This document shows positions 1-64,000 of a DNA stretch of 64,000 bases, in pieces (within the stretch, counting starts at the first letter, position 1; each line of letters opens with the position of its first letter). The notes beneath the pieces are model-generated. The model saw only the letters and a program-made list of their open reading frames with translations, was not told the DNA's origin and did no database searches. The position numbers and the translations under genes were made by a program. The stretch covers positions 124,001 through 188,000 of the forward strand of contig NZ_JAFBID010000002.1 in NCBI RefSeq assembly GCF_016811235.1, read 5' to 3'. The DNA is from Microvirga arabica. GTDB lineage: Bacteria; Pseudomonadota; Alphaproteobacteria; Rhizobiales; Beijerinckiaceae.

Positions 1-131
1 ACGTAGCCAGAGAGGTTCTTCACCTCACGGGCAGTGCCTGAGAACGTGCCGTTCCGGTCGGTCGGAAGAGTGATCTTCCAATGCTTCAAACTGAAGGTGA
101 GGCTTGGCGCGTGCGACGAATAGGAAGTCAA
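1..131 (-). CDS. PL7-like alginate lyase, N-terminal fragment running off the left edge
   Basis: Reading the minus strand from about 143 gives an open frame that leaves the window at base 1. It contains SLKHWKITLPTDRNGTFSGT followed by AREVKNLSGY. This matches the N-terminal strand of polysaccharide lyase family 7 (pattern 'LSxWKLxLP...AxEIxxL'). The frame is closed by TGA at 144-146 and holds no ATG, so the best start is TTG at 129-131 with GAGG (142-145) ten bases upstream. No signal peptide is encoded, which is unusual for PL7 enzymes, so the gene may be cytoplasmic, use a different start, or be 5'-damaged. The catalytic motifs lie outside the window. It is transcribed away from the alginate operon. 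Family call is from about 43 residues only. Confidence 0.55.
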   Translation of the reverse strand, partial: MTSYSSHAPSLTFSLKHWKITLPTDRNGTFSGTAREVKNLSGY

Positions 132-946
132 TTTGCTGATGCCTCAAAATTCTTCTGAGCCTTTGATCGGCTCGCTTCTGCTAGAAGCTGAACGTTGATG
201 TAATAATGTAAGACCTGGTGCTGGTGCGATGATGCTTTTCAGGGCGTTCGCTTATAGATCCGAAAGTGAGGGTGCTATATCGGTAAAACTGGAAGTGCCA
301 AATTTCTTTAAAAACAGCGTTAAAACGGTAAATTTATCCACTATGACTTTGGAGGCATCTGCAGGGTCGCAGGATGCCGAGCAAGTCGAGCCGCTCCGAC
401 GACAATCCGGTTTTTATCATCACCCGGACGGGTTAGAACGATACAATCCATCTCACCGACAGCTGGCTGTTGAAGCTGCAAGTCTTCACATTAGCATTGG
501 ACATGCATCATAGATTTACGGTGTTCTAACGGTGCCCGGACATGCATTCCAATGCCTGCTGGGTCTCGCCTTCTGAGATGCTCAAAAGAAGAGTCTAGTG
601 AAGCCTTTTTCACGAGCGGGTTTATCGGGCGAGAAGTTCCCCCAATTCCCAAGCTCAATATAGAGTTATTCGGGTCGCCGAGGCCGAGCATCCGTCGAAA
701 ATGCAAAGTATAATTGCGTATATTCTGCAGTGTGCGGTGCAGCATGATAATCAAGTGGGTATGTGTACTCTTATGAGTTAGGCGGGATCTATTGATGGGA
801 GTAATTCTCTACTGACCCGTAGGGGGTATCTCTCCAGCCGAAATAGTGAAGCGCTTTTGAGTAAAGCAGGAGTATTTATTGGTCTGCACCCGGCGCAGTT
901 CTACTTTGGCGCCTCGATTTCACTGTTATTCGGCAGGAACAGCCTA
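132..946. other. Intergenic region upstream of algD, no convincing gene
   Basis: About 815 bases, visibly richer in A and T than the neighbouring genes. Short open frames exist on both strands but show no coding-like third-position bias and no recognisable product. The promoter of the alginate operon and that of the divergent lyase should lie here. I could not identify a sigma-54 or other consensus promoter with confidence. Confidence 0.5.
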
Positions 947-2257
947 ATGCAAATTAGTGTCTTTGGGATTGGCTATGTCGGAGCGGTCTCATCGGCGTGC
1001 TTGGCCAATGATGGTCATCACGTCATCGCAGTCGATCCGAACCCCCAGAAAGTTGGCCCGCTCAATGAGGGCATCAGCCCAATCGTCGAGCCGGGATTGG
1101 GAGACCTGATACAAAGTGGGATCCGCAGCCGGCGCCTTATGGCAACCAGCGATGTGCGCGAGGCTGTCAATGGCACGGACCTATCCTTCGTTTGCGTCGG
1201 AACGCCTTCCCGTCCGAACGGCTCTCTCGATACCGCCTATGTCAGCGCCGCCGCCGAGCAGATCGGCGCAGCAATCCGAGAGAAGAACTCCTTTCATTCC
1301 GTCGTCATGCGCTCCACGATCCTGCCGGGCACGATGGAAAGCATCGTTCTGCCTGCTCTTGAGCGCGCTTCCGGCCGTCAGGCCGGCGTGGGCTTCGGCG
1401 TTGCATATTACCCGGAATTCCTGCGGGAAAGCACTGCCATCAGCGACTACTACGATCCAGGCGCGATCATCTTCGGGCGCCATGATCAGGCGACCGTTGA
1501 TCGTCTGCTTGAGATCCACAAGATCTTCAAGGTCGAGCCGAGGGTCGTTTCCATCCGGACCGCTGAGGCGGTGAAATACACCAACAACGCTTGGCATGCT
1601 CTCAAGATCAGCTTTGCCAATGAAATCGGCAATATCTGCAAAGAGGCCGGAATTGATGGTCATGCCGTGATGGACGTGCTCTGCGCGGACAATCGACTCA
1701 ACATTTCCAAGGCTTATCTCAAGCCCGGCTTCGCGTTCGGTGGGTCTTGCCTGCCAAAGGACCTTCGGGCGCTGCGCTCCGCTGCCCGAAAGCTGGACGT
1801 TCCAACGCCTATCCTCGACGCAACGATGGACGCCAACGAGGAGCAGTTGCGGCGCGCGTACTCGATGGTTGCTGCAACAGGCAAGCGCCGGATCGGCATC
1901 ATCGGATTGAGCTTCAAGCCGGAAACCGACGACCTGCGCGAAAGCCCGTTGGTGGAGCTTGCGGAGCGCCTTTATGGTCGTGGATACGACATCCGCATCT
2001 ATGATCCGAACATTCAGGTCTCCAAGCTGACCGGCGCGAACCTCCAGTTCGTAAAAGCCCACCTTCCTCATCTGACGTCACTCCTGACGGCCGATATCAA
2101 TGAGGTCGTGGATCACGCCGAAGCCTTCGTCCTCGGGAACCGTGACGAAGCCAAGCGTCTCCTGGATGTCGTGCAGGATGACCGGCCTCTCATCGATCTC
2201 GTTCGTATCGACCAAGCAAGGTGCTCAGGTGACTTCTATCAGGGAATCTGCTGGTAA
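947..2257 (+). CDS. algD: GDP-mannose 6-dehydrogenase AlgD
   Basis: Oxidises GDP-mannose to GDP-mannuronate, the committed step of alginate precursor synthesis in the cytoplasm. The ATG at 947 gives 436 residues, which I recall as the length of the Pseudomonas enzyme; upstream TTG starts would add a tail unlike the family. An N-terminal Rossmann motif FGIGYVGAV (6-14) binds NAD. The catalytic cysteine is C268 in GGSCLPKD, the same number as in Pseudomonas AlgD. LSFKPETDDLRESP and the C-terminal ending GICW are also AlgD hallmarks and separate it from UDP-glucose dehydrogenases. AGGAAC lies just upstream as ribosome binding site. It is the first gene of the operon and overlaps alg8 by 29 bases. 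Confidence 0.95.
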   Translation: MQISVFGIGYVGAVSSACLANDGHHVIAVDPNPQKVGPLNEGISPIVEPGLGDLIQSGIRSRRLMATSDVREAVNGTDLSFVCVGTPSRPNGSLDTAYVSAAAEQIGAAIREKNSFHSVVMRSTILPGTMESIVLPALERASGRQAGVGFGVAYYPEFLRESTAISDYYDPGAIIFGRHDQATVDRLLEIHKIFKVEPRVVSIRTAEAVKYTNNAWHALKISFANEIGNICKEAGIDGHAVMDVLCADNRLNISKAYLKPGFAFGGSCLPKDLRALRSAARKLDVPTPILDATMDANEEQLRRAYSMVAATGKRRIGIIGLSFKPETDDLRESPLVELAERLYGRGYDIRIYDPNIQVSKLTGANLQFVKAHLPHLTSLLTADINEVVDHAEAFVLGNRDEAKRLLDVVQDDRPLIDLVRIDQARCSGDFYQGICW

Positions 2258-3770
2258 CGGCAGTATCCGTCTCTCGGAGTCGATTGGGGCGCACATCCTC
2301 TACGTGGTTGCCGTGGCGGCTTTCGCCGCCGCGCTTCCACCGGGAGCATATGTCTCTGTCGGGGCCGGCGTGATCGGAGCCATCGGAATACTGGCCATGT
2401 GGCGCTACGGATGGGGCCTGCTGCACTTCATCCGTGCGCTCATCTTCCGGAAGCTGGTCTTTCCGCGCCAGCGGAAGGCTTCCGACGAGGCGGTCAGGCT
2501 CGATCCTCCCAATGCCTTTCTCCTCGTGACGACGTTCCGAATCGACAGTGCAGTCACTACCCGTGTTTATAAAGCCGCTTTTGAAGCAGCATTGGCCGCG
2601 CCCGGAAAAGCCACCGTGATTGCATCGATCGTCGAGGCTGGTGATCAGCGGCTCATCAAGAGCCTGTTTCAGGCGATATGCGGCCACCAGGATAAGGTAG
2701 ACCTGGTCATCGTCAGGATTGCCGGAACCGGCAAGCGGGATGCTCTCGCTTACGGATTCAGAGCTGTCGCCAGGCGTGCTCCGGCGCCTGACGACGTCGT
2801 TGCCGTCATCGACGGTGACAGCATCGTTCCGCAGGATCTCGTGGGGAAATGCGTCGGCTTCTTCCAGCTCGACCCGCAGGTGGGCGCACTGACGACTGAC
2901 GAGATGAGTGAAGTCAGGGGACGCCGTATCTTTCAGGAATGGTATGCTCTGCGCTTTGCACAGCGGCATACACTCATGTCCTCGTTAGGATTGTCCGAGC
3001 GTGTTCTGACACTGACGGGACGCATGTCGATGTTCCGCGCGAGCATCGTCTGCAACCCGGAATTCATCCGTCAAGTGGAGCTGGACTATGTCGATCATTG
3101 GCGTCTCGGCCGCTTCAAGTTCCTTACCGGCGACGACAAATCGAGCTGGTTCTGGCTTCTGCGGAATCGCTACAAGATGCTCTATGTTCCGGACGTCGTC
3201 GTTCTGACGGTGGAAGATCCGCCATCGGAGAACTTCGTCTCGGCTGCGGCCATGCTGATGGTACGGTGGTTCGGCAACATGCTGCGCACGAATTCAAGAG
3301 CTCTTGCTCTTGGACCTCGGAAAATCGGCCTGTTCACGTGGTGGTCGATCCTCGATCAGCGCTTGTCGATGTGGACCTCACTCGTCGGCTTCTTCGTTGC
3401 GCTCCTCGCCGGAATATTCATCAGCGGATACGCACTCCTTCTCTATGCGCTCTGGATCCTGACGACCCGCTATATCCTGACACTCTCTCTCCTGGCTTCT
3501 CGCCAGAGAGTGTCCGTTTTCTATCCATTCCTTCTCTACTTCAACCAGATCTTCGGATCGTTGATCAAGGTTCACGTGACGTTCCGTCTCGACCGTCAGA
3601 AGTGGACGCGACAGAAGACGACATCTGCGAACGTGGCAAAGCGCCCTCTGATCGCAAGCAACTTCATGTCAGCCTACATGCACAGTGTTGCGCTTATCGC
3701 ATTCATATCGGTGTTGGCATGGGGCATGAACGTCCTTCCGACACCAAGTCCCATGTTCTTCCTTCCTTGA
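2229..3770 (+). CDS. alg8: Alginate (polymannuronate) polymerase subunit Alg8
   Basis: Family 2 inner-membrane glycosyltransferase that polymerises mannuronate from GDP-mannuronate. GTG at 2229, inside the end of algD, gives 513 residues and begins just before the first hydrophobic segment; upstream ATGs lie deep inside algD and are less likely. Visible signature parts: VDLVIVRIAGTGKRDALAYG, the nucleotide-binding VIDGDS (D195, D197), RFAQRH, TLTGRMSMFRAS, and FLTGDDKSSWFW (about 298-309). Membrane segments lie near the N-terminus and in the C-terminal third after DQRLSMWTSL. The alignment with Pseudomonas Alg8 is continuous by eye, so this is Alg8 and not a cellulose or hyaluronan synthase. 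It works with the Alg44 product encoded next. Confidence 0.95.
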   Translation: MTSIRESAGNGSIRLSESIGAHILYVVAVAAFAAALPPGAYVSVGAGVIGAIGILAMWRYGWGLLHFIRALIFRKLVFPRQRKASDEAVRLDPPNAFLLVTTFRIDSAVTTRVYKAAFEAALAAPGKATVIASIVEAGDQRLIKSLFQAICGHQDKVDLVIVRIAGTGKRDALAYGFRAVARRAPAPDDVVAVIDGDSIVPQDLVGKCVGFFQLDPQVGALTTDEMSEVRGRRIFQEWYALRFAQRHTLMSSLGLSERVLTLTGRMSMFRASIVCNPEFIRQVELDYVDHWRLGRFKFLTGDDKSSWFWLLRNRYKMLYVPDVVVLTVEDPPSENFVSAAAMLMVRWFGNMLRTNSRALALGPRKIGLFTWWSILDQRLSMWTSLVGFFVALLAGIFISGYALLLYALWILTTRYILTLSLLASRQRVSVFYPFLLYFNQIFGSLIKVHVTFRLDRQKWTRQKTTSANVAKRPLIASNFMSAYMHSVALIAFISVLAWGMNVLPTPSPMFFLP

Positions 3771-3800
3771 TGACAGCGTTGCCGCTTGGAGACCGTATCA

Positions 3801-5006
3801 ATGACGAAAATCACGCATGAGGCCGAGGTTCAAAGGCAGCATCCTCGATACCGCTTGCCCGTGAAATGCATTCACAATGGAGCCCAGCTCGCTGTTGTTG
3901 ATATTTCGGTTGGCGGCCTGGGGCTTCGGACCGGATCGCTGGATGCGAAACCGGGCCAGGTGCTCGATCTCACGCTCGCCTTCCCATTCAGCGGTTATGA
4001 GCTGACCCTGCCCATCAATGCGGAGGTTCGCTACGTCGCCAACGAGCATAGCAGAATTGGCCTTCGCTTTGTCGATGTCTCGCCACGTCAGCATAGCCTC
4101 CTGCGGTTCATCCTCGATGCATACCTTGCCGGTGAGGTGGTGGAGGCAGGTGACGTGCTGGATGTCGTTGCCCGGCGCAACGAGGGGAAGACCCGGGAGG
4201 TTCCTCCGCGGCCCCAACCTCAAGGTATTCTGCCCAACCTCGCCCGCCGTGGCCAGGCCGCCGCCGGCTACATCGGCATCGGCGCGGCGACATTGCTCCT
4301 GCTGGGCTTCATCGGGACGAGCCTGTTCGACCGCTTCTACCTGATCCCGGCTCAATCGGCCCAGATCACAGCCGATCTGGTCACTGTGCCTGCTCCATCG
4401 AACGGCCAGATCACCTTTGTGGCTGCGGGGAACGAGGTCAAGGCGGGCGAGCCGCTCCTCACGATCCAAGGAACCCAAGGCAACAGCATCGTTCTCGACA
4501 GTCCTTGCAACTGCGTGGTTCAGGCCCGGTATAGCCGAACCGCCAACTTTGTTCGCGAGGGCGCACCGATCATCACCTTGCGGGAGAAAACCAGCAATCC
4601 TTACGTTACTGCCAGCATTCCGCAGGATCAGGCATTGCGGTTCTACAAAGGGGCAAGTGCGGTCATCGAATATGCCGATGGAACTCGCGTAAGGGAAGCT
4701 AATATTGAGCGCCTGCCATCCTTCGAAGACCCTTCGCTGGCGGGAAGGATGATCGTCAAACTGGCACCCGGTCGCGAACTCGGGGCATCGACGATCGGTC
4801 AGCCTGTATCCGTGGTATTCAATACATTTTCCGGTTCCTCTATCGGATCTGCCGTTAGCAAGCTCCAAACGGCTGTGAGCTGGGCAGGCAACAAGATTGC
4901 AGCTATCCTGTCCAAGGACAGCGCGACGGCCAATGCATCAAAGAAGGCCAAAGAGCCTCAAAGTGAGAATGGAAGGCGGCTAGCCGGACTCAGTTCTGGG
5001 GAATGA
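3801..5006 (+). CDS. alg44: Alg44: PilZ c-di-GMP receptor and periplasmic subunit of alginate polymerase
   Basis: Inner-membrane co-polymerase that binds cyclic di-GMP and activates Alg8. ATG 3801 is preceded by GGAG at 3788-3791, giving 401 residues. The PilZ domain is at about 10-110, with the c-di-GMP motifs intact: R12xxxR16 in RQHPR and D34xSxxG in DISVGG. A single membrane segment (about 155-175, IGIGAATLLLLGFIGTSLF) leads to a periplasmic HlyD-like domain (about 185-350: VTVPAPSNGQITFVAAGNEV ... GEPLLTIQG). The intact binding residues imply that polymer synthesis is c-di-GMP dependent (inference). A gap of 30 bases separates it from alg8. Confidence 0.93.
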   Translation: MTKITHEAEVQRQHPRYRLPVKCIHNGAQLAVVDISVGGLGLRTGSLDAKPGQVLDLTLAFPFSGYELTLPINAEVRYVANEHSRIGLRFVDVSPRQHSLLRFILDAYLAGEVVEAGDVLDVVARRNEGKTREVPPRPQPQGILPNLARRGQAAAGYIGIGAATLLLLGFIGTSLFDRFYLIPAQSAQITADLVTVPAPSNGQITFVAAGNEVKAGEPLLTIQGTQGNSIVLDSPCNCVVQARYSRTANFVREGAPIITLREKTSNPYVTASIPQDQALRFYKGASAVIEYADGTRVREANIERLPSFEDPSLAGRMIVKLAPGRELGASTIGQPVSVVFNTFSGSSIGSAVSKLQTAVSWAGNKIAAILSKDSATANASKKAKEPQSENGRRLAGLSSGE

Positions 5007-5060
5007 ATGGGTCCGGACCATCGACCGGAGGACATCACTTGAATTTTTTGGAGATCAGCA

Positions 5061-6479
5061 ATGGACAATATTATTCCGGTTCTCATGTGCGGTGGCTCGG
5101 GCACACGCCTATGGCCGGTGTCGCGTTCAAGTGAGCCGAAGCAGTTTCATGCTCTTTCCGGCAGCGAAAGCCTGTTCCAGCAGACGGTCCAGCGCTTCCG
5201 CACGGATCAGTACGCCGAGCCCCTTATCGTCGTGAACACCAACCACCGCGACCTCGCACTGCGGGAGATCGGGCAATTGAGCGCAGGATCGGCCCGGCTT
5301 CTCGTCGAGCCGTGCGTGCGAAGCACGGGTCCTGCCATCGCGGCGGCCGCGGCTCTGATTGCCGAAGAGGATCCGGAACGGTTGATGCTCGTTGCGCCAA
5401 GCGATCATGTTATTGAGGAAACTGAAGTATTCACGCAGGCTGTGTCGCAAGCCGCGGTGGCGGCACGTCAGGGGCAGATCGTCCTCTTCGGCATCCGTCC
5501 GACCCATCCTGAGACTGGCTTCGGCTATATCGAGGTTGGCGAGGCCTTCAATGACGCCAGCTTCAAAGTCGCAGGCTTCGTCGAGAAGCCGAAGCAGGCC
5601 GCGGCGGAGACATTGGTGGCGGGCGGCCGCCACCTCTGGAACAGCGGTATCTTCATGTTTACCGCTCGAACCATTCTGGAAGAGCTTGAAAAGTATGCAC
5701 CGGACGTGCTGGCCTGCGCCCGTCGTGCGCTTTCCACGGCCCAGAGGGGCAACGATACGATCCGTCTGGCGGCCGATTTCGATACGGCCCCGGTCATCTC
5801 GATCGACTATGCCGTGATGGAGCGGAGCGAACGGCTGGTCTGTATTCCTGTGGCGCCGGAATGGCGGGACCTTGGTTCCTGGTCGGCTCTGTGGGATGTG
5901 GGCAGTAAGGATGGTGACGGGAATGTCTCCCGCGGAGACACGCTCCTGCAAGATGTGCGTAACAGCTATGTTCTTGGCAACTCCAGGCTTGTTGCCGTTA
6001 TGGGTGTCGAAAAGGTTGTCGTGATCGACACGGCTGACGCCGTGCTCGTGAGTTCGCTTGACCAAGCCCAAAATGTCGGTCGTCTTGCGGCCGAACTCGC
6101 CGCGGCAAAGCGTCCGGAAGCCAACCTGCACAAGAGGGTGCGGCGTCCGTGGGGCTCCTATGAATCCCTGCGGTCAGGCGAGACTTTCCAGGTGAAGCAC
6201 ATCATCGTCGATGTGGCAGGACAGCTGTCGCTTCAGTACCATCATCATCGCTCCGAGCACTGGACTGTTGTTTCCGGGACCGCCCGTGTCACTGTCGGCG
6301 AGCGGGTGTTCGTCATGAAGGCCAACGAGTCGGTCTACATTCCAAAGGGCGATGTCCACAGGCTGGAAAACATCGGCGATGACGAACTTCACCTGATCGA
6401 GGTTCAGTGCGGCACGTATCTCGGCGAAGACGACATCGTGCGTCTGGAGGATCAGTATGACCGCATCGTCACGATCTGA
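5061..6479 (+). CDS. algA: Bifunctional mannose-6-phosphate isomerase / mannose-1-phosphate guanylyltransferase
   Basis: Type II PMI-GMP of 472 residues that makes mannose-6-P from fructose-6-P and GDP-mannose from mannose-1-P, feeding AlgD. The N-terminal guanylyltransferase domain has the signature GGSGTRLWP (11-19) and FVEKPK. The C-terminal cupin isomerase domain has the metal-site motif QYHHHRSEHW (392-401). ATG 5061 has GGAG close upstream. In Pseudomonas algA is the last alginate gene, while here it sits fourth. No phosphomannomutase (algC) is in the window; as in other bacteria it may be supplied from elsewhere. Confidence 0.95.
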   Translation: MDNIIPVLMCGGSGTRLWPVSRSSEPKQFHALSGSESLFQQTVQRFRTDQYAEPLIVVNTNHRDLALREIGQLSAGSARLLVEPCVRSTGPAIAAAAALIAEEDPERLMLVAPSDHVIEETEVFTQAVSQAAVAARQGQIVLFGIRPTHPETGFGYIEVGEAFNDASFKVAGFVEKPKQAAAETLVAGGRHLWNSGIFMFTARTILEELEKYAPDVLACARRALSTAQRGNDTIRLAADFDTAPVISIDYAVMERSERLVCIPVAPEWRDLGSWSALWDVGSKDGDGNVSRGDTLLQDVRNSYVLGNSRLVAVMGVEKVVVIDTADAVLVSSLDQAQNVGRLAAELAAAKRPEANLHKRVRRPWGSYESLRSGETFQVKHIIVDVAGQLSLQYHHHRSEHWTVVSGTARVTVGERVFVMKANESVYIPKGDVHRLENIGDDELHLIEVQCGTYLGEDDIVRLEDQYDRIVTI

Positions 6480-9400
6480 AGGTCGACGCCGATTGCGTGT
6501 CGCTGTCCTGTTCATGTCCATGGCGCTGACTTCCAGCGCCATGGCGCAGGGTGGCAACGAGGTGTCCCGCCTCGCGGATGAGGCCCGCCAAACGTTTCTT
6601 TCCGCCGAGCAGAATGGCGTCAACCTGAAGCAGAAGGCCGGGTTTTATCAGGTTGCACGGGCTAGGTTGAGGCTGCTTGAGAAATTCGCCGGCCAGGAAA
6701 ATGCAGGCTCGGCGGAGCTGCGCGACGGAGCCCGGGCCGAATTGATGCGGCTTGCGGATGATGGTTTGAGCCATGACATTCTCGGCTCCTTCCTTCTGCA
6801 GTCTTCGCTTGGCGATATCACGGGCGCGGCATCCGTTGCGGATCGTGTGGAGGTGGGCGTATCGCTGCATCAGATTGCCGCCGAGCAGAGATCGCCCGCC
6901 TACCGGTCTGCCGCTTTCGTGGATCTTGCTCATGCCTATGCCAAGGCCGGCGCTCAGGACCGCGCACTAAGGTATGCTTCTCTCGCCATCGAGGCGGCAG
7001 ATCAGGTGCCTGAGATAGGCACGCGAGGGGGAGCCTACAAAGCAGCAGCCCGCGTTGCAGCAGGTCTGGGTCCATCGGGCATGGAACTGGCTGATCGTGC
7101 CGTCGCACGGATTCCGCAACCCCGTGACCGCGCCCATGCGCGCCATGAGCTGGCGCGCATCCAGCTCAAGGGGAGTGCCTGGGAGAAGGCTACGGACACC
7201 AAGCTTATTGAAGAGGCGAAGCGGCGGCTCGAATCTGGGGATCTTCCCGGAAGCGCCTTGCTGGCCCTTTCACTAATGGACAGCAAAGCACGAGATGGCC
7301 TGCTCTCCAATCTCATTGACGCTGGGATTTCCAGGCGGGAGGACAGGGTCGCCCTTCTCGCGGCACAAGGGCTCGCAGGCGCGAGCAACCAGGATAAAGC
7401 CATCGCTGCGCTTGTCGAACATTATGTTGATCAAGGTGCTGCCTTCCGAGCGGCCGAAATGCTCAACGCCATGCAGGACAGCCCCGGCAAGGCTTTGATT
7501 CAGCTGAAGCTTGCCTCTCATCTGAAGCAGTCTGGTTATGACACCATGGCCGCTCAGCTCCTATCCGCAGGCACCCGACACATTGATATGTATGGCGAAG
7601 CCATGCAACGCGCGGTTCTTCCTGGCGTCGTCCGGGCGCTCACAGGTTCCGAGCGCCTGGATGAAGCGTTGCGCTATGCTGAGCGGATCGGGCCTGATGC
7701 TGAGGGATCGTCTGTCCTTGGCGAGTTGGCGAAGAAACTAGCGGATCACGGTCGGGTGCCCGACGCCGAGGCTCTGCTGTCTCGGCTTGTGGACAAAGAT
7801 CACCGTTCTCATGCGCTGAGCGGCATTGCACGGGCAAAGGCTAGGGCCGGAGATGTCGCCGGCGCCATGCAGCTCGTCCCCGAACTTGTCGGAGCGAAGG
7901 ATGTGGGACGAGTTCTCGCGGCTGTCGTCAACGTTCACTCCCGCTCTGGCGATTTCGATCAGGCGATCTCGGCGGCTGAGCAAATAGAAGATACAGACTC
8001 TCGCCTTGCGGCTCTCTTCGACGTTGCACGTCAGGCTAGGCAGAAAGACAAAGGACAGATCAGCGAACGCGCGTTGAACGGCGCTGTCCGGACTGCCGAG
8101 GGGGTCGAAGCCGGCGCACGAGACAAGGTGCTCCTGGAGATCATCAGACATTTTGCTTTCGCGACAAACAAGGCGGAGGCAAGAGATCTCGTCGGGCGCA
8201 TCGCCGACCCTGCCATTCGTACACGTGCCGAACAGCTGATCGTTGCAGCTGATGTAAGGGACCTCGCCGGGAAGAGGGGGCGTGGCGAGATTCCTGATGT
8301 GTTGCTGGCGCGCGGCATCGAAAGAATCGAAGCCGATGAGGATAAGGCCGAGCTTGCGCTCCAACTCGCCGCTCTTCCGGAAAGCGGCACCCATGCTGTC
8401 GATTTGATCCGCACGATTCAGGATCAGAGGTTCCGTGGAGCGACCTTCCGGCGCTTTGCCGAGAGGCGGGCTGACCTTCTCAGGAAGCCTTCGGCAGAAG
8501 AGCCCAGCACGGGCGTGCCACAGGATGTGCAGACAGTCGCATCTGTTTCCGAAGAACCTGAGGAAACGGCACAGGAAATCCAGACGAGAAGGGGCCTCGC
8601 GCTGATCCTGGGGGATGCTGGAAAGGCCACGGGTGCGATGGAGCAACTCCCCCGGAGTTTCGTGACAGCGGCAGATGTCAGGGCAGGCACGCCATGGCCA
8701 CACGATGCAACGGTCGGAGCCACCTTTGCAAACCACAACCCATATATCGCAAAATTCTTCGAGGATGATGAGCAAGGAAGCACCCGCCTGGAGCAGGCGG
8801 TCCGACATCAGGGTCTGTCCTCGCCCCGAGTTATCGTGGTTCAAGGTGGTGTTGCGACACTTGGAATGGTTGCTCGCCAGCTGCAGGGCACCGACGCGCG
8901 GGAACTCATTGAACATAGTGCTGGCGCTGTGACGGTGCGCGCCCCTATTTTCGTCGCGCCTGGAGCCACACTCATTCTATCCCGCCTTGACAGCCCGACC
9001 TATCGGCTCAGTGCAAGTGCCGGCGCCTTTATCGTCAATGCAGGCAATGTGCACATCGTCGACGCCGAAGTTGTCGGATACGACGAGACATCCGGACGCC
9101 CCCTTTGGGCTGACCCTGATAAGATCACTAAATTCCGGCCCTTCCTCCTCACCTGGGGAGACGGGCGCATGAACGTGGCTTCGTCCACTCTCGTGGCTCT
9201 CGGCTATGGTAACGCCAAGTCTTTCGGGTTGAGCTACTCTTCAGGACCGGAGCGAGTGGCGGAACTGCGGGATCAGTCGCGCCCCACGGGCATTGTTGTC
9301 GACAGCGTATTCCATAACCTCCACTTCGGCTTCCACTCCTACGAGGCAGAGCGCATTCAGGTTGTCGGCAACGAGTTCCGGGACAGCGTCGTCTATGCTC

Positions 9401-10197
9401 TGGACGTCCATGACCGCACGAAAGAGACCGTCGTTGCCCTGAATACGGCTTATGGCACGAAGGAACGGCACGGGATCACCATCTCGCGCGAGTCCAATGA
9501 TGGCTTGGTTGTCGGCAATGTCACGTTCGACAATGCAGGCTCGGGTATCGTTATCGATCGTAACAGCACGAACAATGTCATTCATGCCAACAGTTCGTTC
9601 AGAAACGAGCAAGACGGCGTAACGATATTTGAGAGCTCCTGCAATGTTCTGGCCAACAACTACCTTGCGAGCAACAGGAGAGACGGGTTGAAGGTGCGTA
9701 ACAGCATCGACGTTGGGGCATATTCAAACCGTATCGAGGCTAATGCCAATTCCGGCGTCAGCGCATACATCGCCAACATCATAGCGCAGAAGAGTGGGGG
9801 GCGTCCAAATCCTGACCTCGCCAGCTATCTTCCAATGACCAGCCTTTCTCTCAGGCACAATCGCTTCTCTGCAAATGGAGTCGGCATCAACGCGCAAGGG
9901 GTATCGAGCCTCGCGATGTCGTCCAACAGTTTCGTGAAGCAGTCCCGGCGTCTCCTCGGTGGTGATATTCGCGGGCTGGAAGGTCAGATCCTGCGCCTTA
10001 CGTCCCGATCGGATGTTCTCGTTGCGAGCACCTGCCGACCGGCGAAGCCGGTATCAGCGTGCCGCTTGCGGGATCAGGGCTTCTTCCAGGGGGAGAGCGA
10101 GCTGCAGGTCTTCAGGTCCCAAGGAGGATCCGATTGCACCGATGTGGATGGAAGCGTGCAGCATCGTGCCTTCTTCAGCGCACCTCAAGGCACATAG
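6457..10197 (+). CDS. algG: Fusion protein: exported TPR-like domain plus AlgG-type mannuronan C5-epimerase
   Basis: 1246 residues. ATG 6457 lies 23 bases inside algA and is preceded by GGAGG. Residues 1-30 form a signal peptide (VAVLFMSMALTSSAMA). About 35-680 is an alanine-rich helical repeat region of TPR type (for example AFVDLAHAYAKAGAQDRALR). An acidic linker (about 690-720) precedes the C-terminal domain (about 760-1200), which aligns with AlgG: a right-handed beta-helix with YGTKERHGITISRE, IVIDRNSTNN and NRRDGLKVRNS. AlgG converts mannuronate to guluronate in the polymer. The active-site motif DPHDR of Pseudomonas reads DVHDR here (983-987). Pseudomonas AlgG lacks the large repeat domain; the fusion may take over the scaffold role of AlgK (inference). 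Confidence 0.88.
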   Translation: MTASSRSEGRRRLRVAVLFMSMALTSSAMAQGGNEVSRLADEARQTFLSAEQNGVNLKQKAGFYQVARARLRLLEKFAGQENAGSAELRDGARAELMRLADDGLSHDILGSFLLQSSLGDITGAASVADRVEVGVSLHQIAAEQRSPAYRSAAFVDLAHAYAKAGAQDRALRYASLAIEAADQVPEIGTRGGAYKAAARVAAGLGPSGMELADRAVARIPQPRDRAHARHELARIQLKGSAWEKATDTKLIEEAKRRLESGDLPGSALLALSLMDSKARDGLLSNLIDAGISRREDRVALLAAQGLAGASNQDKAIAALVEHYVDQGAAFRAAEMLNAMQDSPGKALIQLKLASHLKQSGYDTMAAQLLSAGTRHIDMYGEAMQRAVLPGVVRALTGSERLDEALRYAERIGPDAEGSSVLGELAKKLADHGRVPDAEALLSRLVDKDHRSHALSGIARAKARAGDVAGAMQLVPELVGAKDVGRVLAAVVNVHSRSGDFDQAISAAEQIEDTDSRLAALFDVARQARQKDKGQISERALNGAVRTAEGVEAGARDKVLLEIIRHFAFATNKAEARDLVGRIADPAIRTRAEQLIVAADVRDLAGKRGRGEIPDVLLARGIERIEADEDKAELALQLAALPESGTHAVDLIRTIQDQRFRGATFRRFAERRADLLRKPSAEEPSTGVPQDVQTVASVSEEPEETAQEIQTRRGLALILGDAGKATGAMEQLPRSFVTAADVRAGTPWPHDATVGATFANHNPYIAKFFEDDEQGSTRLEQAVRHQGLSSPRVIVVQGGVATLGMVARQLQGTDARELIEHSAGAVTVRAPIFVAPGATLILSRLDSPTYRLSASAGAFIVNAGNVHIVDAEVVGYDETSGRPLWADPDKITKFRPFLLTWGDGRMNVASSTLVALGYGNAKSFGLSYSSGPERVAELRDQSRPTGIVVDSVFHNLHFGFHSYEAERIQVVGNEFRDSVVYALDVHDRTKETVVALNTAYGTKERHGITISRESNDGLVVGNVTFDNAGSGIVIDRNSTNNVIHANSSFRNEQDGVTIFESSCNVLANNYLASNRRDGLKVRNSIDVGAYSNRIEANANSGVSAYIANIIAQKSGGRPNPDLASYLPMTSLSLRHNRFSANGVGINAQGVSSLAMSSNSFVKQSRRLLGGDIRGLEGQILRLTSRSDVLVASTCRPAKPVSACRLRDQGFFQGESELQVFRSQGGSDCTDVDGSVQHRAFFSAPQGT

Positions 10198-10204
10198 AGG
10201 CAGC

Positions 10205-11302
10205 ATGAAACAGGTTCTCATCGTTCTCCTGCTGAATCTTCTGACGATCGGTTCGTCTTTCGCACAGAGCAAAGGGCACGGACTTTTTGATGTGGATCTC
10301 CGTAGGACCGCACTGGGGCAGCCAACTTTCACGAGTGCGCGCGCGGCTTGCCTTGCTATTCCGCGCGATCCGGCGTGGAGCAGCCTCAAACCGGTCGACC
10401 GCTTGAAGAGCACTGAGGGATACGGGACGGACGGGGCTGCCAATGATTATGCCTGGGCCGTCATGGTGCTCACCGGACGTGCGCTTGCAGGTGACACTGC
10501 ATCGGAAACATCTTTGCGTGATCTTCTGCTCGCCTGGGCCAAAGCCAAGGCTTTCGCCGATACGGAGGTTGAGCACGACGCTTATTATGCCTTGAAGCGC
10601 GTCCTTCTGCCCACCGTCGTGGCGTTCTCGGTCCTGCAGCGTGGGCTGGATGAGGGGCAGAGCCGGATGTTGTCCGAGTGGATCGATCCCCTGGTCCGCA
10701 AGATTGATCGAACATTCGACGGCGTCGTTGACCGCAACAACCACCGCTATCTCGCAGACAGCGTGCTGATGACGTGGGGAGCTGTCGTGAGAGACGAGGC
10801 TCTCTACGCAAAAGGGGACGAGCGCTATCGCGCAATCCTGGCAGAGGCGCGTCCTGATGGGAGCCTCGCTCTGGAGACCAGGCGAGGGGCCAGGGCTCTC
10901 TGGTACATGCGCCAGTCTCTGGCGAGCCTCACTGTGATGGCGGAGGTGGCTGCCACACGCGGCACTAACTTCTACGATCTCCGGGTTGGAGAGGTGAACT
11001 TTGACCGGGTCTTGTCCTATCTTCTGAATGGCATAGCGGAGCCCAACGTCGCGATGGCCTACGCGTCCGAGAACTACATTCCGGGCGGTGAGACGGATGC
11101 CCGCCGCCAGGATCTCGGTTTCTTGACGAAGCGCAGCCATGGGCGTCACTACATGGCCTGGACCGAGCCTCTGGTCGCAAGGGATCGGGCAGGCCTCGCC
11201 ACAAAAAGGTTGAAAGCATTGTTCGTGCGCAACATCCGCTCGGATCGGCCACTCATCGATGAATTTGTTGGTGGCAATGCCACATGCTTCTGGGGACGCT
11301 GA
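10205..11302 (+). CDS. algL: Periplasmic alginate lyase AlgL (PL5)
   Basis: 365 residues, starting with a signal peptide (MKQVLIVLLLNLLTIGSSFA|Q). ATG 10205 lies seven bases after algG with GAGG in front; longer frames upstream are inside algG. PL5 lyases cleave polymannuronate by beta-elimination and clear polymer that strays in the periplasm. The catalytic set known from Sphingomonas A1-III (Asn, His, Arg, Tyr) is all present: N179-H180 in RNNHRY and R227...Y234 in RGARALWY, spaced seven residues apart as in the known enzyme. The stop overlaps the next start by one base (TGATG). Confidence 0.87.
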   Translation: MKQVLIVLLLNLLTIGSSFAQSKGHGLFDVDLRRTALGQPTFTSARAACLAIPRDPAWSSLKPVDRLKSTEGYGTDGAANDYAWAVMVLTGRALAGDTASETSLRDLLLAWAKAKAFADTEVEHDAYYALKRVLLPTVVAFSVLQRGLDEGQSRMLSEWIDPLVRKIDRTFDGVVDRNNHRYLADSVLMTWGAVVRDEALYAKGDERYRAILAEARPDGSLALETRRGARALWYMRQSLASLTVMAEVAATRGTNFYDLRVGEVNFDRVLSYLLNGIAEPNVAMAYASENYIPGGETDARRQDLGFLTKRSHGRHYMAWTEPLVARDRAGLATKRLKALFVRNIRSDRPLIDEFVGGNATCFWGR

Positions 11303-14232
11303 TGGCTAGAATCAAACCGCTTCTCGCCAGCACTGCTGCAACCGTCGCCATATTGTTGTGTTCGGCAGTCCAGGCACAGGATATGGCGCGTACCGAACTT
11401 CAGGCTCGTTACCGTGCCGCAACGGCGAAAATGGCGGAGCTGAAGCAGCGGAGCGATCCCAACGCTCTTCTTGAGCAAGGGCAACTGCTTCAGGACGGAG
11501 TCCCGGTCAGTGAAACCAACCCACTCAAAGCCCGTCGCCTCGATGAGGCAGAGCGCCTTTATGACCAGGCGCTCGCAATGCCAGGAGTTCACTGGCCCTC
11601 TGCTGCTGTACGCCGGGCCAAGCTGATCCTGTCGCGCGACAAAGACCAGCCTTCCATTCAGAAGGCGATGGACCTCCTGCGCCGAGCAGCAGCGCTGCAG
11701 AATCACGAAGCCGCCTTTCTGCTGGCAGGCCTGATGGAAGCGGGCGTCGGAGGAAAACGGGATCTGGAAGCGGCAAAGAATCTGTACCAGATCGCTCTGC
11801 GGTCGGAGCATGGTCCCTCGGGCCTAGCTCTTGCGCGACTGGAGACGGATCCCGCCAAGGCGAATGTATTTGCAACGCAGGGACTAAAGCTTCTCTTCCA
11901 AGATGCAAGGCAGGGATCTGCGGAAGCGGCGAGAGTATTGGCCGATCATTACCGGACAACGGGTGATGGGCCGGAGCGCCTGAGTGCTGCGATCGAGTGG
12001 TATCAACGGGCCATCGAGCTCGGCGACGCGGAGGCTGCCTTGCGGTTGGGCCGTATGCGTCTCGATCCGAAGTCGCCTCTGCGACAGCCGCAGGAGGCCC
12101 GGGGTGCCTTTGTGAAGGCTGCTGAGCGCGGTTCGGTCGAGGCTGCCATGATCCTTGCGGAGGATCCCTACAATGGTGCCGCTCTCGGCGTTCAGAACGG
12201 TGTTGCTGAACTGTGGCTCAACCGTGCCATTGAGACGAAGGCGCCTCGTGCGCTGGTCCTTGCAGCCGAAATCCGCAGCCAGTCTGGCGATGAAGGACGT
12301 ACAGCTGCCAGAAGCCTCCTGCACGAGGCGCTGCAACGGGTGGATGACGATGCAACGGCACTCCTGGCCCTCGGACGCCATGTTCGCGATGGCGTGCTGA
12401 TTGAACGCGATGTCCCGCTTGCCCTGAAGCTCTTCGACAGAGCAGCAATCAGCGACAACACCATGGCTTATTATGAGTTCGCCCGTACCGCGTTGAGCCA
12501 CCAGGATGCGGTAGGGGATGAAATGCTCCCGACAGCCATCGACCGTCTTAGAACTGCGGCAGAGCGTGGGCACGTCAAGGCAGCTGTCGTGATGGGAGAT
12601 GCGCTGCTGCTCGGGCAGGGTGTTCCGGAATCACAAACCGCAGCCATGGAATGGTATCAGCGGGCGGCCGCAAGCGGATCGCCTGTTGCTTATATTCGCC
12701 TCGGAGATGTTTATGCCGGCCGCTCCGCAGGGCTGGAGGCTCCACAGGCCCTGGACTGGTACCGCAAGGCAGCCGAAGCCAACAGCGCGATCGGGATGGT
12801 TCGCCTCGGCAAAATGTTCAATGAGGGCCGGGGGGTGCCTCAGGATCAGGCCCTCGCCGCAACATGGTTTAGCCGCGCGGCTGCTGCAGGCAGTGGAGCC
12901 GCCATGGTCGAGTTGAGCTCTCTCTACTCGCGTGCCGGCGGGGCTGGGCACTTCAATCTGGCTCGTGACTCGCTCGAGAAAGCTATTCGTACCGGCGATG
13001 CGCGTGCGCCGATTGCCTTGGCAAAGCTTTATCTCGTTCGTGGGGAGCGAACGCTTGCCGAGATGACGCTCAGGAGATCTGCAGACAGCGGCAACGCGGA
13101 AGCCGCGCTGAGCCTGGCGGAACTTTATCTGTCCGGTCAGGCAACTGCAGAACAGCAAAGCGCTGCGCGCCGGTGGCTGGTCGTCGCCGAGAAGGCCATG
13201 GCGAGGGATGACGATCAGGCGAGCAGGATCGCCTCAATGTATCTGCGGCTCCCGGACACAGCATCAACCGAGCACGGTTCCTCCGCATTGGAATTGTTGG
13301 TCAGGAAGAACAACTCGGAAGCAATGGCCCTGTTGGCAAGTGCACTTCTCCATGGAACCGGCATACAGCGCGATCCGGTGCGAGCCGAAGCTTTGTTCCG
13401 CCGTGCCATTCAGCTTGGGCATGATGGGGCGCGCTTCATACTCGCTAAAGCCTACCGGGACGGGGATGGGCTGCAGCGCGATCCTGCTCGGGCATTCGCA
13501 CTTTATCGCGAGATCTACAGAGACGAGCCAGGCGATACGAAGATCCAGATTGCCTTGGGCGATGCCTATGCTCGTGGTGACGGCGTTGCTCCGAACCGGC
13601 GACTGGCTGCTGAATTCTACGCTCAGGCGGCTCGCCAGGGAGATCCGGATGGACAGGTTCGTCTCGGAACCGCTTATCTTTATGGCGCAGGAGTGGATCG
13701 CGACAGCCAGAAATCGGATCATTGGTTTTCCCGCGCGGGCGAAGCCGGTGTGATCGAGGCGAAGGTTCAGCTCGGCAGCGCGAAATTGTCCGGACTTGCA
13801 GGAAATGTCGATGCGGAGGGGGCTTTCGCTTCCTACCTTCGCGCTGCGGAAGCAGGCTCCCAAACCGCAATGATCGAGGTGGCACGCGCTCTGATGAAGG
13901 GCTTTGGAACCCTTGCTGACCCGCCGCTGGCGAAGATGTGGCTGGAGCGGGCGGCAGCTCTTGGCTCACTAGATGCGATGTTCGAACTCCATCGTCTGCA
14001 TGATGTGGGGACGAAGCCCAATGCTCGTGAGGCTGAGCGGTGGCTTAGGCAGGCTGCGCAGAGTGGCCATGCCGCCGCCATGTACCGCCTCGCACTCCGT
14101 CATCAGCAAGGCGCGTCCGAGCAGGACAGGATGGTGGCCCGGGAATGGCTCGAAAAGGCTGCTCAGGCCGGCCATTCGCAGGCTGCCAAGGCACTTCAGA
14201 AACTCACTACGTCTGGGGCAGTGCCGGGATGA
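11302..14232 (+). CDS. Exported Sel1-repeat protein A of the alginate operon
   Basis: 976 residues. ATG 11302 overlaps the algL stop and gives a signal peptide ending AVQAQ (about residue 21). The rest is an almost unbroken array of Sel1-like repeats of about 36 residues with the pattern A-x-x-LG-x-x-Y-x-x-G-x-GV-x-x-D-x-x-x-A-x-x-W-Y-x-x-A-A-x-x-G. Pseudomonas AlgK is a shorter Sel1/TPR outer-membrane lipoprotein that holds the secretion complex together. This protein has no lipobox cysteine at the cleavage site, so it is not a simple AlgK orthologue. A scaffold role in export is inferred from fold and position. Confidence 0.8.
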   Translation: MARIKPLLASTAATVAILLCSAVQAQDMARTELQARYRAATAKMAELKQRSDPNALLEQGQLLQDGVPVSETNPLKARRLDEAERLYDQALAMPGVHWPSAAVRRAKLILSRDKDQPSIQKAMDLLRRAAALQNHEAAFLLAGLMEAGVGGKRDLEAAKNLYQIALRSEHGPSGLALARLETDPAKANVFATQGLKLLFQDARQGSAEAARVLADHYRTTGDGPERLSAAIEWYQRAIELGDAEAALRLGRMRLDPKSPLRQPQEARGAFVKAAERGSVEAAMILAEDPYNGAALGVQNGVAELWLNRAIETKAPRALVLAAEIRSQSGDEGRTAARSLLHEALQRVDDDATALLALGRHVRDGVLIERDVPLALKLFDRAAISDNTMAYYEFARTALSHQDAVGDEMLPTAIDRLRTAAERGHVKAAVVMGDALLLGQGVPESQTAAMEWYQRAAASGSPVAYIRLGDVYAGRSAGLEAPQALDWYRKAAEANSAIGMVRLGKMFNEGRGVPQDQALAATWFSRAAAAGSGAAMVELSSLYSRAGGAGHFNLARDSLEKAIRTGDARAPIALAKLYLVRGERTLAEMTLRRSADSGNAEAALSLAELYLSGQATAEQQSAARRWLVVAEKAMARDDDQASRIASMYLRLPDTASTEHGSSALELLVRKNNSEAMALLASALLHGTGIQRDPVRAEALFRRAIQLGHDGARFILAKAYRDGDGLQRDPARAFALYREIYRDEPGDTKIQIALGDAYARGDGVAPNRRLAAEFYAQAARQGDPDGQVRLGTAYLYGAGVDRDSQKSDHWFSRAGEAGVIEAKVQLGSAKLSGLAGNVDAEGAFASYLRAAEAGSQTAMIEVARALMKGFGTLADPPLAKMWLERAAALGSLDAMFELHRLHDVGTKPNAREAERWLRQAAQSGHAAAMYRLALRHQQGASEQDRMVAREWLEKAAQAGHSQAAKALQKLTTSGAVPG

Positions 14233-14304
14233 GAGGCTGACCACGTGGCAACAAGTGTGAGGCAGCGAGCCTCGGAACAGGTTGAGGCAGAACGGAGTGT
14301 GACA

Positions 14305-17157
14305 ATGACGATCCTCACCCGCTCGGCCGGCATGAAAGTAGGAAGCGTCATGGCGCAATCGTTAGCGACTCTCGCCGGCACGGCATTAACCGCGTTGATC
14401 GTCCTCGCCGGCTCTGCCGGGGCTCAAGTTCCGTCGGCGCAGTCGCTGGCACCCACGTCGGATTTCAGCACGATCTGCACACCGGCACCGAAGCCTTTTC
14501 TGACGCGCGATTGGAGCAAGTGGGACAAATCTCAGCCGGTCGTCGACCCTGAAGAAATGTATGATGCGGCGATTGCGTACGCCGAGGGAAGTGCCACTCT
14601 CAAGCGTGATCCCGTCGCGGCGAAGCGCCTCCTCGAAGACCTGTCGGATCGGGCATGGCCAGGGCGGGGCCGAGCCCACTACAGGCTCGGCAAGCTGCTC
14701 CTCGATCCGATTGCAGGACCTGTCGACCCTGAGCGAGCCGCGATGCACCTTGCGACAGCTTCATCCATGCTGAACCTGGACGCATCGGTTCTGCTGGCGG
14801 AGCTTCATGAGCAAGGCCGGATCAGCAGTGCCAGCTTGGCGGAGGCGGAGCGCCTCCTTCGTGCCGCGTCTGCCGCAGGTCATGTTGACGGTTTGATCGC
14901 CTTCGCCCGGCTTCAGCGCAGCGGCCGTCTTGGCGCGGTGCCTCAGGCTGGATCCAGCGACCTGATCAATCTTGCCCTGCAGTCCCTCCACGGAGACCTG
15001 AGCAGAGGGCGATGCTCCGCGCTTTATCGCATCGGGCTTATCCTCAGCGACGAAAGCCTCGTTCCCGGCGGCGTACAGGAGGCCATCAAATGGTTTGAGG
15101 CTGGCGCCCGCCAGGGCGACGCAAACGCCGATCTGGCTCTTGCCGAAATTTATCTGCAGGAGCGTGTCAAAGCCACTCCGGACCGCTTCATTCATCATCT
15201 CGAACGAGCTGCGGAAGCCGGCAGGCCGCGCGCCATGACGTTGCTTGGCGAACGCCTCATGCTCGGAGATAAAGCGCCCAAGGATGTTCCGAAGGGCGTA
15301 GCATGGCTGGAGCGAGCCGGCCTCAATGCCGATCCTGAAGCATACAAGCTTCTTTCTCGCCACTACCGCGGGGATTTCGGGGCTGCTCCCGATTTACTGA
15401 GGGCCGCGGACGCCCTCCTCAAGGCGAGCCGGCTGCCAAGCCACAGCACGAGCATTCTTGTCGGTCTTGCACGGCTTTATGCCATCGGGCTGAATGGCCA
15501 GCCCGACGTCAAGGAGGCCCTGGCCTATTACCGTCAGGCCGCAGACAGGGGCGATGTGGGAGCCCTGACCGACATGGCGAAACTCCTGTTGAACCATCCG
15601 CAGGAAGGATCCCCGGAGACTCCCTTGCGACTGCTCAAGGAAGCCGCCGCCCGCAACCATCCTGAAGCCATGGGCGTTCTGGCGGACCTTTATGCCTGCA
15701 GTGCGATTGTTGCGCCCGATGCCTCCCAGGCAAGAGCCTGGCTGGACCGAGCAGCAGAGATGGGGCATGTCCGCAGCATTCTGGCGGTCGCATCGCGAAA
15801 TACATCCGATCAAGGATCCGCTCAGAAGAGTGCAGCGGCTCTCCTTCGTGCCGCAGAGCGAGACGACCGCGAAAGCATGGTTCTGCTCGCCCATGCGTTT
15901 CGGTCGGGTCTGGGTGTGAAGCAGGATGTTCAGGCCGCCGATCGGTGGCGGAGCGCCGCGCTCGCGCCGGGAGAGGGACGATCCCGTGCGCTACTCCTCA
16001 TGGCCCGCAGAATCCTGAGCGGTGAGGAAGGGAATCGGGATGATGCTGCAGCAAGAACCCTTCTCGAGCAGGCTGCCCGGGAAGGGGAGCCGGGCGCCCA
16101 ATTCGAGCTTGGACGCCTTCTGATCGGGCAACGGGGAGACAAGGCGTACGTTCTGCAGGGCCTGCAGCTTCTTCAGGCGGCCGCGGCCTCCGGAAATGCT
16201 GCAGCCATGCTGGCGCTGTCCGAGGCTCCGAGCGATCTGCTGTCTTCGACTGGGAAGACTGCACAGGAATGGAAGAAAGCGGCAGCAGAGGCCGGTCATG
16301 TTCGGGCTGCCATTGCGCTTGCATCAGGTGCGAAGGAGCCGGGGGATGCAGCAGGCTGGCTTACGCGCGCTGAGACGCTCCCCGTGTGCGTAACAAGGGA
16401 TATGGTCGAACTTGCACAGGCCTATCATAAATTGCCCGGCTCTCAGCATGTCGAGCGTGCACGGTACTGGATGGAAAAAGCTCTCGGCAATCTTCAGGCT
16501 GGAGCAAAGGATCCTGCCGCTTTGTTTTTGGCGGGGCGAGCCATGATCGACGGCGTTGGCGGAATGGCCGATAAAGAGGCGGCCATCACCCAGATAACGC
16601 TTGCTGCCGATGCGGGTCGGACCGATGCAATGCGGTATCTGGGACGTGGTTATCTATCCGGTCAGTTTGGTGAGCAGAACATGCAGACAGCTGTTGAATG
16701 GCTGTCGAAGGCTCTGCGCAACGGCGACGGCAGCGTGGCGGCCGATCTGTCCCGTCTTGCCGCTGTCCCTGGCAGCGAGGGATCTGCGGCGATTGCCGTC
16801 TTGAAGGAGAGCGCAGAGAGCGGCCTGGCGCCCGCCATGCGGGAATACGGCCGCAGCTTGCAACTTGGACTGGGGATGACCCCACAACCGGATATCGGCG
16901 CCTCCTGGTTGCGAAAAGCCGCAGAAGCTGGCGATACCGCTGCGATGAAGGAGCTTTCACGCGCCTATGCGTCTGGCTACGGCGTTGAACTTTCAGCCAG
17001 CGCCAGCACTGAATGGTTGCAACGTGCCGCAAAGGCCGGCGATGCAGAGGCCATGCAAGGCCTGAGCCTCGCCATGACCCTTGGCTTCGGAACGGATGTT
17101 GATCCTCTCGCAGCACAGGAGTGGCTGAAGACAGCCGAAGGGGCAACCCGGAAATGA
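14305..17157 (+). CDS. Exported Sel1-repeat protein B of the alginate operon
   Basis: About 950 residues from ATG 14305, which has GGAG at 14294-14297; a GTG at 14245 and ATGs at 14332 and 14350 are alternatives. A hydrophobic segment (TLAGTALTALIVLAGSAGAQ) acts as signal peptide. Sel1 repeats then run to the C-terminus (for example EAIKWFEAGARQGDANADLA and ASWLRKAAEAGDTAAMKELS). It resembles the preceding protein in size and design but not closely in sequence. The C-terminal repeats are the most regular. No catalytic domain is seen. It lies 72 bases after protein A, same operon. Confidence 0.78.
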   Translation: MTILTRSAGMKVGSVMAQSLATLAGTALTALIVLAGSAGAQVPSAQSLAPTSDFSTICTPAPKPFLTRDWSKWDKSQPVVDPEEMYDAAIAYAEGSATLKRDPVAAKRLLEDLSDRAWPGRGRAHYRLGKLLLDPIAGPVDPERAAMHLATASSMLNLDASVLLAELHEQGRISSASLAEAERLLRAASAAGHVDGLIAFARLQRSGRLGAVPQAGSSDLINLALQSLHGDLSRGRCSALYRIGLILSDESLVPGGVQEAIKWFEAGARQGDANADLALAEIYLQERVKATPDRFIHHLERAAEAGRPRAMTLLGERLMLGDKAPKDVPKGVAWLERAGLNADPEAYKLLSRHYRGDFGAAPDLLRAADALLKASRLPSHSTSILVGLARLYAIGLNGQPDVKEALAYYRQAADRGDVGALTDMAKLLLNHPQEGSPETPLRLLKEAAARNHPEAMGVLADLYACSAIVAPDASQARAWLDRAAEMGHVRSILAVASRNTSDQGSAQKSAAALLRAAERDDRESMVLLAHAFRSGLGVKQDVQAADRWRSAALAPGEGRSRALLLMARRILSGEEGNRDDAAARTLLEQAAREGEPGAQFELGRLLIGQRGDKAYVLQGLQLLQAAAASGNAAAMLALSEAPSDLLSSTGKTAQEWKKAAAEAGHVRAAIALASGAKEPGDAAGWLTRAETLPVCVTRDMVELAQAYHKLPGSQHVERARYWMEKALGNLQAGAKDPAALFLAGRAMIDGVGGMADKEAAITQITLAADAGRTDAMRYLGRGYLSGQFGEQNMQTAVEWLSKALRNGDGSVAADLSRLAAVPGSEGSAAIAVLKESAESGLAPAMREYGRSLQLGLGMTPQPDIGASWLRKAAEAGDTAAMKELSRAYASGYGVELSASASTEWLQRAAKAGDAEAMQGLSLAMTLGFGTDVDPLAAQEWLKTAEGATRK

Positions 17158-17213
17158 GCATTTGGAACGTAAAGCGCGTGCGGCCGTCTCTATTCGGCGG
17201 TTGGGAGAGACAA

Positions 17214-18551
17214 ATGAAGAGAACAACCCGAATTGTGCTCCTGAGCTCTCTTGTGGTGAGCATCGCACCGGCCGTAATGGCAGCCTCCCATCAGGGCACC
17301 AGAGCACAGCCGCGATCATCTCAGGCTGCTGTTCCAGCCCCGCCGCCGACTCAGGCGCAGCTCCGAGCGATGTCCACCATGCGTCTTCTGAAGCTCGGGC
17401 AAAAAGCGCTGACTGTCGATATGGATACGCAGGATTTCGTGACTGGGCTCGACGCCGTCAAGATTGCATCCGCACGTGGAGACCGGGAGGCGACCCGTCT
17501 CATGGCCAAGATCATGGCACGCCATCAGATCATCCTCGGTGCGGACGACCGCGCAAAGCTTGAACGGCGTTTCCGCTTCGAGGCTCTCCGTGGCGCATCG
17601 AGTTCCGTTCTCGCGATTGCCAATATGTACGATCGCGGCGACGGTGTCCCGGTCGATACAAAGAAGGCAGCCGAGTGGTACCTGTGGGCTGCACGTGTCG
17701 GGCATGAGCGTGCCATGGCTCATGCGGCTTATGCCTATGGGACCGGGCGCGGATTGGAGCGCAACGAGGCCACTGCGCTGAAATGGCTTGGAAGCGTGAA
17801 CGAGGGACGCCAGCGGAGCACTCTTCTCGACATCGGATGGGCTCTCGCGCTAGGAACGGAAGGGTCGAAGGACATGCCGACCGCTCTCCGGTTCTTTGAG
17901 CGCGCGGCACAGATCAAGCCCAGCACGGTCTATCAGGTCGCTCTCGATCTTGAGCGGGGAACACGCGGCATCCAGGATCGCGATGCGGCGGGCCATCTGA
18001 TCCGGGTTGCCGCCGAGCGGGGTGATAGTGGCGCGGCTACTCATCTGGCCAATGCGCTCTCAGGCAGCAGCAACGTCGAGGATCAGCGGCGGGCAGTGCA
18101 GTGGTATGGCCTTGCTGCGCAGGACAAGACCAATATCGCGGCTGGACAAAGTCTCGCACGCCTGCTTGCCCTACGGCCGTCAGGAGGGCTTGTCTCGGAC
18201 ATTGTCGCAGCTCTGGAAAAGGCAAAGGCGGCAGGCAATCCTGAAGCGATCATCGGTCTAGCCCATGCGTATTCGGAAGGCATCGGAGTTGATGTATCGC
18301 CAGAGAAGGCTGCCATTCTGTTGGAGGAGGCCTCAGGCGCAGGGCATCCAGAAGCAAAGTATAAACTAGGGCTCATGTATAAATCGGGCGTAGGCGTCAC
18401 GGCTGATCTCAACAAGGCGGTTGAACTCATGACGAGCGCTCGGGACAGCGGCTATCCGCTCGCTGCGGTCGCGTTGAGTTCGATGATGGAGCCAGTCACG
18501 ACAAATTCTGTCGGAGAGCCTGCTCAAGCAAGCGAAGCAGCGGTGCAGTGA
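17214..18551 (+). CDS. Exported Sel1-repeat protein C, last gene of the alginate operon
   Basis: 445 residues from ATG 17214, chosen because GGGAG (17203-17207) sits six bases upstream and the result is a clean signal peptide (KRTTRIVLLSSLVVSIAPAVMA|A). ATG 17154, overlapping the previous stop as ATGA, is a possible longer start. After a proline- and glutamine-rich stretch come Sel1 repeats, such as ANMYDRGDGVPVDTKKAAEW and YKLGLMYKSGVGVTADLNKA. In size it is the closest of the three to Pseudomonas AlgK, but the signal peptide carries no lipobox cysteine. Function inferred as scaffold of the export machinery. Confidence 0.78.
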   Translation: MKRTTRIVLLSSLVVSIAPAVMAASHQGTRAQPRSSQAAVPAPPPTQAQLRAMSTMRLLKLGQKALTVDMDTQDFVTGLDAVKIASARGDREATRLMAKIMARHQIILGADDRAKLERRFRFEALRGASSSVLAIANMYDRGDGVPVDTKKAAEWYLWAARVGHERAMAHAAYAYGTGRGLERNEATALKWLGSVNEGRQRSTLLDIGWALALGTEGSKDMPTALRFFERAAQIKPSTVYQVALDLERGTRGIQDRDAAGHLIRVAAERGDSGAATHLANALSGSSNVEDQRRAVQWYGLAAQDKTNIAAGQSLARLLALRPSGGLVSDIVAALEKAKAAGNPEAIIGLAHAYSEGIGVDVSPEKAAILLEEASGAGHPEAKYKLGLMYKSGVGVTADLNKAVELMTSARDSGYPLAAVALSSMMEPVTTNSVGEPAQASEAAVQ

Positions 18552-18937
18552 CCCCATCCTGAGGGAAATTGCTTGATGCTATTTCTTTGAGGCCTGTGGT
18601 TCAGCGCATGCGGAGGGGCTGTGTTCATTCTCCTATGGCGCGTATGTTTTCATTTTCTTCTAATGAAGGTGACTGCTTCGCGCGAGGCGAATGTTGTTGT
18701 ATTCATGTAAATGTCTGGACACCTGTCAAGATGAGTAAATATTCAGACGTGGTGCACCTTTATCGGGCCGAGGATCGTCTTTGGTAACGGTTCTGACATA
18801 ATGTCTATTTGCGAATAATATTCGCGACGGCGTACTGCTCTACCTCCTAAGCATAGTTCTTTACCTCTTTATTAGGGATGTTGGATAGGCTGCTAAATTG
18901 TAGAATCGGAGGTAATTCCTGAGGAAAGGTACCTCGC
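18552..18937. other. Intergenic region before the first regulator, with a hairpin over its ribosome binding site
   Basis: 386 bases, AT-rich, no convincing gene. Next to the following ATG the sequence GAGGTA (18909-18914) can pair with TACCTC (18930-18935), and inside it TTCC with GGAA. The presumed Shine-Dalgarno AGGAAAGG (18922-18929) falls inside this hairpin. It could limit translation of the regulator unless opened; this is a structural inference only. No clear terminator was found directly after the alginate operon. Confidence 0.4.
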
Positions 18938-19705
18938 ATGTCGAACCTGTTGCCGGTCACTACCATCTTGAGCTGCAAGAATTCGATGCTCCGCGAAGGC
19001 TTGAAGCAAATTCTCTCAAGCACTCGCTTCAAGTTGCGGTCGGAGGGAATGACCCGCGACGAGATCATCCTGGATAAGGATGTGCCGGGCTCGTCCTTTC
19101 TCGTCATTCTTGATGCGAACCTTTTCCCCTCGAAGCTGTCTCATGGGATACGATCAATCAAGGACCAGTACTCACAGGCACGAGTGGTCATCCTCTCCGA
19201 CAATTTCAATCTCGATGACATGAAGTCAGCGTTCCAGTCAGGGGCGGATGGTTACTGTCTTGCGACGACAGGGTGTGAGGCTCTGATCAAGTACCTCGAT
19301 CTTGTCATGCTGGGTGAGGTGGTTTTTCCATCAGCTGCCTTCCTCAATGCGATCTCGGAAACACCGTGCGAGGCAGATACTCAGGAGCCATTGGCGATCA
19401 CGGTTCTTCCCACTCACGTACCTTTGAGCCTTGAGACCCATGACTCGCCCATACGGACGCTTTCAAGCAGAGAGTCCGAAATCCTTCAGTGCCTCATGCA
19501 GGGCGCGCCAAACAAGGTAATTGCGCGGAAGCTCGATGTTGCAGAGGCAACAGTCAAAGTTCACATCAAAGCTATTCTCCGCAAGATCCGTGTTGCCAAC
19601 CGAACCCAGGCTGCCATGTGGGCTGTCAATCACTTGGCTACCGGTCGAGACGAGGATGTGTCTCTCCTACCTGGTGAAAGGCTGGCCTTACAGAGTCTGC
19701 GCTGA
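18938..19705 (+). CDS. LuxR-family (NarL/FixJ-like) regulator with degenerate receiver
   Basis: 255 residues. The N-terminal half (about 8-125) has receiver shape, with a possible phospho-acceptor aspartate in FLVILDANLF, but the acidic pair usual at the end of strand 1 is replaced (TTILSCKNSMLREGL). The conserved lysine of strand 5 also appears lost (GYCLATTG). The C-terminal LuxR helix-turn-helix is complete: LSSRESEILQCLMQG, NKVIARKLDVAEATVKVHIK, AILRKI. It is probably phosphorylation-independent. Position right after the alginate operon suggests control of polysaccharide or related genes (inference). A paralogue is encoded at 20233-21057. Confidence 0.85.
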   Translation: MSNLLPVTTILSCKNSMLREGLKQILSSTRFKLRSEGMTRDEIILDKDVPGSSFLVILDANLFPSKLSHGIRSIKDQYSQARVVILSDNFNLDDMKSAFQSGADGYCLATTGCEALIKYLDLVMLGEVVFPSAAFLNAISETPCEADTQEPLAITVLPTHVPLSLETHDSPIRTLSSRESEILQCLMQGAPNKVIARKLDVAEATVKVHIKAILRKIRVANRTQAAMWAVNHLATGRDEDVSLLPGERLALQSLR

Positions 19706-20232
19706 ACCGTCTCCTGAGCGTAACGGAATACAAACGGCTGGCGCTGGGCGCAGTTGAACGTGATGTCTCTCGGAGAAACATATTAGTGTGCGGAGGTGGT
19801 TGCCATCTCCGAGTGAGTGATGCCGGCTGAATAAGGGATTAAGGAACAGAAAAATCATCGCAGAGCAGATCGCGCGCCCTCAAGCCGGAAGTTCATCAAG
19901 AGACAGCATTCCGCTCTGAATAATGAGTTTCATGAGGTGTCGGGTTCTGTCCTCGCCAAGCGCGATTGGTTGTTATTGCACTGGCAATTTCAACGACCCT
20001 GTCTACTGATCTAATATTGCATTCGCTTTAGGCGTTTTCTCAAGTAGAGAACTAGCACGAGCTCGTTTGTGTATTGAATATCGTTACTTCGTATCTCGTG
20101 TATACCTTTTGATTAACAATCATTAAAATGTTTTGAATGGGTATTGATTGCCTCTCATAAGATTTTAAGCTAGATACCTTAAGGGAATTTTTACTTTTAT
20201 CTCACCGAATCAAGACGAGAAAGGCATCTGCA
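19706..20232. other. Intergenic region between the two regulators
   Basis: 527 bases, AT-rich, without a supported gene. It contains a nine-base-pair hairpin, CGGAGGTGG (19791-19799) with CCATCTCCG (19803-19811), one G-U pair, loop TTG. No run of T follows, so it is not a typical intrinsic terminator. The last 150 bases before the second regulator are very AT-rich and should hold its promoter. Confidence 0.4.
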
Positions 20233-21057
20233 ATGCGGAACACCTACGATCTTGATAGCCTTCCTCATCCAGGTGCCTCATCGGCCAAGGATGTCGCATA
20301 TTCCAGGTATATGGAATTGGCGCGCTCGGTTGAGCCTTCGTCGGCAGATCATGCGACGACCGTCAGACCCATCAGGACATTTCTCGTTGAGCCAAATGCG
20401 CTGTTGAGAGAAGGCTTGAGGCGAATTCTGTCGGAAACCGTCTATGCCCCTTCACTTGCGGCTGGAAGCCTCGATGAGGTCAGTTCCCAGTGTGGTCCCG
20501 ATGGCGGTACGGTTGTCCTGATCGCGGATGCAAGCCGCGAGCACGAGGAGTTCTGCCGTCAAACGAAGCTGCTGAAAGAGCAGAACCCAAACGCAAAAGT
20601 GGTCATGCTGGTCGAGCAATACGACCTGAACCACGTGCTCACCGCTTTCCGTTCAGGGGCGGATGCTTACCTCAAGAAATCGATTTCCTATGAGGTCCTC
20701 GTCAAATCGCTGGATCTGGTTCTCCTGGGAGAAGCCATCTTCCCCAGTGCGATTATCGATCTCCTGCGCGATCAAGAGGCCCGCGTCGAGCAGAGCAAGC
20801 AAACGTCGGCTTCAGAGGGACCTCAAGAAATGAGCCCTCCGACGAAAGGCTTATCCGTTCGTGAGACAGTTATCCTACGATGCCTCATGGATGGCGACTC
20901 GAATAAGCTCATTGCGCGCAAGTTCGACATTACGGAAGCGACCGTGAAGGTCCACGTCAAAGCCATCCTGCGTAAGATCCAGGCCAAGAACCGAACTCAG
21001 GCGGCGATCTGGGCTGCGAACCACTTGGCTGCGAGCCGGGGGGCGACCGTCAGCTAA
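20233..21057 (+). CDS. LuxR-family (NarL/FixJ-like) regulator, paralogue of the preceding one
   Basis: 274 residues, with about 45 extra N-terminal residues before the receiver-like domain. As in its paralogue the strand-1 acidic pair is altered (FLVEPNALLREGL). It keeps a candidate phospho-acceptor aspartate (VVLIADAS) and a lysine in AYLKKSISYE. The HTH is LSVRETVILRCLMDG...NKLIARKFDITEATVKVHVK. The linker and HTH halves are clearly similar to the first protein (LDLVMLGEVVFPSA versus LDLVLLGEAIFPSA), so the pair arose by duplication and then diverged. Target genes unknown; no partner kinase is adjacent. An intrinsic terminator follows. Confidence 0.85.
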   Translation: MRNTYDLDSLPHPGASSAKDVAYSRYMELARSVEPSSADHATTVRPIRTFLVEPNALLREGLRRILSETVYAPSLAAGSLDEVSSQCGPDGGTVVLIADASREHEEFCRQTKLLKEQNPNAKVVMLVEQYDLNHVLTAFRSGADAYLKKSISYEVLVKSLDLVLLGEAIFPSAIIDLLRDQEARVEQSKQTSASEGPQEMSPPTKGLSVRETVILRCLMDGDSNKLIARKFDITEATVKVHVKAILRKIQAKNRTQAAIWAANHLAASRGATVS

Positions 21058-21086
21058 TTGGGTCAAACTGCTCAGAAATGCCGTTC

Positions 21087-21113
21087 AAGGGAGCCGTTGG
21101 CTCCCTTTCTTTT
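21087..21113 (+). terminator. Intrinsic terminator after the second regulator
   Basis: Perfect nine-base-pair stem AAGGGAGCC (21087-21095) / GGCTCCCTT (21099-21107), loop GTT, followed by TCTTTT. It also separates the regulator from the convergent GMC oxidoreductase gene. Confidence 0.85.
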
Positions 21114-21148
21114 GAGTACTCATCGGAACAGGCCACTTCTCGGAGGGC

Positions 21149-22789
21149 TCACGCCGAGCGGAGAACCTCAACGCGGGTTTGCGCCTGATCTTCGAGGATC
21201 ATCGAGGCTCCCTTATCGGCAATCATCAGCGTCGGCGAATTGGTGTTGCCGCTGGTAATCGCCGGCATGATCGAGGCATCGATGACGCGGAGGTTTTCGA
21301 TGCCGCGGACCCTCAGGCGTGCGTCAGTCACGGCCATCGGGTCGCCGTCGGTACCCATTTTGGCGGTGCCCACAGGGTGAAAAATCGTCGTGCCGATATC
21401 CCGTGCACCGTTCAACAGCTCATCGTCCGTCGTGAGTTGCGCGCCCGGCTTGTACTCCTCGGGGCGGTACTTCTGGAGCGCCGGCATCGCAATGATCTGC
21501 CTGACGAGGCGCAGGGCATCCACGGCGACCCGTTGGTCCTCATCCGTCGAAAGGTAGTTAGGGCGAATGGACGGGGCCTCTCCAGCCTTGCTGCTGCGGA
21601 TCCGGACCGTTCCGCGGCTGGTGGGCCGCAGGTTGCAGACGCTTGCAGTGAAAGCCGGGAACGGGTGCGGGTCCTCCCCGAACTTGTCGAGCGAGAGAGG
21701 CTGGATGTGGAACTGGAGGTTCGGGGTGGCGTAATCCGGCGAGGAGCGGGTGAAGGCTCCCAGCTGGGAAGGCGCCATGGTGAGCGGCCCCTTGCGGAAA
21801 AGCGCATACTCAAGCGCCATCTGCCCCTTCTTGACCAGGGAGCGGTACTCCTCGTTGAGGGTCCGCACGCCGCTGACCTTATAAATGGGACGTAGCTGAA
21901 GATGGTCCTGCAGGTTCTCGCCAACCCCCGGCAGGTGATGGACCACGTCGATCCCATGCTCCTGCAGGAAGGCGCCGTTGCCGATCCCGGACAATTGCAG
22001 GAGTTGCGGCGACGCAATGGCGCCTGCCGACAGAATAACCTCTTTGCGGGCCATAACCCGCCGCAGGTTGCCGTTCTGCAGGATCTCCACGCCGATGGCG
22101 CGCTTCCCTTCGAAGAGAATGCGCGTGGCATGAGCGTGCGTCTCCACCTTCAGATTGGGGCGTGACAGGGCCGGCCTGAGGAAGCCGCGGGCGGCCGACC
22201 AGCGTCGCCCGTTCTTTTGGTTCACCTGAAAATACGATATGCCCTCGTTGCTGCCCGTGTTGAAATCGCTCACCCGGGGAATGCCGGCCTCGACGGCAGC
22301 CTCGATGAAGGAGTCGAGGATCTGCCAGCGCATGCGAGGCGCCTCGACGCGCCATTCGCCTCCCGCGCCATGGTGCTCGCCCGCACCGAGATAATGATCG
22401 AGATGGTGGCGGAAGATCGGCCGCACGTCGTCCCAGCCCCAGCCCTCCAGACCCATCTGGCGCCAGTTGTCGTAGTCCTCGCGCTGGCCGCGCATGTAGA
22501 TCATGGCGTTGATGGCGGAGCAGCCGCCCAGGACCTTGCCGCGGGGATAGTTGAGGATGCGGCCATTCAGGCCCGTTTCCGCCTCGGTCTTGAACATCCA
22601 GTCGGCGCGCGGATTGCCGATGGCGAAGAGATAGCCGACCGGAATGTGAAACCAGATCCAATTGTCCTTGCCGCCCGCTTCAAGGAGGCACACGCTATTG
22701 CGTGGATCCTTCGACAGGCGATTGGCGAGAACGCAGCCGGCCGAACCGGCGCCGATGATCAGGTAATCGAATGTTTCGCTGTCTGGCAT
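21149..22789 (-). CDS. GMC-family FAD-dependent oxidoreductase (choline/alcohol dehydrogenase type)
   Basis: 546 residues. The FAD-binding motif IIGAGSAGCVLANRL is at residues 10-24, the GMC signature GKVLGGCSAINAMIYMRG at about 85-100, and the catalytic His region (IFHPVGTAKMG) and ITSGNTNSPTLMIAD are near the C-terminus. The family oxidises alcohols such as choline or alkanols; the substrate cannot be read from sequence. It is the last gene downstream of a Liv-type ABC transporter on the same strand (69 bases after livM), so the transported compound or a derivative may be its substrate (inference). Confidence 0.88.
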   Translation of the reverse strand: MPDSETFDYLIIGAGSAGCVLANRLSKDPRNSVCLLEAGGKDNWIWFHIPVGYLFAIGNPRADWMFKTEAETGLNGRILNYPRGKVLGGCSAINAMIYMRGQREDYDNWRQMGLEGWGWDDVRPIFRHHLDHYLGAGEHHGAGGEWRVEAPRMRWQILDSFIEAAVEAGIPRVSDFNTGSNEGISYFQVNQKNGRRWSAARGFLRPALSRPNLKVETHAHATRILFEGKRAIGVEILQNGNLRRVMARKEVILSAGAIASPQLLQLSGIGNGAFLQEHGIDVVHHLPGVGENLQDHLQLRPIYKVSGVRTLNEEYRSLVKKGQMALEYALFRKGPLTMAPSQLGAFTRSSPDYATPNLQFHIQPLSLDKFGEDPHPFPAFTASVCNLRPTSRGTVRIRSSKAGEAPSIRPNYLSTDEDQRVAVDALRLVRQIIAMPALQKYRPEEYKPGAQLTTDDELLNGARDIGTTIFHPVGTAKMGTDGDPMAVTDARLRVRGIENLRVIDASIMPAITSGNTNSPTLMIADKGASMILEDQAQTRVEVLRSA

Positions 22790-22858
22790 GGTCCAGCTCG
22801 ATGAATGAGCCGGCGCTCACGGCAAGGAGCACCGGCAGGGTTCCCGATGCCCCTCGAA

Positions 22859-23833
22859 TTACGCAGTGCCTTTCGGCTTGCGCTTCATGAACTCCAGAAT
22901 CTCACCCACAATTCCCCGGCGGAACAGCAGCACGCAGATCACGAAGATGATGCCGATGAGCACCGTCACGGGAAAGTCGGAGGCTGCAAGATATTTCTGC
23001 AGGGTGATGACCAGGCCTGCGCCGACGACCGGGCCGATCATCGTGCCGATGCCGCCGAGCAAGGTCATGAGGATCACCTCGCCCGACATCTGCCAGGCGA
23101 CGTCGGTCAGGGTTGCGAACTGGAAGACGATAGCCTTCGTGCCGCCCGCCAAGCCAGCCAACGCCGCCGACATGACGAAGGCGCCGAGCTTGTACCGATC
23201 CACCCGGTAGCCGAGCGAGACCGCCCGCCGTTCGTTCTCGCGGATGGCCTTAAGAATGTTGCCGAAGGGTGAATGGACGATGCGCCAGATGGCGAAGAAG
23301 CCGAACAGGAAGATCGCCAGCGTGAAATAGTACATCGCCAGCGGCTGGTTCAGGTCGACGATGCCGAGCAGGTATCCCCGCGGCACGCCCTGGATGCCGT
23401 CCTCGCCGTGGGTGAAAGGCACCTGCAGGCAGATGAAGGCGAACATCTGCGACAGGGCGAGCGTGATCATGGCAAAGTAGATGCCTTGGCGCCGGATGGC
23501 CAGGAAGCCCATCACGAGGCCCATGGCGGCAGCGCCCGCGGCGCCGAGCAGGATGGCCGCCAGGGGCTCCCAGCCCCACACCTTGGCGGCATGGGCGGTG
23601 AAATAGGCCGCGCCACCGAAGAAGGCGGCGTGCCCGAAGGAAAGCAGGCCCACATAGCCGATGAGCAGGTTGAACGCGCAGGCAAAGAGCGCGAAGCAGA
23701 GAATGCTCATCACAAGCACGGGATAGAAAAAGAACGGGGCGGCCAGCAGGGCCGCAATGGCGACTGCGCTCAGCACGATAGCGGAGGTCCGCAGCTTCGG
23801 CTGCTCCGCAAGATATTCGGTTCCAACAGCCAT
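22859..23833 (-). CDS. livM: Branched-chain amino acid-type ABC transporter permease, LivM family
   Basis: 324 residues, eight or more hydrophobic segments, with the family motif around AIRENERRAVSLGYRVDRYK (about 210-230) in the cytoplasmic loop that contacts the ATPase, and GGIGTMIGPVVGAGL near the end. It starts four bases after the livH stop. Together with LivH it forms the membrane channel. Liv-type systems also carry amides, urea and aromatic acids, so substrate is not certain. Confidence 0.9.
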   Translation of the reverse strand: MAVGTEYLAEQPKLRTSAIVLSAVAIAALLAAPFFFYPVLVMSILCFALFACAFNLLIGYVGLLSFGHAAFFGGAAYFTAHAAKVWGWEPLAAILLGAAGAAAMGLVMGFLAIRRQGIYFAMITLALSQMFAFICLQVPFTHGEDGIQGVPRGYLLGIVDLNQPLAMYYFTLAIFLFGFFAIWRIVHSPFGNILKAIRENERRAVSLGYRVDRYKLGAFVMSAALAGLAGGTKAIVFQFATLTDVAWQMSGEVILMTLLGGIGTMIGPVVGAGLVITLQKYLAASDFPVTVLIGIIFVICVLLFRRGIVGEILEFMKRKPKGTA

Positions 23834-23837
23834 GATG

Positions 23838-24725
23838 TTACTCCTCCCGCCCGAAGAGACCTGCCGGCCTGACGAGCAGAACGATGGCCATGATCACAAA
23901 GATAACGATGCTTGAGGCTTCCGGGTAGAAAACCTTGGTGAGGCCTTCGAGAACGCCGAGCACGTAGCCCGTCACGATGGCGCCCAGGATCGAGCCCATG
24001 CCGCCGACCACCACCACGGCGAACACGATGATGATGAGGTTGGAGCCCATGAGCGGGCTGACCTGATAGATTGGCGCCGCCAGCACGCCGGCAAAGGCCG
24101 CCAGCGCGGCTCCCAGGCCATAGGTGAGCGTCAGAAGCAGGGGCACGTTCACGCCGAAGGCCTGAACGAGCGTGGCGTTCTCGGTCGCTGCACGCAGATA
24201 GGCGCCGAGCCGGGTCTTCTCGATGAGAAGCCACGTGCCGATGCACACCACCAGGGAGGCGACCACCACCCAGCCGCGATAGACCGGCATGAACATGAAG
24301 CCCAGATTGACGGCGCCGGTCAGCTGAGATGGTGCGGCATAGGGTTGGCCGGCCGCGCCGAACCAGTAACGGAATGCGCCCTCGAGAATGAGCGCAAGGC
24401 CGAAGGTCAGGAGAAGGCCGTATAGGTGATCGACGCCGTAGAGCCTGCTAAGCATGGTGCGCTCGATAATGACCGCAATCACGCCGACGGCCAGAGGCGC
24501 CAGGACGAGGGCAAGCCAGTAGTTGATGCCGAGCCAGTTCAGGAGCAGGTAGGCCGCAAAGGCGCCCAGCATGTATTGCGCGCCGTGGGCGAAGTTGATG
24601 ACCCGCAGCAAGCCGAAGATCACCGCCAGGCCGAGGCTCAGCATGGCGTAGAAGGAGCCGTTGATGAGGCCGATGAGGATCTGGCCGTAAAGCGCCGGGG
24701 TGGGAATGCCGAAAATTGTACTCAT
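23838..24725 (-). CDS. livH: Branched-chain amino acid-type ABC transporter permease, LivH family
   Basis: 295 residues, highly hydrophobic. Family features: LINGSFYAMLSLGLAVIFGL, INFAHGAQYMLGAF, and the loop ATENATLVQAFGVNV that engages the ATPase, then GGMGSILGAIVTGY. Partner of LivM encoded four bases downstream; livF is six bases upstream. All genes of the set are in one minus-strand operon. Confidence 0.9.
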   Translation of the reverse strand: MSTIFGIPTPALYGQILIGLINGSFYAMLSLGLAVIFGLLRVINFAHGAQYMLGAFAAYLLLNWLGINYWLALVLAPLAVGVIAVIIERTMLSRLYGVDHLYGLLLTFGLALILEGAFRYWFGAAGQPYAAPSQLTGAVNLGFMFMPVYRGWVVVASLVVCIGTWLLIEKTRLGAYLRAATENATLVQAFGVNVPLLLTLTYGLGAALAAFAGVLAAPIYQVSPLMGSNLIIIVFAVVVVGGMGSILGAIVTGYVLGVLEGLTKVFYPEASSIVIFVIMAIVLLVRPAGLFGREE

Positions 24726-24731
24726 GATGCT

Positions 24732-25431
<700 letters not shown>

Positions 25432-25439
<8 letters not shown>

Positions 25440-26190
25440 GCTCGGTTCCCATATAGGCTTCGCGCACCCGCGGATCCTGGCTGACTTTGTCGTAGGACCC
25501 GTCGGAGAGGATCTCGCCGCGGGCCAGAACGGTGACGCGGTCGCACAGGTCGGCGACGACGTTCAGGTTGTGCTCGACCATGAGCACGGTGCGGTTCTTG
25601 GCGATGCGCCGGATCAGGTCGGAAATGCGCCCGATATCCTCATGGCCCATGCCGGCCATCGGTTCGTCGAGCAGCAGCATGGCCGGGTCGAGGGCCAGCG
25701 TGGTTGCGATCTCGAGCGCCCGCTTGCGGCCGTAGGACAACTCGGCGGCCGTCAGGTCCCTGTAGGACGAGAGATTGACCGCATCGATGAGTTCCATGGC
25801 GCGCTCATCAAGGGCAGAGAGGGCATTGGATGAGCGCCAGAATTGCGTTGCCAAGCCCGATGGGCGCTGCAAGGCCACGCGCACATTGTCGAGCACGGTC
25901 AGGTGGGGAAATACAGCCGAGATCTGGAAGGAGCGCACCAGTCCCAGACGGGCGACCTCGGGGGCCTTCAGCCGGGTGATGTCCGCGCCTTTGAACGTGA
26001 TCTGCCCCCGGGTGGGCGTGAGAAACTTGGTGAGAAGGTTGAAAACCGTTGTCTTGCCGGCGCCGTTGGGGCCGATCAGGGCATGGATCGTGCCTTCATT
26101 GACGGACAGGGTCACGTCCTTCACGGCCACGAAGCCACGAAACTCCATGGTGAGCCCGGTGGCACTGAGGATGGGTTGCGTACTGACCAT
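25432..26190 (-). CDS. livG: Branched-chain amino acid-type ABC transporter ATPase, LivG family
   Basis: 252 residues from ATG 26190; a GTG at 26238 would add 16 residues and neither start has a strong ribosome binding site. Walker A GPNGAGKTT, signature ELSYGRKRALEIATTL (the variant Q-less signature usual for LivG), Walker B MLLLDEPMAGMGHEDI, and the LivG C-terminal end DPRVREAYMGTEHE. It is separated from the binding-protein gene by 129 bases that contain a strong hairpin. Confidence 0.92.
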
Positions 26191-26277
26191 AGGGTTCGGC
26201 CGAAACTCTCTGGATGGGGCGATGATTGGTTCAGGCACCGTGCGCGGTGCAACCCCCTATCGCCGGACAGCAATGGA

Positions 26278-26306
26278 GGCAGGGCAGCGTTGCATGCTGC
26301 CCTGCC
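26278..26306 (-). repeat. Strong hairpin between the binding-protein gene and livG
   Basis: Eleven perfect base pairs, GGCAGGGCAGC (26278-26288) with GCTGCCCTGCC (26296-26306), loop of seven, no T-run on the minus strand. Placed 14 bases after the binding-protein stop, it fits an mRNA-stabilising or partial-termination element that lets the binding protein exceed the membrane parts (known for ABC operons; here inferred). Confidence 0.6.
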
Positions 26307-26319
26307 TCGTTCAAGACGC

Positions 26320-27528
26320 TTACTGCGTGAGCTGGCAGCCGCTGTCGGCAGCCTTCATATAGGCGCTGTCGCCGGGGATCTTGGCGAGCTGCTTGTACAT
26401 GTCCCATTCGCTCTTGCTTTCTTCCGGCTTCTTCACCTGGAAGAGGTACATGTCGTAGACCATGCGGCCGTTGGGCAGCACCTTGCCGTTCTTGGCGAAC
26501 ACGTCCTGGACGGGCATCTCGTGCAGGAGCTTGGCCACCGGCTCGGTCGCGTCGGTCCCGGCCTTCTCGATCGCCTTGAGATACTGCGTCACGGCCGAGT
26601 AGGTGCCCATATGGATCATGTTCGGCATGCGGCCGGTCTTGTCCATGAACTTCTTCGCGAAGGCACGATTCTCGTCGCTCTGATCCCAGTACCAGCCCTC
26701 CGTGAGGGTCAGGCCCTGCGCCGCCTTGAGCCCTAAGCCCTTCACCTCGGCCAGCGTGAAGAGAAGCGCCGCGAGACGCGTGCCGCCTTGGGTGATGCCG
26801 AATTCAGCCGCCTGCTTGATGGCATTGGCAGTATCGAGGCCCGCATTGGCCATGCCGACGACATTCGCGCCGGAGCTCTGCGCCTGAAGCAGGAAGGACG
26901 AATAGTCGGTGGCTGCCAGCGGATGGCGGACGGCGCCGACCACCTGACCGCCCTTCGACTTCACGAACTTCGAGGTCTGGTCCTCGAGGGAGTAGCCGAA
27001 GGCATAGTCGGCGGTGAGGAAAAACCACTTGTTGCCGCCGTTCTCCACCAGCGCGCCGCCGGTGCCGACCGCGAGCGCATGGGTGTCATAGGCCCAGTGG
27101 AAGCCATAAGGAGAGCACTGCTTGCCGGTGAGGTCGGTCGTGGCCGCACCGGTCGTCATGGTGATCTTCTTCTTGTCCTTGGACAGGCCCTGCACGGCAA
27201 GCGCCACCGAGGAGGTCGTCAGCTCCATGATGGCATCGACCTTTTCGGTATCATACCACTGGCGGGCGATGCTGGCGGCAACGTCAGGCTTGTTCTGGTG
27301 GTCGGCGGTCACGATCTCGACCGGAACGCCGAGCACCTTGCCACCGTAATCCTGGACCGCCATGCGGGCGGCCTCGACGGAGGACTTGCCGCCGAAATCG
27401 GCATAGACACCGGACTGGTCGTTCAGGATGCCGATCTTGACCACGCCATCCGATGCCTGCTGTGCATAGGCGGATGAGGCCAGGGCGGTGCAGCTGAGGG
27501 CGAACAGAAGCTTGTTGAGGATACGCAT
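26320..27528 (-). CDS. Periplasmic binding protein of the Liv-type ABC transporter
   Basis: 402 residues with a signal peptide cleaved near SSAYA|QQA (about residue 22). The mature part begins VVKIGILNDQSGVYADFGGK, typical of type I periplasmic binding proteins of the LivK/amide class, and ends with a Cys-containing tail (DSGCQLTQ). Similar proteins bind leucine, amides, urea or aromatic acids; no substrate can be assigned. First gene of the operon that continues livG-livF-livH-livM-GMC oxidoreductase. Confidence 0.88.
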   Translation of the reverse strand: MRILNKLLFALSCTALASSAYAQQASDGVVKIGILNDQSGVYADFGGKSSVEAARMAVQDYGGKVLGVPVEIVTADHQNKPDVAASIARQWYDTEKVDAIMELTTSSVALAVQGLSKDKKKITMTTGAATTDLTGKQCSPYGFHWAYDTHALAVGTGGALVENGGNKWFFLTADYAFGYSLEDQTSKFVKSKGGQVVGAVRHPLAATDYSSFLLQAQSSGANVVGMANAGLDTANAIKQAAEFGITQGGTRLAALLFTLAEVKGLGLKAAQGLTLTEGWYWDQSDENRAFAKKFMDKTGRMPNMIHMGTYSAVTQYLKAIEKAGTDATEPVAKLLHEMPVQDVFAKNGKVLPNGRMVYDMYLFQVKKPEESKSEWDMYKQLAKIPGDSAYMKAADSGCQLTQ

Positions 27529-27839
27529 CGATTTCCTTCCCTATATTCTCAAGGCAGATTGATCCTGCCCCTTGCCGGAGCCGCAGCGTGAGGTGTGCGG
27601 TCGATGGTCAGAAAGGTACAGACACTTCGCCCCCGATCAATGAGAAGGGCGGTCATCCTTAAGTCGCAGAGGTCTTTGATTTTTTATCTTAATTTTCAGG
27701 CTTCGGGCATCGCGGTCTCGGAAACGTGACTGTTAACGAGGCAATCCAGTCCTGCATCTCCGGCGGTTCACAAGGTTGGAGGTACCCCTTATATCACCAT
27801 CAGCTTTTCGTCCCCGTTTTCCCTCGATGGAGTCCTTCC
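27529..27839. other. Divergent intergenic region between the Liv operon and the aldehyde dehydrogenase
   Basis: 311 bases with an AT-rich core (around 27670-27700: a run of T and A next to TTATCTTAATTTTCA). It must hold the two divergent promoters. An apparent open frame from 27726 extending the dehydrogenase is not favoured because the good ribosome binding site lies before ATG 27840. No operator was identified. Confidence 0.4.
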
Positions 27840-29330
27840 ATGACCGCTCATGCCAAACCTGTTGATCGTCGTGTTCTGGATCTGAAGGACGCTTCTCTGC
27901 TGGTGGACCGGGCTTATGTGGCGGGGGAATGGGTGGGCGCCTCGAAGGGCCGCACCTTTGCCGTCACCGATCCCTTCGACGGCGCCGTCATCCTGGAACT
28001 GCCTGACCTCGACGTCGAAGCCACCCGGCGTGCCATCGACACGGCCCACACGGTGCAGAAGGACTGGGCGAAGCGTACCGCCAAGGAGCGTAGCCAGATC
28101 CTCCGCCGCTGGTACGACCTCATCGTCGACAACGCCGACGACCTGGCGCTGATCCTCACCACCGAGCAGGGCAAGCCGTTGCCTGAGGCCAAGGGCGAGG
28201 TGATCTCGAATGCCGCCTATATCGAGTGGTTTGCGGAAGAAGCCAAGCGCATCGACGGCGACATCATTCCCGGAGCCAGCCCCAGCCAGCGCATCCTGGT
28301 GCTCAAGCAGCCGGTAGGCGTGTGCGCGGCCATCACCCCGTGGAACTTTCCCAATGGCATGATCACCCGCAAAGTGGGCCCGGCACTCGCCGCCGGCTGC
28401 ACCATGGTGCTCAAGCCCGCAGCCCAGACCCCGCTCTCGGCCCTCGCCTTGGCCGTGCTGGCTGAGCGGGCGGGCGTGCCGAAGGGCGCCTTCTCGGTGA
28501 TCACCACCACGGACGCCAAGCCTGTCGGCGAGGAGTTCTGCCACAACCCCAAGGTGGCCAAGATCACGTTCACGGGCTCGACCAATGTGGGCCGCTGGCT
28601 GATGCGCGAAGCGGGCGACAGCATCAAGCGCCTGTCGCTGGAGCTTGGGGGCAATGCGCCCTTCATCGTGTTCGACGATGCGGACCTCGATGCCGCCGTG
28701 GAGGGGGCGCTGGCGTCCAAGTTCCGCAATGCGGGCCAGACCTGCGTGTGCGCGAACCGGATCTACGTGCAGGAGAGCGTTGCCGAGGCTTTCTCCGCCA
28801 AGCTTGCCGACAAGGCCAAGGCGCTCAAGCTCGGGCGCGGCACGGAGGCGGGCGTGGCCATGGGGCCGCTGATCGACGAACGCGCCGTCGCCAAGATGGA
28901 GGAGCACGTTCAGGATGCCCTGGCCAAGGGCGGTCAGGTGCTGGTGGGGGGTAAGCGCTCGGATCTGGGCAGCACGTTCTTCGAGCCCACCGTGATGACC
29001 GGCATCACGCAGGCCATGAAGGTGACCAAGGAAGAGACGTTTGCGCCGCTGGCGCCGATCATCACGTTCAAGGACGAGGCGGAGGTGATCGGGATGGCGA
29101 ACGCCACCGAGTTCGGGCTGGCGTCGTACTTCTATGCGCGGGACATGGCGCGCGTGTGGCGGGTGGCGGAGGCGCTGGAGAGCGGCATGGTGGGGGTGAA
29201 CACGCCGGCGCTCGCGAACGAGATGGCGCCGTTCGGCGGGGTCAAGCAGTCGGGGCTCGGCCGCGAGGGCTCCAAATATGGCATCGAGGGCTTCCTCGAG
29301 ATCAAGTACATCAACCTCGCAGGCCTGTAA
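27840..29330 (+). CDS. gabD: NAD(P)-dependent succinate-semialdehyde dehydrogenase-type aldehyde dehydrogenase
   Basis: 496 residues from ATG 27840 with GGAG at 27829-27832. Aldehyde dehydrogenase fold: ITPWNFPNGMITRK (cofactor site), LSLELGGNAPF with the general-base glutamate, and the catalytic cysteine in FRNAGQTCVCANRIYV. EQGKPLPEAKGEV and the overall length match GabD, which oxidises succinate semialdehyde to succinate in GABA catabolism. Glutarate semialdehyde is another possible substrate. No GABA transaminase lies beside it. Divergent from the Liv transporter and followed by a terminator. Confidence 0.87.
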   Translation: MTAHAKPVDRRVLDLKDASLLVDRAYVAGEWVGASKGRTFAVTDPFDGAVILELPDLDVEATRRAIDTAHTVQKDWAKRTAKERSQILRRWYDLIVDNADDLALILTTEQGKPLPEAKGEVISNAAYIEWFAEEAKRIDGDIIPGASPSQRILVLKQPVGVCAAITPWNFPNGMITRKVGPALAAGCTMVLKPAAQTPLSALALAVLAERAGVPKGAFSVITTTDAKPVGEEFCHNPKVAKITFTGSTNVGRWLMREAGDSIKRLSLELGGNAPFIVFDDADLDAAVEGALASKFRNAGQTCVCANRIYVQESVAEAFSAKLADKAKALKLGRGTEAGVAMGPLIDERAVAKMEEHVQDALAKGGQVLVGGKRSDLGSTFFEPTVMTGITQAMKVTKEETFAPLAPIITFKDEAEVIGMANATEFGLASYFYARDMARVWRVAEALESGMVGVNTPALANEMAPFGGVKQSGLGREGSKYGIEGFLEIKYINLAGL

Positions 29331-29337
29331 CAAACAC

Positions 29338-29368
29338 AAAAGCCCGGCTCGGCCGGGCTTTTTCTTTT
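29338..29368. terminator. Bidirectional intrinsic terminator between gabD and the HAD phosphatase
   Basis: Stem AGCCCGGC (29341-29348) / GCCGGGCT (29352-29359), loop TCG, flanked by AAA on the left and TTTTTCTTTT on the right. The two genes converge here, so it can serve both strands, best on the plus strand. Confidence 0.88.
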
Positions 29369-29374
29369 GCGGGC

Positions 29375-30175
29375 TTAAGCGCTTTTCGCCTTGAGCAGCT
29401 GGCTCGCCAGTTCCGCGAAGCCGTCTCCCGAGTGTCCGTCGGTGATATAGGCAGGCTTATGCCTCAGCCGGTGCGCGAAGGCCTGAATGTTGGCGACGCC
29501 CACGCTCAAGGGGAAAGCCTCGAACATAGGCTCGTCGTTGGGCGAGTCGCCCGCATACACCACTGTGGTCTTCGCCTGCTCCCAATCGATTCCGAACACG
29601 TCGGCGAGCAGGGTCTTGGCCATGCTGAGCTTGTTGTAATCGCCGAACCAACCGTTCACATGGATCGAGCTGACCTTTGCCTGCGCACCGGCCCGCTCGA
29701 AGATGGACACGATCCGATCCACTTCTGCCTCGGGCAGGGCCGGCACGTCCTCGCAGAAATCGATGGCGAGATCCGCCAAGCGGTAAGCCTGGTCGCTGGC
29801 GAGCGCACAGCCCGGCACCGTGGCCAGCACCTCCTTCTCGATGGCATCGAGCCTGATCCGGTTCTGCCTCAGCTCCTCGCGGTTTGCCCAGAACCGCTCC
29901 TCCATCTTTTTGCGTTCACGGTCGTAGCGGAAATAGAAGGCGCCGTTCTCGCCGACCACCGCATCCACCGGCCACATGCGGGCGATGTGATCGCACCAGC
30001 CCGCGGGCCGACCGGTCACCGGGATGACGATGAAGCCGGCACGATGCAGCGCTTCGAGGGCCCCATAGGCTCTTGCCGTCAGCAGGCCCTCTGTCGTCAC
30101 CGTGTCGTCGATGTCGGTCAGCACCACACGAATGGATCGCGCCGCTGCCGGCGGAAGCTGTGAAAGAGGCTTCAT
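29375..30175 (-). CDS. HAD-IIB family sugar-phosphatase-like hydrolase
   Basis: 266 residues from ATG 30175, chosen for GGAG eight bases upstream; longer frames reach 30337. HAD motif I LTDIDDTVTTEG (nucleophile and general acid Asp), motif II in VIPVTGRPAGW, and motif IV GDSPNDEPMF. The insertion between motifs and HVNGWFGDYNK suit the type IIB (Cof/sucrose-phosphate or mannosyl-3-phosphoglycerate phosphatase) group. Substrate unknown. It is divergent from a glycerate 2-kinase, which would fit a phosphoglycerate-linked sugar, but this is weak context only. Confidence 0.75.
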   Translation of the reverse strand: MKPLSQLPPAAARSIRVVLTDIDDTVTTEGLLTARAYGALEALHRAGFIVIPVTGRPAGWCDHIARMWPVDAVVGENGAFYFRYDRERKKMEERFWANREELRQNRIRLDAIEKEVLATVPGCALASDQAYRLADLAIDFCEDVPALPEAEVDRIVSIFERAGAQAKVSSIHVNGWFGDYNKLSMAKTLLADVFGIDWEQAKTTVVYAGDSPNDEPMFEAFPLSVGVANIQAFAHRLRHKPAYITDGHSGDGFAELASQLLKAKSA

Positions 30176-30366
30176 ATCCCTAACTCCAGGACAGAGGGGC
30201 GGGGGAGTGGCATCGGCAGGGGCATCCTTGTTCCAAGCAGCTGCCATCCGGAATGATGAGACGGCTAACGGCGGGTCTTTAAGCACGAGCACCGGGCGAT
30301 CTCCAAGACCTTTGATTGATGTTCTCGACGGCTTCACGAGTGCGATTTCTCACGTAAAGTGACTTC

Positions 30367-31620
30367 ATGATAAACGATCGTGACATCCTCCATGCCCTGT
30401 TCGAGGCAGCCCTGCAGGCGGCGCTTCCCGATGGGAAGTTCGATGGACACCTGCCCGAGAAGCCGAAGGGGCGCACCATCGTGCTTGGTGCCGGCAAGGC
30501 CTCGGCCCGCATGGCGGCAGCCTTCGAGGAGGCTTGGTCCCGCGTTGGCGGAACCTGCGATGGGCTCGTGGTCACGCGGTACGGCCATGCGGTGCCGACG
30601 CGGTCGGTCGAGATCGTGGAGGCGGCCCATCCTGTTCCCGACGAGGCCGGCTTGCAGGCTGCCGGACGTATCCTCGCTCTCGCACGGGAGGCGGGCCCTA
30701 ACGATCTCGTCGTCTGCCTCATGTCGGGTGGAGCCTCGGCACTCCTGTCCCTGCCGGCAGAGGGCGTGACGCTCGCCGACAAGCAGGCCCTGAACCGCGC
30801 CCTGCTGAAATCCGGTGCGCCCATCGGCGAGATGAACCTCGTGCGCAAGTCGCTCTCGGCCATCAAGGGAGGCAGGCTCGCGGCGGCCGCAGGCCGGGCG
30901 CGGCTCGTCACCTACCTGATCTCTGATGTGCCAGGGGATGATCCTGCGAGCATCGGATCCGGCCCGACGATCCCGGAGCGGATTGATCCGGAAATCGCCC
31001 TCGCGATCCTGCGTCGATACGGGATCGATGTGCCGGGCCATGTCGTGCAGGCGATCCGGGCGAGCGCCGTCACGAAGCCTGGAGCGGGTGGTGCTGTCCA
31101 CATGCTGGCAACACCCAAGATGGCTCTTGATGCGGCCGCCGCCAAGGCGCGCGAGTTGGGGCTGAATGCTCTCGTCCTCGGCGATGCTCTCGAAGGAGAG
31201 GCGCGCGAGGTCGGGCGCGTCATGGCCGGCATCGCTCACTCGGCGCTCATGCATGGAGAGCCTGCCCGCGCCCCTTGTGTGCTGCTGTCTGGCGGCGAGA
31301 CCACCGTGACGGTGCGCGGCCAGGGGCGTGGCGGACGCAACGCCGAGTTCCTGCTGTCGCTGGCTCTTTCCCTGAAAGGGGAGAGCCGGATCTCCGCCAT
31401 TGCGTGCGACACGGACGGCATTGATGGATCGGAGGAGAATGCCGGCGCCTGGTGTGATGGCAGCTTGCTTGAAAGCGCCCGTGCGCAGGGCATTGACCTT
31501 GCTGCTCACCTAGAGGCGAACGATGCCTACACGGCGTTTGCGCAACTCGACAGACTCGTTGTTACAGGACCAACACTGACCAACGTGAATGATTTCCGCT
31601 GTATTCTCATCCATTCGTGA
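30367..31620 (+). CDS. Glycerate 2-kinase (MOFRL family)
   Basis: 417 residues. N-terminal domain with VLGAGKASARMAAAFEEAW and CLMSGGASALLSLP, then KALNRALLKSGAPIGEMN-like text, VRKSLSAIKGGRLA and YLISDVPGDDP; C-terminal MOFRL domain with LLSGGETTVTV, GRGGRNAEFLLSLAL, and ending VTGPTLTNVNDFRCILI. These are marks of type II glycerate kinase, formerly annotated hydroxypyruvate reductase (TtuD). It phosphorylates D-glycerate to 2-phosphoglycerate. Its 3' end overlaps the convergent histidine kinase frame by 111 bases; the C-terminal motif shows that the kinase really uses this part. Confidence 0.88.
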   Translation: MINDRDILHALFEAALQAALPDGKFDGHLPEKPKGRTIVLGAGKASARMAAAFEEAWSRVGGTCDGLVVTRYGHAVPTRSVEIVEAAHPVPDEAGLQAAGRILALAREAGPNDLVVCLMSGGASALLSLPAEGVTLADKQALNRALLKSGAPIGEMNLVRKSLSAIKGGRLAAAAGRARLVTYLISDVPGDDPASIGSGPTIPERIDPEIALAILRRYGIDVPGHVVQAIRASAVTKPGAGGAVHMLATPKMALDAAAAKARELGLNALVLGDALEGEAREVGRVMAGIAHSALMHGEPARAPCVLLSGGETTVTVRGQGRGGRNAEFLLSLALSLKGESRISAIACDTDGIDGSEENAGAWCDGSLLESARAQGIDLAAHLEANDAYTAFAQLDRLVVTGPTLTNVNDFRCILIHS

Positions 31621-32412
31621 TCGGCCAGAATTTATTAAGATGGAGTAGCTGAATCCGGTCGTGTTCGTCTCCGGCACGATGAGGCTCACCTTGGTGCCGC
31701 GCCGCTCACGGCTTTCCACCTCAAGGTTGCCGCCGTGGAGCTTGAGGATGTACCAGGCGAGGCTCAGGCCCAGGCCTGTGCCGGGCAGCTTCTTGGCGTT
31801 TCGACCGCGGAAGAAAGGCTGCAGAATGAAAGGCAGATCGCGCTCCGGGATGCCGATGCCGCGATCCTTGACGATGATCCTGATCATGCCGTCTTCACCG
31901 CGCGCCGTCACATCGACCGGTTGATCGGGGCGGGAATACTTCATGGCATTCGACACGACGATGACGAGTGCCTGCTCCAGCAGCACCGGATCGCCGACGA
32001 TCATCTCCGGCAAGTCCTTGATGTCGATATGAAAGGGGCGGCCGGGCTCCTGGCCTCCCTGCTCACGACAAACCCTCTTGATGAGTTCCGACGGATGGAA
32101 CTCGCTCGGGTTGAGCATGATACTGCCGGCACTGGCACGGCTGTAGGACAGAATCGTTTCGATCAGTTCATCGAGCCGCAGGCTTGCCCGCCAGATCTTC
32201 TCTGCCTTGACCTGAATGTCATGGGTGCTCAGCCGGTCGGCTCTGTGGATCAGGCCTTGAGCGAGAGCATTGATCGTCGACAATGGCGTCCTGAGCTGGT
32301 GCGCCAGCAATGCCATAGGGTCTAACGGAAGTGCCGCCCCGCGAGACGCCGTGCGAGAGGTGGAGTGGCGAGAAGCCTTGGATGAGGGCCTGGGTGGACA
32401 GGCGGCGGACAC
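31510..32412 (-). CDS. Orphan sensor-less histidine kinase
   Basis: 300 residues from GTG 32412; ATG 32316 would start right at the H box. HisKA with phospho-acceptor histidine in LLAHQLRTPLSTI (about 34-46), HATPase with N box EQALVIVVSNAMKYS, G1 DRGIGIPERD, F box ILQPFFRGRN, and G2 LPGTGLGLSLA. No membrane segment or sensory domain is seen, so it is either soluble or dependent on another protein for input. No response regulator is adjacent. The catalytic core ends near VSLIVPE; the last 40 or so residues are antisense to the glycerate kinase end and may have no function. Confidence 0.78.
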   Translation of the reverse strand: MSAACPPRPSSKASRHSTSRTASRGAALPLDPMALLAHQLRTPLSTINALAQGLIHRADRLSTHDIQVKAEKIWRASLRLDELIETILSYSRASAGSIMLNPSEFHPSELIKRVCREQGGQEPGRPFHIDIKDLPEMIVGDPVLLEQALVIVVSNAMKYSRPDQPVDVTARGEDGMIRIIVKDRGIGIPERDLPFILQPFFRGRNAKKLPGTGLGLSLAWYILKLHGGNLEVESRERRGTKVSLIVPETNTTGFSYSILINSGRSRMDENTAEIIHVGQCWSCNNESVELRKRRVGIVRL

Positions 32413-32762
32413 GAACCAAACTATAACTATATAACATATATTGCTCAGCTTGGTCCGAAGTAGTGCAGCAAAAGCCGTTGTCTATCCCTTGTTGGAGGAA
32501 AGGCCGAGATAAGCCCGGTGAAGGCAATTGGGCAGACTAGAAGTCGCGATATAGGGATTTCGAAATCACTTGTGGTCGAATGCGTGACGTCCATAAGATG
32601 AAATAGAATTAGTTTCCTGAATCTGTTTGGCTTTGAACGCTGAAAACAACTTATTAGATTTGAACGAGTACAGAGTTTGGTTGCAAACAGCTTTCGCTGT
32701 TTATCGCAACCGATGTCTTTCTCAGGCGTTTTCCTGTCAGATAGCTCGATAGGAGAGAAACC
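32413..32762. other. Intergenic region upstream of csbD, with hairpin
   Basis: 350 bases, AT-rich, no gene seen. A compound hairpin lies at 32679-32711: GGTTGC (32679-32684) with GCAACC (32706-32711) and inside it AAACAGC with GCTGTTT, loop TTTC, with a short bulge on the right side. Its right arm is also the left element of a possible stress promoter (listed separately). Confidence 0.5.
32706..32730 (+). promoter_or_regulatory. Possible EcfG-type general-stress promoter of csbD
   Basis: GCAAC (32706-32710), a 16-base spacer, then CGTT (32727-32730). The alphaproteobacterial EcfG consensus is GGAAC-N16/17-CGTT, so there is one mismatch in the -35. It lies 33 bases before the csbD ATG. CsbD proteins are often EcfG-controlled, which supports the reading, but a one-mismatch match could be chance. 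Confidence 0.4.
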
Positions 32763-32939
32763 ATGGATCGCGATCGTAGCGAAGGCAGCATGAAGAACAT
32801 CAAGGGTCGGATGAAGGAGGGCCTCGGCAAGGCCCTGGGCGATTCGAAGATGGAATCCGAGGGCAAGATGGATAAGGCTGAGGGTAAGATCCAGAACACC
32901 GTCGGCGGCATCAAGGATTCACTCCGCAAGGACACCTGA
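32763..32939 (+). CDS. CsbD-family small stress protein
   Basis: 58 residues from ATG 32763 with AGGAG seven to eleven bases upstream. Sequence is hydrophilic and lysine- and glycine-rich with the CsbD pattern: MKNIKGRMKEGLGKALGDSK, then EGKMDKAEGKIQNTVGGIKD. CsbD proteins are abundant under general stress in many bacteria; molecular function is unknown. Followed directly by an intrinsic terminator, so probably monocistronic. Confidence 0.88.
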   Translation: MDRDRSEGSMKNIKGRMKEGLGKALGDSKMESEGKMDKAEGKIQNTVGGIKDSLRKDT

Positions 32940-32960
32940 TCCTCAGGAAGTCGACAAGAA

Positions 32961-32984
32961 GGCCCGGTACAGCCGGGCCTTTTT
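32961..32984 (+). terminator. Intrinsic terminator after csbD
   Basis: Stem GGCCCGG (32961-32967) / CCGGGCC (32973-32979), loop TACAG, then TTTTT. The last T of the run is the first base of the convergent tusA stop codon. Confidence 0.9.
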
Positions 32985-33214
32985 CATGCCGGCAGGGCCG
33001 CTTTGCGGATCAGGAAGCTGATGGTGGCGTTCTCCTGCCGCTGATCCTCCAGGATGTCACCGGTTTCGCGGATCAGGTTTGGAACATCGATTCCGGCCAG
33101 GGGATCAGTGCAGACAACCCTCAGCAGGTCGCCGGGCTGCAGGGTACGGAGAACTTTGCGGGTTCGCAAAACCGGCAAGGGGCATTTCAGGCCGGACAGA
33201 TCAAGCTCCGTCAT
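32984..33214 (-). CDS. TusA-family sulfur carrier protein
   Basis: 76 residues. The family signature with the active cysteine is LDLSGLKCPLPVLRTRK (residues 4-20, Cys 11), with the typical later segment LLRVVCTDPLAGIDVPNLIRE. TusA-like proteins carry persulfide sulfur for tRNA thiolation, molybdenum cofactor or other pathways. It overlaps mobA as ATGA, so a role in molybdoenzyme maturation (as for sulfuration of the cofactor) is plausible from context. Confidence 0.88.
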   Translation of the reverse strand: MTELDLSGLKCPLPVLRTRKVLRTLQPGDLLRVVCTDPLAGIDVPNLIRETGDILEDQRQENATISFLIRKAALPA

Positions 33215-33840
33215 TCAACCCTCTCCTGCTGGGCGAGAATCTCTGCATGCCTCAGATCCTCGGACGTATTGATGTTGAAGAAGGGATCGACAGGCGCGAT
33301 CGGCCAGGAGGCCTCGGCATGGTCATGGCGGCTGATCCAGTCCCTTATGCTGCGTGTACCCTGATTCACGAGGGCTTGACGCAAATCGTGCCGCAGTGAG
33401 ACGGGCCAGAGCCCCACGGCGAAATGTGCCTGTGAGCCCGATGTGGCGCAGGCGATGAGCTTACGGGTCTCATTGAATGCCTCGTGCAACCGCAGCACCA
33501 GATCGTGCGGGATGAACGGCGTGTCGGCCGGTGCGCTCACAACCCAGTCGATGTCCGGCCGATGAGTGGCGCTCCACTCGAGGGCGGCCAGGATTCCGGC
33601 AAGCGGGCCTAGATAATCTGGAATGGAATCGGGAACGATCGGAAGCGTCATCCTGCTGAACCGGCAAGGATCGCCATTGGCATTGAGGATGACGCTCTCG
33701 CATTGAGGCGCAAGGCGCTCCGTCGCGTGCTCCACCAAAGACCGCCCCGCAAGCGGCAGAAGAGCCTTGTCATTGCCGCCCATGCGCCGCGAAAGCCCGC
33801 CCGCCAGAACGACACCGAGGGTTGGAGGAGGCTGGCTCAT
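33211..33840 (-). CDS. mobA: Molybdenum cofactor guanylyltransferase MobA
   Basis: 209 residues from ATG 33840. N-terminal nucleotidyltransferase signature VVLAGGLSRRMGGNDKALL and metal-binding ...VVSAPADTPFIP. MobA attaches GMP to molybdopterin to form the bis-MGD cofactor used by DMSO reductase-family enzymes. It lies 11 bases after mrp and overlaps tusA by four bases, so mrp-mobA-tusA look like one transcription unit. Confidence 0.9.
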   Translation of the reverse strand: MSQPPPTLGVVLAGGLSRRMGGNDKALLPLAGRSLVEHATERLAPQCESVILNANGDPCRFSRMTLPIVPDSIPDYLGPLAGILAALEWSATHRPDIDWVVSAPADTPFIPHDLVLRLHEAFNETRKLIACATSGSQAHFAVGLWPVSLRHDLRQALVNQGTRSIRDWISRHDHAEASWPIAPVDPFFNINTSEDLRHAEILAQQERVE

Positions 33841-33851
33841 GCCGGGTGCGC

Positions 33852-34979
33852 TCACTCGATGACGATGCGCGGCGCAGGGCGAGCGGCAGCCCCGCCCGAG
33901 AGCACAATCCAAACCTGCTGCGCCATGTCCTTGTAGATGCGGGCATGGGGTCCCTCCGGCTCTGCGACGACGACGGGCCGGCCTGCATCCGACAACTCGC
34001 GGATCGTCATGTTGAGCGGAACTTCGCCGAGGAAGGGCACGCCAAGGCGCGATGCTTCATCCCTGGCTCCGCCGTGGCCGAAGATGTGCGAGCTCTGCCC
34101 GCAATGGGGGCAGACGAAGGTCGCCATGTTCTCGACGATGCCGAGGATCGGGATCTCCACCCGCTTGAACATGGACACCCCGCGCCGCGCGTCGATGAGA
34201 GCGAGGTCCTGCGGGGTCGAGACGATCACCGCGCCGGCCAAAGGCGTCGCCTGAGCCATGGTGAGCTGGGCATCGCCTGTGCCGGGTGGCATGTCGACCA
34301 CGAGCACGTCGAGATCGCCCCAGGCGACCTCCCGCAGCATCTGGGTGATGGCCGACATCACCATCGGGCCGCGCCAGATCATGGCGGCTTCTTCCTCCAC
34401 CAGGAATCCGATAGACATGACCTTGATCCCATACGCCTCCATGGGCTCTAGAATCCGGTTCTCCAGCAGGCGCGGCTTGCCGTGGATGTCGAGCAGCTTC
34501 GGCATGGACGGGCCATAGATGTCGGCATCGAGCAGGCCGACCTTCAAGCCAAGGGCTTTCAGTCCGAGGGCGAGGTTGCAGGCGGTGGTGGACTTGCCCA
34601 CGCCGCCTTTGCCCGACGCCACGGCGATCACGTGCTGCACGCCCGGGATGCGCTGGTTCTTCGGCTGGGCTGCCGAGCGGGGGCGCCCGGGTGCCCCCGG
34701 GCCTGACGACGCAGCTCCCGAGCCTGCCGGACGGTCGGCGGTCAGGCTGGCAAAAACCCCTTTGACCGCCGGCAGGCCCTGCACGGCCGTTACTGCAGCC
34801 TGGCGCACGCGTTCCATGCCGGCGGCCTCGGACGGCTCGATGGTGATCGAGAACATGACCCGGCCCGCATCGTCCACGACCACATCGGACAGGCGTCCCG
34901 ATGCCACGAGGTCGGTTCCGCTCGCGTCGACCGGCACGGTCGACAGGGCCTGCAGCACATGCTCACGGGTGATCGCCAC
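33852..34979 (-). CDS. mrp: Mrp/ApbC-family P-loop ATPase (iron-sulfur cluster carrier)
   Basis: 375 residues from GTG 34979, preceded by AGGAG eight bases away; a TTG at 35003 is possible but weaker. N-terminal MIP18-like domain (about 1-80), then a proline-, alanine- and glycine-rich linker, then the deviant Walker A GKGGVGKSTTACNLA, DADIYGPSMP, VVDMPPGTGDAQLT, and C-terminal FVCPHCGQSS with the CxxC that binds a bridging iron-sulfur cluster. Acts in the cytoplasm in delivering Fe-S clusters to apo-proteins. Confidence 0.92.
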   Translation of the reverse strand: MAITREHVLQALSTVPVDASGTDLVASGRLSDVVVDDAGRVMFSITIEPSEAAGMERVRQAAVTAVQGLPAVKGVFASLTADRPAGSGAASSGPGAPGRPRSAAQPKNQRIPGVQHVIAVASGKGGVGKSTTACNLALGLKALGLKVGLLDADIYGPSMPKLLDIHGKPRLLENRILEPMEAYGIKVMSIGFLVEEEAAMIWRGPMVMSAITQMLREVAWGDLDVLVVDMPPGTGDAQLTMAQATPLAGAVIVSTPQDLALIDARRGVSMFKRVEIPILGIVENMATFVCPHCGQSSHIFGHGGARDEASRLGVPFLGEVPLNMTIRELSDAGRPVVVAEPEGPHARIYKDMAQQVWIVLSGGAAARPAPRIVIE

Positions 34980-35078
34980 TTTGTAATCTCCTGGGCCATT
35001 CAAGGCGTAGTCTTCGGTGACATCTATAGGCTGCCGGGCGGTTCGTTAAGCCATTCCCGCCGGGAAGATGCGGTATTC

Positions 35079-35103
35079 CGAACCAAAGCCCACCTTGTCC
35101 GTT
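35079..35103 (+). promoter_or_regulatory. Possible EcfG-type promoter of the stress flavoprotein gene
   Basis: CGAAC (35079-35083), 16-base spacer, CGTT (35100-35103); consensus GGAAC-N16/17-CGTT, one mismatch. It stands 94 bases before ATG 35198, in front of a general-stress-protein-26 homologue, which is a reasonable EcfG target. Supported only by sequence resemblance. Confidence 0.35.
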
Positions 35104-35197
35104 GTTCACCCGATCCCTCGGGAGCCGGCCCGGCCGGCCGAGTGGCTGCCTTCGCTGATCACATCCCGGGCGTACGACATCAATCGAGGAGACGAGA

Positions 35198-35701
35198 ATG
35201 CACCAGCACGGCCATAACGATCCGAATGCTGCGAAGCTTTATGAACTGATCAAGGACGTGAAGATCGCCATGATGACCACCGTCGATACCGACGGCACCC
35301 TGCACAGCCGGCCTATGCACAGCCAGGAAGCGGACGAGCATGGTGACCTCTGGTTCTTCACTCAGATCCAGTCTCCCAAGATGACGGAGATCTCGCGCGA
35401 CAACGAGGTCAACCTCGCCTACAGCGATCCGAGCAGCCAGACCTATGTGTCGGTGTCCGGCAAGGCCGAGATCGTGCGTGACAAGGCGAAGATCGAGGAG
35501 AAATGGTCTGAGCCCCTGCGCGCCTGGTTCCCGAAAGGGACGGATGATCCGCAGATCGCCCTGATCCGCGTGCATCCGGCAAAGGGCGAGTACTGGGACA
35601 GCCCATCCTCGACCCTGGTGCATCTCTACGGCTACGCGAAGGCCGTGGTGACGGGCGAGTCGCCGAAGCCCGGCGATCAGGCGAAAGTCAACCTGACCTG
35701 A
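35198..35701 (+). CDS. Pyridoxamine 5'-phosphate oxidase-like, general stress protein 26 family
   Basis: 167 residues, ATG 35198 with GAGGAGAC upstream. Split-barrel flavin-binding fold: [39 protein letters not shown], and [20 protein letters not shown], as in GS26 proteins. Such proteins bind FMN or similar cofactors; their substrate is unknown and they are not true PdxH. A stress role is inferred from family and from the upstream EcfG-like site. Confidence 0.85.
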
Positions 35702-35724
35702 TCGCCCATCAAGCTTGTTTCTCC

Positions 35725-35755
35725 GGGCCGCTCTTTCATCAAGGGCGGCCCTTCG
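35725..35755 (+). terminator. Probable terminator after the stress flavoprotein gene
   Basis: Stem GGGCCGC (35725-35731) / GCGGCCC (35745-35751) with further inner pairing CTT/AAG, followed by TTCGCTATT. The T-run is weak, so efficiency is uncertain. Confidence 0.6.
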
Positions 35756-35793
35756 CTATTGTCCTGCTCCCCGTGAGTAGCAAGGAGCCGGCG

Positions 35794-37086
35794 ATGGTGG
35801 ACATCGCGACCCGCGTCTACAACCATACCTGGAAGATCGACCCGATCGTCCGGTCGGTTCTGGATACGGATTTCTACAAGTTGCTGATGGCGCAGACGAT
35901 CTTTCGACGCCATCGGGACGTGCAGGTGACGTTCGGCATCCACAACCGGACCACCCGCATCCGCCTGGCCGACATCATTGATGCCGGCGAGCTGCGCGAG
36001 CAGCTTGATCATGTGCGCAGCCTGCGCCTGACCCGGGGCGAGTCCACCTGGCTGCGGGGCAACACCTTCTATGGCAAGCGGCAGATGTTCTCGCCGGAGT
36101 TCATGGACTGGCTCGAGACCTTCCGCTTTCCGGAATACCTGCTGGAGAAGGAGGACGGTCAATACGTCCTGACCTTCCACGGCCCCTGGATCGAGACCAC
36201 CATGTGGGAGATCCCGGCGCTGGCGATCCTCAACGAGCTGCGCTCCCGAGGGGTCCTCAGGGGAATGGGCAAGTTCGAGCTTCAGGTGCTCTACGCCCGC
36301 GCCATGACCCGGGTCTGGGAGAAGATCGAGCGGCTCAAAAGCCTGCCGGATCTTTCCATCGCCGATTTCGGCACCCGTCGCCGCCATGGGTTTCTCTGGC
36401 AGGATTGGTGCGTGCAGGCCATGATGGAAGGGCTTGGATCGTCCTTCCTCGGAACGTCCAATTGCCTGATCGCCCTGCGCCAGGAAGTGGAGGCCGTGGG
36501 CACCAACGCCCATGAGCTTCCCATGGTCTATGCGGCCCTGGCCGAATCCGATGAAGAACTGGCCCAGGCTCCCTATAACGTGCTGTCCGACTGGCAGGAG
36601 GATTACGAGGGCAACCTGCTCGTCATTCTGCCCGATACCTACGGCACCACGAACTTCCTGCAGAACGCGCCTGAGTGGGTGCCGGCCTGGACCGGCATCC
36701 GCGTCGATTCCAAGGATCCCATCGAGGGTGGCGAGGAGGCCATCGAATGGTGGCGCCAGCGCGGGCAGAACCCGCGCGAGAAGCTCGCGATCTTCTCCGA
36801 CGGCCTGGACGTGGACGTGATCGAGCGCATCCACCGGCATTTCCGCGGCCGCATGCGCATCGGCTACGGCTGGGGTACGCTGCTCACGAATGATTTCCGC
36901 GGGCTGGCACCCGATGGAAAGCTCGATCCGATCTCCATCGTCTGCAAGGTCATCTCGGCCGATGGCCGCCCGACGGTGAAACTCTCCGACAATCCCACGA
37001 AGGCCATGGGGCCGAAAGCAGAAGTCGAGCGTTACAAGCGCATCTTCCACGTGGGCGAGCAAGCGGCGAAACCTGTTTTGGTGTGA
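35794..37086 (+). CDS. pncB: Nicotinate phosphoribosyltransferase
   Basis: 430 residues from ATG 35794 with AAGGAG just upstream (a GTG at 35773 is less likely). [19 protein letters not shown] is the N-terminal substrate region, [12 protein letters not shown] contains the phosphorylated-histidine region found in this family, and [17 protein letters not shown] follows. It makes nicotinate mononucleotide from nicotinate and PRPP in NAD salvage (Preiss-Handler) with ATP hydrolysis. Stops within bases of the pxpA start. Confidence 0.93.
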
Positions 37087-37091
37087 CGAAC

Positions 37092-37856
37092 ATGATCATC
37101 GATCTCAACTGCGACATGGGCGAAGGCTTCGGTCCCTGGCCGATGGGAGACGACGAGGCGATGCTCGACATCGTGTCTTCTGCCAACATCGCCTGCGGAT
37201 TCCACGCGGGCGATCCGTCCATCATGTTCCGCACGGCGGAGATCGCGAAGCGCAAGGGCGTGGCCATCGGAGCGCATCCCGGCTTCAACGACTTGCACGG
37301 CTTCGGCCGCCGCATGATCCGCGGGGACTCCCCCCCCGAGATCGAGCGCATGATCGCCTATCAGATCGGCGCCATGCAGGCCGTGGCGTCGCTCGCCGGC
37401 CACAAGGTCACCTATGTGAAGGTGCACGGCGCACTCAACAACATGGCCAACGAGGACGAGGATCTCGCTCTCGCGATCGCCCGCGCCATCAAGGGCGTCG
37501 ATGCGAGCCTCATCAACATGTGCATGCCGGGCCTTCTGATGGAGAAGGCGTCTCACAGCGTCGGCATTCCGGTCGTCCGTGAAATTTTCGCCGACCGCAC
37601 ATATGAGGACAACGGCACGCTCACCAGCCGCAAGAAGCCCGGCTCCGTGCTGCACGATGCGCAATTTGCGGCTGAGCGCATTCTGCGCGCCGTGCAGGAC
37701 AGGGCGATCACGACGGTATCCGGCAAGCGGATCCCGGTCGAGATCGATACGATCTGCGTGCACGGTGACGAGCCGAGCGCCGTGGCCATGGCACGGACCG
37801 TGCGTGCGAAGCTGGAGGCGAATGGCGTCAGGATCGCGCCGTTCGCAGCTTCCTGA
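37092..37856 (+). CDS. pxpA: 5-oxoprolinase subunit A, LamB/YcsF family
   Basis: 254 residues from ATG 37092; a GTG at 37083 overlapping the pncB stop is an alternative. Family pattern: [50 protein letters not shown], and [10 protein letters not shown]. In bacteria PxpA works with PxpB and PxpC to cleave 5-oxoproline to glutamate. No pxpB or pxpC is seen in this window, so the partners are elsewhere or it acts otherwise. Confidence 0.9.
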
Positions 37857-37878
37857 AACTGGTGAGGCGCCGCCTCTT

Positions 37879-38751
37879 TTAGCGCCCGAAAGCTTTGGCT
37901 AGGAAGGGCTGCAGCGCCGCGAGGGTTTCTTCCGGCGCTTCCTCGGCGAGATAGTGGCCGCAATCGATGGCGTGGCCCTCCACGTGATCGGCCCAGTCAC
38001 GCCAGACGGCCGGCACATCGTACCATTGATCGAGGCCGTTCCTGCGGCCCCAGAGCGCCTGGACCGGGCATAGGATCCGCCGGCCCGCCTTCCGGTCTTC
38101 TTCGTCGAGGTGCATATCGATGGTCGCGCCGGCGCGATAATCCTCGCACATGGCGTGGATCGTGTCCGGATCGGTAAAGCAGCGGCGGTATTCGACAAGT
38201 GCTTCTTCATCGAACATCGAGCGCCCGCGGCGAAGATAGATGGCATCGGGATCCGACGCGATCAGTCGCTCCGGCAACGGATGAGGCTGCGCAAGAAAGA
38301 ACCAGTGCCAGTAGCCCATGGCGAACGCCATGTCCGTGCGCTGGAAATGCTCCGCGGTCGGGATGATGTCGAGAACCGACAGCGCCACGATCCGGTCCGG
38401 ATGGTCGAGCGCCATGCGGTATGCACAGCGTCCGCCGCGGTCGTGACCGACGACGGCAAAGCGCTCGAAGCCCAGGGCCCGCATGACCTCCACCTGGTCG
38501 CGCGCCATGGCTCGTTTGGAATAGGGCTCATGCTGCTCGTCTGTCGGAGGCTTGGAGCTGTCGCCATAGCCGCGCAGGTCGGCGCACACGATCGTGTAGC
38601 TCTCGGCAAGCTTCGGCGCCACCTTGTGCCACATGACATGCGTCTGCGGATGTCCATGCAGCAGGAGCACGGGCGGACCGCTGCCGCCGACACGCAGGTT
38701 GATGACGGCCTCGGATGTTTCGATTCGACGGTGGGTGAAAGTCTCGAACAT
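37879..38751 (-). CDS. Alpha/beta hydrolase resembling fluoroacetate dehalogenase
   Basis: 290 residues. By eye it aligns along its length with Rhodopseudomonas fluoroacetate dehalogenase: LLLHGHPQTHVMWHKVAPKL, DEQHEPYSKRAMA, GHDRGGR, VLDIIPTAEHFQRTD, HWFFLAQP, MCEDYRAGA and GHYLAEEAPEET. Catalytic residues are present: nucleophile D104, D128, H266; carboxylate-binding R105 and R108; halide pocket H149, W150, Y205. Its reaction would be hydrolysis of a haloacetate (possibly fluoroacetate) to glycolate. Many relatives are annotated only as alpha/beta hydrolases and activity is untested. Confidence 0.8.
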   Translation of the reverse strand: MFETFTHRRIETSEAVINLRVGGSGPPVLLLHGHPQTHVMWHKVAPKLAESYTIVCADLRGYGDSSKPPTDEQHEPYSKRAMARDQVEVMRALGFERFAVVGHDRGGRCAYRMALDHPDRIVALSVLDIIPTAEHFQRTDMAFAMGYWHWFFLAQPHPLPERLIASDPDAIYLRRGRSMFDEEALVEYRRCFTDPDTIHAMCEDYRAGATIDMHLDEEDRKAGRRILCPVQALWGRRNGLDQWYDVPAVWRDWADHVEGHAIDCGHYLAEEAPEETLAALQPFLAKAFGR

Positions 38752-38803
38752 CCCGTGAGTGTCTTACAGTTTTCGCTTTGAAACCAGCGTCAACGAAACG
38801 TCG

Positions 38804-38833
38804 CAGGGCTGCGAATGGCAGATCGCAGCCCTG
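38804..38833 (-). terminator. Hairpin, possible terminator of the DUF882 gene
   Basis: Eleven perfect base pairs, CAGGGCTGCGA (38804-38814) with TCGCAGCCCTG (38823-38833), loop of eight, 31 bases past the DUF882 stop on the minus strand. T residues downstream are scattered, so it may be a weak or factor-assisted terminator. It lies between two co-oriented genes. Confidence 0.5.
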
Positions 38834-38864
38834 TGGTTCACGGCGAATGCGAGATGACGCAGTC

Positions 38865-39407
38865 TCACCAGGAGCGGCGCTCCCCATTGTCGATGTGGAT
38901 GATGCCGTTCCGGTACATCTTCAGGCCCCCAACCTGCGGGTGAGACCGCAGATAGGCCATCACGCCGCGCACGCGGGTGCGGACCCTGAAGTCGATGGCC
39001 CGGCACGAGAGGTGGAGAGATTGGCGCGCGCCGCCTGCGCGCCAGTTGCGGGAGCGGTTGCGATGGGTGGATTCAACGCTGACCGGACCGAATTTCGCCG
39101 CCACAGAAGCGACGACCTCGCGCAGATTGCCCGGAACGCAATTGGTCGGAGCACTCGCTCGCAGCGTGATCGCCCCCTGTGAGACCAGCGACGCGAAACC
39201 GGAGAGAGTTCGCGCACTCGGCAGGCTTCCTGTCGTCTTGGGATCGTTCATCTCGTCGTTGGAGGGGAGGCTGACATATTGAGCGGGCGGTACGAGCCCT
39301 TCGTCACCGTCTCCGGCTTTGAGCGCAGCCGGTGACAGCCCGAACAGAAACGCGCTGGTCACAAGACAGTATCTCGACGCGTGGCGCACTCGGGGGGTGA
39401 TGCTCAT
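38865..39407 (-). CDS. Exported DUF882/M15-like peptidase-fold protein
   Basis: 180 residues from ATG 39407 (GGGAG upstream). Signal peptide region around YCLVTSAFLFGLSPAALKAG. The C-terminal domain (about 95-180) shows the M15/YcbK-type zinc-site pattern: STHRNRSRN, SLHLSCRAIDFRV, and IIHIDNGERRSW (His and Asp ligands spaced as in DUF882). Such proteins are thought to act on peptidoglycan peptides in the periplasm. Substrate is not known. Confidence 0.75.
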   Translation of the reverse strand: MSITPRVRHASRYCLVTSAFLFGLSPAALKAGDGDEGLVPPAQYVSLPSNDEMNDPKTTGSLPSARTLSGFASLVSQGAITLRASAPTNCVPGNLREVVASVAAKFGPVSVESTHRNRSRNWRAGGARQSLHLSCRAIDFRVRTRVRGVMAYLRSHPQVGGLKMYRNGIIHIDNGERRSW

Positions 39408-39743
39408 CGGGTTCTCCCGTTCTGAGCCCCTACAGAATTTCATGCCGCAGAAATGGTCCTCCCAGCGGCATTGTCTTATTGGTCAGGTAACTGACGGTTG
39501 CGTGAAGAACGCTACGGAAGGCAACCTAAAAGAAGCTTGGCACTAGGCAAGGGTGTGCAGGCGGGAATGGGAGCCGTCGATCACGTGCATGGTTGGCAAA
39601 GCTTTAACCTGCAAGGAATTCAGGCGCGTGAGAAATTTGGTGTTAGTTTTGAAATAACAGAGCTTTAACTCTTGCAGTCCGTGAGCCCGATACACACATT
39701 TCGCGCATGGGACCGATAAGCTTTCGGTCTGCTGGAGACTGGA
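39408..39743. other. Intergenic region between DUF882 and DUF4112 genes
   Basis: 336 bases holding the divergent promoters; no gene seen. A six-base-pair inverted repeat GACCGA...TCGGTC (39711-39729) lies just ahead of the DUF4112 ribosome binding site (GGAG). No known operator recognised. Confidence 0.4.
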
Positions 39744-40181
39744 ATGAACGCTTCCCGTAGTGCTGTTTTCGATGCGATCAAAACTGCCGGCCCGAGCCGG
39801 GAGGATGCGATAGCGCGCATCACGCTGGTTGCAAAGCTGATGGACAGCGCCTTTCTGATTCCGGGCCTGAACCGGCGTGTGGGCCTGGACGCGGTGCTGG
39901 GCCTCGTGCCGGGCATCGGCGATGCGCTCTCTGCGGCGCTCGCAAGTTATATCATCTGGGAAGCCCGCCAGCTGGGTCTGCCGCGCTGGAAGATCGCCCG
40001 CATGATCGGCAACGTGGCGGTCGACACAACCCTCGGTGCCATTCCCCTTGCGGGCGACGTGTTCGACGTTTTCTTCAAGGCCAACGAGCGGAACCTGCGC
40101 ATCATCCATGAGCATCTCGGCACGCCCAAGCGCGGGCCGAAGGAGATCGACGGCACCGCGGTCAGGATCGAGGAGCGCTGA
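39744..40181 (+). CDS. DUF4112 domain protein
   Basis: 145 residues. The family pattern is clear: LAKLMDSAFLIPG-like start (VAKLMDSAFLIPGLNRRVGL), DAVLGLVPGIGDALSAALAS, RMIGNVAVDTTLGAIPLAGD, and VFDVFFKANERNLRIIHEHL. Two hydrophobic segments suggest a small membrane-associated protein. Function unknown. The stop is followed at once by the start of the next gene. Confidence 0.88.
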   Translation: MNASRSAVFDAIKTAGPSREDAIARITLVAKLMDSAFLIPGLNRRVGLDAVLGLVPGIGDALSAALASYIIWEARQLGLPRWKIARMIGNVAVDTTLGAIPLAGDVFDVFFKANERNLRIIHEHLGTPKRGPKEIDGTAVRIEER

Positions 40182-40568
40182 ATGAGACGGCTGCTGTGGA
40201 TTGTCGCCTGGATGGCCGTGGCGATCTGGTCGTTGTTCGCTTGGGGCGCTTACGGCCTGCTGGACTTCTTCGGCGGCGTTGCGGCCCGCAATGCCGACAT
40301 CGTTCCGGGGAATCCCGAGGCGGTCGAGTGGCTGTCCTGGGCTCTGATGACTCTCAGGGGCCTAGGCCTTGGCGCCATCGTGGTCGTCTGGGCGCTCGTG
40401 TCGCTGCTTATTCTCGCCGTTCCGGCCGTGCTCGGCCTGTTTCTGGGCGGCGCAAGACGTGAGCAGTACGTCGAAGAGTGGCGTGGGCCCCGAGGCGATC
40501 CTCGCACGTCGGGTCCATTCACATCATCATCCGGACAGCCTCCAATCCGGCGGATCGAAAGGCGCTAA
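40182..40568 (+). CDS. Small membrane protein of unknown function
   Basis: 128 residues, starting directly after the DUF4112 stop, so the two genes form an operon. Two hydrophobic segments are visible (WIVAWMAVAIWSLFAWGAYG and IVVVWALVSLLILAVPAVLG). The C-terminal 35 residues are polar and basic. I do not recognise a family. Followed by a strong terminator. Confidence 0.72.
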   Translation: MRRLLWIVAWMAVAIWSLFAWGAYGLLDFFGGVAARNADIVPGNPEAVEWLSWALMTLRGLGLGAIVVVWALVSLLILAVPAVLGLFLGGARREQYVEEWRGPRGDPRTSGPFTSSSGQPPIRRIERR

Positions 40569-40572
40569 TGAA

Positions 40573-40608
40573 AAGGGCGAAGCGGATGCCGCTTCGCCCT
40601 TCGCTTTT
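40573..40608 (+). terminator. Intrinsic terminator after the DUF4112 operon
   Basis: Thirteen perfect base pairs AAGGGCGAAGCGG (40573-40585) / CCGCTTCGCCCTT (40589-40601), loop ATG, followed by CGCTTTT. Strong stem with a short T-run. Confidence 0.85.
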
Positions 40609-40636
40609 CTGGCCTTGGGTGATCGGCCAAAGCACA

Positions 40637-40734
40637 TGTCATCCCCGGCGAGCGTAGCGAGGGAAGGGGATCCATGGCGCAGAGGGTGCGAGTTGATTCC
40701 CTTCCCGTCCGCTGCGCTCCGGCCGGGAATGACA
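40637..40734. repeat. REP-like dispersed palindromic repeat, copy 1
   Basis: 98 bases with inverted ends TGTCATCCCCGGC ... GCCGGGAATGACA and inner arms GGGAAGGGGATCC ... GATTCCCTTCCC. A second copy in the same orientation is at 60553-60646, sharing most positions of the two arms and the central GAGGGTG-GAGT stretch. It lies between convergent genes. Confidence 0.8.
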
Positions 40735-40755
40735 CCAGCACCGCTGGGCAATGTT

Positions 40756-41565
40756 CTAGCGATGGCTTGAGATGAACTGCTTGAAGCGCTCGGATTTCGG
40801 AGCTTCGAATACCTCCGCCGGTGCGCCTTCCTCCTCCACCACGCCCTTGTGCAGGAACACGACCCGGTTCGACACGTCGCGGGCAAAGCCCATCTCGTGC
40901 GTCACCACCAGCATGGTGCGGCCCTCCTCGGCGAGCGAGCGCATCACACGCAGCACCTCGCCGACGAGTTCCGGATCGAGCGCGGATGTCGGCTCGTCGA
41001 AGAGCATCACCTTCGGGTGCATGGCGAGCGCCCGCGCGATGGCGGCGCGCTGCTGCTGGCCGCCGGACAGGTGCGAGGGATATTGATTGCGCTTGTCGAC
41101 GATGCCCACCTTCGCCAGCAGCTCCTCGGCCTCGGCGATGCATTCTGCCTTCGGGCGCTTCTGCACGTGGACAGGCGCCTCGATCACATTCTCCAGGATG
41201 GTCATGTGGGACCAGAGATTGAAGCTCTGGAAAACCATGGCAACGCGCGAGCGGATCCGGTCCACCTGGCGCTGATCGGCCGGCTCCATGCCCCTTCGGC
41301 TCTTCTTCAGTCCGATGGTCTCCCCGCCGATGCGGATCTCGCCGGAATCCGGCACCTCCAGCATGTTGATGCAGCGGAGCATGGTCGACTTGCCGGAGCC
41401 GGAGGCGCCGAGGATCGAGATCACGTCGCCTTCCCGGGCGTTTAAGGAAACGCCTTTGAGAACTTCGAGCGATCCGAAGCTCTTGCGGAGGTTCTGCACG
41501 GAAACGGCCGGAGCCGCCTCGGACGACGCAACGTGGGGCGACAAGGCTGCAACTCCGTTAGACAT
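40756..41565 (-). CDS. Polar amino acid ABC transporter ATPase, HisP/ArtP type
   Basis: 269 residues. Walker [18 protein letters not shown], the family-specific [20 protein letters not shown], signature [15 protein letters not shown], Walker [21 protein letters not shown]. Group members import histidine, arginine, lysine, ornithine or opines. Its start overlaps the end of the HisM-type permease by eight bases. Last gene of the transporter operon. Confidence 0.93.
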
Positions 41566-42283
41566 GGGCGGCCTCCAGACGCGGCTCCACAGCCGGCGGG
41601 CGGCGCAGGTGAGGCGAGAGCCACCATTCGATGGCCATGATGATGCGGGTGATGATGAAGTTCAGAACGAGATAGATCAGGCCGGCGACAACGAAGACCT
41701 CGACCGCGCGGAAGCTTTGCGAGATCAGTTTGGCGGCAAGCCCGGTGATTTCCATCATGGTGATGATCGAGGCCAGCGACGTCGCCTTCACCATCAGGAT
41801 GATCTCGCTGCCATAGGCCGGAAGCGCCTGGCGAACCGCGATGGGGAACACGATGCGGCGGAAGAGCAGGAAGCCCGACATGCCGCAGGCCCGCGCGGCC
41901 TCGACCTGGTTGTGGGGAACGGATTGCAGGCCGCCGCGGATGATCTCGCTGGCGTAAGCCGCCGTGTTGAGCGTGAGCGCGAAGACTGCGCACCAATAGG
42001 GCTCGCGGAAGAAGACCCACAAGCCCCATTCCTGCAGGGTCGGGCGAAACTGGCCGAGGCCGTAATAGATCAGGAAGATCTGCACGAGCAGCGGCGTTCC
42101 GCGGAACACGAAGACATAAGCCTGTGCCGGCCAGTTCAGCACCTTGAGCCCCGATATGCGCATGAGCGCGAGGAGCAAGGCGAGGATGGCGCCAAGGCCC
42201 ACGGCCATGAAGGCCAGGTTCAGCGTCAGCGGCACGCCGCCTATGAGCGTCAGGAAGGTGTCCCGCATGAAGGCGAAGTCCAT
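41558..42283 (-). CDS. Polar amino acid ABC transporter permease, HisM/ArtM type
   Basis: 241 residues from ATG 42283, which overlaps the stop of the preceding permease by one base (TGATG). Hydrophobic, with the family motif [18 protein letters not shown] and the ATPase-contact segment [20 protein letters not shown]. Five or so membrane segments. Forms the channel with the HisQ-type subunit. A much longer frame running through the upstream gene is not used. Confidence 0.92.
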
Positions 42284-43014
42284 CAGGAAGCCCTCCGCAT
42301 GCCACGCATCGAGTGGGTCTCCGCGCGCTGGAACAGGTATGTCGAAACCCAGGTGATGAGCAGGTAGAGCACGGCCGCCGTGAGATAGAAGTCGAACGGG
42401 CGCCGGGTGGAACCCGCCGCAATGTGCGACTGGCGCAGCAGCTCCACGAGGCCGGTCACCGAGATGAGGGCCGATTCCTTCAGCACCAGCTGCCATGTGT
42501 TGCCAAGGCCGGGAATGGCATAGCGCAGCACCTGCGGGGCGATGATGCGGCGGAACATGAGCCAGCGATGCATGCCCACGGAGCGTGCCGCCTCGATCTC
42601 GCCGCGGCTGACCACCTGATAGGCGCCGCGAAACACTTCGGCCTGGTAGGCTCCCGAGATGATGCCGATCGCAAGGGCCCCGGTGACGAAGGCCGGCACG
42701 CCGATGAATCCATCGGCGCCGAAGAGGCTGCCGATGGCGCCGAGCGCCGCGCTGCCGCCGAAATAGAACAGATAGATCACGAGGAGATCGGGAATGCCGC
42801 GCAGGACGGTGGTGTAGCCATCCGCGAGGCTGCGGATCACGAGATTGCCGCCGATCTTGCCCCAGGCCACGAAGGTACCGACGACGGTGCCCGCGAGAAA
42901 GCCGCAGATGGCGACCGCAATCGTCATGCCCGCTGCGGTGAGGAGAGCCCATCCCCATCCATTGGGACCGAACCCGACGAGCTCGAAATAGCTCAGTTGC
43001 TGCACGCGTCTCAA
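42283..43014 (-). CDS. Polar amino acid ABC transporter permease, HisQ/ArtQ type
   Basis: 243 residues. Family features: GMTIAVAICGFLAGTVVGTF, TVLRGIPDLLVIYLFYFGGS, and the coupling segment AYQVVSRGEIEAARSVGMHR. It follows the proximal binding-protein gene after 121 bases holding two hairpins. Partner of the HisM-type permease. Confidence 0.92.
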   Translation of the reverse strand: MRRVQQLSYFELVGFGPNGWGWALLTAAGMTIAVAICGFLAGTVVGTFVAWGKIGGNLVIRSLADGYTTVLRGIPDLLVIYLFYFGGSAALGAIGSLFGADGFIGVPAFVTGALAIGIISGAYQAEVFRGAYQVVSRGEIEAARSVGMHRWLMFRRIIAPQVLRYAIPGLGNTWQLVLKESALISVTGLVELLRQSHIAAGSTRRPFDFYLTAAVLYLLITWVSTYLFQRAETHSMRGMRRAS

Positions 43015-43071
43015 CTTTCCTGAATATGTCTCGCCTCTGTGGAAGGCAGCGGGCGAGACGGCACCTTTAAC

Positions 43072-43122
43072 ATCCGGCCTTTAACCGGATCTATCCCGGG
43101 TGCCAGAGCAGGCCCGGGATAG
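43072..43122 (-). repeat. Two hairpins between the proximal binding-protein gene and the permease genes
   Basis: ATCCGG (43072-43077) pairs with CCGGAT (43085-43090), and CTATCCCGGG (43091-43100) with CCCGGGATAG (43113-43122), back to back. On the minus strand they begin 14 bases after the binding-protein stop and lack a T-run. They probably protect the upstream mRNA or cause partial termination so that binding protein is made in excess. Confidence 0.6.
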
Positions 43123-43135
43123 ATTTCCTACGTCG

Positions 43136-43981
43136 TCAAACCTGCGGGGTCGCGTCGATCTTGAACCACTTCTCGGACAGCTTCTTGATCGTGCCGTCCT
43201 TGATCGCAGCCTGAATGGCCTCGTCGAAGCCCTTCTTCAACTCCGCGTCGTCCTTGCGCATGCCCACGGCGACGCCGCGGCCCAGCACGCCGCCGCGCAT
43301 GCCCGTGCCGGCGATCACCATGTCCTTGAATTCGGGCTTCTCCTGCGTGGCCTTCAAGGCCCCGTGGCCGGCGAAGATCGCATCGATGCGGCCTGCGGTC
43401 AGGTCGAGATCGTGCTGCTCCGTCGTCTTGTACTCGCGGATCTCGATCGTGTCCTTGAGGTGCTGCTCCAGGAACTGCGAGTTCACGGTCGAACCCTGCA
43501 CGCCGACCGTCTTGCCCTTCAGAAGCGGCTTCCAGGCCTCGATGGCCTTCTTCGCACCCTCGGGATCCTTCTCGAAGCTCACCGTCGTGCCGCTTCCGGC
43601 CAGCTTGGCGAGTGGCGAGTCCTTCATCACGCCGAAACCGTGCGGCGTAGAGGCGTAGGGAAGCGAGAAGTTGATCACTTCCAGGCGCTTGTCCGTGATG
43701 TTCATGCCGGCCATGATCGCGTCGTACTTCTTCGCCTGGAGGGCCGGGATGATGCCGTCCCAATCCTGGGCCACGATCTCGCACTTCACTTTCATGCGGC
43801 CGCAGAGCTCATTGGCGAGGTCTATCTCGAAGCCCTCGAGCTTGCCGCCTGCGCCCGTGAAGTTCCAGGGGGCGTAAGCGCCTTCCGTAGCGATCTTGAC
43901 CGTCTTCTCCTGTGCGGCCGCTCCGCCGGTCGCAAGAGCGGAGGCTAGCAGGCCGAGACCGATTGCCTTGAGTAGTTTCAT
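43136..43981 (-). CDS. Periplasmic polar amino acid binding protein 1 (HisJ/ArtJ type)
   Basis: 281 residues from ATG 43981, six bases after GAGGG; an in-frame ATG two codons earlier is possible. Signal peptide MKLLKAIGLGLLASALATGGAAA. Mature part with EGAYAPWNFTGAGGKLEGFE, DLANELCGRMKVKCEIVAQD, WDGIIPALQAKKYDAIMAGM, typical of the lysine/arginine/ornithine/histidine binding class. Very similar to the protein encoded immediately upstream (44199-45044). It is the copy linked to the permease genes. Confidence 0.9.
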   Translation of the reverse strand: MKLLKAIGLGLLASALATGGAAAQEKTVKIATEGAYAPWNFTGAGGKLEGFEIDLANELCGRMKVKCEIVAQDWDGIIPALQAKKYDAIMAGMNITDKRLEVINFSLPYASTPHGFGVMKDSPLAKLAGSGTTVSFEKDPEGAKKAIEAWKPLLKGKTVGVQGSTVNSQFLEQHLKDTIEIREYKTTEQHDLDLTAGRIDAIFAGHGALKATQEKPEFKDMVIAGTGMRGGVLGRGVAVGMRKDDAELKKGFDEAIQAAIKDGTIKKLSEKWFKIDATPQV

Positions 43982-44150
43982 CGTCATCCCTCTGGTCAGC
44001 TTCGACTGATCCTGTTGTCGGCCGGAGCAATAGGGCTCTCATGCCGCACCTGAAAGCTAACAGTCAAAAGCCAAGCCGGCGCAAGTCCTAAACATGCTGA
44101 ATAAACTGGCCAAGCTGGCTATTTCAGCTGCAAATGGTGCAGCCCGATAT

Positions 44151-44178
44151 GAAAAAGGCGCGGCCGGAGCCGCGCCTT
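44151..44178 (-). terminator. Intrinsic terminator after binding protein 2
   Basis: Stem of ten perfect base pairs, AAGGCGCGGC (44155-44164) with GCCGCGCCTT (44169-44178), loop of four. Read on the minus strand it is followed by TTTTTC. It should end the transcript of the distal binding protein before the second binding-protein gene. Confidence 0.85.
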
Positions 44179-44198
44179 GATCGTGCCGGCGATATCGA

Positions 44199-45044
44199 TC
44201 AGCCGCGGGGAGTCAGATCAATCTTGAACCACTTTTCGGATAGCTTCTTCACGGTGCCGTCCTTGACCGCAGCTTGGATCGCAGCTTCGAAGCTCTTCTG
44301 CAGCTCGGTCTCGCCCTTGCGCATGCCGACGCCGACGCCGGCGCCCAGAATGCCGCCGGTGATGGACGGGCCGGCCATGGTGTAGTCCTTGAACTCGGGC
44401 TTATCGAGGGTGCCGATGATGGCCGTGGAGTCGGCTAGAACCGCATCTATGCGGCCTGCGGCGAGGTCCAGGTCATGCTGCTCGGTGGTCTTGTACTCGC
44501 GGATCTCGGCGGTGTCCTTCAGGTACTTGTCGGCGAAGCTCGCGTGGATGGTCGAGCCCTGGACGCCGATGGTCTTGCCCTTCAGGAGCGGCTTGTAGGC
44601 CTGGATGGCCTTCTCGGCGGCGGCCTGCTGCGAGCCGAGGTTGAAGGCCTCACCCTTGCCAGGCATCTTGGCGAGGTCGGAGTTCTTCGCGACGAGGAAG
44701 CCGTTCGGGGAATTGGCATAGGGGCCGGCGAAGTCGATGGTCTTCTTGCGCTCGTCCGTGATGCTCATGCCGGCCATGATGGCGTCGTACTTCTTGGCGG
44801 TCAGCGCCGGGATGATGCCGTCCCAGTCCTGGGCCACGATCTCGCACTTCACCCTCATGCGCGCGCACAGGTCGTTGGCCAGATCGATCTCGAAGCCTTC
44901 GAGCTTGCCGCCTGCGCCCGTGAAGTTCCAGGGGGCGTAAGCGCCTTCCGTGGCGATCTTTACCGTCTTCTCCTGTGCGGCTGCTCCACCGAGCGCAAGA
45001 GCGGAACCGAGAAGAGCCAAGCCGACGGTCTTAACGAATTTCAT
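44199..45044 (-). CDS. Periplasmic polar amino acid binding protein 2, tandem paralogue
   Basis: 281 residues from ATG 45044 with AAGGGA upstream. Signal peptide MKFVKTVGLALLGSALALGGAAA. The region from EKTVKIATEG through GFEIDLAN is identical to paralogue 1, and similarity continues (GVQGSTI, EIREYKTTEQHDLDL, KLSEKWFKIDLTP). The middle part differs most (NSPNGFLVAKNSDLAKMPGK versus STPHGFGVMKDSPLAKLAGS), as expected if ligand preference changed. Own terminator, so expressed separately from the permeases but probably sharing them. Confidence 0.9.
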   Translation of the reverse strand: MKFVKTVGLALLGSALALGGAAAQEKTVKIATEGAYAPWNFTGAGGKLEGFEIDLANDLCARMRVKCEIVAQDWDGIIPALTAKKYDAIMAGMSITDERKKTIDFAGPYANSPNGFLVAKNSDLAKMPGKGEAFNLGSQQAAAEKAIQAYKPLLKGKTIGVQGSTIHASFADKYLKDTAEIREYKTTEQHDLDLAAGRIDAVLADSTAIIGTLDKPEFKDYTMAGPSITGGILGAGVGVGMRKGETELQKSFEAAIQAAVKDGTVKKLSEKWFKIDLTPRG

Positions 45045-45169
45045 TGTCGTTCCCTTAGTTTTGTGGCCCCAGACTGAGCCGGAGCGTAACTTACCGCAGC
45101 CCTTCCGGGCCGCGCCGTGACGCAGTAACGGCCAATCTCGCAAAAAAGGCAAGGGGTTGCAGGCGGGCC

Positions 45170-45868
45170 TTACACAACCCGCAATCGGATCTCGCCCAAG
45201 CCCTCGACGGCTCCCGTCATGGTCTGGCCCTTTGCCACCGCGCCCACGCCTTCCGGCGTGCCGGAGAAGATCACGTCACCCGGCGCAAGCTCGAAATACG
45301 AGGAGAGGTAAGCGATCTGCTCGGCTACCGACCAGATCATGTCCGACAGGTCGGCCTGCTGCTTGCCGGTCCCATCGACGGACAGGGAGATGACGCCGCG
45401 CGACGGGTGCCCGATCTTTGAAACGGGGTGAATCGGGCCAACGGGGCCGGACAGATCGGCCGCCTTGCCCAGCTCCCAGGGACGCCGGAGCTGCTTGGCC
45501 TCGTCCTGCAGGTCGCGGCGGGTCATGTCGAGACCGACCGCATAGCCGAAGACATGGTCGAGGGCCTGCTCGACGGGGATGTCCCGGCCACCCTTGGCCA
45601 GGGCCACCACCATCTCGATTTCGAAATGATAGTTCCCGGTTTTGGGCGGGTAGGGATGATCGACGGTCGCGCCCTCCGCGACGGGCTGCAGGGCATCCGC
45701 CGGCTTCATGAAGAAGAAGGGAGGCTCCCGGGTCGGGTCGCCACCCATCTCACGGGCATGGGCGGCATAGTTGCGGCCGACACAATAGACCCGGCGGACC
45801 GGGAATAGATCGCCGGTGCCGGCAACCGGGAGGGCGGGGATCGAAGGTGCGGGAATGACGTAGGTCAT
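45170..45868 (-). CDS. Fumarylacetoacetate hydrolase family protein
   Basis: 232 residues. Family pattern: VYCVGRNYAAHAREMG, PPFFFMKPADAL, metal ligands in NYHFEIEMVVALAKGG, GYAVGLDMTRRDLQ, and VIFSGTPEGVGAVAKGQ. The length and N-terminus suit the small single-domain fumarylpyruvate/acylpyruvate hydrolase branch, which splits a diketo acid in aromatic catabolism. No gentisate genes are nearby, so substrate is open. Confidence 0.88.
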   Translation of the reverse strand: MTYVIPAPSIPALPVAGTGDLFPVRRVYCVGRNYAAHAREMGGDPTREPPFFFMKPADALQPVAEGATVDHPYPPKTGNYHFEIEMVVALAKGGRDIPVEQALDHVFGYAVGLDMTRRDLQDEAKQLRRPWELGKAADLSGPVGPIHPVSKIGHPSRGVISLSVDGTGKQQADLSDMIWSVAEQIAYLSSYFELAPGDVIFSGTPEGVGAVAKGQTMTGAVEGLGEIRLRVV

Positions 45869-45965
45869 GGGAGCTCGCGAGACAGGAAATCCGATGCCCC
45901 TTCCTACACCGTGCCGCCCGCATCACAAGCGGGCAAAAGACTTTGTCCATCCCTGAAGGCCATCG

Positions 45966-45998
45966 CAAACGGAAACGGCGGGTCCGATGGACCCGCCG
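45966..45998 (-). terminator. Intrinsic terminator after the DUF4142 gene
   Basis: Ten perfect base pairs CGGCGGGTCC (45976-45985) / GGACCCGCCG (45989-45998), loop GAT. On the minus strand it is followed by TTTCCGTTTG. It begins 27 bases past the stop. Confidence 0.7.
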
Positions 45999-46025
45999 CG
46001 TCAGAAGGTTTTGGCTCAGGGCCGC

Positions 46026-46850
46026 TTAGCGGCGGCGGGCAGTCGCGCCGGGAAGGCGGCGGGCATCCTCGAGGTGGTGCTCGATATGCGGAACCACCGA
46101 GGCCGCGAACTGGCGCAGCGACGGATCGCTGCCGGCCTGAGCGTAGCTCGTGTGGAGGGCAAGGGCCTCCTGGTGGCCCATGCGCTGAGCCTGTCCGTAG
46201 AGACGGTCAAACTGCGGGCCGGAGGTCGAGGCGAGCTGGTTCAGCATGGCCATCTTGTCCGGCGGAAGCGGAACGCCGAGGCGGATTGGGGTCACCGAGC
46301 CTGTCGACTGAACGTCGGCCGCAGCGCCGGCTGCCGAGCCGGTGGTCGCGCCGATGCCGGCGCCAACAGCGGCGCCCACCGGACCGCCGACCAGGGCGCC
46401 CACACCGGCGCCAGCCAGAGCACCGGTCGCCGAACCGCCAGCTGTGCTGGGCGAGCCGCTCGCCGCAGCACCCGCTGTCGTACCAGCGGTCGCACCGATG
46501 CCGGCGCCGACGGCTGCGCCCACCGGGCCGCCCACGAGGGCGCCGATGCCGGCGCCCGCCAGGGTGCCGCTCAGGGAGCCGCCAATGAACTGACCGTTGG
46601 CGCCATAGACCGCACGGCCGCCGTTCAGGGCCTGGCTCGTCATGGAGTGATCCTGGATCATCTGCTGGGCATAGCGACGGACGGTCGGATTGCGGGAACG
46701 CTCAAGGGCGAGCTGGCTGGTGGCAATCTCGAAAGCATCCGATTGAGCCGCCATCATGCGATAGCTCTGGCTGTCCAGGACCATCTGAGCGGAGGCCGGG
46801 GCGGCCGAAACGGATGCGAACAATGCCGCGAGGGCAACATACTTTTTCAT
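46026..46850 (-). CDS. Exported DUF4142-type protein interrupted by a duplicated glycine zipper
   Basis: 274 residues. Signal peptide MKKYVALAALFASVSAAPASA. Helical segments 28-76 and about 198-265 (DAFEIATSQLALERSRNPTV ... QRMGHQEALALHTSYAQAGS, FAASVVPHIEHHLEDAR) make the ferritin-like four-helix DUF4142 domain. Between its halves lie two near-identical glycine-zipper blocks (95-123 and 143-171) with ALVGGPVGAAVGAGIGAT in each. Glycine zippers insert in membranes or oligomerise. DUF4142 function is unknown. The insert has low-complexity GC-rich DNA. Confidence 0.78.
   Translation of the reverse strand: MKKYVALAALFASVSAAPASAQMVLDSQSYRMMAAQSDAFEIATSQLALERSRNPTVRRYAQQMIQDHSMTSQALNGGRAVYGANGQFIGGSLSGTLAGAGIGALVGGPVGAAVGAGIGATAGTTAGAAASGSPSTAGGSATGALAGAGVGALVGGPVGAAVGAGIGATTGSAAGAAADVQSTGSVTPIRLGVPLPPDKMAMLNQLASTSGPQFDRLYGQAQRMGHQEALALHTSYAQAGSDPSLRQFAASVVPHIEHHLEDARRLPGATARRR
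46338..46568 (-). repeat. Tandem in-gene duplication encoding two glycine zippers
   Basis: Two blocks of about 87 bases (46482-46568 and 46338-46424), 144 bases apart start to start, encode 29-residue segments differing at only a few positions. The spacer (SGSPSTAGGS region) is not duplicated visibly within itself. Confidence 0.75.
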
Positions 46851-47090
46851 GAGATGAACTCCTGTTTTCTCGGGTCGCAGAACACCGTGCGCAGCCCGAC
46901 AGGCTTGCGAAGTTCATGGGTGGCTGCTGCACCCCTTCAACGGAGAGCGATCTAAGCGGTTCCAGGAAACTGACGGGATTGTGCGAAGAAAATCTGATCT
47001 GAATACTGAAGCTTAGCTTCGTCTTTGCTCGTTCGCGGCCGTAAGTTAACTTGGGTTAGTCGGAGCAGGCCGGAGATCGAGGCTTCTGTG
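46851..47090. other. Region upstream of the DUF4142 gene
   Basis: 240 bases, promoter region for the minus-strand DUF4142 gene. No gene or clear operator was recognised. Together with the following repeat it makes a 334-base gap between genes. Confidence 0.4.
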
Positions 47091-47189
47091 CTAGAGCTGT
47101 TTCCACTTGCGTGGAATCATCTCTCTTCTTTGGTTTGCCGCATTTTCTAACGGCGAACCGGAGCCACTTCGCCGAAAAAATGCTCTAGC
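47091..47189. repeat. Rhizobiales-type dispersed intergenic repeat
   Basis: On the minus strand it reads TAGAGCATTTTTTCGGCGAA, then GTGGCTCC, then GGTTCGCCGTTAGAAAATGC. The arms GCATTTT...CGGCGAA (47139-47157) and TTCGCCGAAAAAATGC (47168-47183) form a long interrupted stem. A second short hairpin CCAC-TTGC-GTGG (47103-47114) and matching CTAGAGC/GCTCTAG ends flank it. I recall closely similar 'agcatttt..cggcgaagtgg' elements scattered in Methylobacterium and Bradyrhizobium relatives. The phosphoesterase stop codon lies within its end. Confidence 0.65.
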
Positions 47190-48099
47190 TCTGCTCATGC
47201 GGCTGACGGATGCGGGCGAGCGAGAGCATGCCCAGGCCGCCGACCGTTCCATCGGGCTTCAAGCCCCTTCGCTCCGCCATCAGGGTAAAGCCGGTTTCAT
47301 CCCGGCCGACCGTGAAGAGATGATAGCCGGCGGTATGGGTCAGCGTTCCGCCGCGAGCGGAGGCCGAGGGCGCGCCGATGACGGGGATCGGGCCGCGCGG
47401 GCCGTCGAGATGGGCGAGCGACCCCACATGGTTGTGGCCATGCAGCACGAGTTCCGCACCCGCACGGCACAGCATCTTCTCAAAGCGCTTGGCATCGGTC
47501 AGGTTGCGGCCCGGATCCGCCCCGCCCACATGCGGCGGATGGTGGATGAGCACGATCCGGAAGCAGCCCGGCTCCTCGCCCAGCGCCTTGAGGATCTCCT
47601 CGGTGGCCTTCATCTGCCGGGAGCCGACCCTGCCCGACGCCACGAAGGGAAGCGTCGGGATGGCGGATGACAGCCCGACGATCGCGATAGACCCGTAGCG
47701 ACGCAGATAGGGGAAGCTCGCCTCGCTGCCGTCATCGTCCCGGGTCCATGGGGCGATTTCCTTCATGAGCCCTTCGAGGGAGCCACGGACGTAGGCGTCG
47801 TGATTGCCCGGCACGAAGGTGACGCGAGACGGGTCGCCGAGCTCCTCCAGGAAGACCCGGGAGGTCTTCCACTCTTCCGGCAGGCCGATATTGCAGGTGT
47901 CGCCCGTGCAGGTGATGTGGTCGGGCTTCTGAGCATGGATGTCGGCCACCAGGGCGGCCAGGAGCTCCATGTCGTGCATATCCTGCCGGCTGCGGTGCCA
48001 GTTGTACCAGCCGGTCAGTCGCTTGCTCAGAAGCTGCTTCAGGCGCGGCCGGGGCAGGGGGCCCACATGGGGGTCGGTCAGATGGGCGATGCGGAACAT
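47185..48099 (-). CDS. Calcineurin-like metallophosphoesterase
   Basis: 304 residues from ATG 48099 (GTG 48126 possible). Metal-site motifs in order: AHLTDPHVG (D-x-H), TCTGDTCNIG (GD), FVPGNHDAYV (GNHD), VLIHHPPHVG and LVLHGHNHVG (GHxH). Class: cyclic nucleotide or phosphodiester hydrolase-like; substrate unknown. The C-terminus runs into a dispersed repeat, so the last residues may be recent. Confidence 0.87.
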   Translation of the reverse strand: MFRIAHLTDPHVGPLPRPRLKQLLSKRLTGWYNWHRSRQDMHDMELLAALVADIHAQKPDHITCTGDTCNIGLPEEWKTSRVFLEELGDPSRVTFVPGNHDAYVRGSLEGLMKEIAPWTRDDDGSEASFPYLRRYGSIAIVGLSSAIPTLPFVASGRVGSRQMKATEEILKALGEEPGCFRIVLIHHPPHVGGADPGRNLTDAKRFEKMLCRAGAELVLHGHNHVGSLAHLDGPRGPIPVIGAPSASARGGTLTHTAGYHLFTVGRDETGFTLMAERRGLKPDGTVGGLGMLSLARIRQPHEQS

Positions 48100-48153
48100 G
48101 GCAGCCGGGTTGATGCGGGTGGACACGAGAACTCGCGCGGGTCCCCGCTTGCG

Positions 48154-49125
48154 TCAAGCGCTGCCGATGAAGATACCGGCCAGAAGCACCAGCACGCCGC
48201 CGACGACCACCTGATAGGTGGCGCTCCAGAACGGCGTCTCCATGTACTTCGTCCGGATCCAGGAGATCGCCACGAGTTCCACCGCCACCACGAGGGCCGC
48301 AATGCTGGTGGCCAGGATGAAGGCGTTGGGCCAGGAATCCGGCACCAGATAGGGCAGCGTATGGCCGATGCCGCCGGCCGCCGTCATCAGGCCGCAGACG
48401 AGGCCGCGCAGCCAGGGCGAGCCGCGCCCGGTGATCTCGCCGTCATCGGAGAGAGCCTCGGTCAGGCCCATGCTGATGCCGGCGCCTACGGAGGCTGCGA
48501 GCCCCACCAGAAAGGTCTCCCAGTTGTTCTGGGTAGCGAAGGCGGCGGCGAAGAGGGGCGCGAGCGTCGAGACGGAACCGTCGATGAGGCCGGCGAGCCC
48601 CGGCTGCACATATTGCAGCACGAAGAGGCGTCGGCGGGCGTGCTCCTCGGCGGCTTGAGCGTTGTCTGTCAGGTGGGCGGCATGGAGTTCGCCGGCCTTG
48701 CGCTCGTGTCCACGCTCGATCTCGGCCAGCCTGGTGAACAGCTCCCGAAGGGACACGTCCAGGGTCTGCCCGGCGGCCTTCTCGTAGAAGCTTGCAGCCT
48801 GCAGCTCCATGACCTCTGCCTCGCGGCGCATCCGGTCGAGATCGAGATGGGGGCTCCACCAGACGGCGCGGCGCTTCAGGAAGCCGCGCACGTCCTCCCG
48901 GCGGATGGGAGGCAGGTGCTCACCGAAGCGGGAGCGGTAGAAGCCATAGAGGGAGTTGCGATGCTCGCGCTCTTCCTCGGCCATGCCATCGAAGATCTCG
49001 GCCGAGGCGGGAAAGTCGGGCCGGAGGCGATCGGCGAAATGCTGATAGACCCGCGAGTCTTCCTCTTCGCTCGCGATGGCAAGCGCGACGACCTCGCGCT
49101 CAGACAGTTCGGACAGGGACTTCAT
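48154..49125 (-). CDS. mbfA: Membrane-bound ferritin MbfA (ferritin-like domain fused to VIT1/CCC1 iron transporter)
   Basis: 323 residues. The N-terminal ferritin-like half (about 1-155) has di-iron ligands in EEEDSRVYQHFA, AEEEREHRN, EVMELQAASFYEKA and EIERGHERKAGE. The C-terminal half (about 165-323) is a VIT1/CCC1 membrane domain with PGLAGLIDGSVSTLAPLFAA and several hydrophobic segments. In Bradyrhizobium and Agrobacterium MbfA exports iron and protects against iron and peroxide stress. An Irr-type palindrome immediately upstream agrees with iron-dependent control. ATG 49125 has GGAG five bases before it. Confidence 0.93.
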   Translation of the reverse strand: MKSLSELSEREVVALAIASEEEDSRVYQHFADRLRPDFPASAEIFDGMAEEEREHRNSLYGFYRSRFGEHLPPIRREDVRGFLKRRAVWWSPHLDLDRMRREAEVMELQAASFYEKAAGQTLDVSLRELFTRLAEIERGHERKAGELHAAHLTDNAQAAEEHARRRLFVLQYVQPGLAGLIDGSVSTLAPLFAAAFATQNNWETFLVGLAASVGAGISMGLTEALSDDGEITGRGSPWLRGLVCGLMTAAGGIGHTLPYLVPDSWPNAFILATSIAALVVAVELVAISWIRTKYMETPFWSATYQVVVGGVLVLLAGIFIGSA

Positions 49126-49136
49126 GGCGGCTCCAA

Positions 49137-49153
49137 TTTAGAATAATTCTAAA
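49137..49153. promoter_or_regulatory. Irr-type iron control element upstream of mbfA
   Basis: TTTAGAATAATTCTAAA, a palindrome with two seven-base arms around TAA, lies 11 bases before the mbfA start codon. Irr boxes of Rhizobiales have TTTAGAA-N3-TTCTAAA-like form. At this position Irr would cover the transcription start and repress under iron limitation, as known for mbfA in relatives. Confidence 0.85.
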
Positions 49154-49208
49154 AGAGAGCCGCGCCATAGCCAAGTCCCCTGTCATGCGGACAGGGGCTC
49201 GTCCGAAC

Positions 49209-49328
49209 TCAGTACTGCGCGCCTGGGATCAGGGTCGAGTAGACCGAACGGTCGTCGAAGTTGAGGGCCGGAGACCAGGAGAAGCGAGCCGAGCGGTTCA
49301 GGCGGGACAGGATGAAAGCGAGAAACAT
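49209..49328 (-). CDS. 39-residue small protein of unknown function
   Basis: ATG 49328, with AAAGG seven to eight bases upstream, to TGA 49209. The peptide contains LAFILSRLNRSARFSWSPAL and ends in STLIPGAQY. Third positions are almost all G or C, as in real genes of this genome, and a hydrophobic N-terminal part is followed by a basic, aromatic-rich part. I know no family. It is in the gap between mbfA and a NUDIX gene. Confidence 0.6.
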   Translation of the reverse strand: MFLAFILSRLNRSARFSWSPALNFDDRSVYSTLIPGAQY

Positions 49329-49461
49329 TGGAACACCTTTGGTTGCCGTTGTCTTAGACCTTCGTATGATGCGGGTCACGCGCCAAAATGATGCCACTGC
49401 CATGCATTTGATGAATGACTACATTCATCGTCCGGTAATCTTGTTATGATGGCATCAACCG

Positions 49462-49944
49462 ATGTCCGACTCCGCGCCATCCCGGAAATCCTCTCGCCTC
49501 CTGTCCCTGGGGCTGCACACCTATTGGCGCTTCTCCAGAGGCATGACGCTCGGCGTTCGAGGCGTCGTGCTCGACCGTGAGAACCGGGTCTTCCTCATCC
49601 GGCACACCTACGTGCCGGGCTGGCATCTGCCGGGCGGGGGCGTCGAGACCGGCGAGACGGCCCTGGAGGCGCTGGGCCGTGAACTGCGCGAGGAGGCGTG
49701 CATCGCCATGGACGATGCTCCCCACCTGTTCGGCGTGTTCTTCAACAACCGGGTGTCCCGGCGCGACCACGTCCTGGTCTATGTGATCCGGCGCTTTACG
49801 GTCCTGGAAGAGAAACAGCCGGACCGGGAGATCGCCGAAGCGGGGTTCTTCCCCATCGACGACTTGCCCGAGGAGACGACCTCGGCCACCCGGAGCCGTC
49901 TGGCGGAAATCCTCGAAGGACAGTCTCCCTCGACGCATTGGTGA
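49462..49944 (+). CDS. NUDIX hydrolase
   Basis: 160 residues. NUDIX box GGGVETGETALEALGRELRE followed by EA (G-x5-E-x7-REUxEE pattern). Conserved upstream text RGVVLDRENRVFLIRHTYV-like and WHLPGG. Family enzymes hydrolyse nucleoside diphosphates linked to a moiety; substrate not readable. Probably monocistronic. Confidence 0.88.
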   Translation: MSDSAPSRKSSRLLSLGLHTYWRFSRGMTLGVRGVVLDRENRVFLIRHTYVPGWHLPGGGVETGETALEALGRELREEACIAMDDAPHLFGVFFNNRVSRRDHVLVYVIRRFTVLEEKQPDREIAEAGFFPIDDLPEETTSATRSRLAEILEGQSPSTHW

Positions 49945-50096
49945 AGAGGATTTGCGCCGCGTTCGCGACGCTGCTATGGCCTAGTGCCAAGAGGAAACGC
50001 CGAGCCCCATGACGATCACCCGGATTCTGCGACGACGACACGGCTGACACTCGTCCGGCCGCCTTATTCATTTCGTCTTTCGCCCAGAGTCCGTTC

Positions 50097-50609
50097 ATGA
50101 CCGAGCTCTCGCTCCAGATCCGCACCGAGCAACCCATCGATTCCGAAGCCATCGAGCGCCTGCACGAGCGTGCCTTCGGCCCCGGCCGCTTCGCCCGCAC
50201 CGCCTCGCGCCTGCGCGAAGGGGTGCCGCATCTGCTCGACCTGTCCTTCACCGCCATGGTCGGCACGCTGCTGGTCGGTTCCGTGCGCTTGACGCCCGTG
50301 ATGGCAGGTGACGAACCCGCCCTCGTGCTCGGGCCGCTGACCGTGGAACCAGCCTTCGAGAGCCGCGGCATCGGCGCCGCCCTCATGCGCCGGTCGCTGG
50401 AGGCCGCCAAGGCCAAGGGTCATACCCTGGTGCTGCTGGTGGGCGACGAGCCCTATTACAGCCGCTTCGGCTTCAAGCGCATTCCGCCCCAGCACCTGCA
50501 GCTCCCAGGCCCGGTCAATCCGGGACGCTTTCTCGCCCTGGAACTGGAAGAGGGGGCGCTGGCCCGCGCGAAGGGGCTTGTGAGCACGATTTCTGACATG
50601 AGCCAGTAG
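50097..50609 (+). CDS. GNAT-family N-acetyltransferase
   Basis: 170 residues. Acetyl-CoA site region LGPLTVEPAFESRGIGAALM-like (V-x-P-x-x-x-x-R/G-x-G-x-G/A) at about 80-102, followed by VLLVGDEPYYSRFGFKR, typical of the YhbS-type subgroup. Substrate unknown. Convergent with the large membrane-protein operon. Confidence 0.87.
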   Translation: MTELSLQIRTEQPIDSEAIERLHERAFGPGRFARTASRLREGVPHLLDLSFTAMVGTLLVGSVRLTPVMAGDEPALVLGPLTVEPAFESRGIGAALMRRSLEAAKAKGHTLVLLVGDEPYYSRFGFKRIPPQHLQLPGPVNPGRFLALELEEGALARAKGLVSTISDMSQ

Positions 50610-50643
50610 AGCCCCAGCCTCTCGCAACCTCTCCACATCATGG

Positions 50644-50718
50644 CCGGCCTTGTGCCGGTCATCCCGATACGGAAAAGCTCAGCACTTCAAACAATCGAGA
50701 TCACCGGCACAAGGCCGG
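50644..50718. repeat. Palindromic repeat between convergent genes
   Basis: Arms CCGGCCTTGTGCCGGTCATC (50644-50663) and its near-exact inverse (50699-50718) around a 35-base AT-richer centre, one mismatch. It can form a long hairpin on both strands and may act as a bidirectional transcription end for the GNAT gene and the membrane-protein operon. Style is like the REP elements at 60669-61344. Confidence 0.7.
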
Positions 50719-50745
50719 TGATGACGTGGCAGCGGGTTGCAGCGC

Positions 50746-52818
50746 TCACGCCCTTCGCCGTCCTTCGATCAGCCAGGCGGCGAGCGTCGAGCCGATCAGC
50801 AGCACCAATCCGATAAAGCCCAGCGCCATCGGGAAAACCGAGACGCCGCGCACGATGGCGCTGTCGCTCGGCCTGATGCCGATCCAGTCGCCGCCGGCAA
50901 AGCGGGAGCCCGAATGCACCGCGATGATGCGGGGCAGGGTGATGCTCTGGTCGCCCGCCATGGCCACGCGCCGCACCGAGCCGCCCGTTGCCTCCGCAAT
51001 AGGCTCAAGAGCCTCCGCGTTGCTGAACACGTCCATCAGCTCGCGCGGATTGGCCGGCCCGATGCTGACGAAGGCGATGAGGTCGCCCGAGCGCACCGTG
51101 TGAAGCCCGAGTTCGCGGCTCGCCACCTGGGCGGTGAACAGGCCCGGGCGCGACTCGGTGAGTGGCACGCTGCTCTCCTGGCCGCTCGGTGCGACGAGGG
51201 TCGCCGGAGGGGTCGTCTCCGCCATGGTCTGCCGCTCGATGCGGATGTCGCGCCCTTGCGCGCTCGCCCGCAGGGCTTCCTCCTCCAGGGCCGGCTCCTT
51301 CATAAGCCAGTGCGCGAGGCGGCGCAGGAGGTCGAGATGCGGGCCTCCCTCCTGATAGCCGCGGGCCCAGAGCCAGGCATGATCGGAGAGCAGGAGCGCC
51401 ACGCGTCCCTTGTCCTCCCGGCGCAGCACGAGAAGCGGCAGGTCGTTGGCGCCCGACATCAGGGTCGAGCCGGATTGCACCTGCGAGCCGATGATGCGCA
51501 GCCACTCGCCCCAGGCGGGAGGAGACTGCTCCGAACCCGGCAGGTCGCGGGTCACGGGATGGCGGTCGCCGGTATCGGTGATCTCGGCCTTGTAGGGCTG
51601 CTCGATGATGCTGCCGTTGGGCTGGCCCGGAATGATGGGCGAAAGCCGGGTCTGCGCCAGGCTGCCGTAGCTCGCGAATTCCGGCCCCGCCGCCACGAGG
51701 ATCGCTCCGCCCTCGCGCACGTAGCGCACGATGTTCTCGAAATAGCTCGAGGGCAGGATGCTCTGGTTGGCGTAGCGGTCGAAGATGATCAGGTCGAATT
51801 CCTTGATCTTCTGCTGGAACAGCTCGCGGGTCGGGAAGGCGATCAGCGACAGCTCGTTGATCGGTGTTCCGTCCTGCTTCTCCGGCGGGCGCAGGATCGT
51901 GAAATGCACGAGGTCCACGTTGGCGTCCGACTTCAGCAGATTGCGCCAGGTGCGCTCGCCCGCATGGGGCTCGCCGGAAACCAGAAGTACGCGCAGCTTG
52001 TCGCGAATGCCCTCGATGGGAACCACGGCCCGGTTGTTGGCCTGGGTCAGCTCGTTGGGCAGGCCCTCCACTTCGAGCTCGACCACATTGGTGCCGCCAT
52101 GCTCGATGCGCACGTCGAGGGAGAAGGGCGTATCCGCGCGTACCTGCTGCCGGGTGAGCACCTGCCCGTCCCGGCGCACGGTCACCTGAGCCGTGCCCGT
52201 GCCGCCGCGCTCCATCACCTGGGCGCGGATGGTCTGGTCCTTGCCGACGATGCCGAAGCGCGGGGCCTCCAAAAGCTTGATCTGCCGGTCGCGCTCGTCG
52301 GGCCGGCCGGTGATGAGCGCGTGAAGAGGCGCCCGGAACCCGAGCCCTTGCACGGATGGCGGAATGTCGTGCACGACGCCGTCGGTGACGAAGATGACGC
52401 CGGCGAGGCGATCCGGCGGCACGTCGGCAAGGCCGTTGGAGAGCGCCGCGAACAGGCGCGTACCGTCGTCGCCATTGCCGTCATCGGCCTCGATGAAGCG
52501 TGGATCCACATCGGCCAGCGAGCCGAAGCGGCGCTCCAGCTCGGCGCGCACCTGATCGGTCATGGGTGAGCGGTCGCCCAGGGTCTGCGAAGTGGAGCGG
52601 TCGATCACTACCGCCACGATGTCCTTCACCTTCTCCCGGTCCTCCTGCACCAGCGCCGGGTTGGCGAGCGCGAGCAGAACGAGGCCGAGAGCCACGGCGC
52701 GAAGAATCGCCACGGGCCCGCGAGTGACGAGGGCCAGGACCGCCAGAAGGGCGACGACCGCACCGAGAGCCCAGAGGGCATAGTCGGGAATGAGGGGGGA
52801 GAAGCTGATGGAAAGCAA
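50746..52818 (-). CDS. Large membrane protein with VWA-like and glutamine amidotransferase-like domains
   Basis: 690 residues. Two hydrophobic segments at the N-terminus (YALWALGAVVALLAVLALVT, AVALGLVLLALANPAL), then a VWA-like domain (VAVVIDRSTSQTLGDRS...GVIFVTDGVV) with an incomplete metal site, a middle domain (LRVLLVSGEPHAGERTWRNL ... ILVAAGPEFASYGS) of class I amidotransferase-like fold, and a C-terminal membrane segment. Such proteins accompany MoxR/DUF58 operons; exact function is unknown. Confidence 0.8.
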   Translation of the reverse strand: MLSISFSPLIPDYALWALGAVVALLAVLALVTRGPVAILRAVALGLVLLALANPALVQEDREKVKDIVAVVIDRSTSQTLGDRSPMTDQVRAELERRFGSLADVDPRFIEADDGNGDDGTRLFAALSNGLADVPPDRLAGVIFVTDGVVHDIPPSVQGLGFRAPLHALITGRPDERDRQIKLLEAPRFGIVGKDQTIRAQVMERGGTGTAQVTVRRDGQVLTRQQVRADTPFSLDVRIEHGGTNVVELEVEGLPNELTQANNRAVVPIEGIRDKLRVLLVSGEPHAGERTWRNLLKSDANVDLVHFTILRPPEKQDGTPINELSLIAFPTRELFQQKIKEFDLIIFDRYANQSILPSSYFENIVRYVREGGAILVAAGPEFASYGSLAQTRLSPIIPGQPNGSIIEQPYKAEITDTGDRHPVTRDLPGSEQSPPAWGEWLRIIGSQVQSGSTLMSGANDLPLLVLRREDKGRVALLLSDHAWLWARGYQEGGPHLDLLRRLAHWLMKEPALEEEALRASAQGRDIRIERQTMAETTPPATLVAPSGQESSVPLTESRPGLFTAQVASRELGLHTVRSGDLIAFVSIGPANPRELMDVFSNAEALEPIAEATGGSVRRVAMAGDQSITLPRIIAVHSGSRFAGGDWIGIRPSDSAIVRGVSVFPMALGFIGLVLLIGSTLAAWLIEGRRRA

Positions 52819-52830
52819 AAGATCTACCCC

Positions 52831-55635
52831 TTACTGCCCGAGGCGTTCGAGCAGGGCCGGCACGTGCACCTGGTCGGCCTTGTAGTTGCCGGTGAGCGCG
52901 TACATGACGATGTTGACGCCGCTGCGATATGAGAATTCCCGCTGGCGCTGGTCGCTGCCGACGACGGGATAGAGCCACTCGCCCCGCGGGCCCACGGCCC
53001 AGGCGGCCGCGAGATCGTTCGACGTGATGATGATCGGTGAGACGCCGTCGCCCGAGCGGGCCGGGCGGTTGGCCTCGCCTTCCGCCTCCGGCGGCAGGAC
53101 CTCGACCCAGGTCTGCCCCGTGGAGTAGCGCCCGGGGAAGCTGTCGAGAATGTAGAAGGTCTTCGTGAGCACATGATCGGGCGGCACGGGCTCGATCTCC
53201 GGAATATCGAGGCCTGCCAGCATCCGTCGAAGTTGCTGCCCCTCGGGCGAGGCGGCGCCGTCGATGCGGCTGCCGAAGGCATCGCGCGTGTCGAAGATCA
53301 CGGTGCCGCCGCCCTTCATGAAGGCATCGAGGCGCCGGATCGCAGCCTCGGACGGCAGCGGCCTGCCCGCCACGATGGGCCAGTAGAGCAGCGGATAGAA
53401 CGCCACCTCGTCCCGCGACAGGTCAATGCCGATGGGTTCGCCCGGCGACAGGGCGGTGCGCTGGCTCAGCACCTGCGTCAGCCCGGTGAGGCCCGCCTTG
53501 CTGGTCTCGTCCACCTGTGCATCCCCGGTGATCACGTAGGCGAGCCGCGTCACGAGGGCGGGGCTGGAGCTTTCCATGGTCATCGACGACCGGCGCTCCT
53601 GCGCGCCGGCATCCGAGATGGGGTTGATGAGCAGCGTGGAGCCCAGGACGATCGCCGCCGCGGCGCCCGCCTTGCGCAGGCGGCCGGAGAGATTGGACAG
53701 GTGGCCGCCGAGCCAGAGCGACGCGATGGTGTCGGCAACCAGCAGCAGCAGGGCCAGCATGAAGAGCGGCATGCGCAGATCGACGGTCTGGGCTCCGGCC
53801 AGCGGAGCGATCCGGGCGTTGAGGGAAGTGAAGTTCAGCGCTGCCAGCCGGTCACCCGGCAGGAGCGCATTGACCGCCAGGCTCGAATCCACCGGGCCGT
53901 AGAAGCCCGGCGGGTGCTCGCCCGTCGCCCGCTCGGCATAGGTGCGCGTCACCGGTCGGGCGTTTGCCGGCGGAGAGATGTAGATGCCATAGCCATCAAG
54001 GGTCAGACGGGGCGCCACGGTTTCGTTCTCCGCGTTGCGGGACTCTGCGTTCACGTCGTTCGGCGCGCCGGCCAGGGCCGTGGTCCGGCGCAGCATGTCG
54101 ACGAAGAGGCCCGACAGGGGAAGGTTCGACCAGGTGGTGTCGGCGGTCACGTGGAAGAGCACGATCATGCCGTCGCCGCGCTTGTCTGCCGTCACGATGG
54201 GCGTGCCGTCGGCCAGCGACGCCCAGGTCTTGGCCGGCAGGTCGCCGTCGGGCTCCGCGAGGATCTGGCGGCGGATGCCGATTTCTTCCGGCACGGTAAG
54301 GCCGAAGAAGGGGCTCTCACGGGTGAAGGGCGCGAAGGTTTTGGGTGTGTCCCAGGACAGCGTGCCGCCGAGGCTGCGTCCGCCGCGGCGAAGGCGCACC
54401 GGCACGAGCTCGTCGTTGCCGGCCGCCAGCCGCGAGCCCGCGAAGCGCAGCAGCATCCCGCCCTGCTCCACGAATGCGGTGATCTTGCCCAGCGTCTCCC
54501 GGTCGAGCCCGCCCACGTCGGCCAGCACCAGCACGGAGACCTGCTCGTCGATGAGCTGGTTCACCGCATCGGCCACGCCGCCGCGGCCCTGGCGGATTTC
54601 GGAATAGGGCGCGAGCGCGCGCTCGATGTAGTAGAGCGGCGAGAGGAGCGGCTGCGCCCGATCCGAGGTGCCGCCGAACACGAGGCCGACGCGCCGCCGC
54701 TTGCCCCGTTCATCGAGCAGGTGCACGGCACCGGCCGAACCCTCGCCTAAAATCTCGATGCGCGCGATGGCGTTGCGGATCTCGGTGGGCAGGTCGAACG
54801 CCGCATTGGTCTCTGTGGCATTGGCCTCGAACGAGAAACGCGCGTCGGCGAGCGGGAGGCTCTTGAGATCGAGGACGCGAATGGCGCCGGAGTCGCGACC
54901 GTTCGGTTCGGGGCGCACCAGCTTCACGTTCAGCTGGCCGCCGGCGTTCTCCACGCCGGCAATCGCAAGGGCCGGAGCGCGCTCCGCTTTCAGAACGGTG
55001 ATCTGCCGGCTGTCCGCCATCTGGGCCAAACCGTCGATGAAGCCTTGCCCATCAACGCCCGCGACCCCGTCGCTGATCCAGACGATGTTGGCGTCAGGCG
55101 TCGCCTCCAGGAAGCGCCTGATGGACTCGAGATGCGCCTGGCGGTCCTGCAGGTGCGGCAGGGGCTTCAGGGAGCGCAGGCGTTCGAGCGCCGCAGCGGG
55201 GCTCGCAGGCTCGAGGGCGGCAGGCGTTTCGGCCGTCGCCACGAGAGCCACGGTGCGCCCGTCGCGTCCCGCCGCCTCGATGCGCTCGGACGCCAGGTTC
55301 ATGCGGTCGCGCCAGTCGTGGGCGGCGGCAAAGCCGTTGTCGAGCATGATGAGAAGCGGCGAGCGGTTGTTGTCCTCGGCCAGGGGATTCCAGATCGGCC
55401 CGGAGGCCGCGAGGATCAGGAAGGCGGCGAGCAGCAGCCGCAGGAGCAGGAGCCACCAGGGCGTGCGGGCGGGCATCTCCTGCTCGGGGCGCAGGTCGGC
55501 CATGATCCTGAGCGGCGGGAAATCCACGCGCTTCGGCTGCGGCGGCGTGATGCGCAGGAGCAGCCAGATCGCCGGGAGCGCTGCAAGCGCCGTGAGGACG
55601 AGCGGAACGGTGAAGGTGAGAGGCAGGCCCAGCAT
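52831..55635 (-). CDS. BatA-N/DUF4159 membrane protein
   Basis: 934 residues. The N-terminus (LPLTFTVPLVLTALAALPAI, then PPQPKRVDFPPLRI) is the BatA/aerotolerance N-terminal module with two membrane segments. The middle resembles VWA and amidotransferase-like folds (MLDNGFAAAHDWRDRM; VSVLVLADVGGLDRETLGK). After another membrane segment (about 640-660) the C-terminal DUF4159 domain begins near RLAYVITGDAQVDETSKAGL. Periplasm-facing role with MoxR partners is inferred from gene order. Confidence 0.85.
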   Translation of the reverse strand: MLGLPLTFTVPLVLTALAALPAIWLLLRITPPQPKRVDFPPLRIMADLRPEQEMPARTPWWLLLLRLLLAAFLILAASGPIWNPLAEDNNRSPLLIMLDNGFAAAHDWRDRMNLASERIEAAGRDGRTVALVATAETPAALEPASPAAALERLRSLKPLPHLQDRQAHLESIRRFLEATPDANIVWISDGVAGVDGQGFIDGLAQMADSRQITVLKAERAPALAIAGVENAGGQLNVKLVRPEPNGRDSGAIRVLDLKSLPLADARFSFEANATETNAAFDLPTEIRNAIARIEILGEGSAGAVHLLDERGKRRRVGLVFGGTSDRAQPLLSPLYYIERALAPYSEIRQGRGGVADAVNQLIDEQVSVLVLADVGGLDRETLGKITAFVEQGGMLLRFAGSRLAAGNDELVPVRLRRGGRSLGGTLSWDTPKTFAPFTRESPFFGLTVPEEIGIRRQILAEPDGDLPAKTWASLADGTPIVTADKRGDGMIVLFHVTADTTWSNLPLSGLFVDMLRRTTALAGAPNDVNAESRNAENETVAPRLTLDGYGIYISPPANARPVTRTYAERATGEHPPGFYGPVDSSLAVNALLPGDRLAALNFTSLNARIAPLAGAQTVDLRMPLFMLALLLLVADTIASLWLGGHLSNLSGRLRKAGAAAAIVLGSTLLINPISDAGAQERRSSMTMESSSPALVTRLAYVITGDAQVDETSKAGLTGLTQVLSQRTALSPGEPIGIDLSRDEVAFYPLLYWPIVAGRPLPSEAAIRRLDAFMKGGGTVIFDTRDAFGSRIDGAASPEGQQLRRMLAGLDIPEIEPVPPDHVLTKTFYILDSFPGRYSTGQTWVEVLPPEAEGEANRPARSGDGVSPIIITSNDLAAAWAVGPRGEWLYPVVGSDQRQREFSYRSGVNIVMYALTGNYKADQVHVPALLERLGQ

Positions 55636-55638
55636 CGC

Positions 55639-56565
55639 TCAGCGTCCTCCTGCACCGGCACCGCGGGAGGTCGCCACCAGCGTCATGAGGCGAAGCGCCG
55701 CCTCGCTCGCCGGCCGGTCGGTGCGGTGGATGGTCAATGTCCAGCCGCGGCGGCGCGCCAGTTCCTGCAACTCCGCCCGATGCTGCTCTATTCTGAGGCG
55801 ATAGGCCTTGCCCCAGGACGTGGCGTCGCCAATCCGGAGCGACAGGCCGTCTTCGAGATCGTGCAGCACCGCCTGTCCCTGGAACGGGAAGGTCTCCTCG
55901 ACAGGATCGACGATCATCACCAGATGCCCCCGCGCCCCACGGGACGAGATGGCCTCGACCATCGATGTGATGTCGCGCATGGGCGACAGGAAATCGCTGA
56001 TCAGGATGGCTTCGTGCTGCGGCGCCACGGCGGCCTGCGGAGGCAGATCCTCCTCGAGGGAGGCGCGGTCCGCTACGAGAGTCTGGGCCATGGTTTCCGC
56101 AATGCGCCGGGTCGCACGCGGCGACATCAGCCCCAGCATGCCCACGCGTTCGCCGCCCTCGACGAAGCAATTGGCCAGAGCCATCCCCAGCACGACGGCA
56201 CGCTCGATCTTGGGTGCCTGGGCGAGGTCGGAGGCGTAGCCCATGGAGGCGGAGCGGTCGATCCAGAACCAGACGGTCTGGGCCGTCTCCCATTCGCGCT
56301 CACGCACATAAAGACGGTCGTCGCGGCCCGAGCGGCGCCAGTCGATGCGCTGGGCGGCCTCGCCGGCCACGAAGGGGCGGAACTGCCAGAAGGTCTCGCC
56401 GGTGCCGGAGCGGCGGCGGCCGTGAATGCCGTGGGCGAGATTGGCTGCCACGCGCCGGGCCTCCAGCACGAGCCGCGGCATCCGGTGGGCGAGGGAGAGC
56501 GCGCTCTCCGTCTCTTGGCGGCCCGGCGAGCGGGCACTTTCGGGGAGGACCCGGACACGGGCCAT
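55639..56565 (-). CDS. DUF58 domain protein
   Basis: 308 residues from ATG 56565. Signature region GETFWQFRPFVAGEAAQRID, then WRRSGRDDRLYVREREWE, and a VWA-like core VWFWIDRSASMGY with the DxSxS-type metal site. DUF58 proteins occur as direct partners of MoxR ATPases. It lies ten bases after the moxR stop and four bases before the DUF4159 start. Confidence 0.9.
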   Translation of the reverse strand: MARVRVLPESARSPGRQETESALSLAHRMPRLVLEARRVAANLAHGIHGRRRSGTGETFWQFRPFVAGEAAQRIDWRRSGRDDRLYVREREWETAQTVWFWIDRSASMGYASDLAQAPKIERAVVLGMALANCFVEGGERVGMLGLMSPRATRRIAETMAQTLVADRASLEEDLPPQAAVAPQHEAILISDFLSPMRDITSMVEAISSRGARGHLVMIVDPVEETFPFQGQAVLHDLEDGLSLRIGDATSWGKAYRLRIEQHRAELQELARRRGWTLTIHRTDRPASEAALRLMTLVATSRGAGAGGR

Positions 56566-56575
56566 GACGGTGATC

Positions 56576-57592
56576 CTAGCCTGCCAGGCGTGCGGTGAGC
56601 CGGCCGATGATGCTGCCGATGGTGTCGCCGTCCGCACGGGCCGAGAAGGTGAGCGCCATGCGGTGCTTGAGCACCGGCTCGGCCAGCGCCACCACGTCGG
56701 CCAGCGAGGGCGCTACGCGGCCCTCTATAAGCGCGCGGGCGCGCACCGCCAGCATCAGGGCCTGGCTGGCACGGGGACCGGGACCCCACAGGATCTTGTC
56801 GCTCACGCCCTCGATCCGCTCCGCTTCCGGACGGGCCGAGCGCACCAGATCGAGGATCGCCTCGACCACGCTCTCGCCCACGGGCAGGCGGCGGACGAGG
56901 CGCTGGGCGTTCATCAGCATCTCGGCATTCATGACGGCCGAGGGCTTGTGATCCTCCGCGCCTGTGGTCTCGATCAGGATGCGCCGCTCGGCCTCGCGGC
57001 TCGGATAGCCGACGTCGATCTCCAGCAGGAAGCGGTCGAGCTGGGCCTCGGGCAGGGGATAGGTGCCCTCCTGCTCGATGGGGTTCTGCGTCGCCAGCAC
57101 GTGGAAGGGCTGCGGCAGGTCGTGCCGCTCGCCGCCCACGGAAACGTGATGCTCCTGCATGGCCTGCAGCAGAGCGGACTGGGTGCGCGGACTGGCGCGG
57201 TTGATCTCGTCGGCCATCAGCAGCTGCGCGAAGACCGGACCTTTCACGAACCGGAAGGAGCGGCGGCGGTCGGCGCCCTCATCGAGAATTTCCGACCCCA
57301 GAATATCGGAGGGCATCAGGTCCGGGGTGAACTGAATGCGGCGGGCGTCCAAGCCGAGCACGGTGCCCAGCGTATCCACGAGCTTCGTCTTGGCGAGGCC
57401 CGGAACGCCGACCAGGAGGCCGTGGCCGCCGGCAAGAAGGGTGATCAGGGTGAGGTCCACCACGTCTTCCTGGCCGAAGATGACGCTGTGAATGGCTTCC
57501 CGTGCACGGCCGACTGTCTCAAGCGTCGCCTCCGCGTTGCGGATGATCGCGTCGTCCAATGCGGTGGGCGCTTGAGCAATGCTGGCCGTCAT
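56576..57592 (-). CDS. MoxR-family AAA+ ATPase
   Basis: 338 residues from ATG 57592 with GGGAG upstream. Walker A GVPGLAKTKLVDTLG, MoxR text FTPDLMPSDILGSE, Walker B LLMADEINRASPRTQSALLQ, sensor 1 HVLATQNPIEQEGTYPLPEA. MoxR ATPases act as chaperones for VWA-domain partners, in keeping with the downstream genes. First gene of a four-gene operon. Confidence 0.93.
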   Translation of the reverse strand: MTASIAQAPTALDDAIIRNAEATLETVGRAREAIHSVIFGQEDVVDLTLITLLAGGHGLLVGVPGLAKTKLVDTLGTVLGLDARRIQFTPDLMPSDILGSEILDEGADRRRSFRFVKGPVFAQLLMADEINRASPRTQSALLQAMQEHHVSVGGERHDLPQPFHVLATQNPIEQEGTYPLPEAQLDRFLLEIDVGYPSREAERRILIETTGAEDHKPSAVMNAEMLMNAQRLVRRLPVGESVVEAILDLVRSARPEAERIEGVSDKILWGPGPRASQALMLAVRARALIEGRVAPSLADVVALAEPVLKHRMALTFSARADGDTIGSIIGRLTARLAG

Positions 57593-57792
57593 GAGGTTAG
57601 TCTCCCTCTCATACCCATATGCCCCGGTAGCTAGTCTGCCTTTGATCCTGGTCGAGTGGCAAGGGTCGATGCGCCGCAGCGTTGAACCCATGTGGAGTGG
57701 ACGAGACAGCCGAGGACTCTATGCTCTAGGAAGTAACAATCGACAGCCGTTCGTCGATCCCGAAAAGTGAAAAACATGTTCACGCTTGCGTC

Positions 57793-58392
57793 ATGACCGA
57801 TCCTACGCCTCTCACCCCCGGAAGCGCCCTGGCCCGCCTGACGGAGGCGCTCGGGTCCGACTCGAAGCGGAAAGGCCCCCCTCCGGTCGAGCGCTGGAAC
57901 CCGGCCTATTGCGGCGAGATCGACATGCGCATCGCGGCCGATGGCACGTGGCATTACATGGGCTCGCCCATCAACCGGCCCTCCCTCGTCAAACTGTTTT
58001 CGACGGTTCTGCGCAAGGATCCGGAGCGCTACGTGCTCGTCACGCCGGTCGAGCGGGTCGGAATCATGGTGGAGGACGCGCCTTTCCTGGCCGTCGAGAT
58101 GGCCGTGGAGGGTGAAGGGCAGAGGCGTCAGGTCGCGTTCCGCACCAATGTGGACGATCTCGTGCAGGTCGGGCCGGATCATCCCCTGCGCTTCGAGCAG
58201 AACGCGAACGGCGGCCTCAAGCCCTACGTGAAGGTCCGCGGGGAGCTGTGGGCTCTCGTGACGCGAAGCCTGGCCCTCGACCTGGTTGCCATGGGCGAGG
58301 AAAGGACCGCCGATGGGGCGGCGATCTTCGGGCTTGCCGCAGGCGGTGTCTTCTTCCCCATCGCTCCGGCGTCCGAACTGGGCATCGCTTGA
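57793..58392 (+). CDS. DUF1285 domain protein
   Basis: 199 residues. Conserved text WNPAYCGEIDMRIAADGTWH, YMGSPINRPSLVKLFSTVLR, PVERVGIMVEDAPFLAVEM, typical of DUF1285. No function is known. It overlaps the next gene by one base (TGATG), starting a four-gene unit that ends with the tRNA nucleotidyltransferase gene. Confidence 0.9.
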   Translation: MTDPTPLTPGSALARLTEALGSDSKRKGPPPVERWNPAYCGEIDMRIAADGTWHYMGSPINRPSLVKLFSTVLRKDPERYVLVTPVERVGIMVEDAPFLAVEMAVEGEGQRRQVAFRTNVDDLVQVGPDHPLRFEQNANGGLKPYVKVRGELWALVTRSLALDLVAMGEERTADGAAIFGLAAGGVFFPIAPASELGIA

Positions 58393-59030
58393 TGCGCCTT
58401 GCCCCCCATGATGCGCCGGATTTTCTGACTCTGGCAGCCGAGCGCTTGCTGCCGGAACCGCCGCAAGCGGCAGAGGCCCTGGCGAACCCGCGCGGCGATC
58501 ACAGCCTCGACGATGTGCCGCTGGTCTATCCCCTGACGCCGAAGCCTGCCGCGGTGCTGGTGCCGGTGGTCATGCGCGAGGAGCCGATGCTGCTCCTGAC
58601 CGAACGCGCCGCGCATCTGCGCCAGCATTCGGGGCAGATCGCCTTTCCGGGCGGCCGGGTCGATCCGACCGATGCCTCGGTCCTCGATGCCGCCTGCCGC
58701 GAGGCCATGGAGGAGATCGGCCTCGACAGCCGCTTCATCAGCCCGCTCGGCTATCTCGACCCTTACCTGTCCACCACGAATTATCTCGTGATGCCGGTGG
58801 TAGCCCGGGTATCGCCTTCCTACACGCTCGCCGTCAATCACGAAGAGGTGGCCGACGCATTCGAAGTTCCTCTCGATTTCCTCATGGACCCTAAGCGCCA
58901 CGAACTCCATTCCCGTGAGTGGAAGGGCAGGCTGCGCCGCTACTATGCAATGCCCTATCAGGGACGCTACATCTGGGGTGTGACGGCGGGTATCATCCGC
59001 AATCTTTACGAGAGGCTCTACACTTCATGA
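58392..59030 (+). CDS. NUDIX coenzyme A pyrophosphatase-like hydrolase
   Basis: 212 residues from ATG 58392. The CoA-type NUDIX region LRQHSGQIAFPGGRVDPTDA and REAMEEIGLDSRFISPLGYL fits the NudL/CoAse group (LLTERAAHLRQHSGQ with UPF0035-like spacing). It likely hydrolyses CoA or its derivatives. Its stop overlaps the next start as ATGA. Confidence 0.88.
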   Translation: MRLAPHDAPDFLTLAAERLLPEPPQAAEALANPRGDHSLDDVPLVYPLTPKPAAVLVPVVMREEPMLLLTERAAHLRQHSGQIAFPGGRVDPTDASVLDAACREAMEEIGLDSRFISPLGYLDPYLSTTNYLVMPVVARVSPSYTLAVNHEEVADAFEVPLDFLMDPKRHELHSREWKGRLRRYYAMPYQGRYIWGVTAGIIRNLYERLYTS

Positions 59031-59284
59031 CGCGTGCTGTTGTTCAGAGTCTGGTGCTGTTTCTGCTGCCCTTCGTTTTGTTCGGCGCCTACCTCGTCGT
59101 CCGCCGCCGCAATCCGATGCTCTGGTCCCATTGGAGCAGCCAGTCCCTCTGGCTCACGATTGCAGGCTTGAGCTTCGTCGTGCTCTCGCTCGTCGCAACG
59201 GGGCTCCTGGACGATCGCCAGACCGGCGCCTATGTGCCGACGCGCATCGAGAACGGCCGTGTCGTTCCGGGACATTTCCAGTGA
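59027..59284 (+). CDS. DUF6111-type small membrane protein
   Basis: 85 residues with two hydrophobic segments (VQSLVLFLLPFVLFGAYLVV and WLTIAGLSFVVLSLVATGLL) and an ending TGAYVPTRIENGRVVPGHFQ. I associate it with DUF6111, found in Rhizobiales between a CoA-type NUDIX gene and cca. The start overlaps the previous stop and its end overlaps the next start (GTGA). Function unknown. Confidence 0.8.
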   Translation: MTRAVVQSLVLFLLPFVLFGAYLVVRRRNPMLWSHWSSQSLWLTIAGLSFVVLSLVATGLLDDRQTGAYVPTRIENGRVVPGHFQ

Positions 59285-60528
59285 CCGAACCCCTCGATCG
59301 ACAGGCGCTGGCGAGCCTTCTCCAGCGCCCTGAATTGCTCCGCCTCCTCAAGGTTTTCAACGATGACGCCGAGGAGACCCGCATCGTGGGCGGTGCCGTG
59401 CGCAATGCCCTGCTCGGGCGCCCTGTCACGGAAGTCGACTGCACCACGACCATGCTGCCCGACGCCGTCACGGAGCGCGCGAAACGCGCCGGGTTCAAGG
59501 CAGTGCCCACGGGCATCGAGCACGGCACGATCACGGTGATCGTCGACGGCGAGCCCTTCGAGATCACGACCCTGCGCGAGGATGTGGAAACCGACGGGCG
59601 CCATGCGGTGGTGCATTTCGGGCGTGATTTCGTGCGCGATGCCAAGCGGCGGGATTTCACCATCAACGCCTTGTCCCTGGGGCTCGACGGGCGGCTCTAC
59701 GACTATACCGGCGGCGAGACGGACCTCGCCGCCCGGCGCGTGCGCTTCATCGGCGAGGCCCGCATCCGGATCCGAGAGGATTACCTGCGCATCATGCGCT
59801 TTTTCCGCTTCCACGCGGAATATGCGCAAGGCGATCCCGATCCGGAAGGATTGGCGGCCTCGGGGGCCGAGCGGCAGGGATTGGCCATCCTCTCGAAGGA
59901 GCGGATCCGGCACGAGCTTCTCAGGCTCCTCGTCGCGAAGCGGGCCGAGGAGACGATCCGCATCCTTGCCGATCACGGCTTCCTCACCGGCCTGCTCGGC
60001 GGCGTCGCCGAGTTCGGCCGCTTCGAGCGCGTGACAACTGACGACCGTAACAGCCCTGCCGCGATCTGGCGTCTCGCTGCCCTTGCCGTTCACGTGGAGG
60101 AAGACGCGGAGCGCCTGCGGGACGACCTGCGGCTGTCCAACGACGAGCACAGGAAGCTCGCCGCTTATGCCCGGCTTCTCAGCCTGCTCAAGGCCCATGC
60201 CCTGCCGCTCGATGCACCGGCGATCCGCCGCTTGGTGGCGGATCATGAGATCGAGGCATTGGGAATGGCTCTGGCGGCAACAGCCGGAGAGCCGTCCCCC
60301 CTCGTCCACGACGACGCCCGCGAGGCCCTGGCGCGCTACCGCAGCGGCAATGAGCCCGTGCCGGTCTTTCCCCTGCGCGGTGCCGATCTTGTCGAGGGCG
60401 GCGTTCCGAAGGGGCCGAAGATCGGCGAAATGCTCGCCCGAGCCCGCCAAGCCTGGCTGGAGGAGGGCTGCCGGACGGATGATGTCTACGCGAGGGACCT
60501 GCTCAGGCGTGTGCTGGAGCAGGCTTAG
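59281..60528 (+). CDS. CCA tRNA nucleotidyltransferase (class II polymerase-beta type)
   Basis: 415 residues from GTG 59281, overlapping the previous stop; this is where the family homology (LLQRPELLRLLKVFNDDAEE) starts. Nucleotidyltransferase head RIVGGAVRNALLGRPVTEVD with the DxD, the flexible-loop KRRDFTINAL, and RIREDYLRIMRFFRFHAEYA. Adds or repairs the 3' CCA of tRNAs. Last gene of the DUF1285 unit. Confidence 0.93.
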   Translation: MTEPLDRQALASLLQRPELLRLLKVFNDDAEETRIVGGAVRNALLGRPVTEVDCTTTMLPDAVTERAKRAGFKAVPTGIEHGTITVIVDGEPFEITTLREDVETDGRHAVVHFGRDFVRDAKRRDFTINALSLGLDGRLYDYTGGETDLAARRVRFIGEARIRIREDYLRIMRFFRFHAEYAQGDPDPEGLAASGAERQGLAILSKERIRHELLRLLVAKRAEETIRILADHGFLTGLLGGVAEFGRFERVTTDDRNSPAAIWRLAALAVHVEEDAERLRDDLRLSNDEHRKLAAYARLLSLLKAHALPLDAPAIRRLVADHEIEALGMALAATAGEPSPLVHDDAREALARYRSGNEPVPVFPLRGADLVEGGVPKGPKIGEMLARARQAWLEEGCRTDDVYARDLLRRVLEQA

Positions 60529-60552
60529 GTTGCGGTTGTCCTGGATGTCCGG

Positions 60553-60646
60553 TGTCATCCCCAGCGGCCGTGAGGCCGGGAAGGGGATCCATGGGCTGAG
60601 GGTGTGAGTGGATTCCCTTCCCTCGCTACGCTCGCCGGGAATGACA
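60553..60646. repeat. REP-like dispersed palindromic repeat, copy 2
   Basis: 94 bases, TGTCATCCCCAGC ... GCCGGGAATGACA with inner GGGAAGGGGATCCATGG and GATTCCCTTCCC. Second copy of the element at 40637-40734. Its right arm CTCGCTACGCTCGCCGG is the exact inverse of the left arm of copy 1. Confidence 0.8.
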
Positions 60647-60668
60647 CCCGCCAATCCGACACCCTCCC

Positions 60669-60758
60669 CGTCATCCCCGGACTTGTTCCGGGGATCCACG
60701 TCTTGCAACGTGCGGGTCCTGAAAATGTGGATGGCCGGGACGAGCCCGGCCATGACGG
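60669..60758. repeat. Second type of REP-like element
   Basis: Outer ends CCGTCAT (60669-60675) and ATGACGG (60752-60758) are inverted. Inside are hairpins ATCCCCGG/CCGGGGAT (60673-60695) and ATGGCCGGG/CCCGGCCAT (60731-60753). Confidence 0.75.
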
Positions 60759-61102
60759 CAAGGGTGAGAGCACGTTCTCAATTTGTTCTTGGCTGCTGCT
60801 CTAACCTTGGCTATATCTGGGCTCATCCTCGCCCGCCGAGGGGCGCGCTCGCGAGGCGTCGCCGCAGTGGGGCAAGGAGCGGTCCCGCCGCAGGTCTCGC
60901 ACCCCTGTGATCGCGGGTGGCCGATCCTGGCTTGTTCCAGGTCCGCTGAAACAAACCGTGCGTGACGAGCAGCCTGGCTCTCACCTTCCACACCACACAT
61001 CGAGCCGGGCTGCCCTAAACGCCTCCCTCGACACCTTCAGGCTCGCAGCACCCGCTGCGGGCCCACAGGTGCTGGCTCTTTGACAAGCCAACCAACAGCG
61101 TC
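60759..61102. other. Gap inside the repeat cluster, no gene seen
   Basis: About 340 bases between repeat elements. Short open frames exist but none has a convincing start, bias or homology, and no RNA gene was recognised. Confidence 0.45.
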
Positions 61103-61184
61103 ATTCCGGACGGCAAAGCCGATCCGGGATCGCACAAACCAGCCCAGCACTGTCATCCCGGGGCGGCGCAGCCGAGTCCGGGAT
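61103..61184. repeat. Two adjacent REP-like hairpins
   Basis: ATTCCGGACGGC-AAA-GCCGATCCGGGAT (61103-61130) and ATCCCGGGGCGGC-GCA-GCCGAGTCCGGGAT (61155-61184), each an imperfect palindrome with a three-base loop. They share the motif 'TCAT-CCGG-(C)GGC...GCCGA-TCCGGGAT'. Confidence 0.7.
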
Positions 61185-61306
61185 CCATAATCGCTGACGA
61201 GGCAGAAAGAGGCGCGACGCTGATCGCCTTCCTTGAGGCGTCGGCGGTTCTGGATCCCCGCCTGCGTGGGGACGAAACCGATAAGGATTGAGCGCCTCGT
61301 CCTGCC

Positions 61307-61344
61307 CGCCATCCCGGGTTCTGCTTCGCAGCTCCGGGATGGCG
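61307..61344 (-). terminator. Strong hairpin after hemF, REP-like or terminator
   Basis: Eleven perfect base pairs CGCCATCCCGG (61307-61317) / CCGGGATGGCG (61334-61344). It begins ten bases beyond the hemF stop on the minus strand. No T-run follows, so it may be a REP element or a transcript-end stabiliser. Confidence 0.5.
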
Positions 61345-61354
61345 AATTCTTGGT

Positions 61355-62251
61355 TTAGGGCCACCTCACCGTCGGCGGCATGGAGGACAGGATCGACGCG
61401 ATGTTGCCGCCGGTCTTCAGGCCGAAGATCGTGCCGCGGTCGTAGAGCAGGTTGAACTCCACGTAGCGCCCGCGCCGGACCTGCTGCTCGATCCGGTCGT
61501 CTTCCGTCCAGGACTTGGTGACGTTGCGGCGGACGATCTCGGGATAGACCTTGAGGAAAGCCTCGCCCACGTTTCGCGTGAAGGCGAAGTCCTCGTCCGG
61601 GTTCCCGGTCCAGTGGTAGTCGTAGAAGATGCCGCCGATGCCGCGCGGCTCGTTGCGGTGCTTCAGGAAGAAGTACTCGTCGCACCATTTCTTGTACTTC
61701 TCATAGGATCCCTCCGGCGCGTGGGCGCTGCAGGCCTGCTCCATCGCGTCGTGGAAGAACACCGTATCCGGATCCTCCTGCGTGCGCCGCCGGTCGAGGA
61801 CCGGTGTGAGGTCGGCCCCGCCGCCGAACCAGGGCTTCGTGGTCACCACGAAGCGGGTATTCATGTGGACGGTCGGCACGTTCGGGTTCCAGGGATGGGC
61901 GATGAGCGAGATGCCGCCCGCCCAGAAGCGCGGGTCCTGGTCGGAGCCGGGGATCTGGCCACGGAATTCCGGCGCGAACTCGCCATGGACTGTCGAGACG
62001 TGGACGCCCACCTTCTCGAACACGCGGCCCTTCATCATGGACATGACGCCCCCGCCGCCGGGGGCGCCGCTATGGTCCTTGCGTTCCCAGGGCGTGCGCA
62101 CGAACCGGCCGGGCTCAGACGCTTCCGGGGGGAGGGGAGCCGTTACCTCATCCTCCAGCGCTTCGAAGGCCGCGCAGATGCGGTCGCGCAGCAGGGCGAA
62201 CCAGACAGGGGCCTCATTCTGCAGGCGCGCGACGTCGGCTTGGTCGGTCAT
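61355..62251 (-). CDS. hemF: Oxygen-dependent coproporphyrinogen III oxidase
   Basis: 298 residues from ATG 62251; GTG 62266, overlapping the trmL stop, is an alternative. Signature parts: [92 protein letters not shown]. It converts coproporphyrinogen III to protoporphyrinogen IX aerobically in haem synthesis. Paired with trmL upstream. Confidence 0.95.
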
Positions 62252-62262
62252 CAGGTCTGGTC

Positions 62263-62742
62263 TCACATCTCGGAAGGAGCGGGATCGGGAAACGAACGGG
62301 TCTGCCGCAGGGCCTCGCCGAGGATCATGGCGGCGGTCACGGCCACATTAAGGGAGCGCATGCCGGTCTGCATGGGGATGAGGATTCTCGCATCCGCCAC
62401 CGCATGGACTTCGTCCGGTACGCCGGCGGACTCGCGGCCGACCAAGACTATGTCGTTGGGTCGGTATGCGAAATCCGTATAGGGGATCGCCCCCTTGGTG
62501 GTGGCGAGGACGAGGCGCGCCCCGGTTTCCTGCCGCCATGCCTCGAAGGCCCGCCAGGAAATGTGACGGGTGATGGTTGCGTGGCTGAGATAATCCATGC
62601 CGGAGCGGCGCAGGTTGCGGTCGGAAACGTCGAAAGCCGCAGGTTCGATGATCTCGACCGGGACTCCGAGGCAGGCCGAAAGCCGCAGCATGGTGCCGGT
62701 GTTCTGCGGGATGTCCGGCTGGTAAATGGCAAGTCGGGGCAT
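62263..62742 (-). CDS. trmL: tRNA (cytidine/uridine-34-2'-O)-methyltransferase TrmL
   Basis: 159 residues from ATG 62742. SPOUT fold motifs: [47 protein letters not shown], and [20 protein letters not shown] with the trefoil-knot SAM site. Methylates the wobble ribose of tRNA-Leu isoacceptors. Stop lies 11 bases before the chosen hemF start. Confidence 0.92.
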
Positions 62743-63012
62743 GAGTCCGTCATCGTGGCAACGGGCTCCGCCGTCAAGGGAGCGTCCATCGGGGGGCGGG
62801 TCGGCGGCATTTTGAGGCACAGGCTGGAACAACTCCAATCCGGCTATGGACAGGCGGGCTTGACCGTGCCAAAGAGCCACCGCGCGGCGACTCCCAGTCG
62901 CATTGCGCGCGTATTGTCGTGTTCCATATCGGAATGCGTGAGCCGAATGCCAGGGTTACCAAGGCATTGCCGATGCGCGGTTCTCGTTTTTTGACCAATG
63001 CTGGAGAGCCAA

Positions 63013-63561
63013 GTGGCCGAGACCACCACTCATGTCGCTGAGCCGACACGGCGCGATTTTCTGTACATCGCCACGGGCGCAGCCGCCGCTATCGGCGGAG
63101 CCACCCTGGTATGGCCCTTCGTCCAGTCCCTGGCGCCCGACGCGGCGACGGTGGCTGCCGGCGCCCCCGTCGAAGTCGACTTGGCTCCGATCGCCGAAGG
63201 CCAGATCGTGAAGGTGTTCTGGCGCGGCAAGCTGATCTTCATCCGGCACCGCACGCCGGACGAGATCAAGGCTGCAGCGGACGTGAACGTTGCCTCCCTG
63301 CGCGACCCGCAGCCCGACGCGGCCCGCGTGAAGGAGGGCAAGGCGCAGTGGCTCGTCGTCTATGGCAACTGCACCCATCTCGGCTGCGTGCCGCTGGGCA
63401 ATTCTGGCGAGTACAACGGCTGGTTCTGCCCCTGCCACGGTTCGGTGTTCGACACCTCCGGCCGCGTCCGCGGCGGCCCGGCGCCGATCAATCTGCCGAT
63501 TCCGCCCTATGCCTTCGCGTCCGACACGAAGGTCATCATCGGCCAAGAAGCCACGGCGTAA
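63013..63561 (+). CDS. petA: Ubiquinol-cytochrome c reductase Rieske iron-sulfur subunit
   Basis: 182 residues from GTG 63013, with GGAGAG five to ten bases upstream; ATG 62998 would add five residues and has no ribosome binding site. Twin-arginine motif [11 protein letters not shown] precedes the membrane anchor ([19 protein letters not shown]). Rieske ligands CTHLGC and CPCHGS bind the [2Fe-2S] cluster, with the GGPAP-x-NLP loop following. Part of complex bc1 in the cytoplasmic membrane; petB follows after 25 bases. Confidence 0.95.
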
Positions 63562-63586
63562 CCTAAGCGACGATCAGGCGATACAC

Positions 63587-64000
63587 ATGAGCCAGCATCC
63601 CACAACTTACGTTCCCAAGAGCGCCTTCGGTCAGTGGTTCGAGAGCCGCCTGCCGATCGCGGGCCTCATCCACTCGTCCTTCATCGCGTTCCCGGTGCCG
63701 CGGAACCTGACCTATTTCTGGACCTTCGGCGCCATCCTGGTGTTCATGCTCGTCGCGCAGATCGTGACCGGCGTGTTCCTGGCGATGTACTACACGCCGA
63801 ACGCCGATATGGCGTTCCAGTCCGTCGAGCACATCATGCGCGACGTGAACTACGGCTGGCTGATCCGCTATCTGCACGCCAACGGCGCGTCGATGTTCTT
63901 CATCGCCGTCTACATCCACATCTTCCGGAACTTCTATTACGGCTCCTACAAGGCGCCCCGCGAGGTTCTGTACATCCTCGGCGTGATCATCTTCATCCTC
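63587..64000 (+). CDS. petB: Cytochrome b of the bc1 complex, N-terminal part
   Basis: The first 138 codons are seen, ATG 63587, continuing off the right edge. Text: [100 protein letters not shown]. Haem-ligand histidines HANGAS and HIFRN and the first three membrane segments are visible. Second gene of the petABC operon. Confidence 0.95.

Follow-up and report, generated by a model that had tools for sequence, protein, structure and literature searches.

How does alginate leave a cell whose alginate genes include no outer-membrane porin? In Pseudomonas and Azotobacter, the alginate operon has the order algD-8-44-K-E-G-X-L-I-J-F-A. According to the sections of PMC9601211 on the well-studied Gram-negative synthase-dependent systems, each of these includes an outer-membrane barrel (AlgE, PgaA, BcsC). 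A 64,000-nucleotide stretch of the Microvirga arabica genome (the window) contains nine co-directional plus-strand open reading frames at 947-18551, all confirmed as present, which an earlier note had read as a rearranged alginate-type operon; the protein families and the closest solved relatives agree with that reading. We consider it very probable that the operon makes a non-acetylated, partly epimerised alginate by a variant synthase-dependent route, with a periplasmic solenoid scaffold and an exit other than AlgE. By its sequence features, it is a real, conserved and probably working variant of the alginate system.

Gene content of the operon

The gene order is algD-alg8-alg44-algA-(solenoid)algG-algL-selA-selB-selC (Table 1). 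Likely starts were set by comparison with relatives for AlgD (947, ATG), AlgL (10205), SelA (11302) and Alg44 (3801 or 3786); Alg8 likely starts at about 2229 (GTG), and a longer frame from an ATG at 2100 begins within algD. The genes tested, algD through selA (seven in all), contain no internal stops, and their dN/dS values were 0.016-0.170 against L070 and 0.024-0.133 against L076; in a third pair, which is more distant, saturation prevented the calculation for three of these genes. These genes are, as judged from the alignments, under purifying selection, and such constraint rules out a pseudogene or chance origin of the operon. Promoter and terminator scans at the locus gave nothing informative. 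The gene caller was crude, and antisense frames were mis-called opposite selB in L213 and several times in L147.

Table 1. Coordinates of the operon, its flanking genes and exported proteins of related loci (positions in the window unless a locus is named)
Feature	Position	Strand	Basis or remark
PL7 alginate lyase with RTX repeats, 5' end	1..131	-	divergent; remainder left of the window, L001:18917-20000
algD, GDP-mannose 6-dehydrogenase	947..2257	+	TIGR03026; closest solved relative 1mfz
alg8-type GT2 mannuronan synthase	2229..3770	+	PF13641; DGD and TGDDK motifs; tree position
alg44, PilZ (c-di-GMP) and HlyD-like co-polymerase	3801..5006	+	PF07238, PF13437
algA, mannose-1-P guanylyltransferase / mannose-6-P isomerase	5061..6479	+	TIGR01479
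algG behind an exported alpha-solenoid of ~640 residues (fusion)	6457..10197	+	NF038177; AlphaFold2 model
algL, PL5 alginate lyase	10205..11302	+	PF05426; catalytic-site alignment
selA, exported giant Sel1-repeat protein, about 976 aa	11302..14232	+	PF08238 5e-74
selB, exported giant Sel1-repeat protein, 970 aa frame	14245..17157	+	PF08238 1e-41
selC, exported Sel1-repeat protein, 476 aa frame	17121..18551	+	PF08238 1.5e-29
LuxR-type regulator 1	18938..19705	+	PF00196
LuxR-type regulator 2, weak receiver domain	20233..21057	+	PF00196; PF00072 below its cut-off
Exported 347-373 aa protein	L217:7015-8091		
Exported 347-373 aa protein	L219:8174-9250		
Exported 347-373 aa protein	L221:8601-9722		
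Exported 347-373 aa protein	L215:9464-10507		

An alginate synthase-dependent system was taken to comprise a GDP-mannuronate supply (AlgA and AlgD), an Alg8 synthase with a PilZ-bearing Alg44, a C5-epimerase AlgG with its catalytic His and Arg, a periplasmic lyase AlgL, the TPR lipoprotein AlgK, the porin AlgE and the O-acetylation proteins AlgI and AlgJ/AlgX; the first four were found in the window, AlgK is matched by the Sel1 proteins weakly and below the cut-off, and the last two were not found. AlgA scored 598 bits against TIGR01479 (cut-off 373). Among solved structures, AlgD matched the GDP-mannose 6-dehydrogenase 1mfz with 476 bits and next a UDP-glucose dehydrogenase with 260, which rules out the latter identity; it aligned with the former over its full length, with GGSCLPKD kept. 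The catalytic residues of the operon enzymes are kept in alignments with relatives. In Alg8, DGD and TGDDK are invariant across six aligned sequences. The sole solved relatives found for Alg44 are the Alg44 PilZ domains 4rt0/4xrn/4rt1, which presumably bind c-di-GMP, and its RxxxR and DxSxxG motifs are kept. AlgL matched PF05426 above the Pfam cut-off (4e-19) and, aligned with solved lyases, keeps NNH and R-x6-Y, positions that we take to be catalytic.

The AlgG domain was recognised by NF038177 at residues 773-1108 (2.4e-78, below the curated cut-off). An AlphaFold2 model of fusion residues 31-1195, built with 37 sequences (pLDDT 86, pTM 0.83), is helical up to model residue 646 and continues as a beta-helix that superposes on AlgG 4nk6 with Z 41.8 and rmsd 1.8 over 420 of 424 residues; a structure search with the model returned a list filled by the beta-helix half. 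The xxHD histidine and SR arginine, presumably corresponding to H319 and R345, are kept in 52 of 71 aligned AlgG rows and are invariant in all 37 solenoid-fused rows (alignment A4). Epimerase activity of the window's AlgG is likely but not certain from its sequence because its DPHD motif reads DVHD. The solenoid is about 200 residues shorter in L077, L078 and L079. A second, diverged Alg44-like gene lies between algA and the solenoid-algG gene in L095, L099, L103, L108, L111 and L114.

The remaining 19 of the 71 rows, none of them solenoid-fused, lack both the catalytic DPHD and SR motifs. They belong to the short AlgG type with acetylation genes (17 named loci between L119 and L148, plus L044 and L048). 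Since the motifs are lost, these proteins may have a purely structural role, in which case the polymer would be polymannuronate.

The AlgK model NF038194 matched SelA (5e-19), SelB (1.4e-27) and SelC (4.7e-16) weakly and below its cut-off, and reading by eye found no clear lipobox in the three proteins. A place for the Sel1 proteins and the AlgG solenoid as substitutes for AlgK is plausible, but for these reasons the AlgK role is a guess. SelB was matched in all nine 40-kb relatives. The earlier note had also suggested that these repeat proteins supply part of the porin function; this finds no support, because Pfam recognises Sel1 repeats and the model consists of a helical solenoid and a beta-helix, with no barrel. 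Nor did its proposal that they replace AlgX hold as far as the enzyme is concerned: the acetylation branch was simply not found. Between selC and the first luxR gene, four of ten Microvirga have an exported protein of 347-373 aa (Table 1), in which a start/end motif resembles, by eye, that of a beta-helix protein encoded in Rhizobium (L035) and in L127/L128.

The divergent PL7-RTX lyase is a protein of 404 aa (ORF 18917-20131 of the joined L001 and window), whose L001 part matched PF08787 (3e-44) and PF00353 in a family search. A small SLT lytic transglycosylase gene is located close to it (L001:18184-18684) and in seven named Microvirga loci as well; the enzyme could make room in the cell wall for an export complex.

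Taken together, AlgA and AlgD would form GDP-mannuronate, which Alg8 would polymerise and move across the inner membrane once c-di-GMP is bound by the Alg44 PilZ domain, a mode of control that we infer from the kept motifs. In the periplasm, the AlgG beta-helix would convert part of the mannuronan to guluronate, and AlgL would remove stray polymer. The AlgG solenoid and SelA, SelB and SelC would serve as a periplasmic scaffold, as AlgK (with AlgX) does in Pseudomonas. The chain would then pass the outer membrane by some other or borrowed channel that is not AlgE and whose gene was not seen at the locus, and the PL7-RTX lyase, if secreted, would cut it outside the cell.

Conservation and phylogeny

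Relatives were compared in 80 named loci (flank at most 10 kb) and 10 others (nine of 40 kb, one of 10 kb). Alg8 is 92-94% identical in Microvirga sp. BSC39 and BT688, M. soli, M. splendida and M. terrestris, which places the window in Microvirga, labelled Methylobacteriaceae in the tree. At E 1e-20 it was matched in 23 of 48 Microvirga genomes, 21 of them with a copy of at least 74% identity and the other two with weak or fragmentary matches. Across the order, 36 of 397 genomes match, and 12, including that of the window, do so at 49% or more; none of 19 listed genomes from other genera of the same family matched.

The order algD-alg8-alg44-algA-algG-algL-selA, with algA fourth as the earlier note described, is held in 13 of 14 Microvirga loci (two cut by contig or flank ends). 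Downstream, selB, selC and the two luxR genes follow in all ten additional Microvirga genomes for which this side of the operon was read. A PL7 copy of 59-84% identity lies left of algD in eight of the 14 loci, and in L082 the match is limited to the RTX part; in the other five loci, none was found within the flank or contig. The gene set is not strictly constant, since M. flocculans (L078:17149-20322, L213) has an algL frame reduced to an N-terminal stretch with the catalytic part lost, and a shortened selB.

Several layouts were recognised among the relatives: the Microvirga operon without acetylation genes, a run without algA in Rhizobium mesoamericanum, loci in which algI/J/X/F lie between the Sel1 genes or behind them, and loci with a short AlgG and algI/J/X/F. 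A quick Alg8 tree was built with 85 rows (28 of 82 inner branches drawn open), including the Alg8s of canonical operons, and its labels were assigned from the AlgE search and the gene content of the loci. In this tree, 57 rows including that of the window form one clade (support 100) in whose loci no AlgE was found; by their family names, its members belong to Rhizobiales and Rhodobacterales. Another clade of 14 rows (97) contains seven of the eight AlgE-bearing rows, and L104, L105, L106, L116 and L118 group together (99), joined by L107 (97). Clusters that pair an Alg44-like with an Alg8-like gene form a second family (L053-L068), with Alg8 identities of 35-41%; several of them contain AlgA, AlgD, a Sel1 gene or RTX proteins, and no AlgE match was obtained in the loci.

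Search for the outer-membrane exit

The earlier note reported that algE, algX, algI and algJ are missing from the window, and searches for AlgE, ALGX/AlgJ and MBOAT extended this to the whole genome (G000). A second alg copy accompanied by algE, algX or algI, which would have spoken against its reading, was looked for in G000 and is absent. The Pfam model of AlgE (PF13372) gave no match in G000 at E 1. The built-in control of this genome search was positive only in Bacteroides (B. ihuae), and the model does reach alphaproteobacteria because it recognised the AlgEs of L112, L113, L115 and L117 (E 1e-31 to 1e-35). A profile of eight AlgEs found nothing convincing in all 41 genomes with alpha-type clusters, 14 Microvirga among them, with a single match at E 0.67 (G187); its five positive genomes are those that supplied its source sequences. 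Of 36 loci whose genomes entered the profile search, 29 belong to the 57-row clade and five carry AlgE, while L107 lies outside the clade and L101, too fragmented, did not enter the tree; ten further genomes with G numbers are not tree rows, the window's own excepted.

ALGX/AlgJ (PF16822) was found neither in G000 nor in 12 of 13 other Microvirga, and MBOAT (PF03062) neither in G000 nor in 10 of the 13; G155 and G239, which have these genes in their clusters, gave matches to both. As G000 yielded neither family, the polymer of this strain should be unacetylated.

Might an AlgE be present after all, too diverged for the models or lost in an assembly gap? The absence rests on profiles and on mostly draft genomes, and seven AlgEs of the profile share only 20-39% identity with the first; still, the same negative result across several genera, together with the lack of a barrel-like gene next to the operon in those Microvirga neighbourhoods that were inspected (by eye and by family clustering), makes this quite improbable. 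It is even less credible that the product is another uronic-acid chain or is retained in the periplasm. The failure to find a pore would fit such a polymer, but the dehydrogenase is of the GDP-mannose rather than the UDP-glucose type, the active-site residues of AlgG and AlgL are kept, and an alginate lyase adjoins the operon.

Export through a general outer-membrane channel, whether an OPX protein, a TolC-type channel reached through the HlyD-like part of Alg44, or a general porin, we regard as rather unlikely. Alg44 does carry that part, and OPX occurs in 43 of 48 Microvirga including that of the window, but its presence does not follow that of the operon (19 of 21 genomes with alg8, 24 of 27 without, p 1), and none was found in G440, which has alg8 and is 99% complete. 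OprB was rejected as the exit: it occurs in four of 48 Microvirga, in just one of the 21 alg8 carriers, and does not track the operon.

Weak matches in a PgaA_barrel search led to P0010, a 1063-aa protein with TPRs and a C-terminal barrel-like stretch, encoded in a second synthase-type polysaccharide locus of G000 (C11, about 80-91 kb; L203) together with a GT2, a PIG-L deacetylase, SpoIIE and GH10. That alginate exits through this PgaA-like protein, shared in trans, seems unlikely. P0010 is present in 17 of 48 Microvirga, and its distribution follows the operon to a degree (14 of 21 alg8-bearing genomes against 3 of 27 others, Fisher p 0.00015, a value overstated because the species are related). 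However, its PgaA_barrel match in G000 is below the curated cut-off, it has GT2 and PIG-L neighbours of its own, and three species that have no close alg8 also carry it (split into two frames in one). Because seven of the 21 carriers, all 99-100% complete and six of them at most 7% contaminated, lack P0010, it was judged to belong to a separate system and was rejected as the operon's own exit.

A search of 19 genomes (14 Microvirga) for the BcsC barrel (PF05420) gave nothing above the cut-off, and this barrel fails as the Microvirga pore; sub-cut-off matches occurred in three of the 19, at least two of them in frames of P0010's length. When gene families around the clusters were grouped and those in at least four loci listed, the sole barrel family inside loci was BBP2_2 (PF10082), in L104, L105, L106 (cut at a contig end) and L118. 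In L104, L105 and L118 (E 1e-55 to 1e-64), and for the cut copy in L106, the gene adjoins a Sel1 gene and runs on the strand opposite to alg8. The L104 protein was modelled with 18 strands, at modest quality (pLDDT 68, three sequences); against known structures, AlgE heads the VIA list (Z 20.9) with other porins within about 1-2 Z, and the best AlgE entry ranks 50th by Foldseek. A BBP2_2 barrel in the alginate locus of four related uncultured loci suggests, short of proof, that another barrel can serve alginate genes and that AlgE is replaceable. In 20 of 23 other cluster genomes with neither AlgE nor an in-locus BBP2_2, such a gene lies elsewhere in the genome, and four of five AlgE-bearing genomes have one too. 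BBP2_2 is not the common exit of the clade, because it is absent from all 14 Microvirga genomes, where it fails as the pore, and from three other AlgE-less cluster genomes, and is present alongside AlgE. Of the exit candidates tested, none combines presence in every operon carrier with an association with the operon.

Comparison with known systems

The Microvirga system shares with that of Pseudomonas and Azotobacter the precursor enzymes, the Alg8/Alg44 synthase, the AlgG fold and active site, and AlgL. It differs in having no algE, algX, algI or algJ that we could find, three Sel1 proteins for algK, a 640-residue solenoid on algG, and algA in fourth place; the Pseudomonas/Azotobacter-type order was partly observed in L135, L129 and L147. 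The parts of PMC9734138 considered here describe the AlgK/AlgX/AlgE arrangement and a periplasm-clearing role of AlgL. In the sections considered, a survey of 1733 genomes reports rearranged alginate operons and losses of algKE and modification genes, and a figure legend names deep-sea bacteria for atypical operons (PMC7112194). Alginate operons without outer-membrane genes are thus already in the literature, which lowers the surprise, whereas the solenoid-AlgG fusion, the giant Sel1 proteins, the rhizobial clade and a genome-wide pore search are not described in those sections. What raises the surprise is how broad the AlgE-less clade is, the fusion together with the giant Sel1 proteins, and the fact that none of the known barrels tested fills the gap. 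Among titles and opening lines, with subscription journals outside the scope, no description of a Microvirga or Rhizobium alginate operon was found.

We advance tentatively, as a possibility, that in the AlgE-less clade (Microvirga, Rhizobium, Devosia, Rhodobacterales and others) alginate crosses the outer membrane by a route not yet described, which connects to a conduit in the periplasm formed by giant Sel1 solenoids, joined in many members by the AlgG solenoid, with secretion re-plumbed at least twice (BBP2_2 in one lineage, another exit in another). A broad alphaproteobacterial lineage has kept a constrained alginate synthase, epimerase and lyase without the known barrel, and finding the exit would tell whether an outer-membrane barrel is dispensable or replaceable. 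Microvirga and its soil- and plant-associated relatives may make non-acetylated, epimerised alginate. This is the form wanted for gels.

The 18-stranded model of the in-locus BBP2_2 protein of L104 recalls EpsX of the EpsX/EpsY export pair, which we take to be a BBP2_2 member. In the relevant sections of PMC9601211, EpsX/EpsY is a composite OPX/beta-barrel export system in which an 18-stranded AlgE-like barrel serves other polysaccharides, and differs in that its pathway is Wzx/Wzy. In Tolumonas (L137, L140), a gammaproteobacterial D-8-44-K-G-X-L-A order has neither AlgE nor algI/J/F within the locus. In uncultured alphaproteobacteria (L112:1385-3349, L113:1425-3734 and L115:860-3145), Sel1 repeats and an AlgE barrel are joined in one chain, an architecture like that of PgaA and BcsC.
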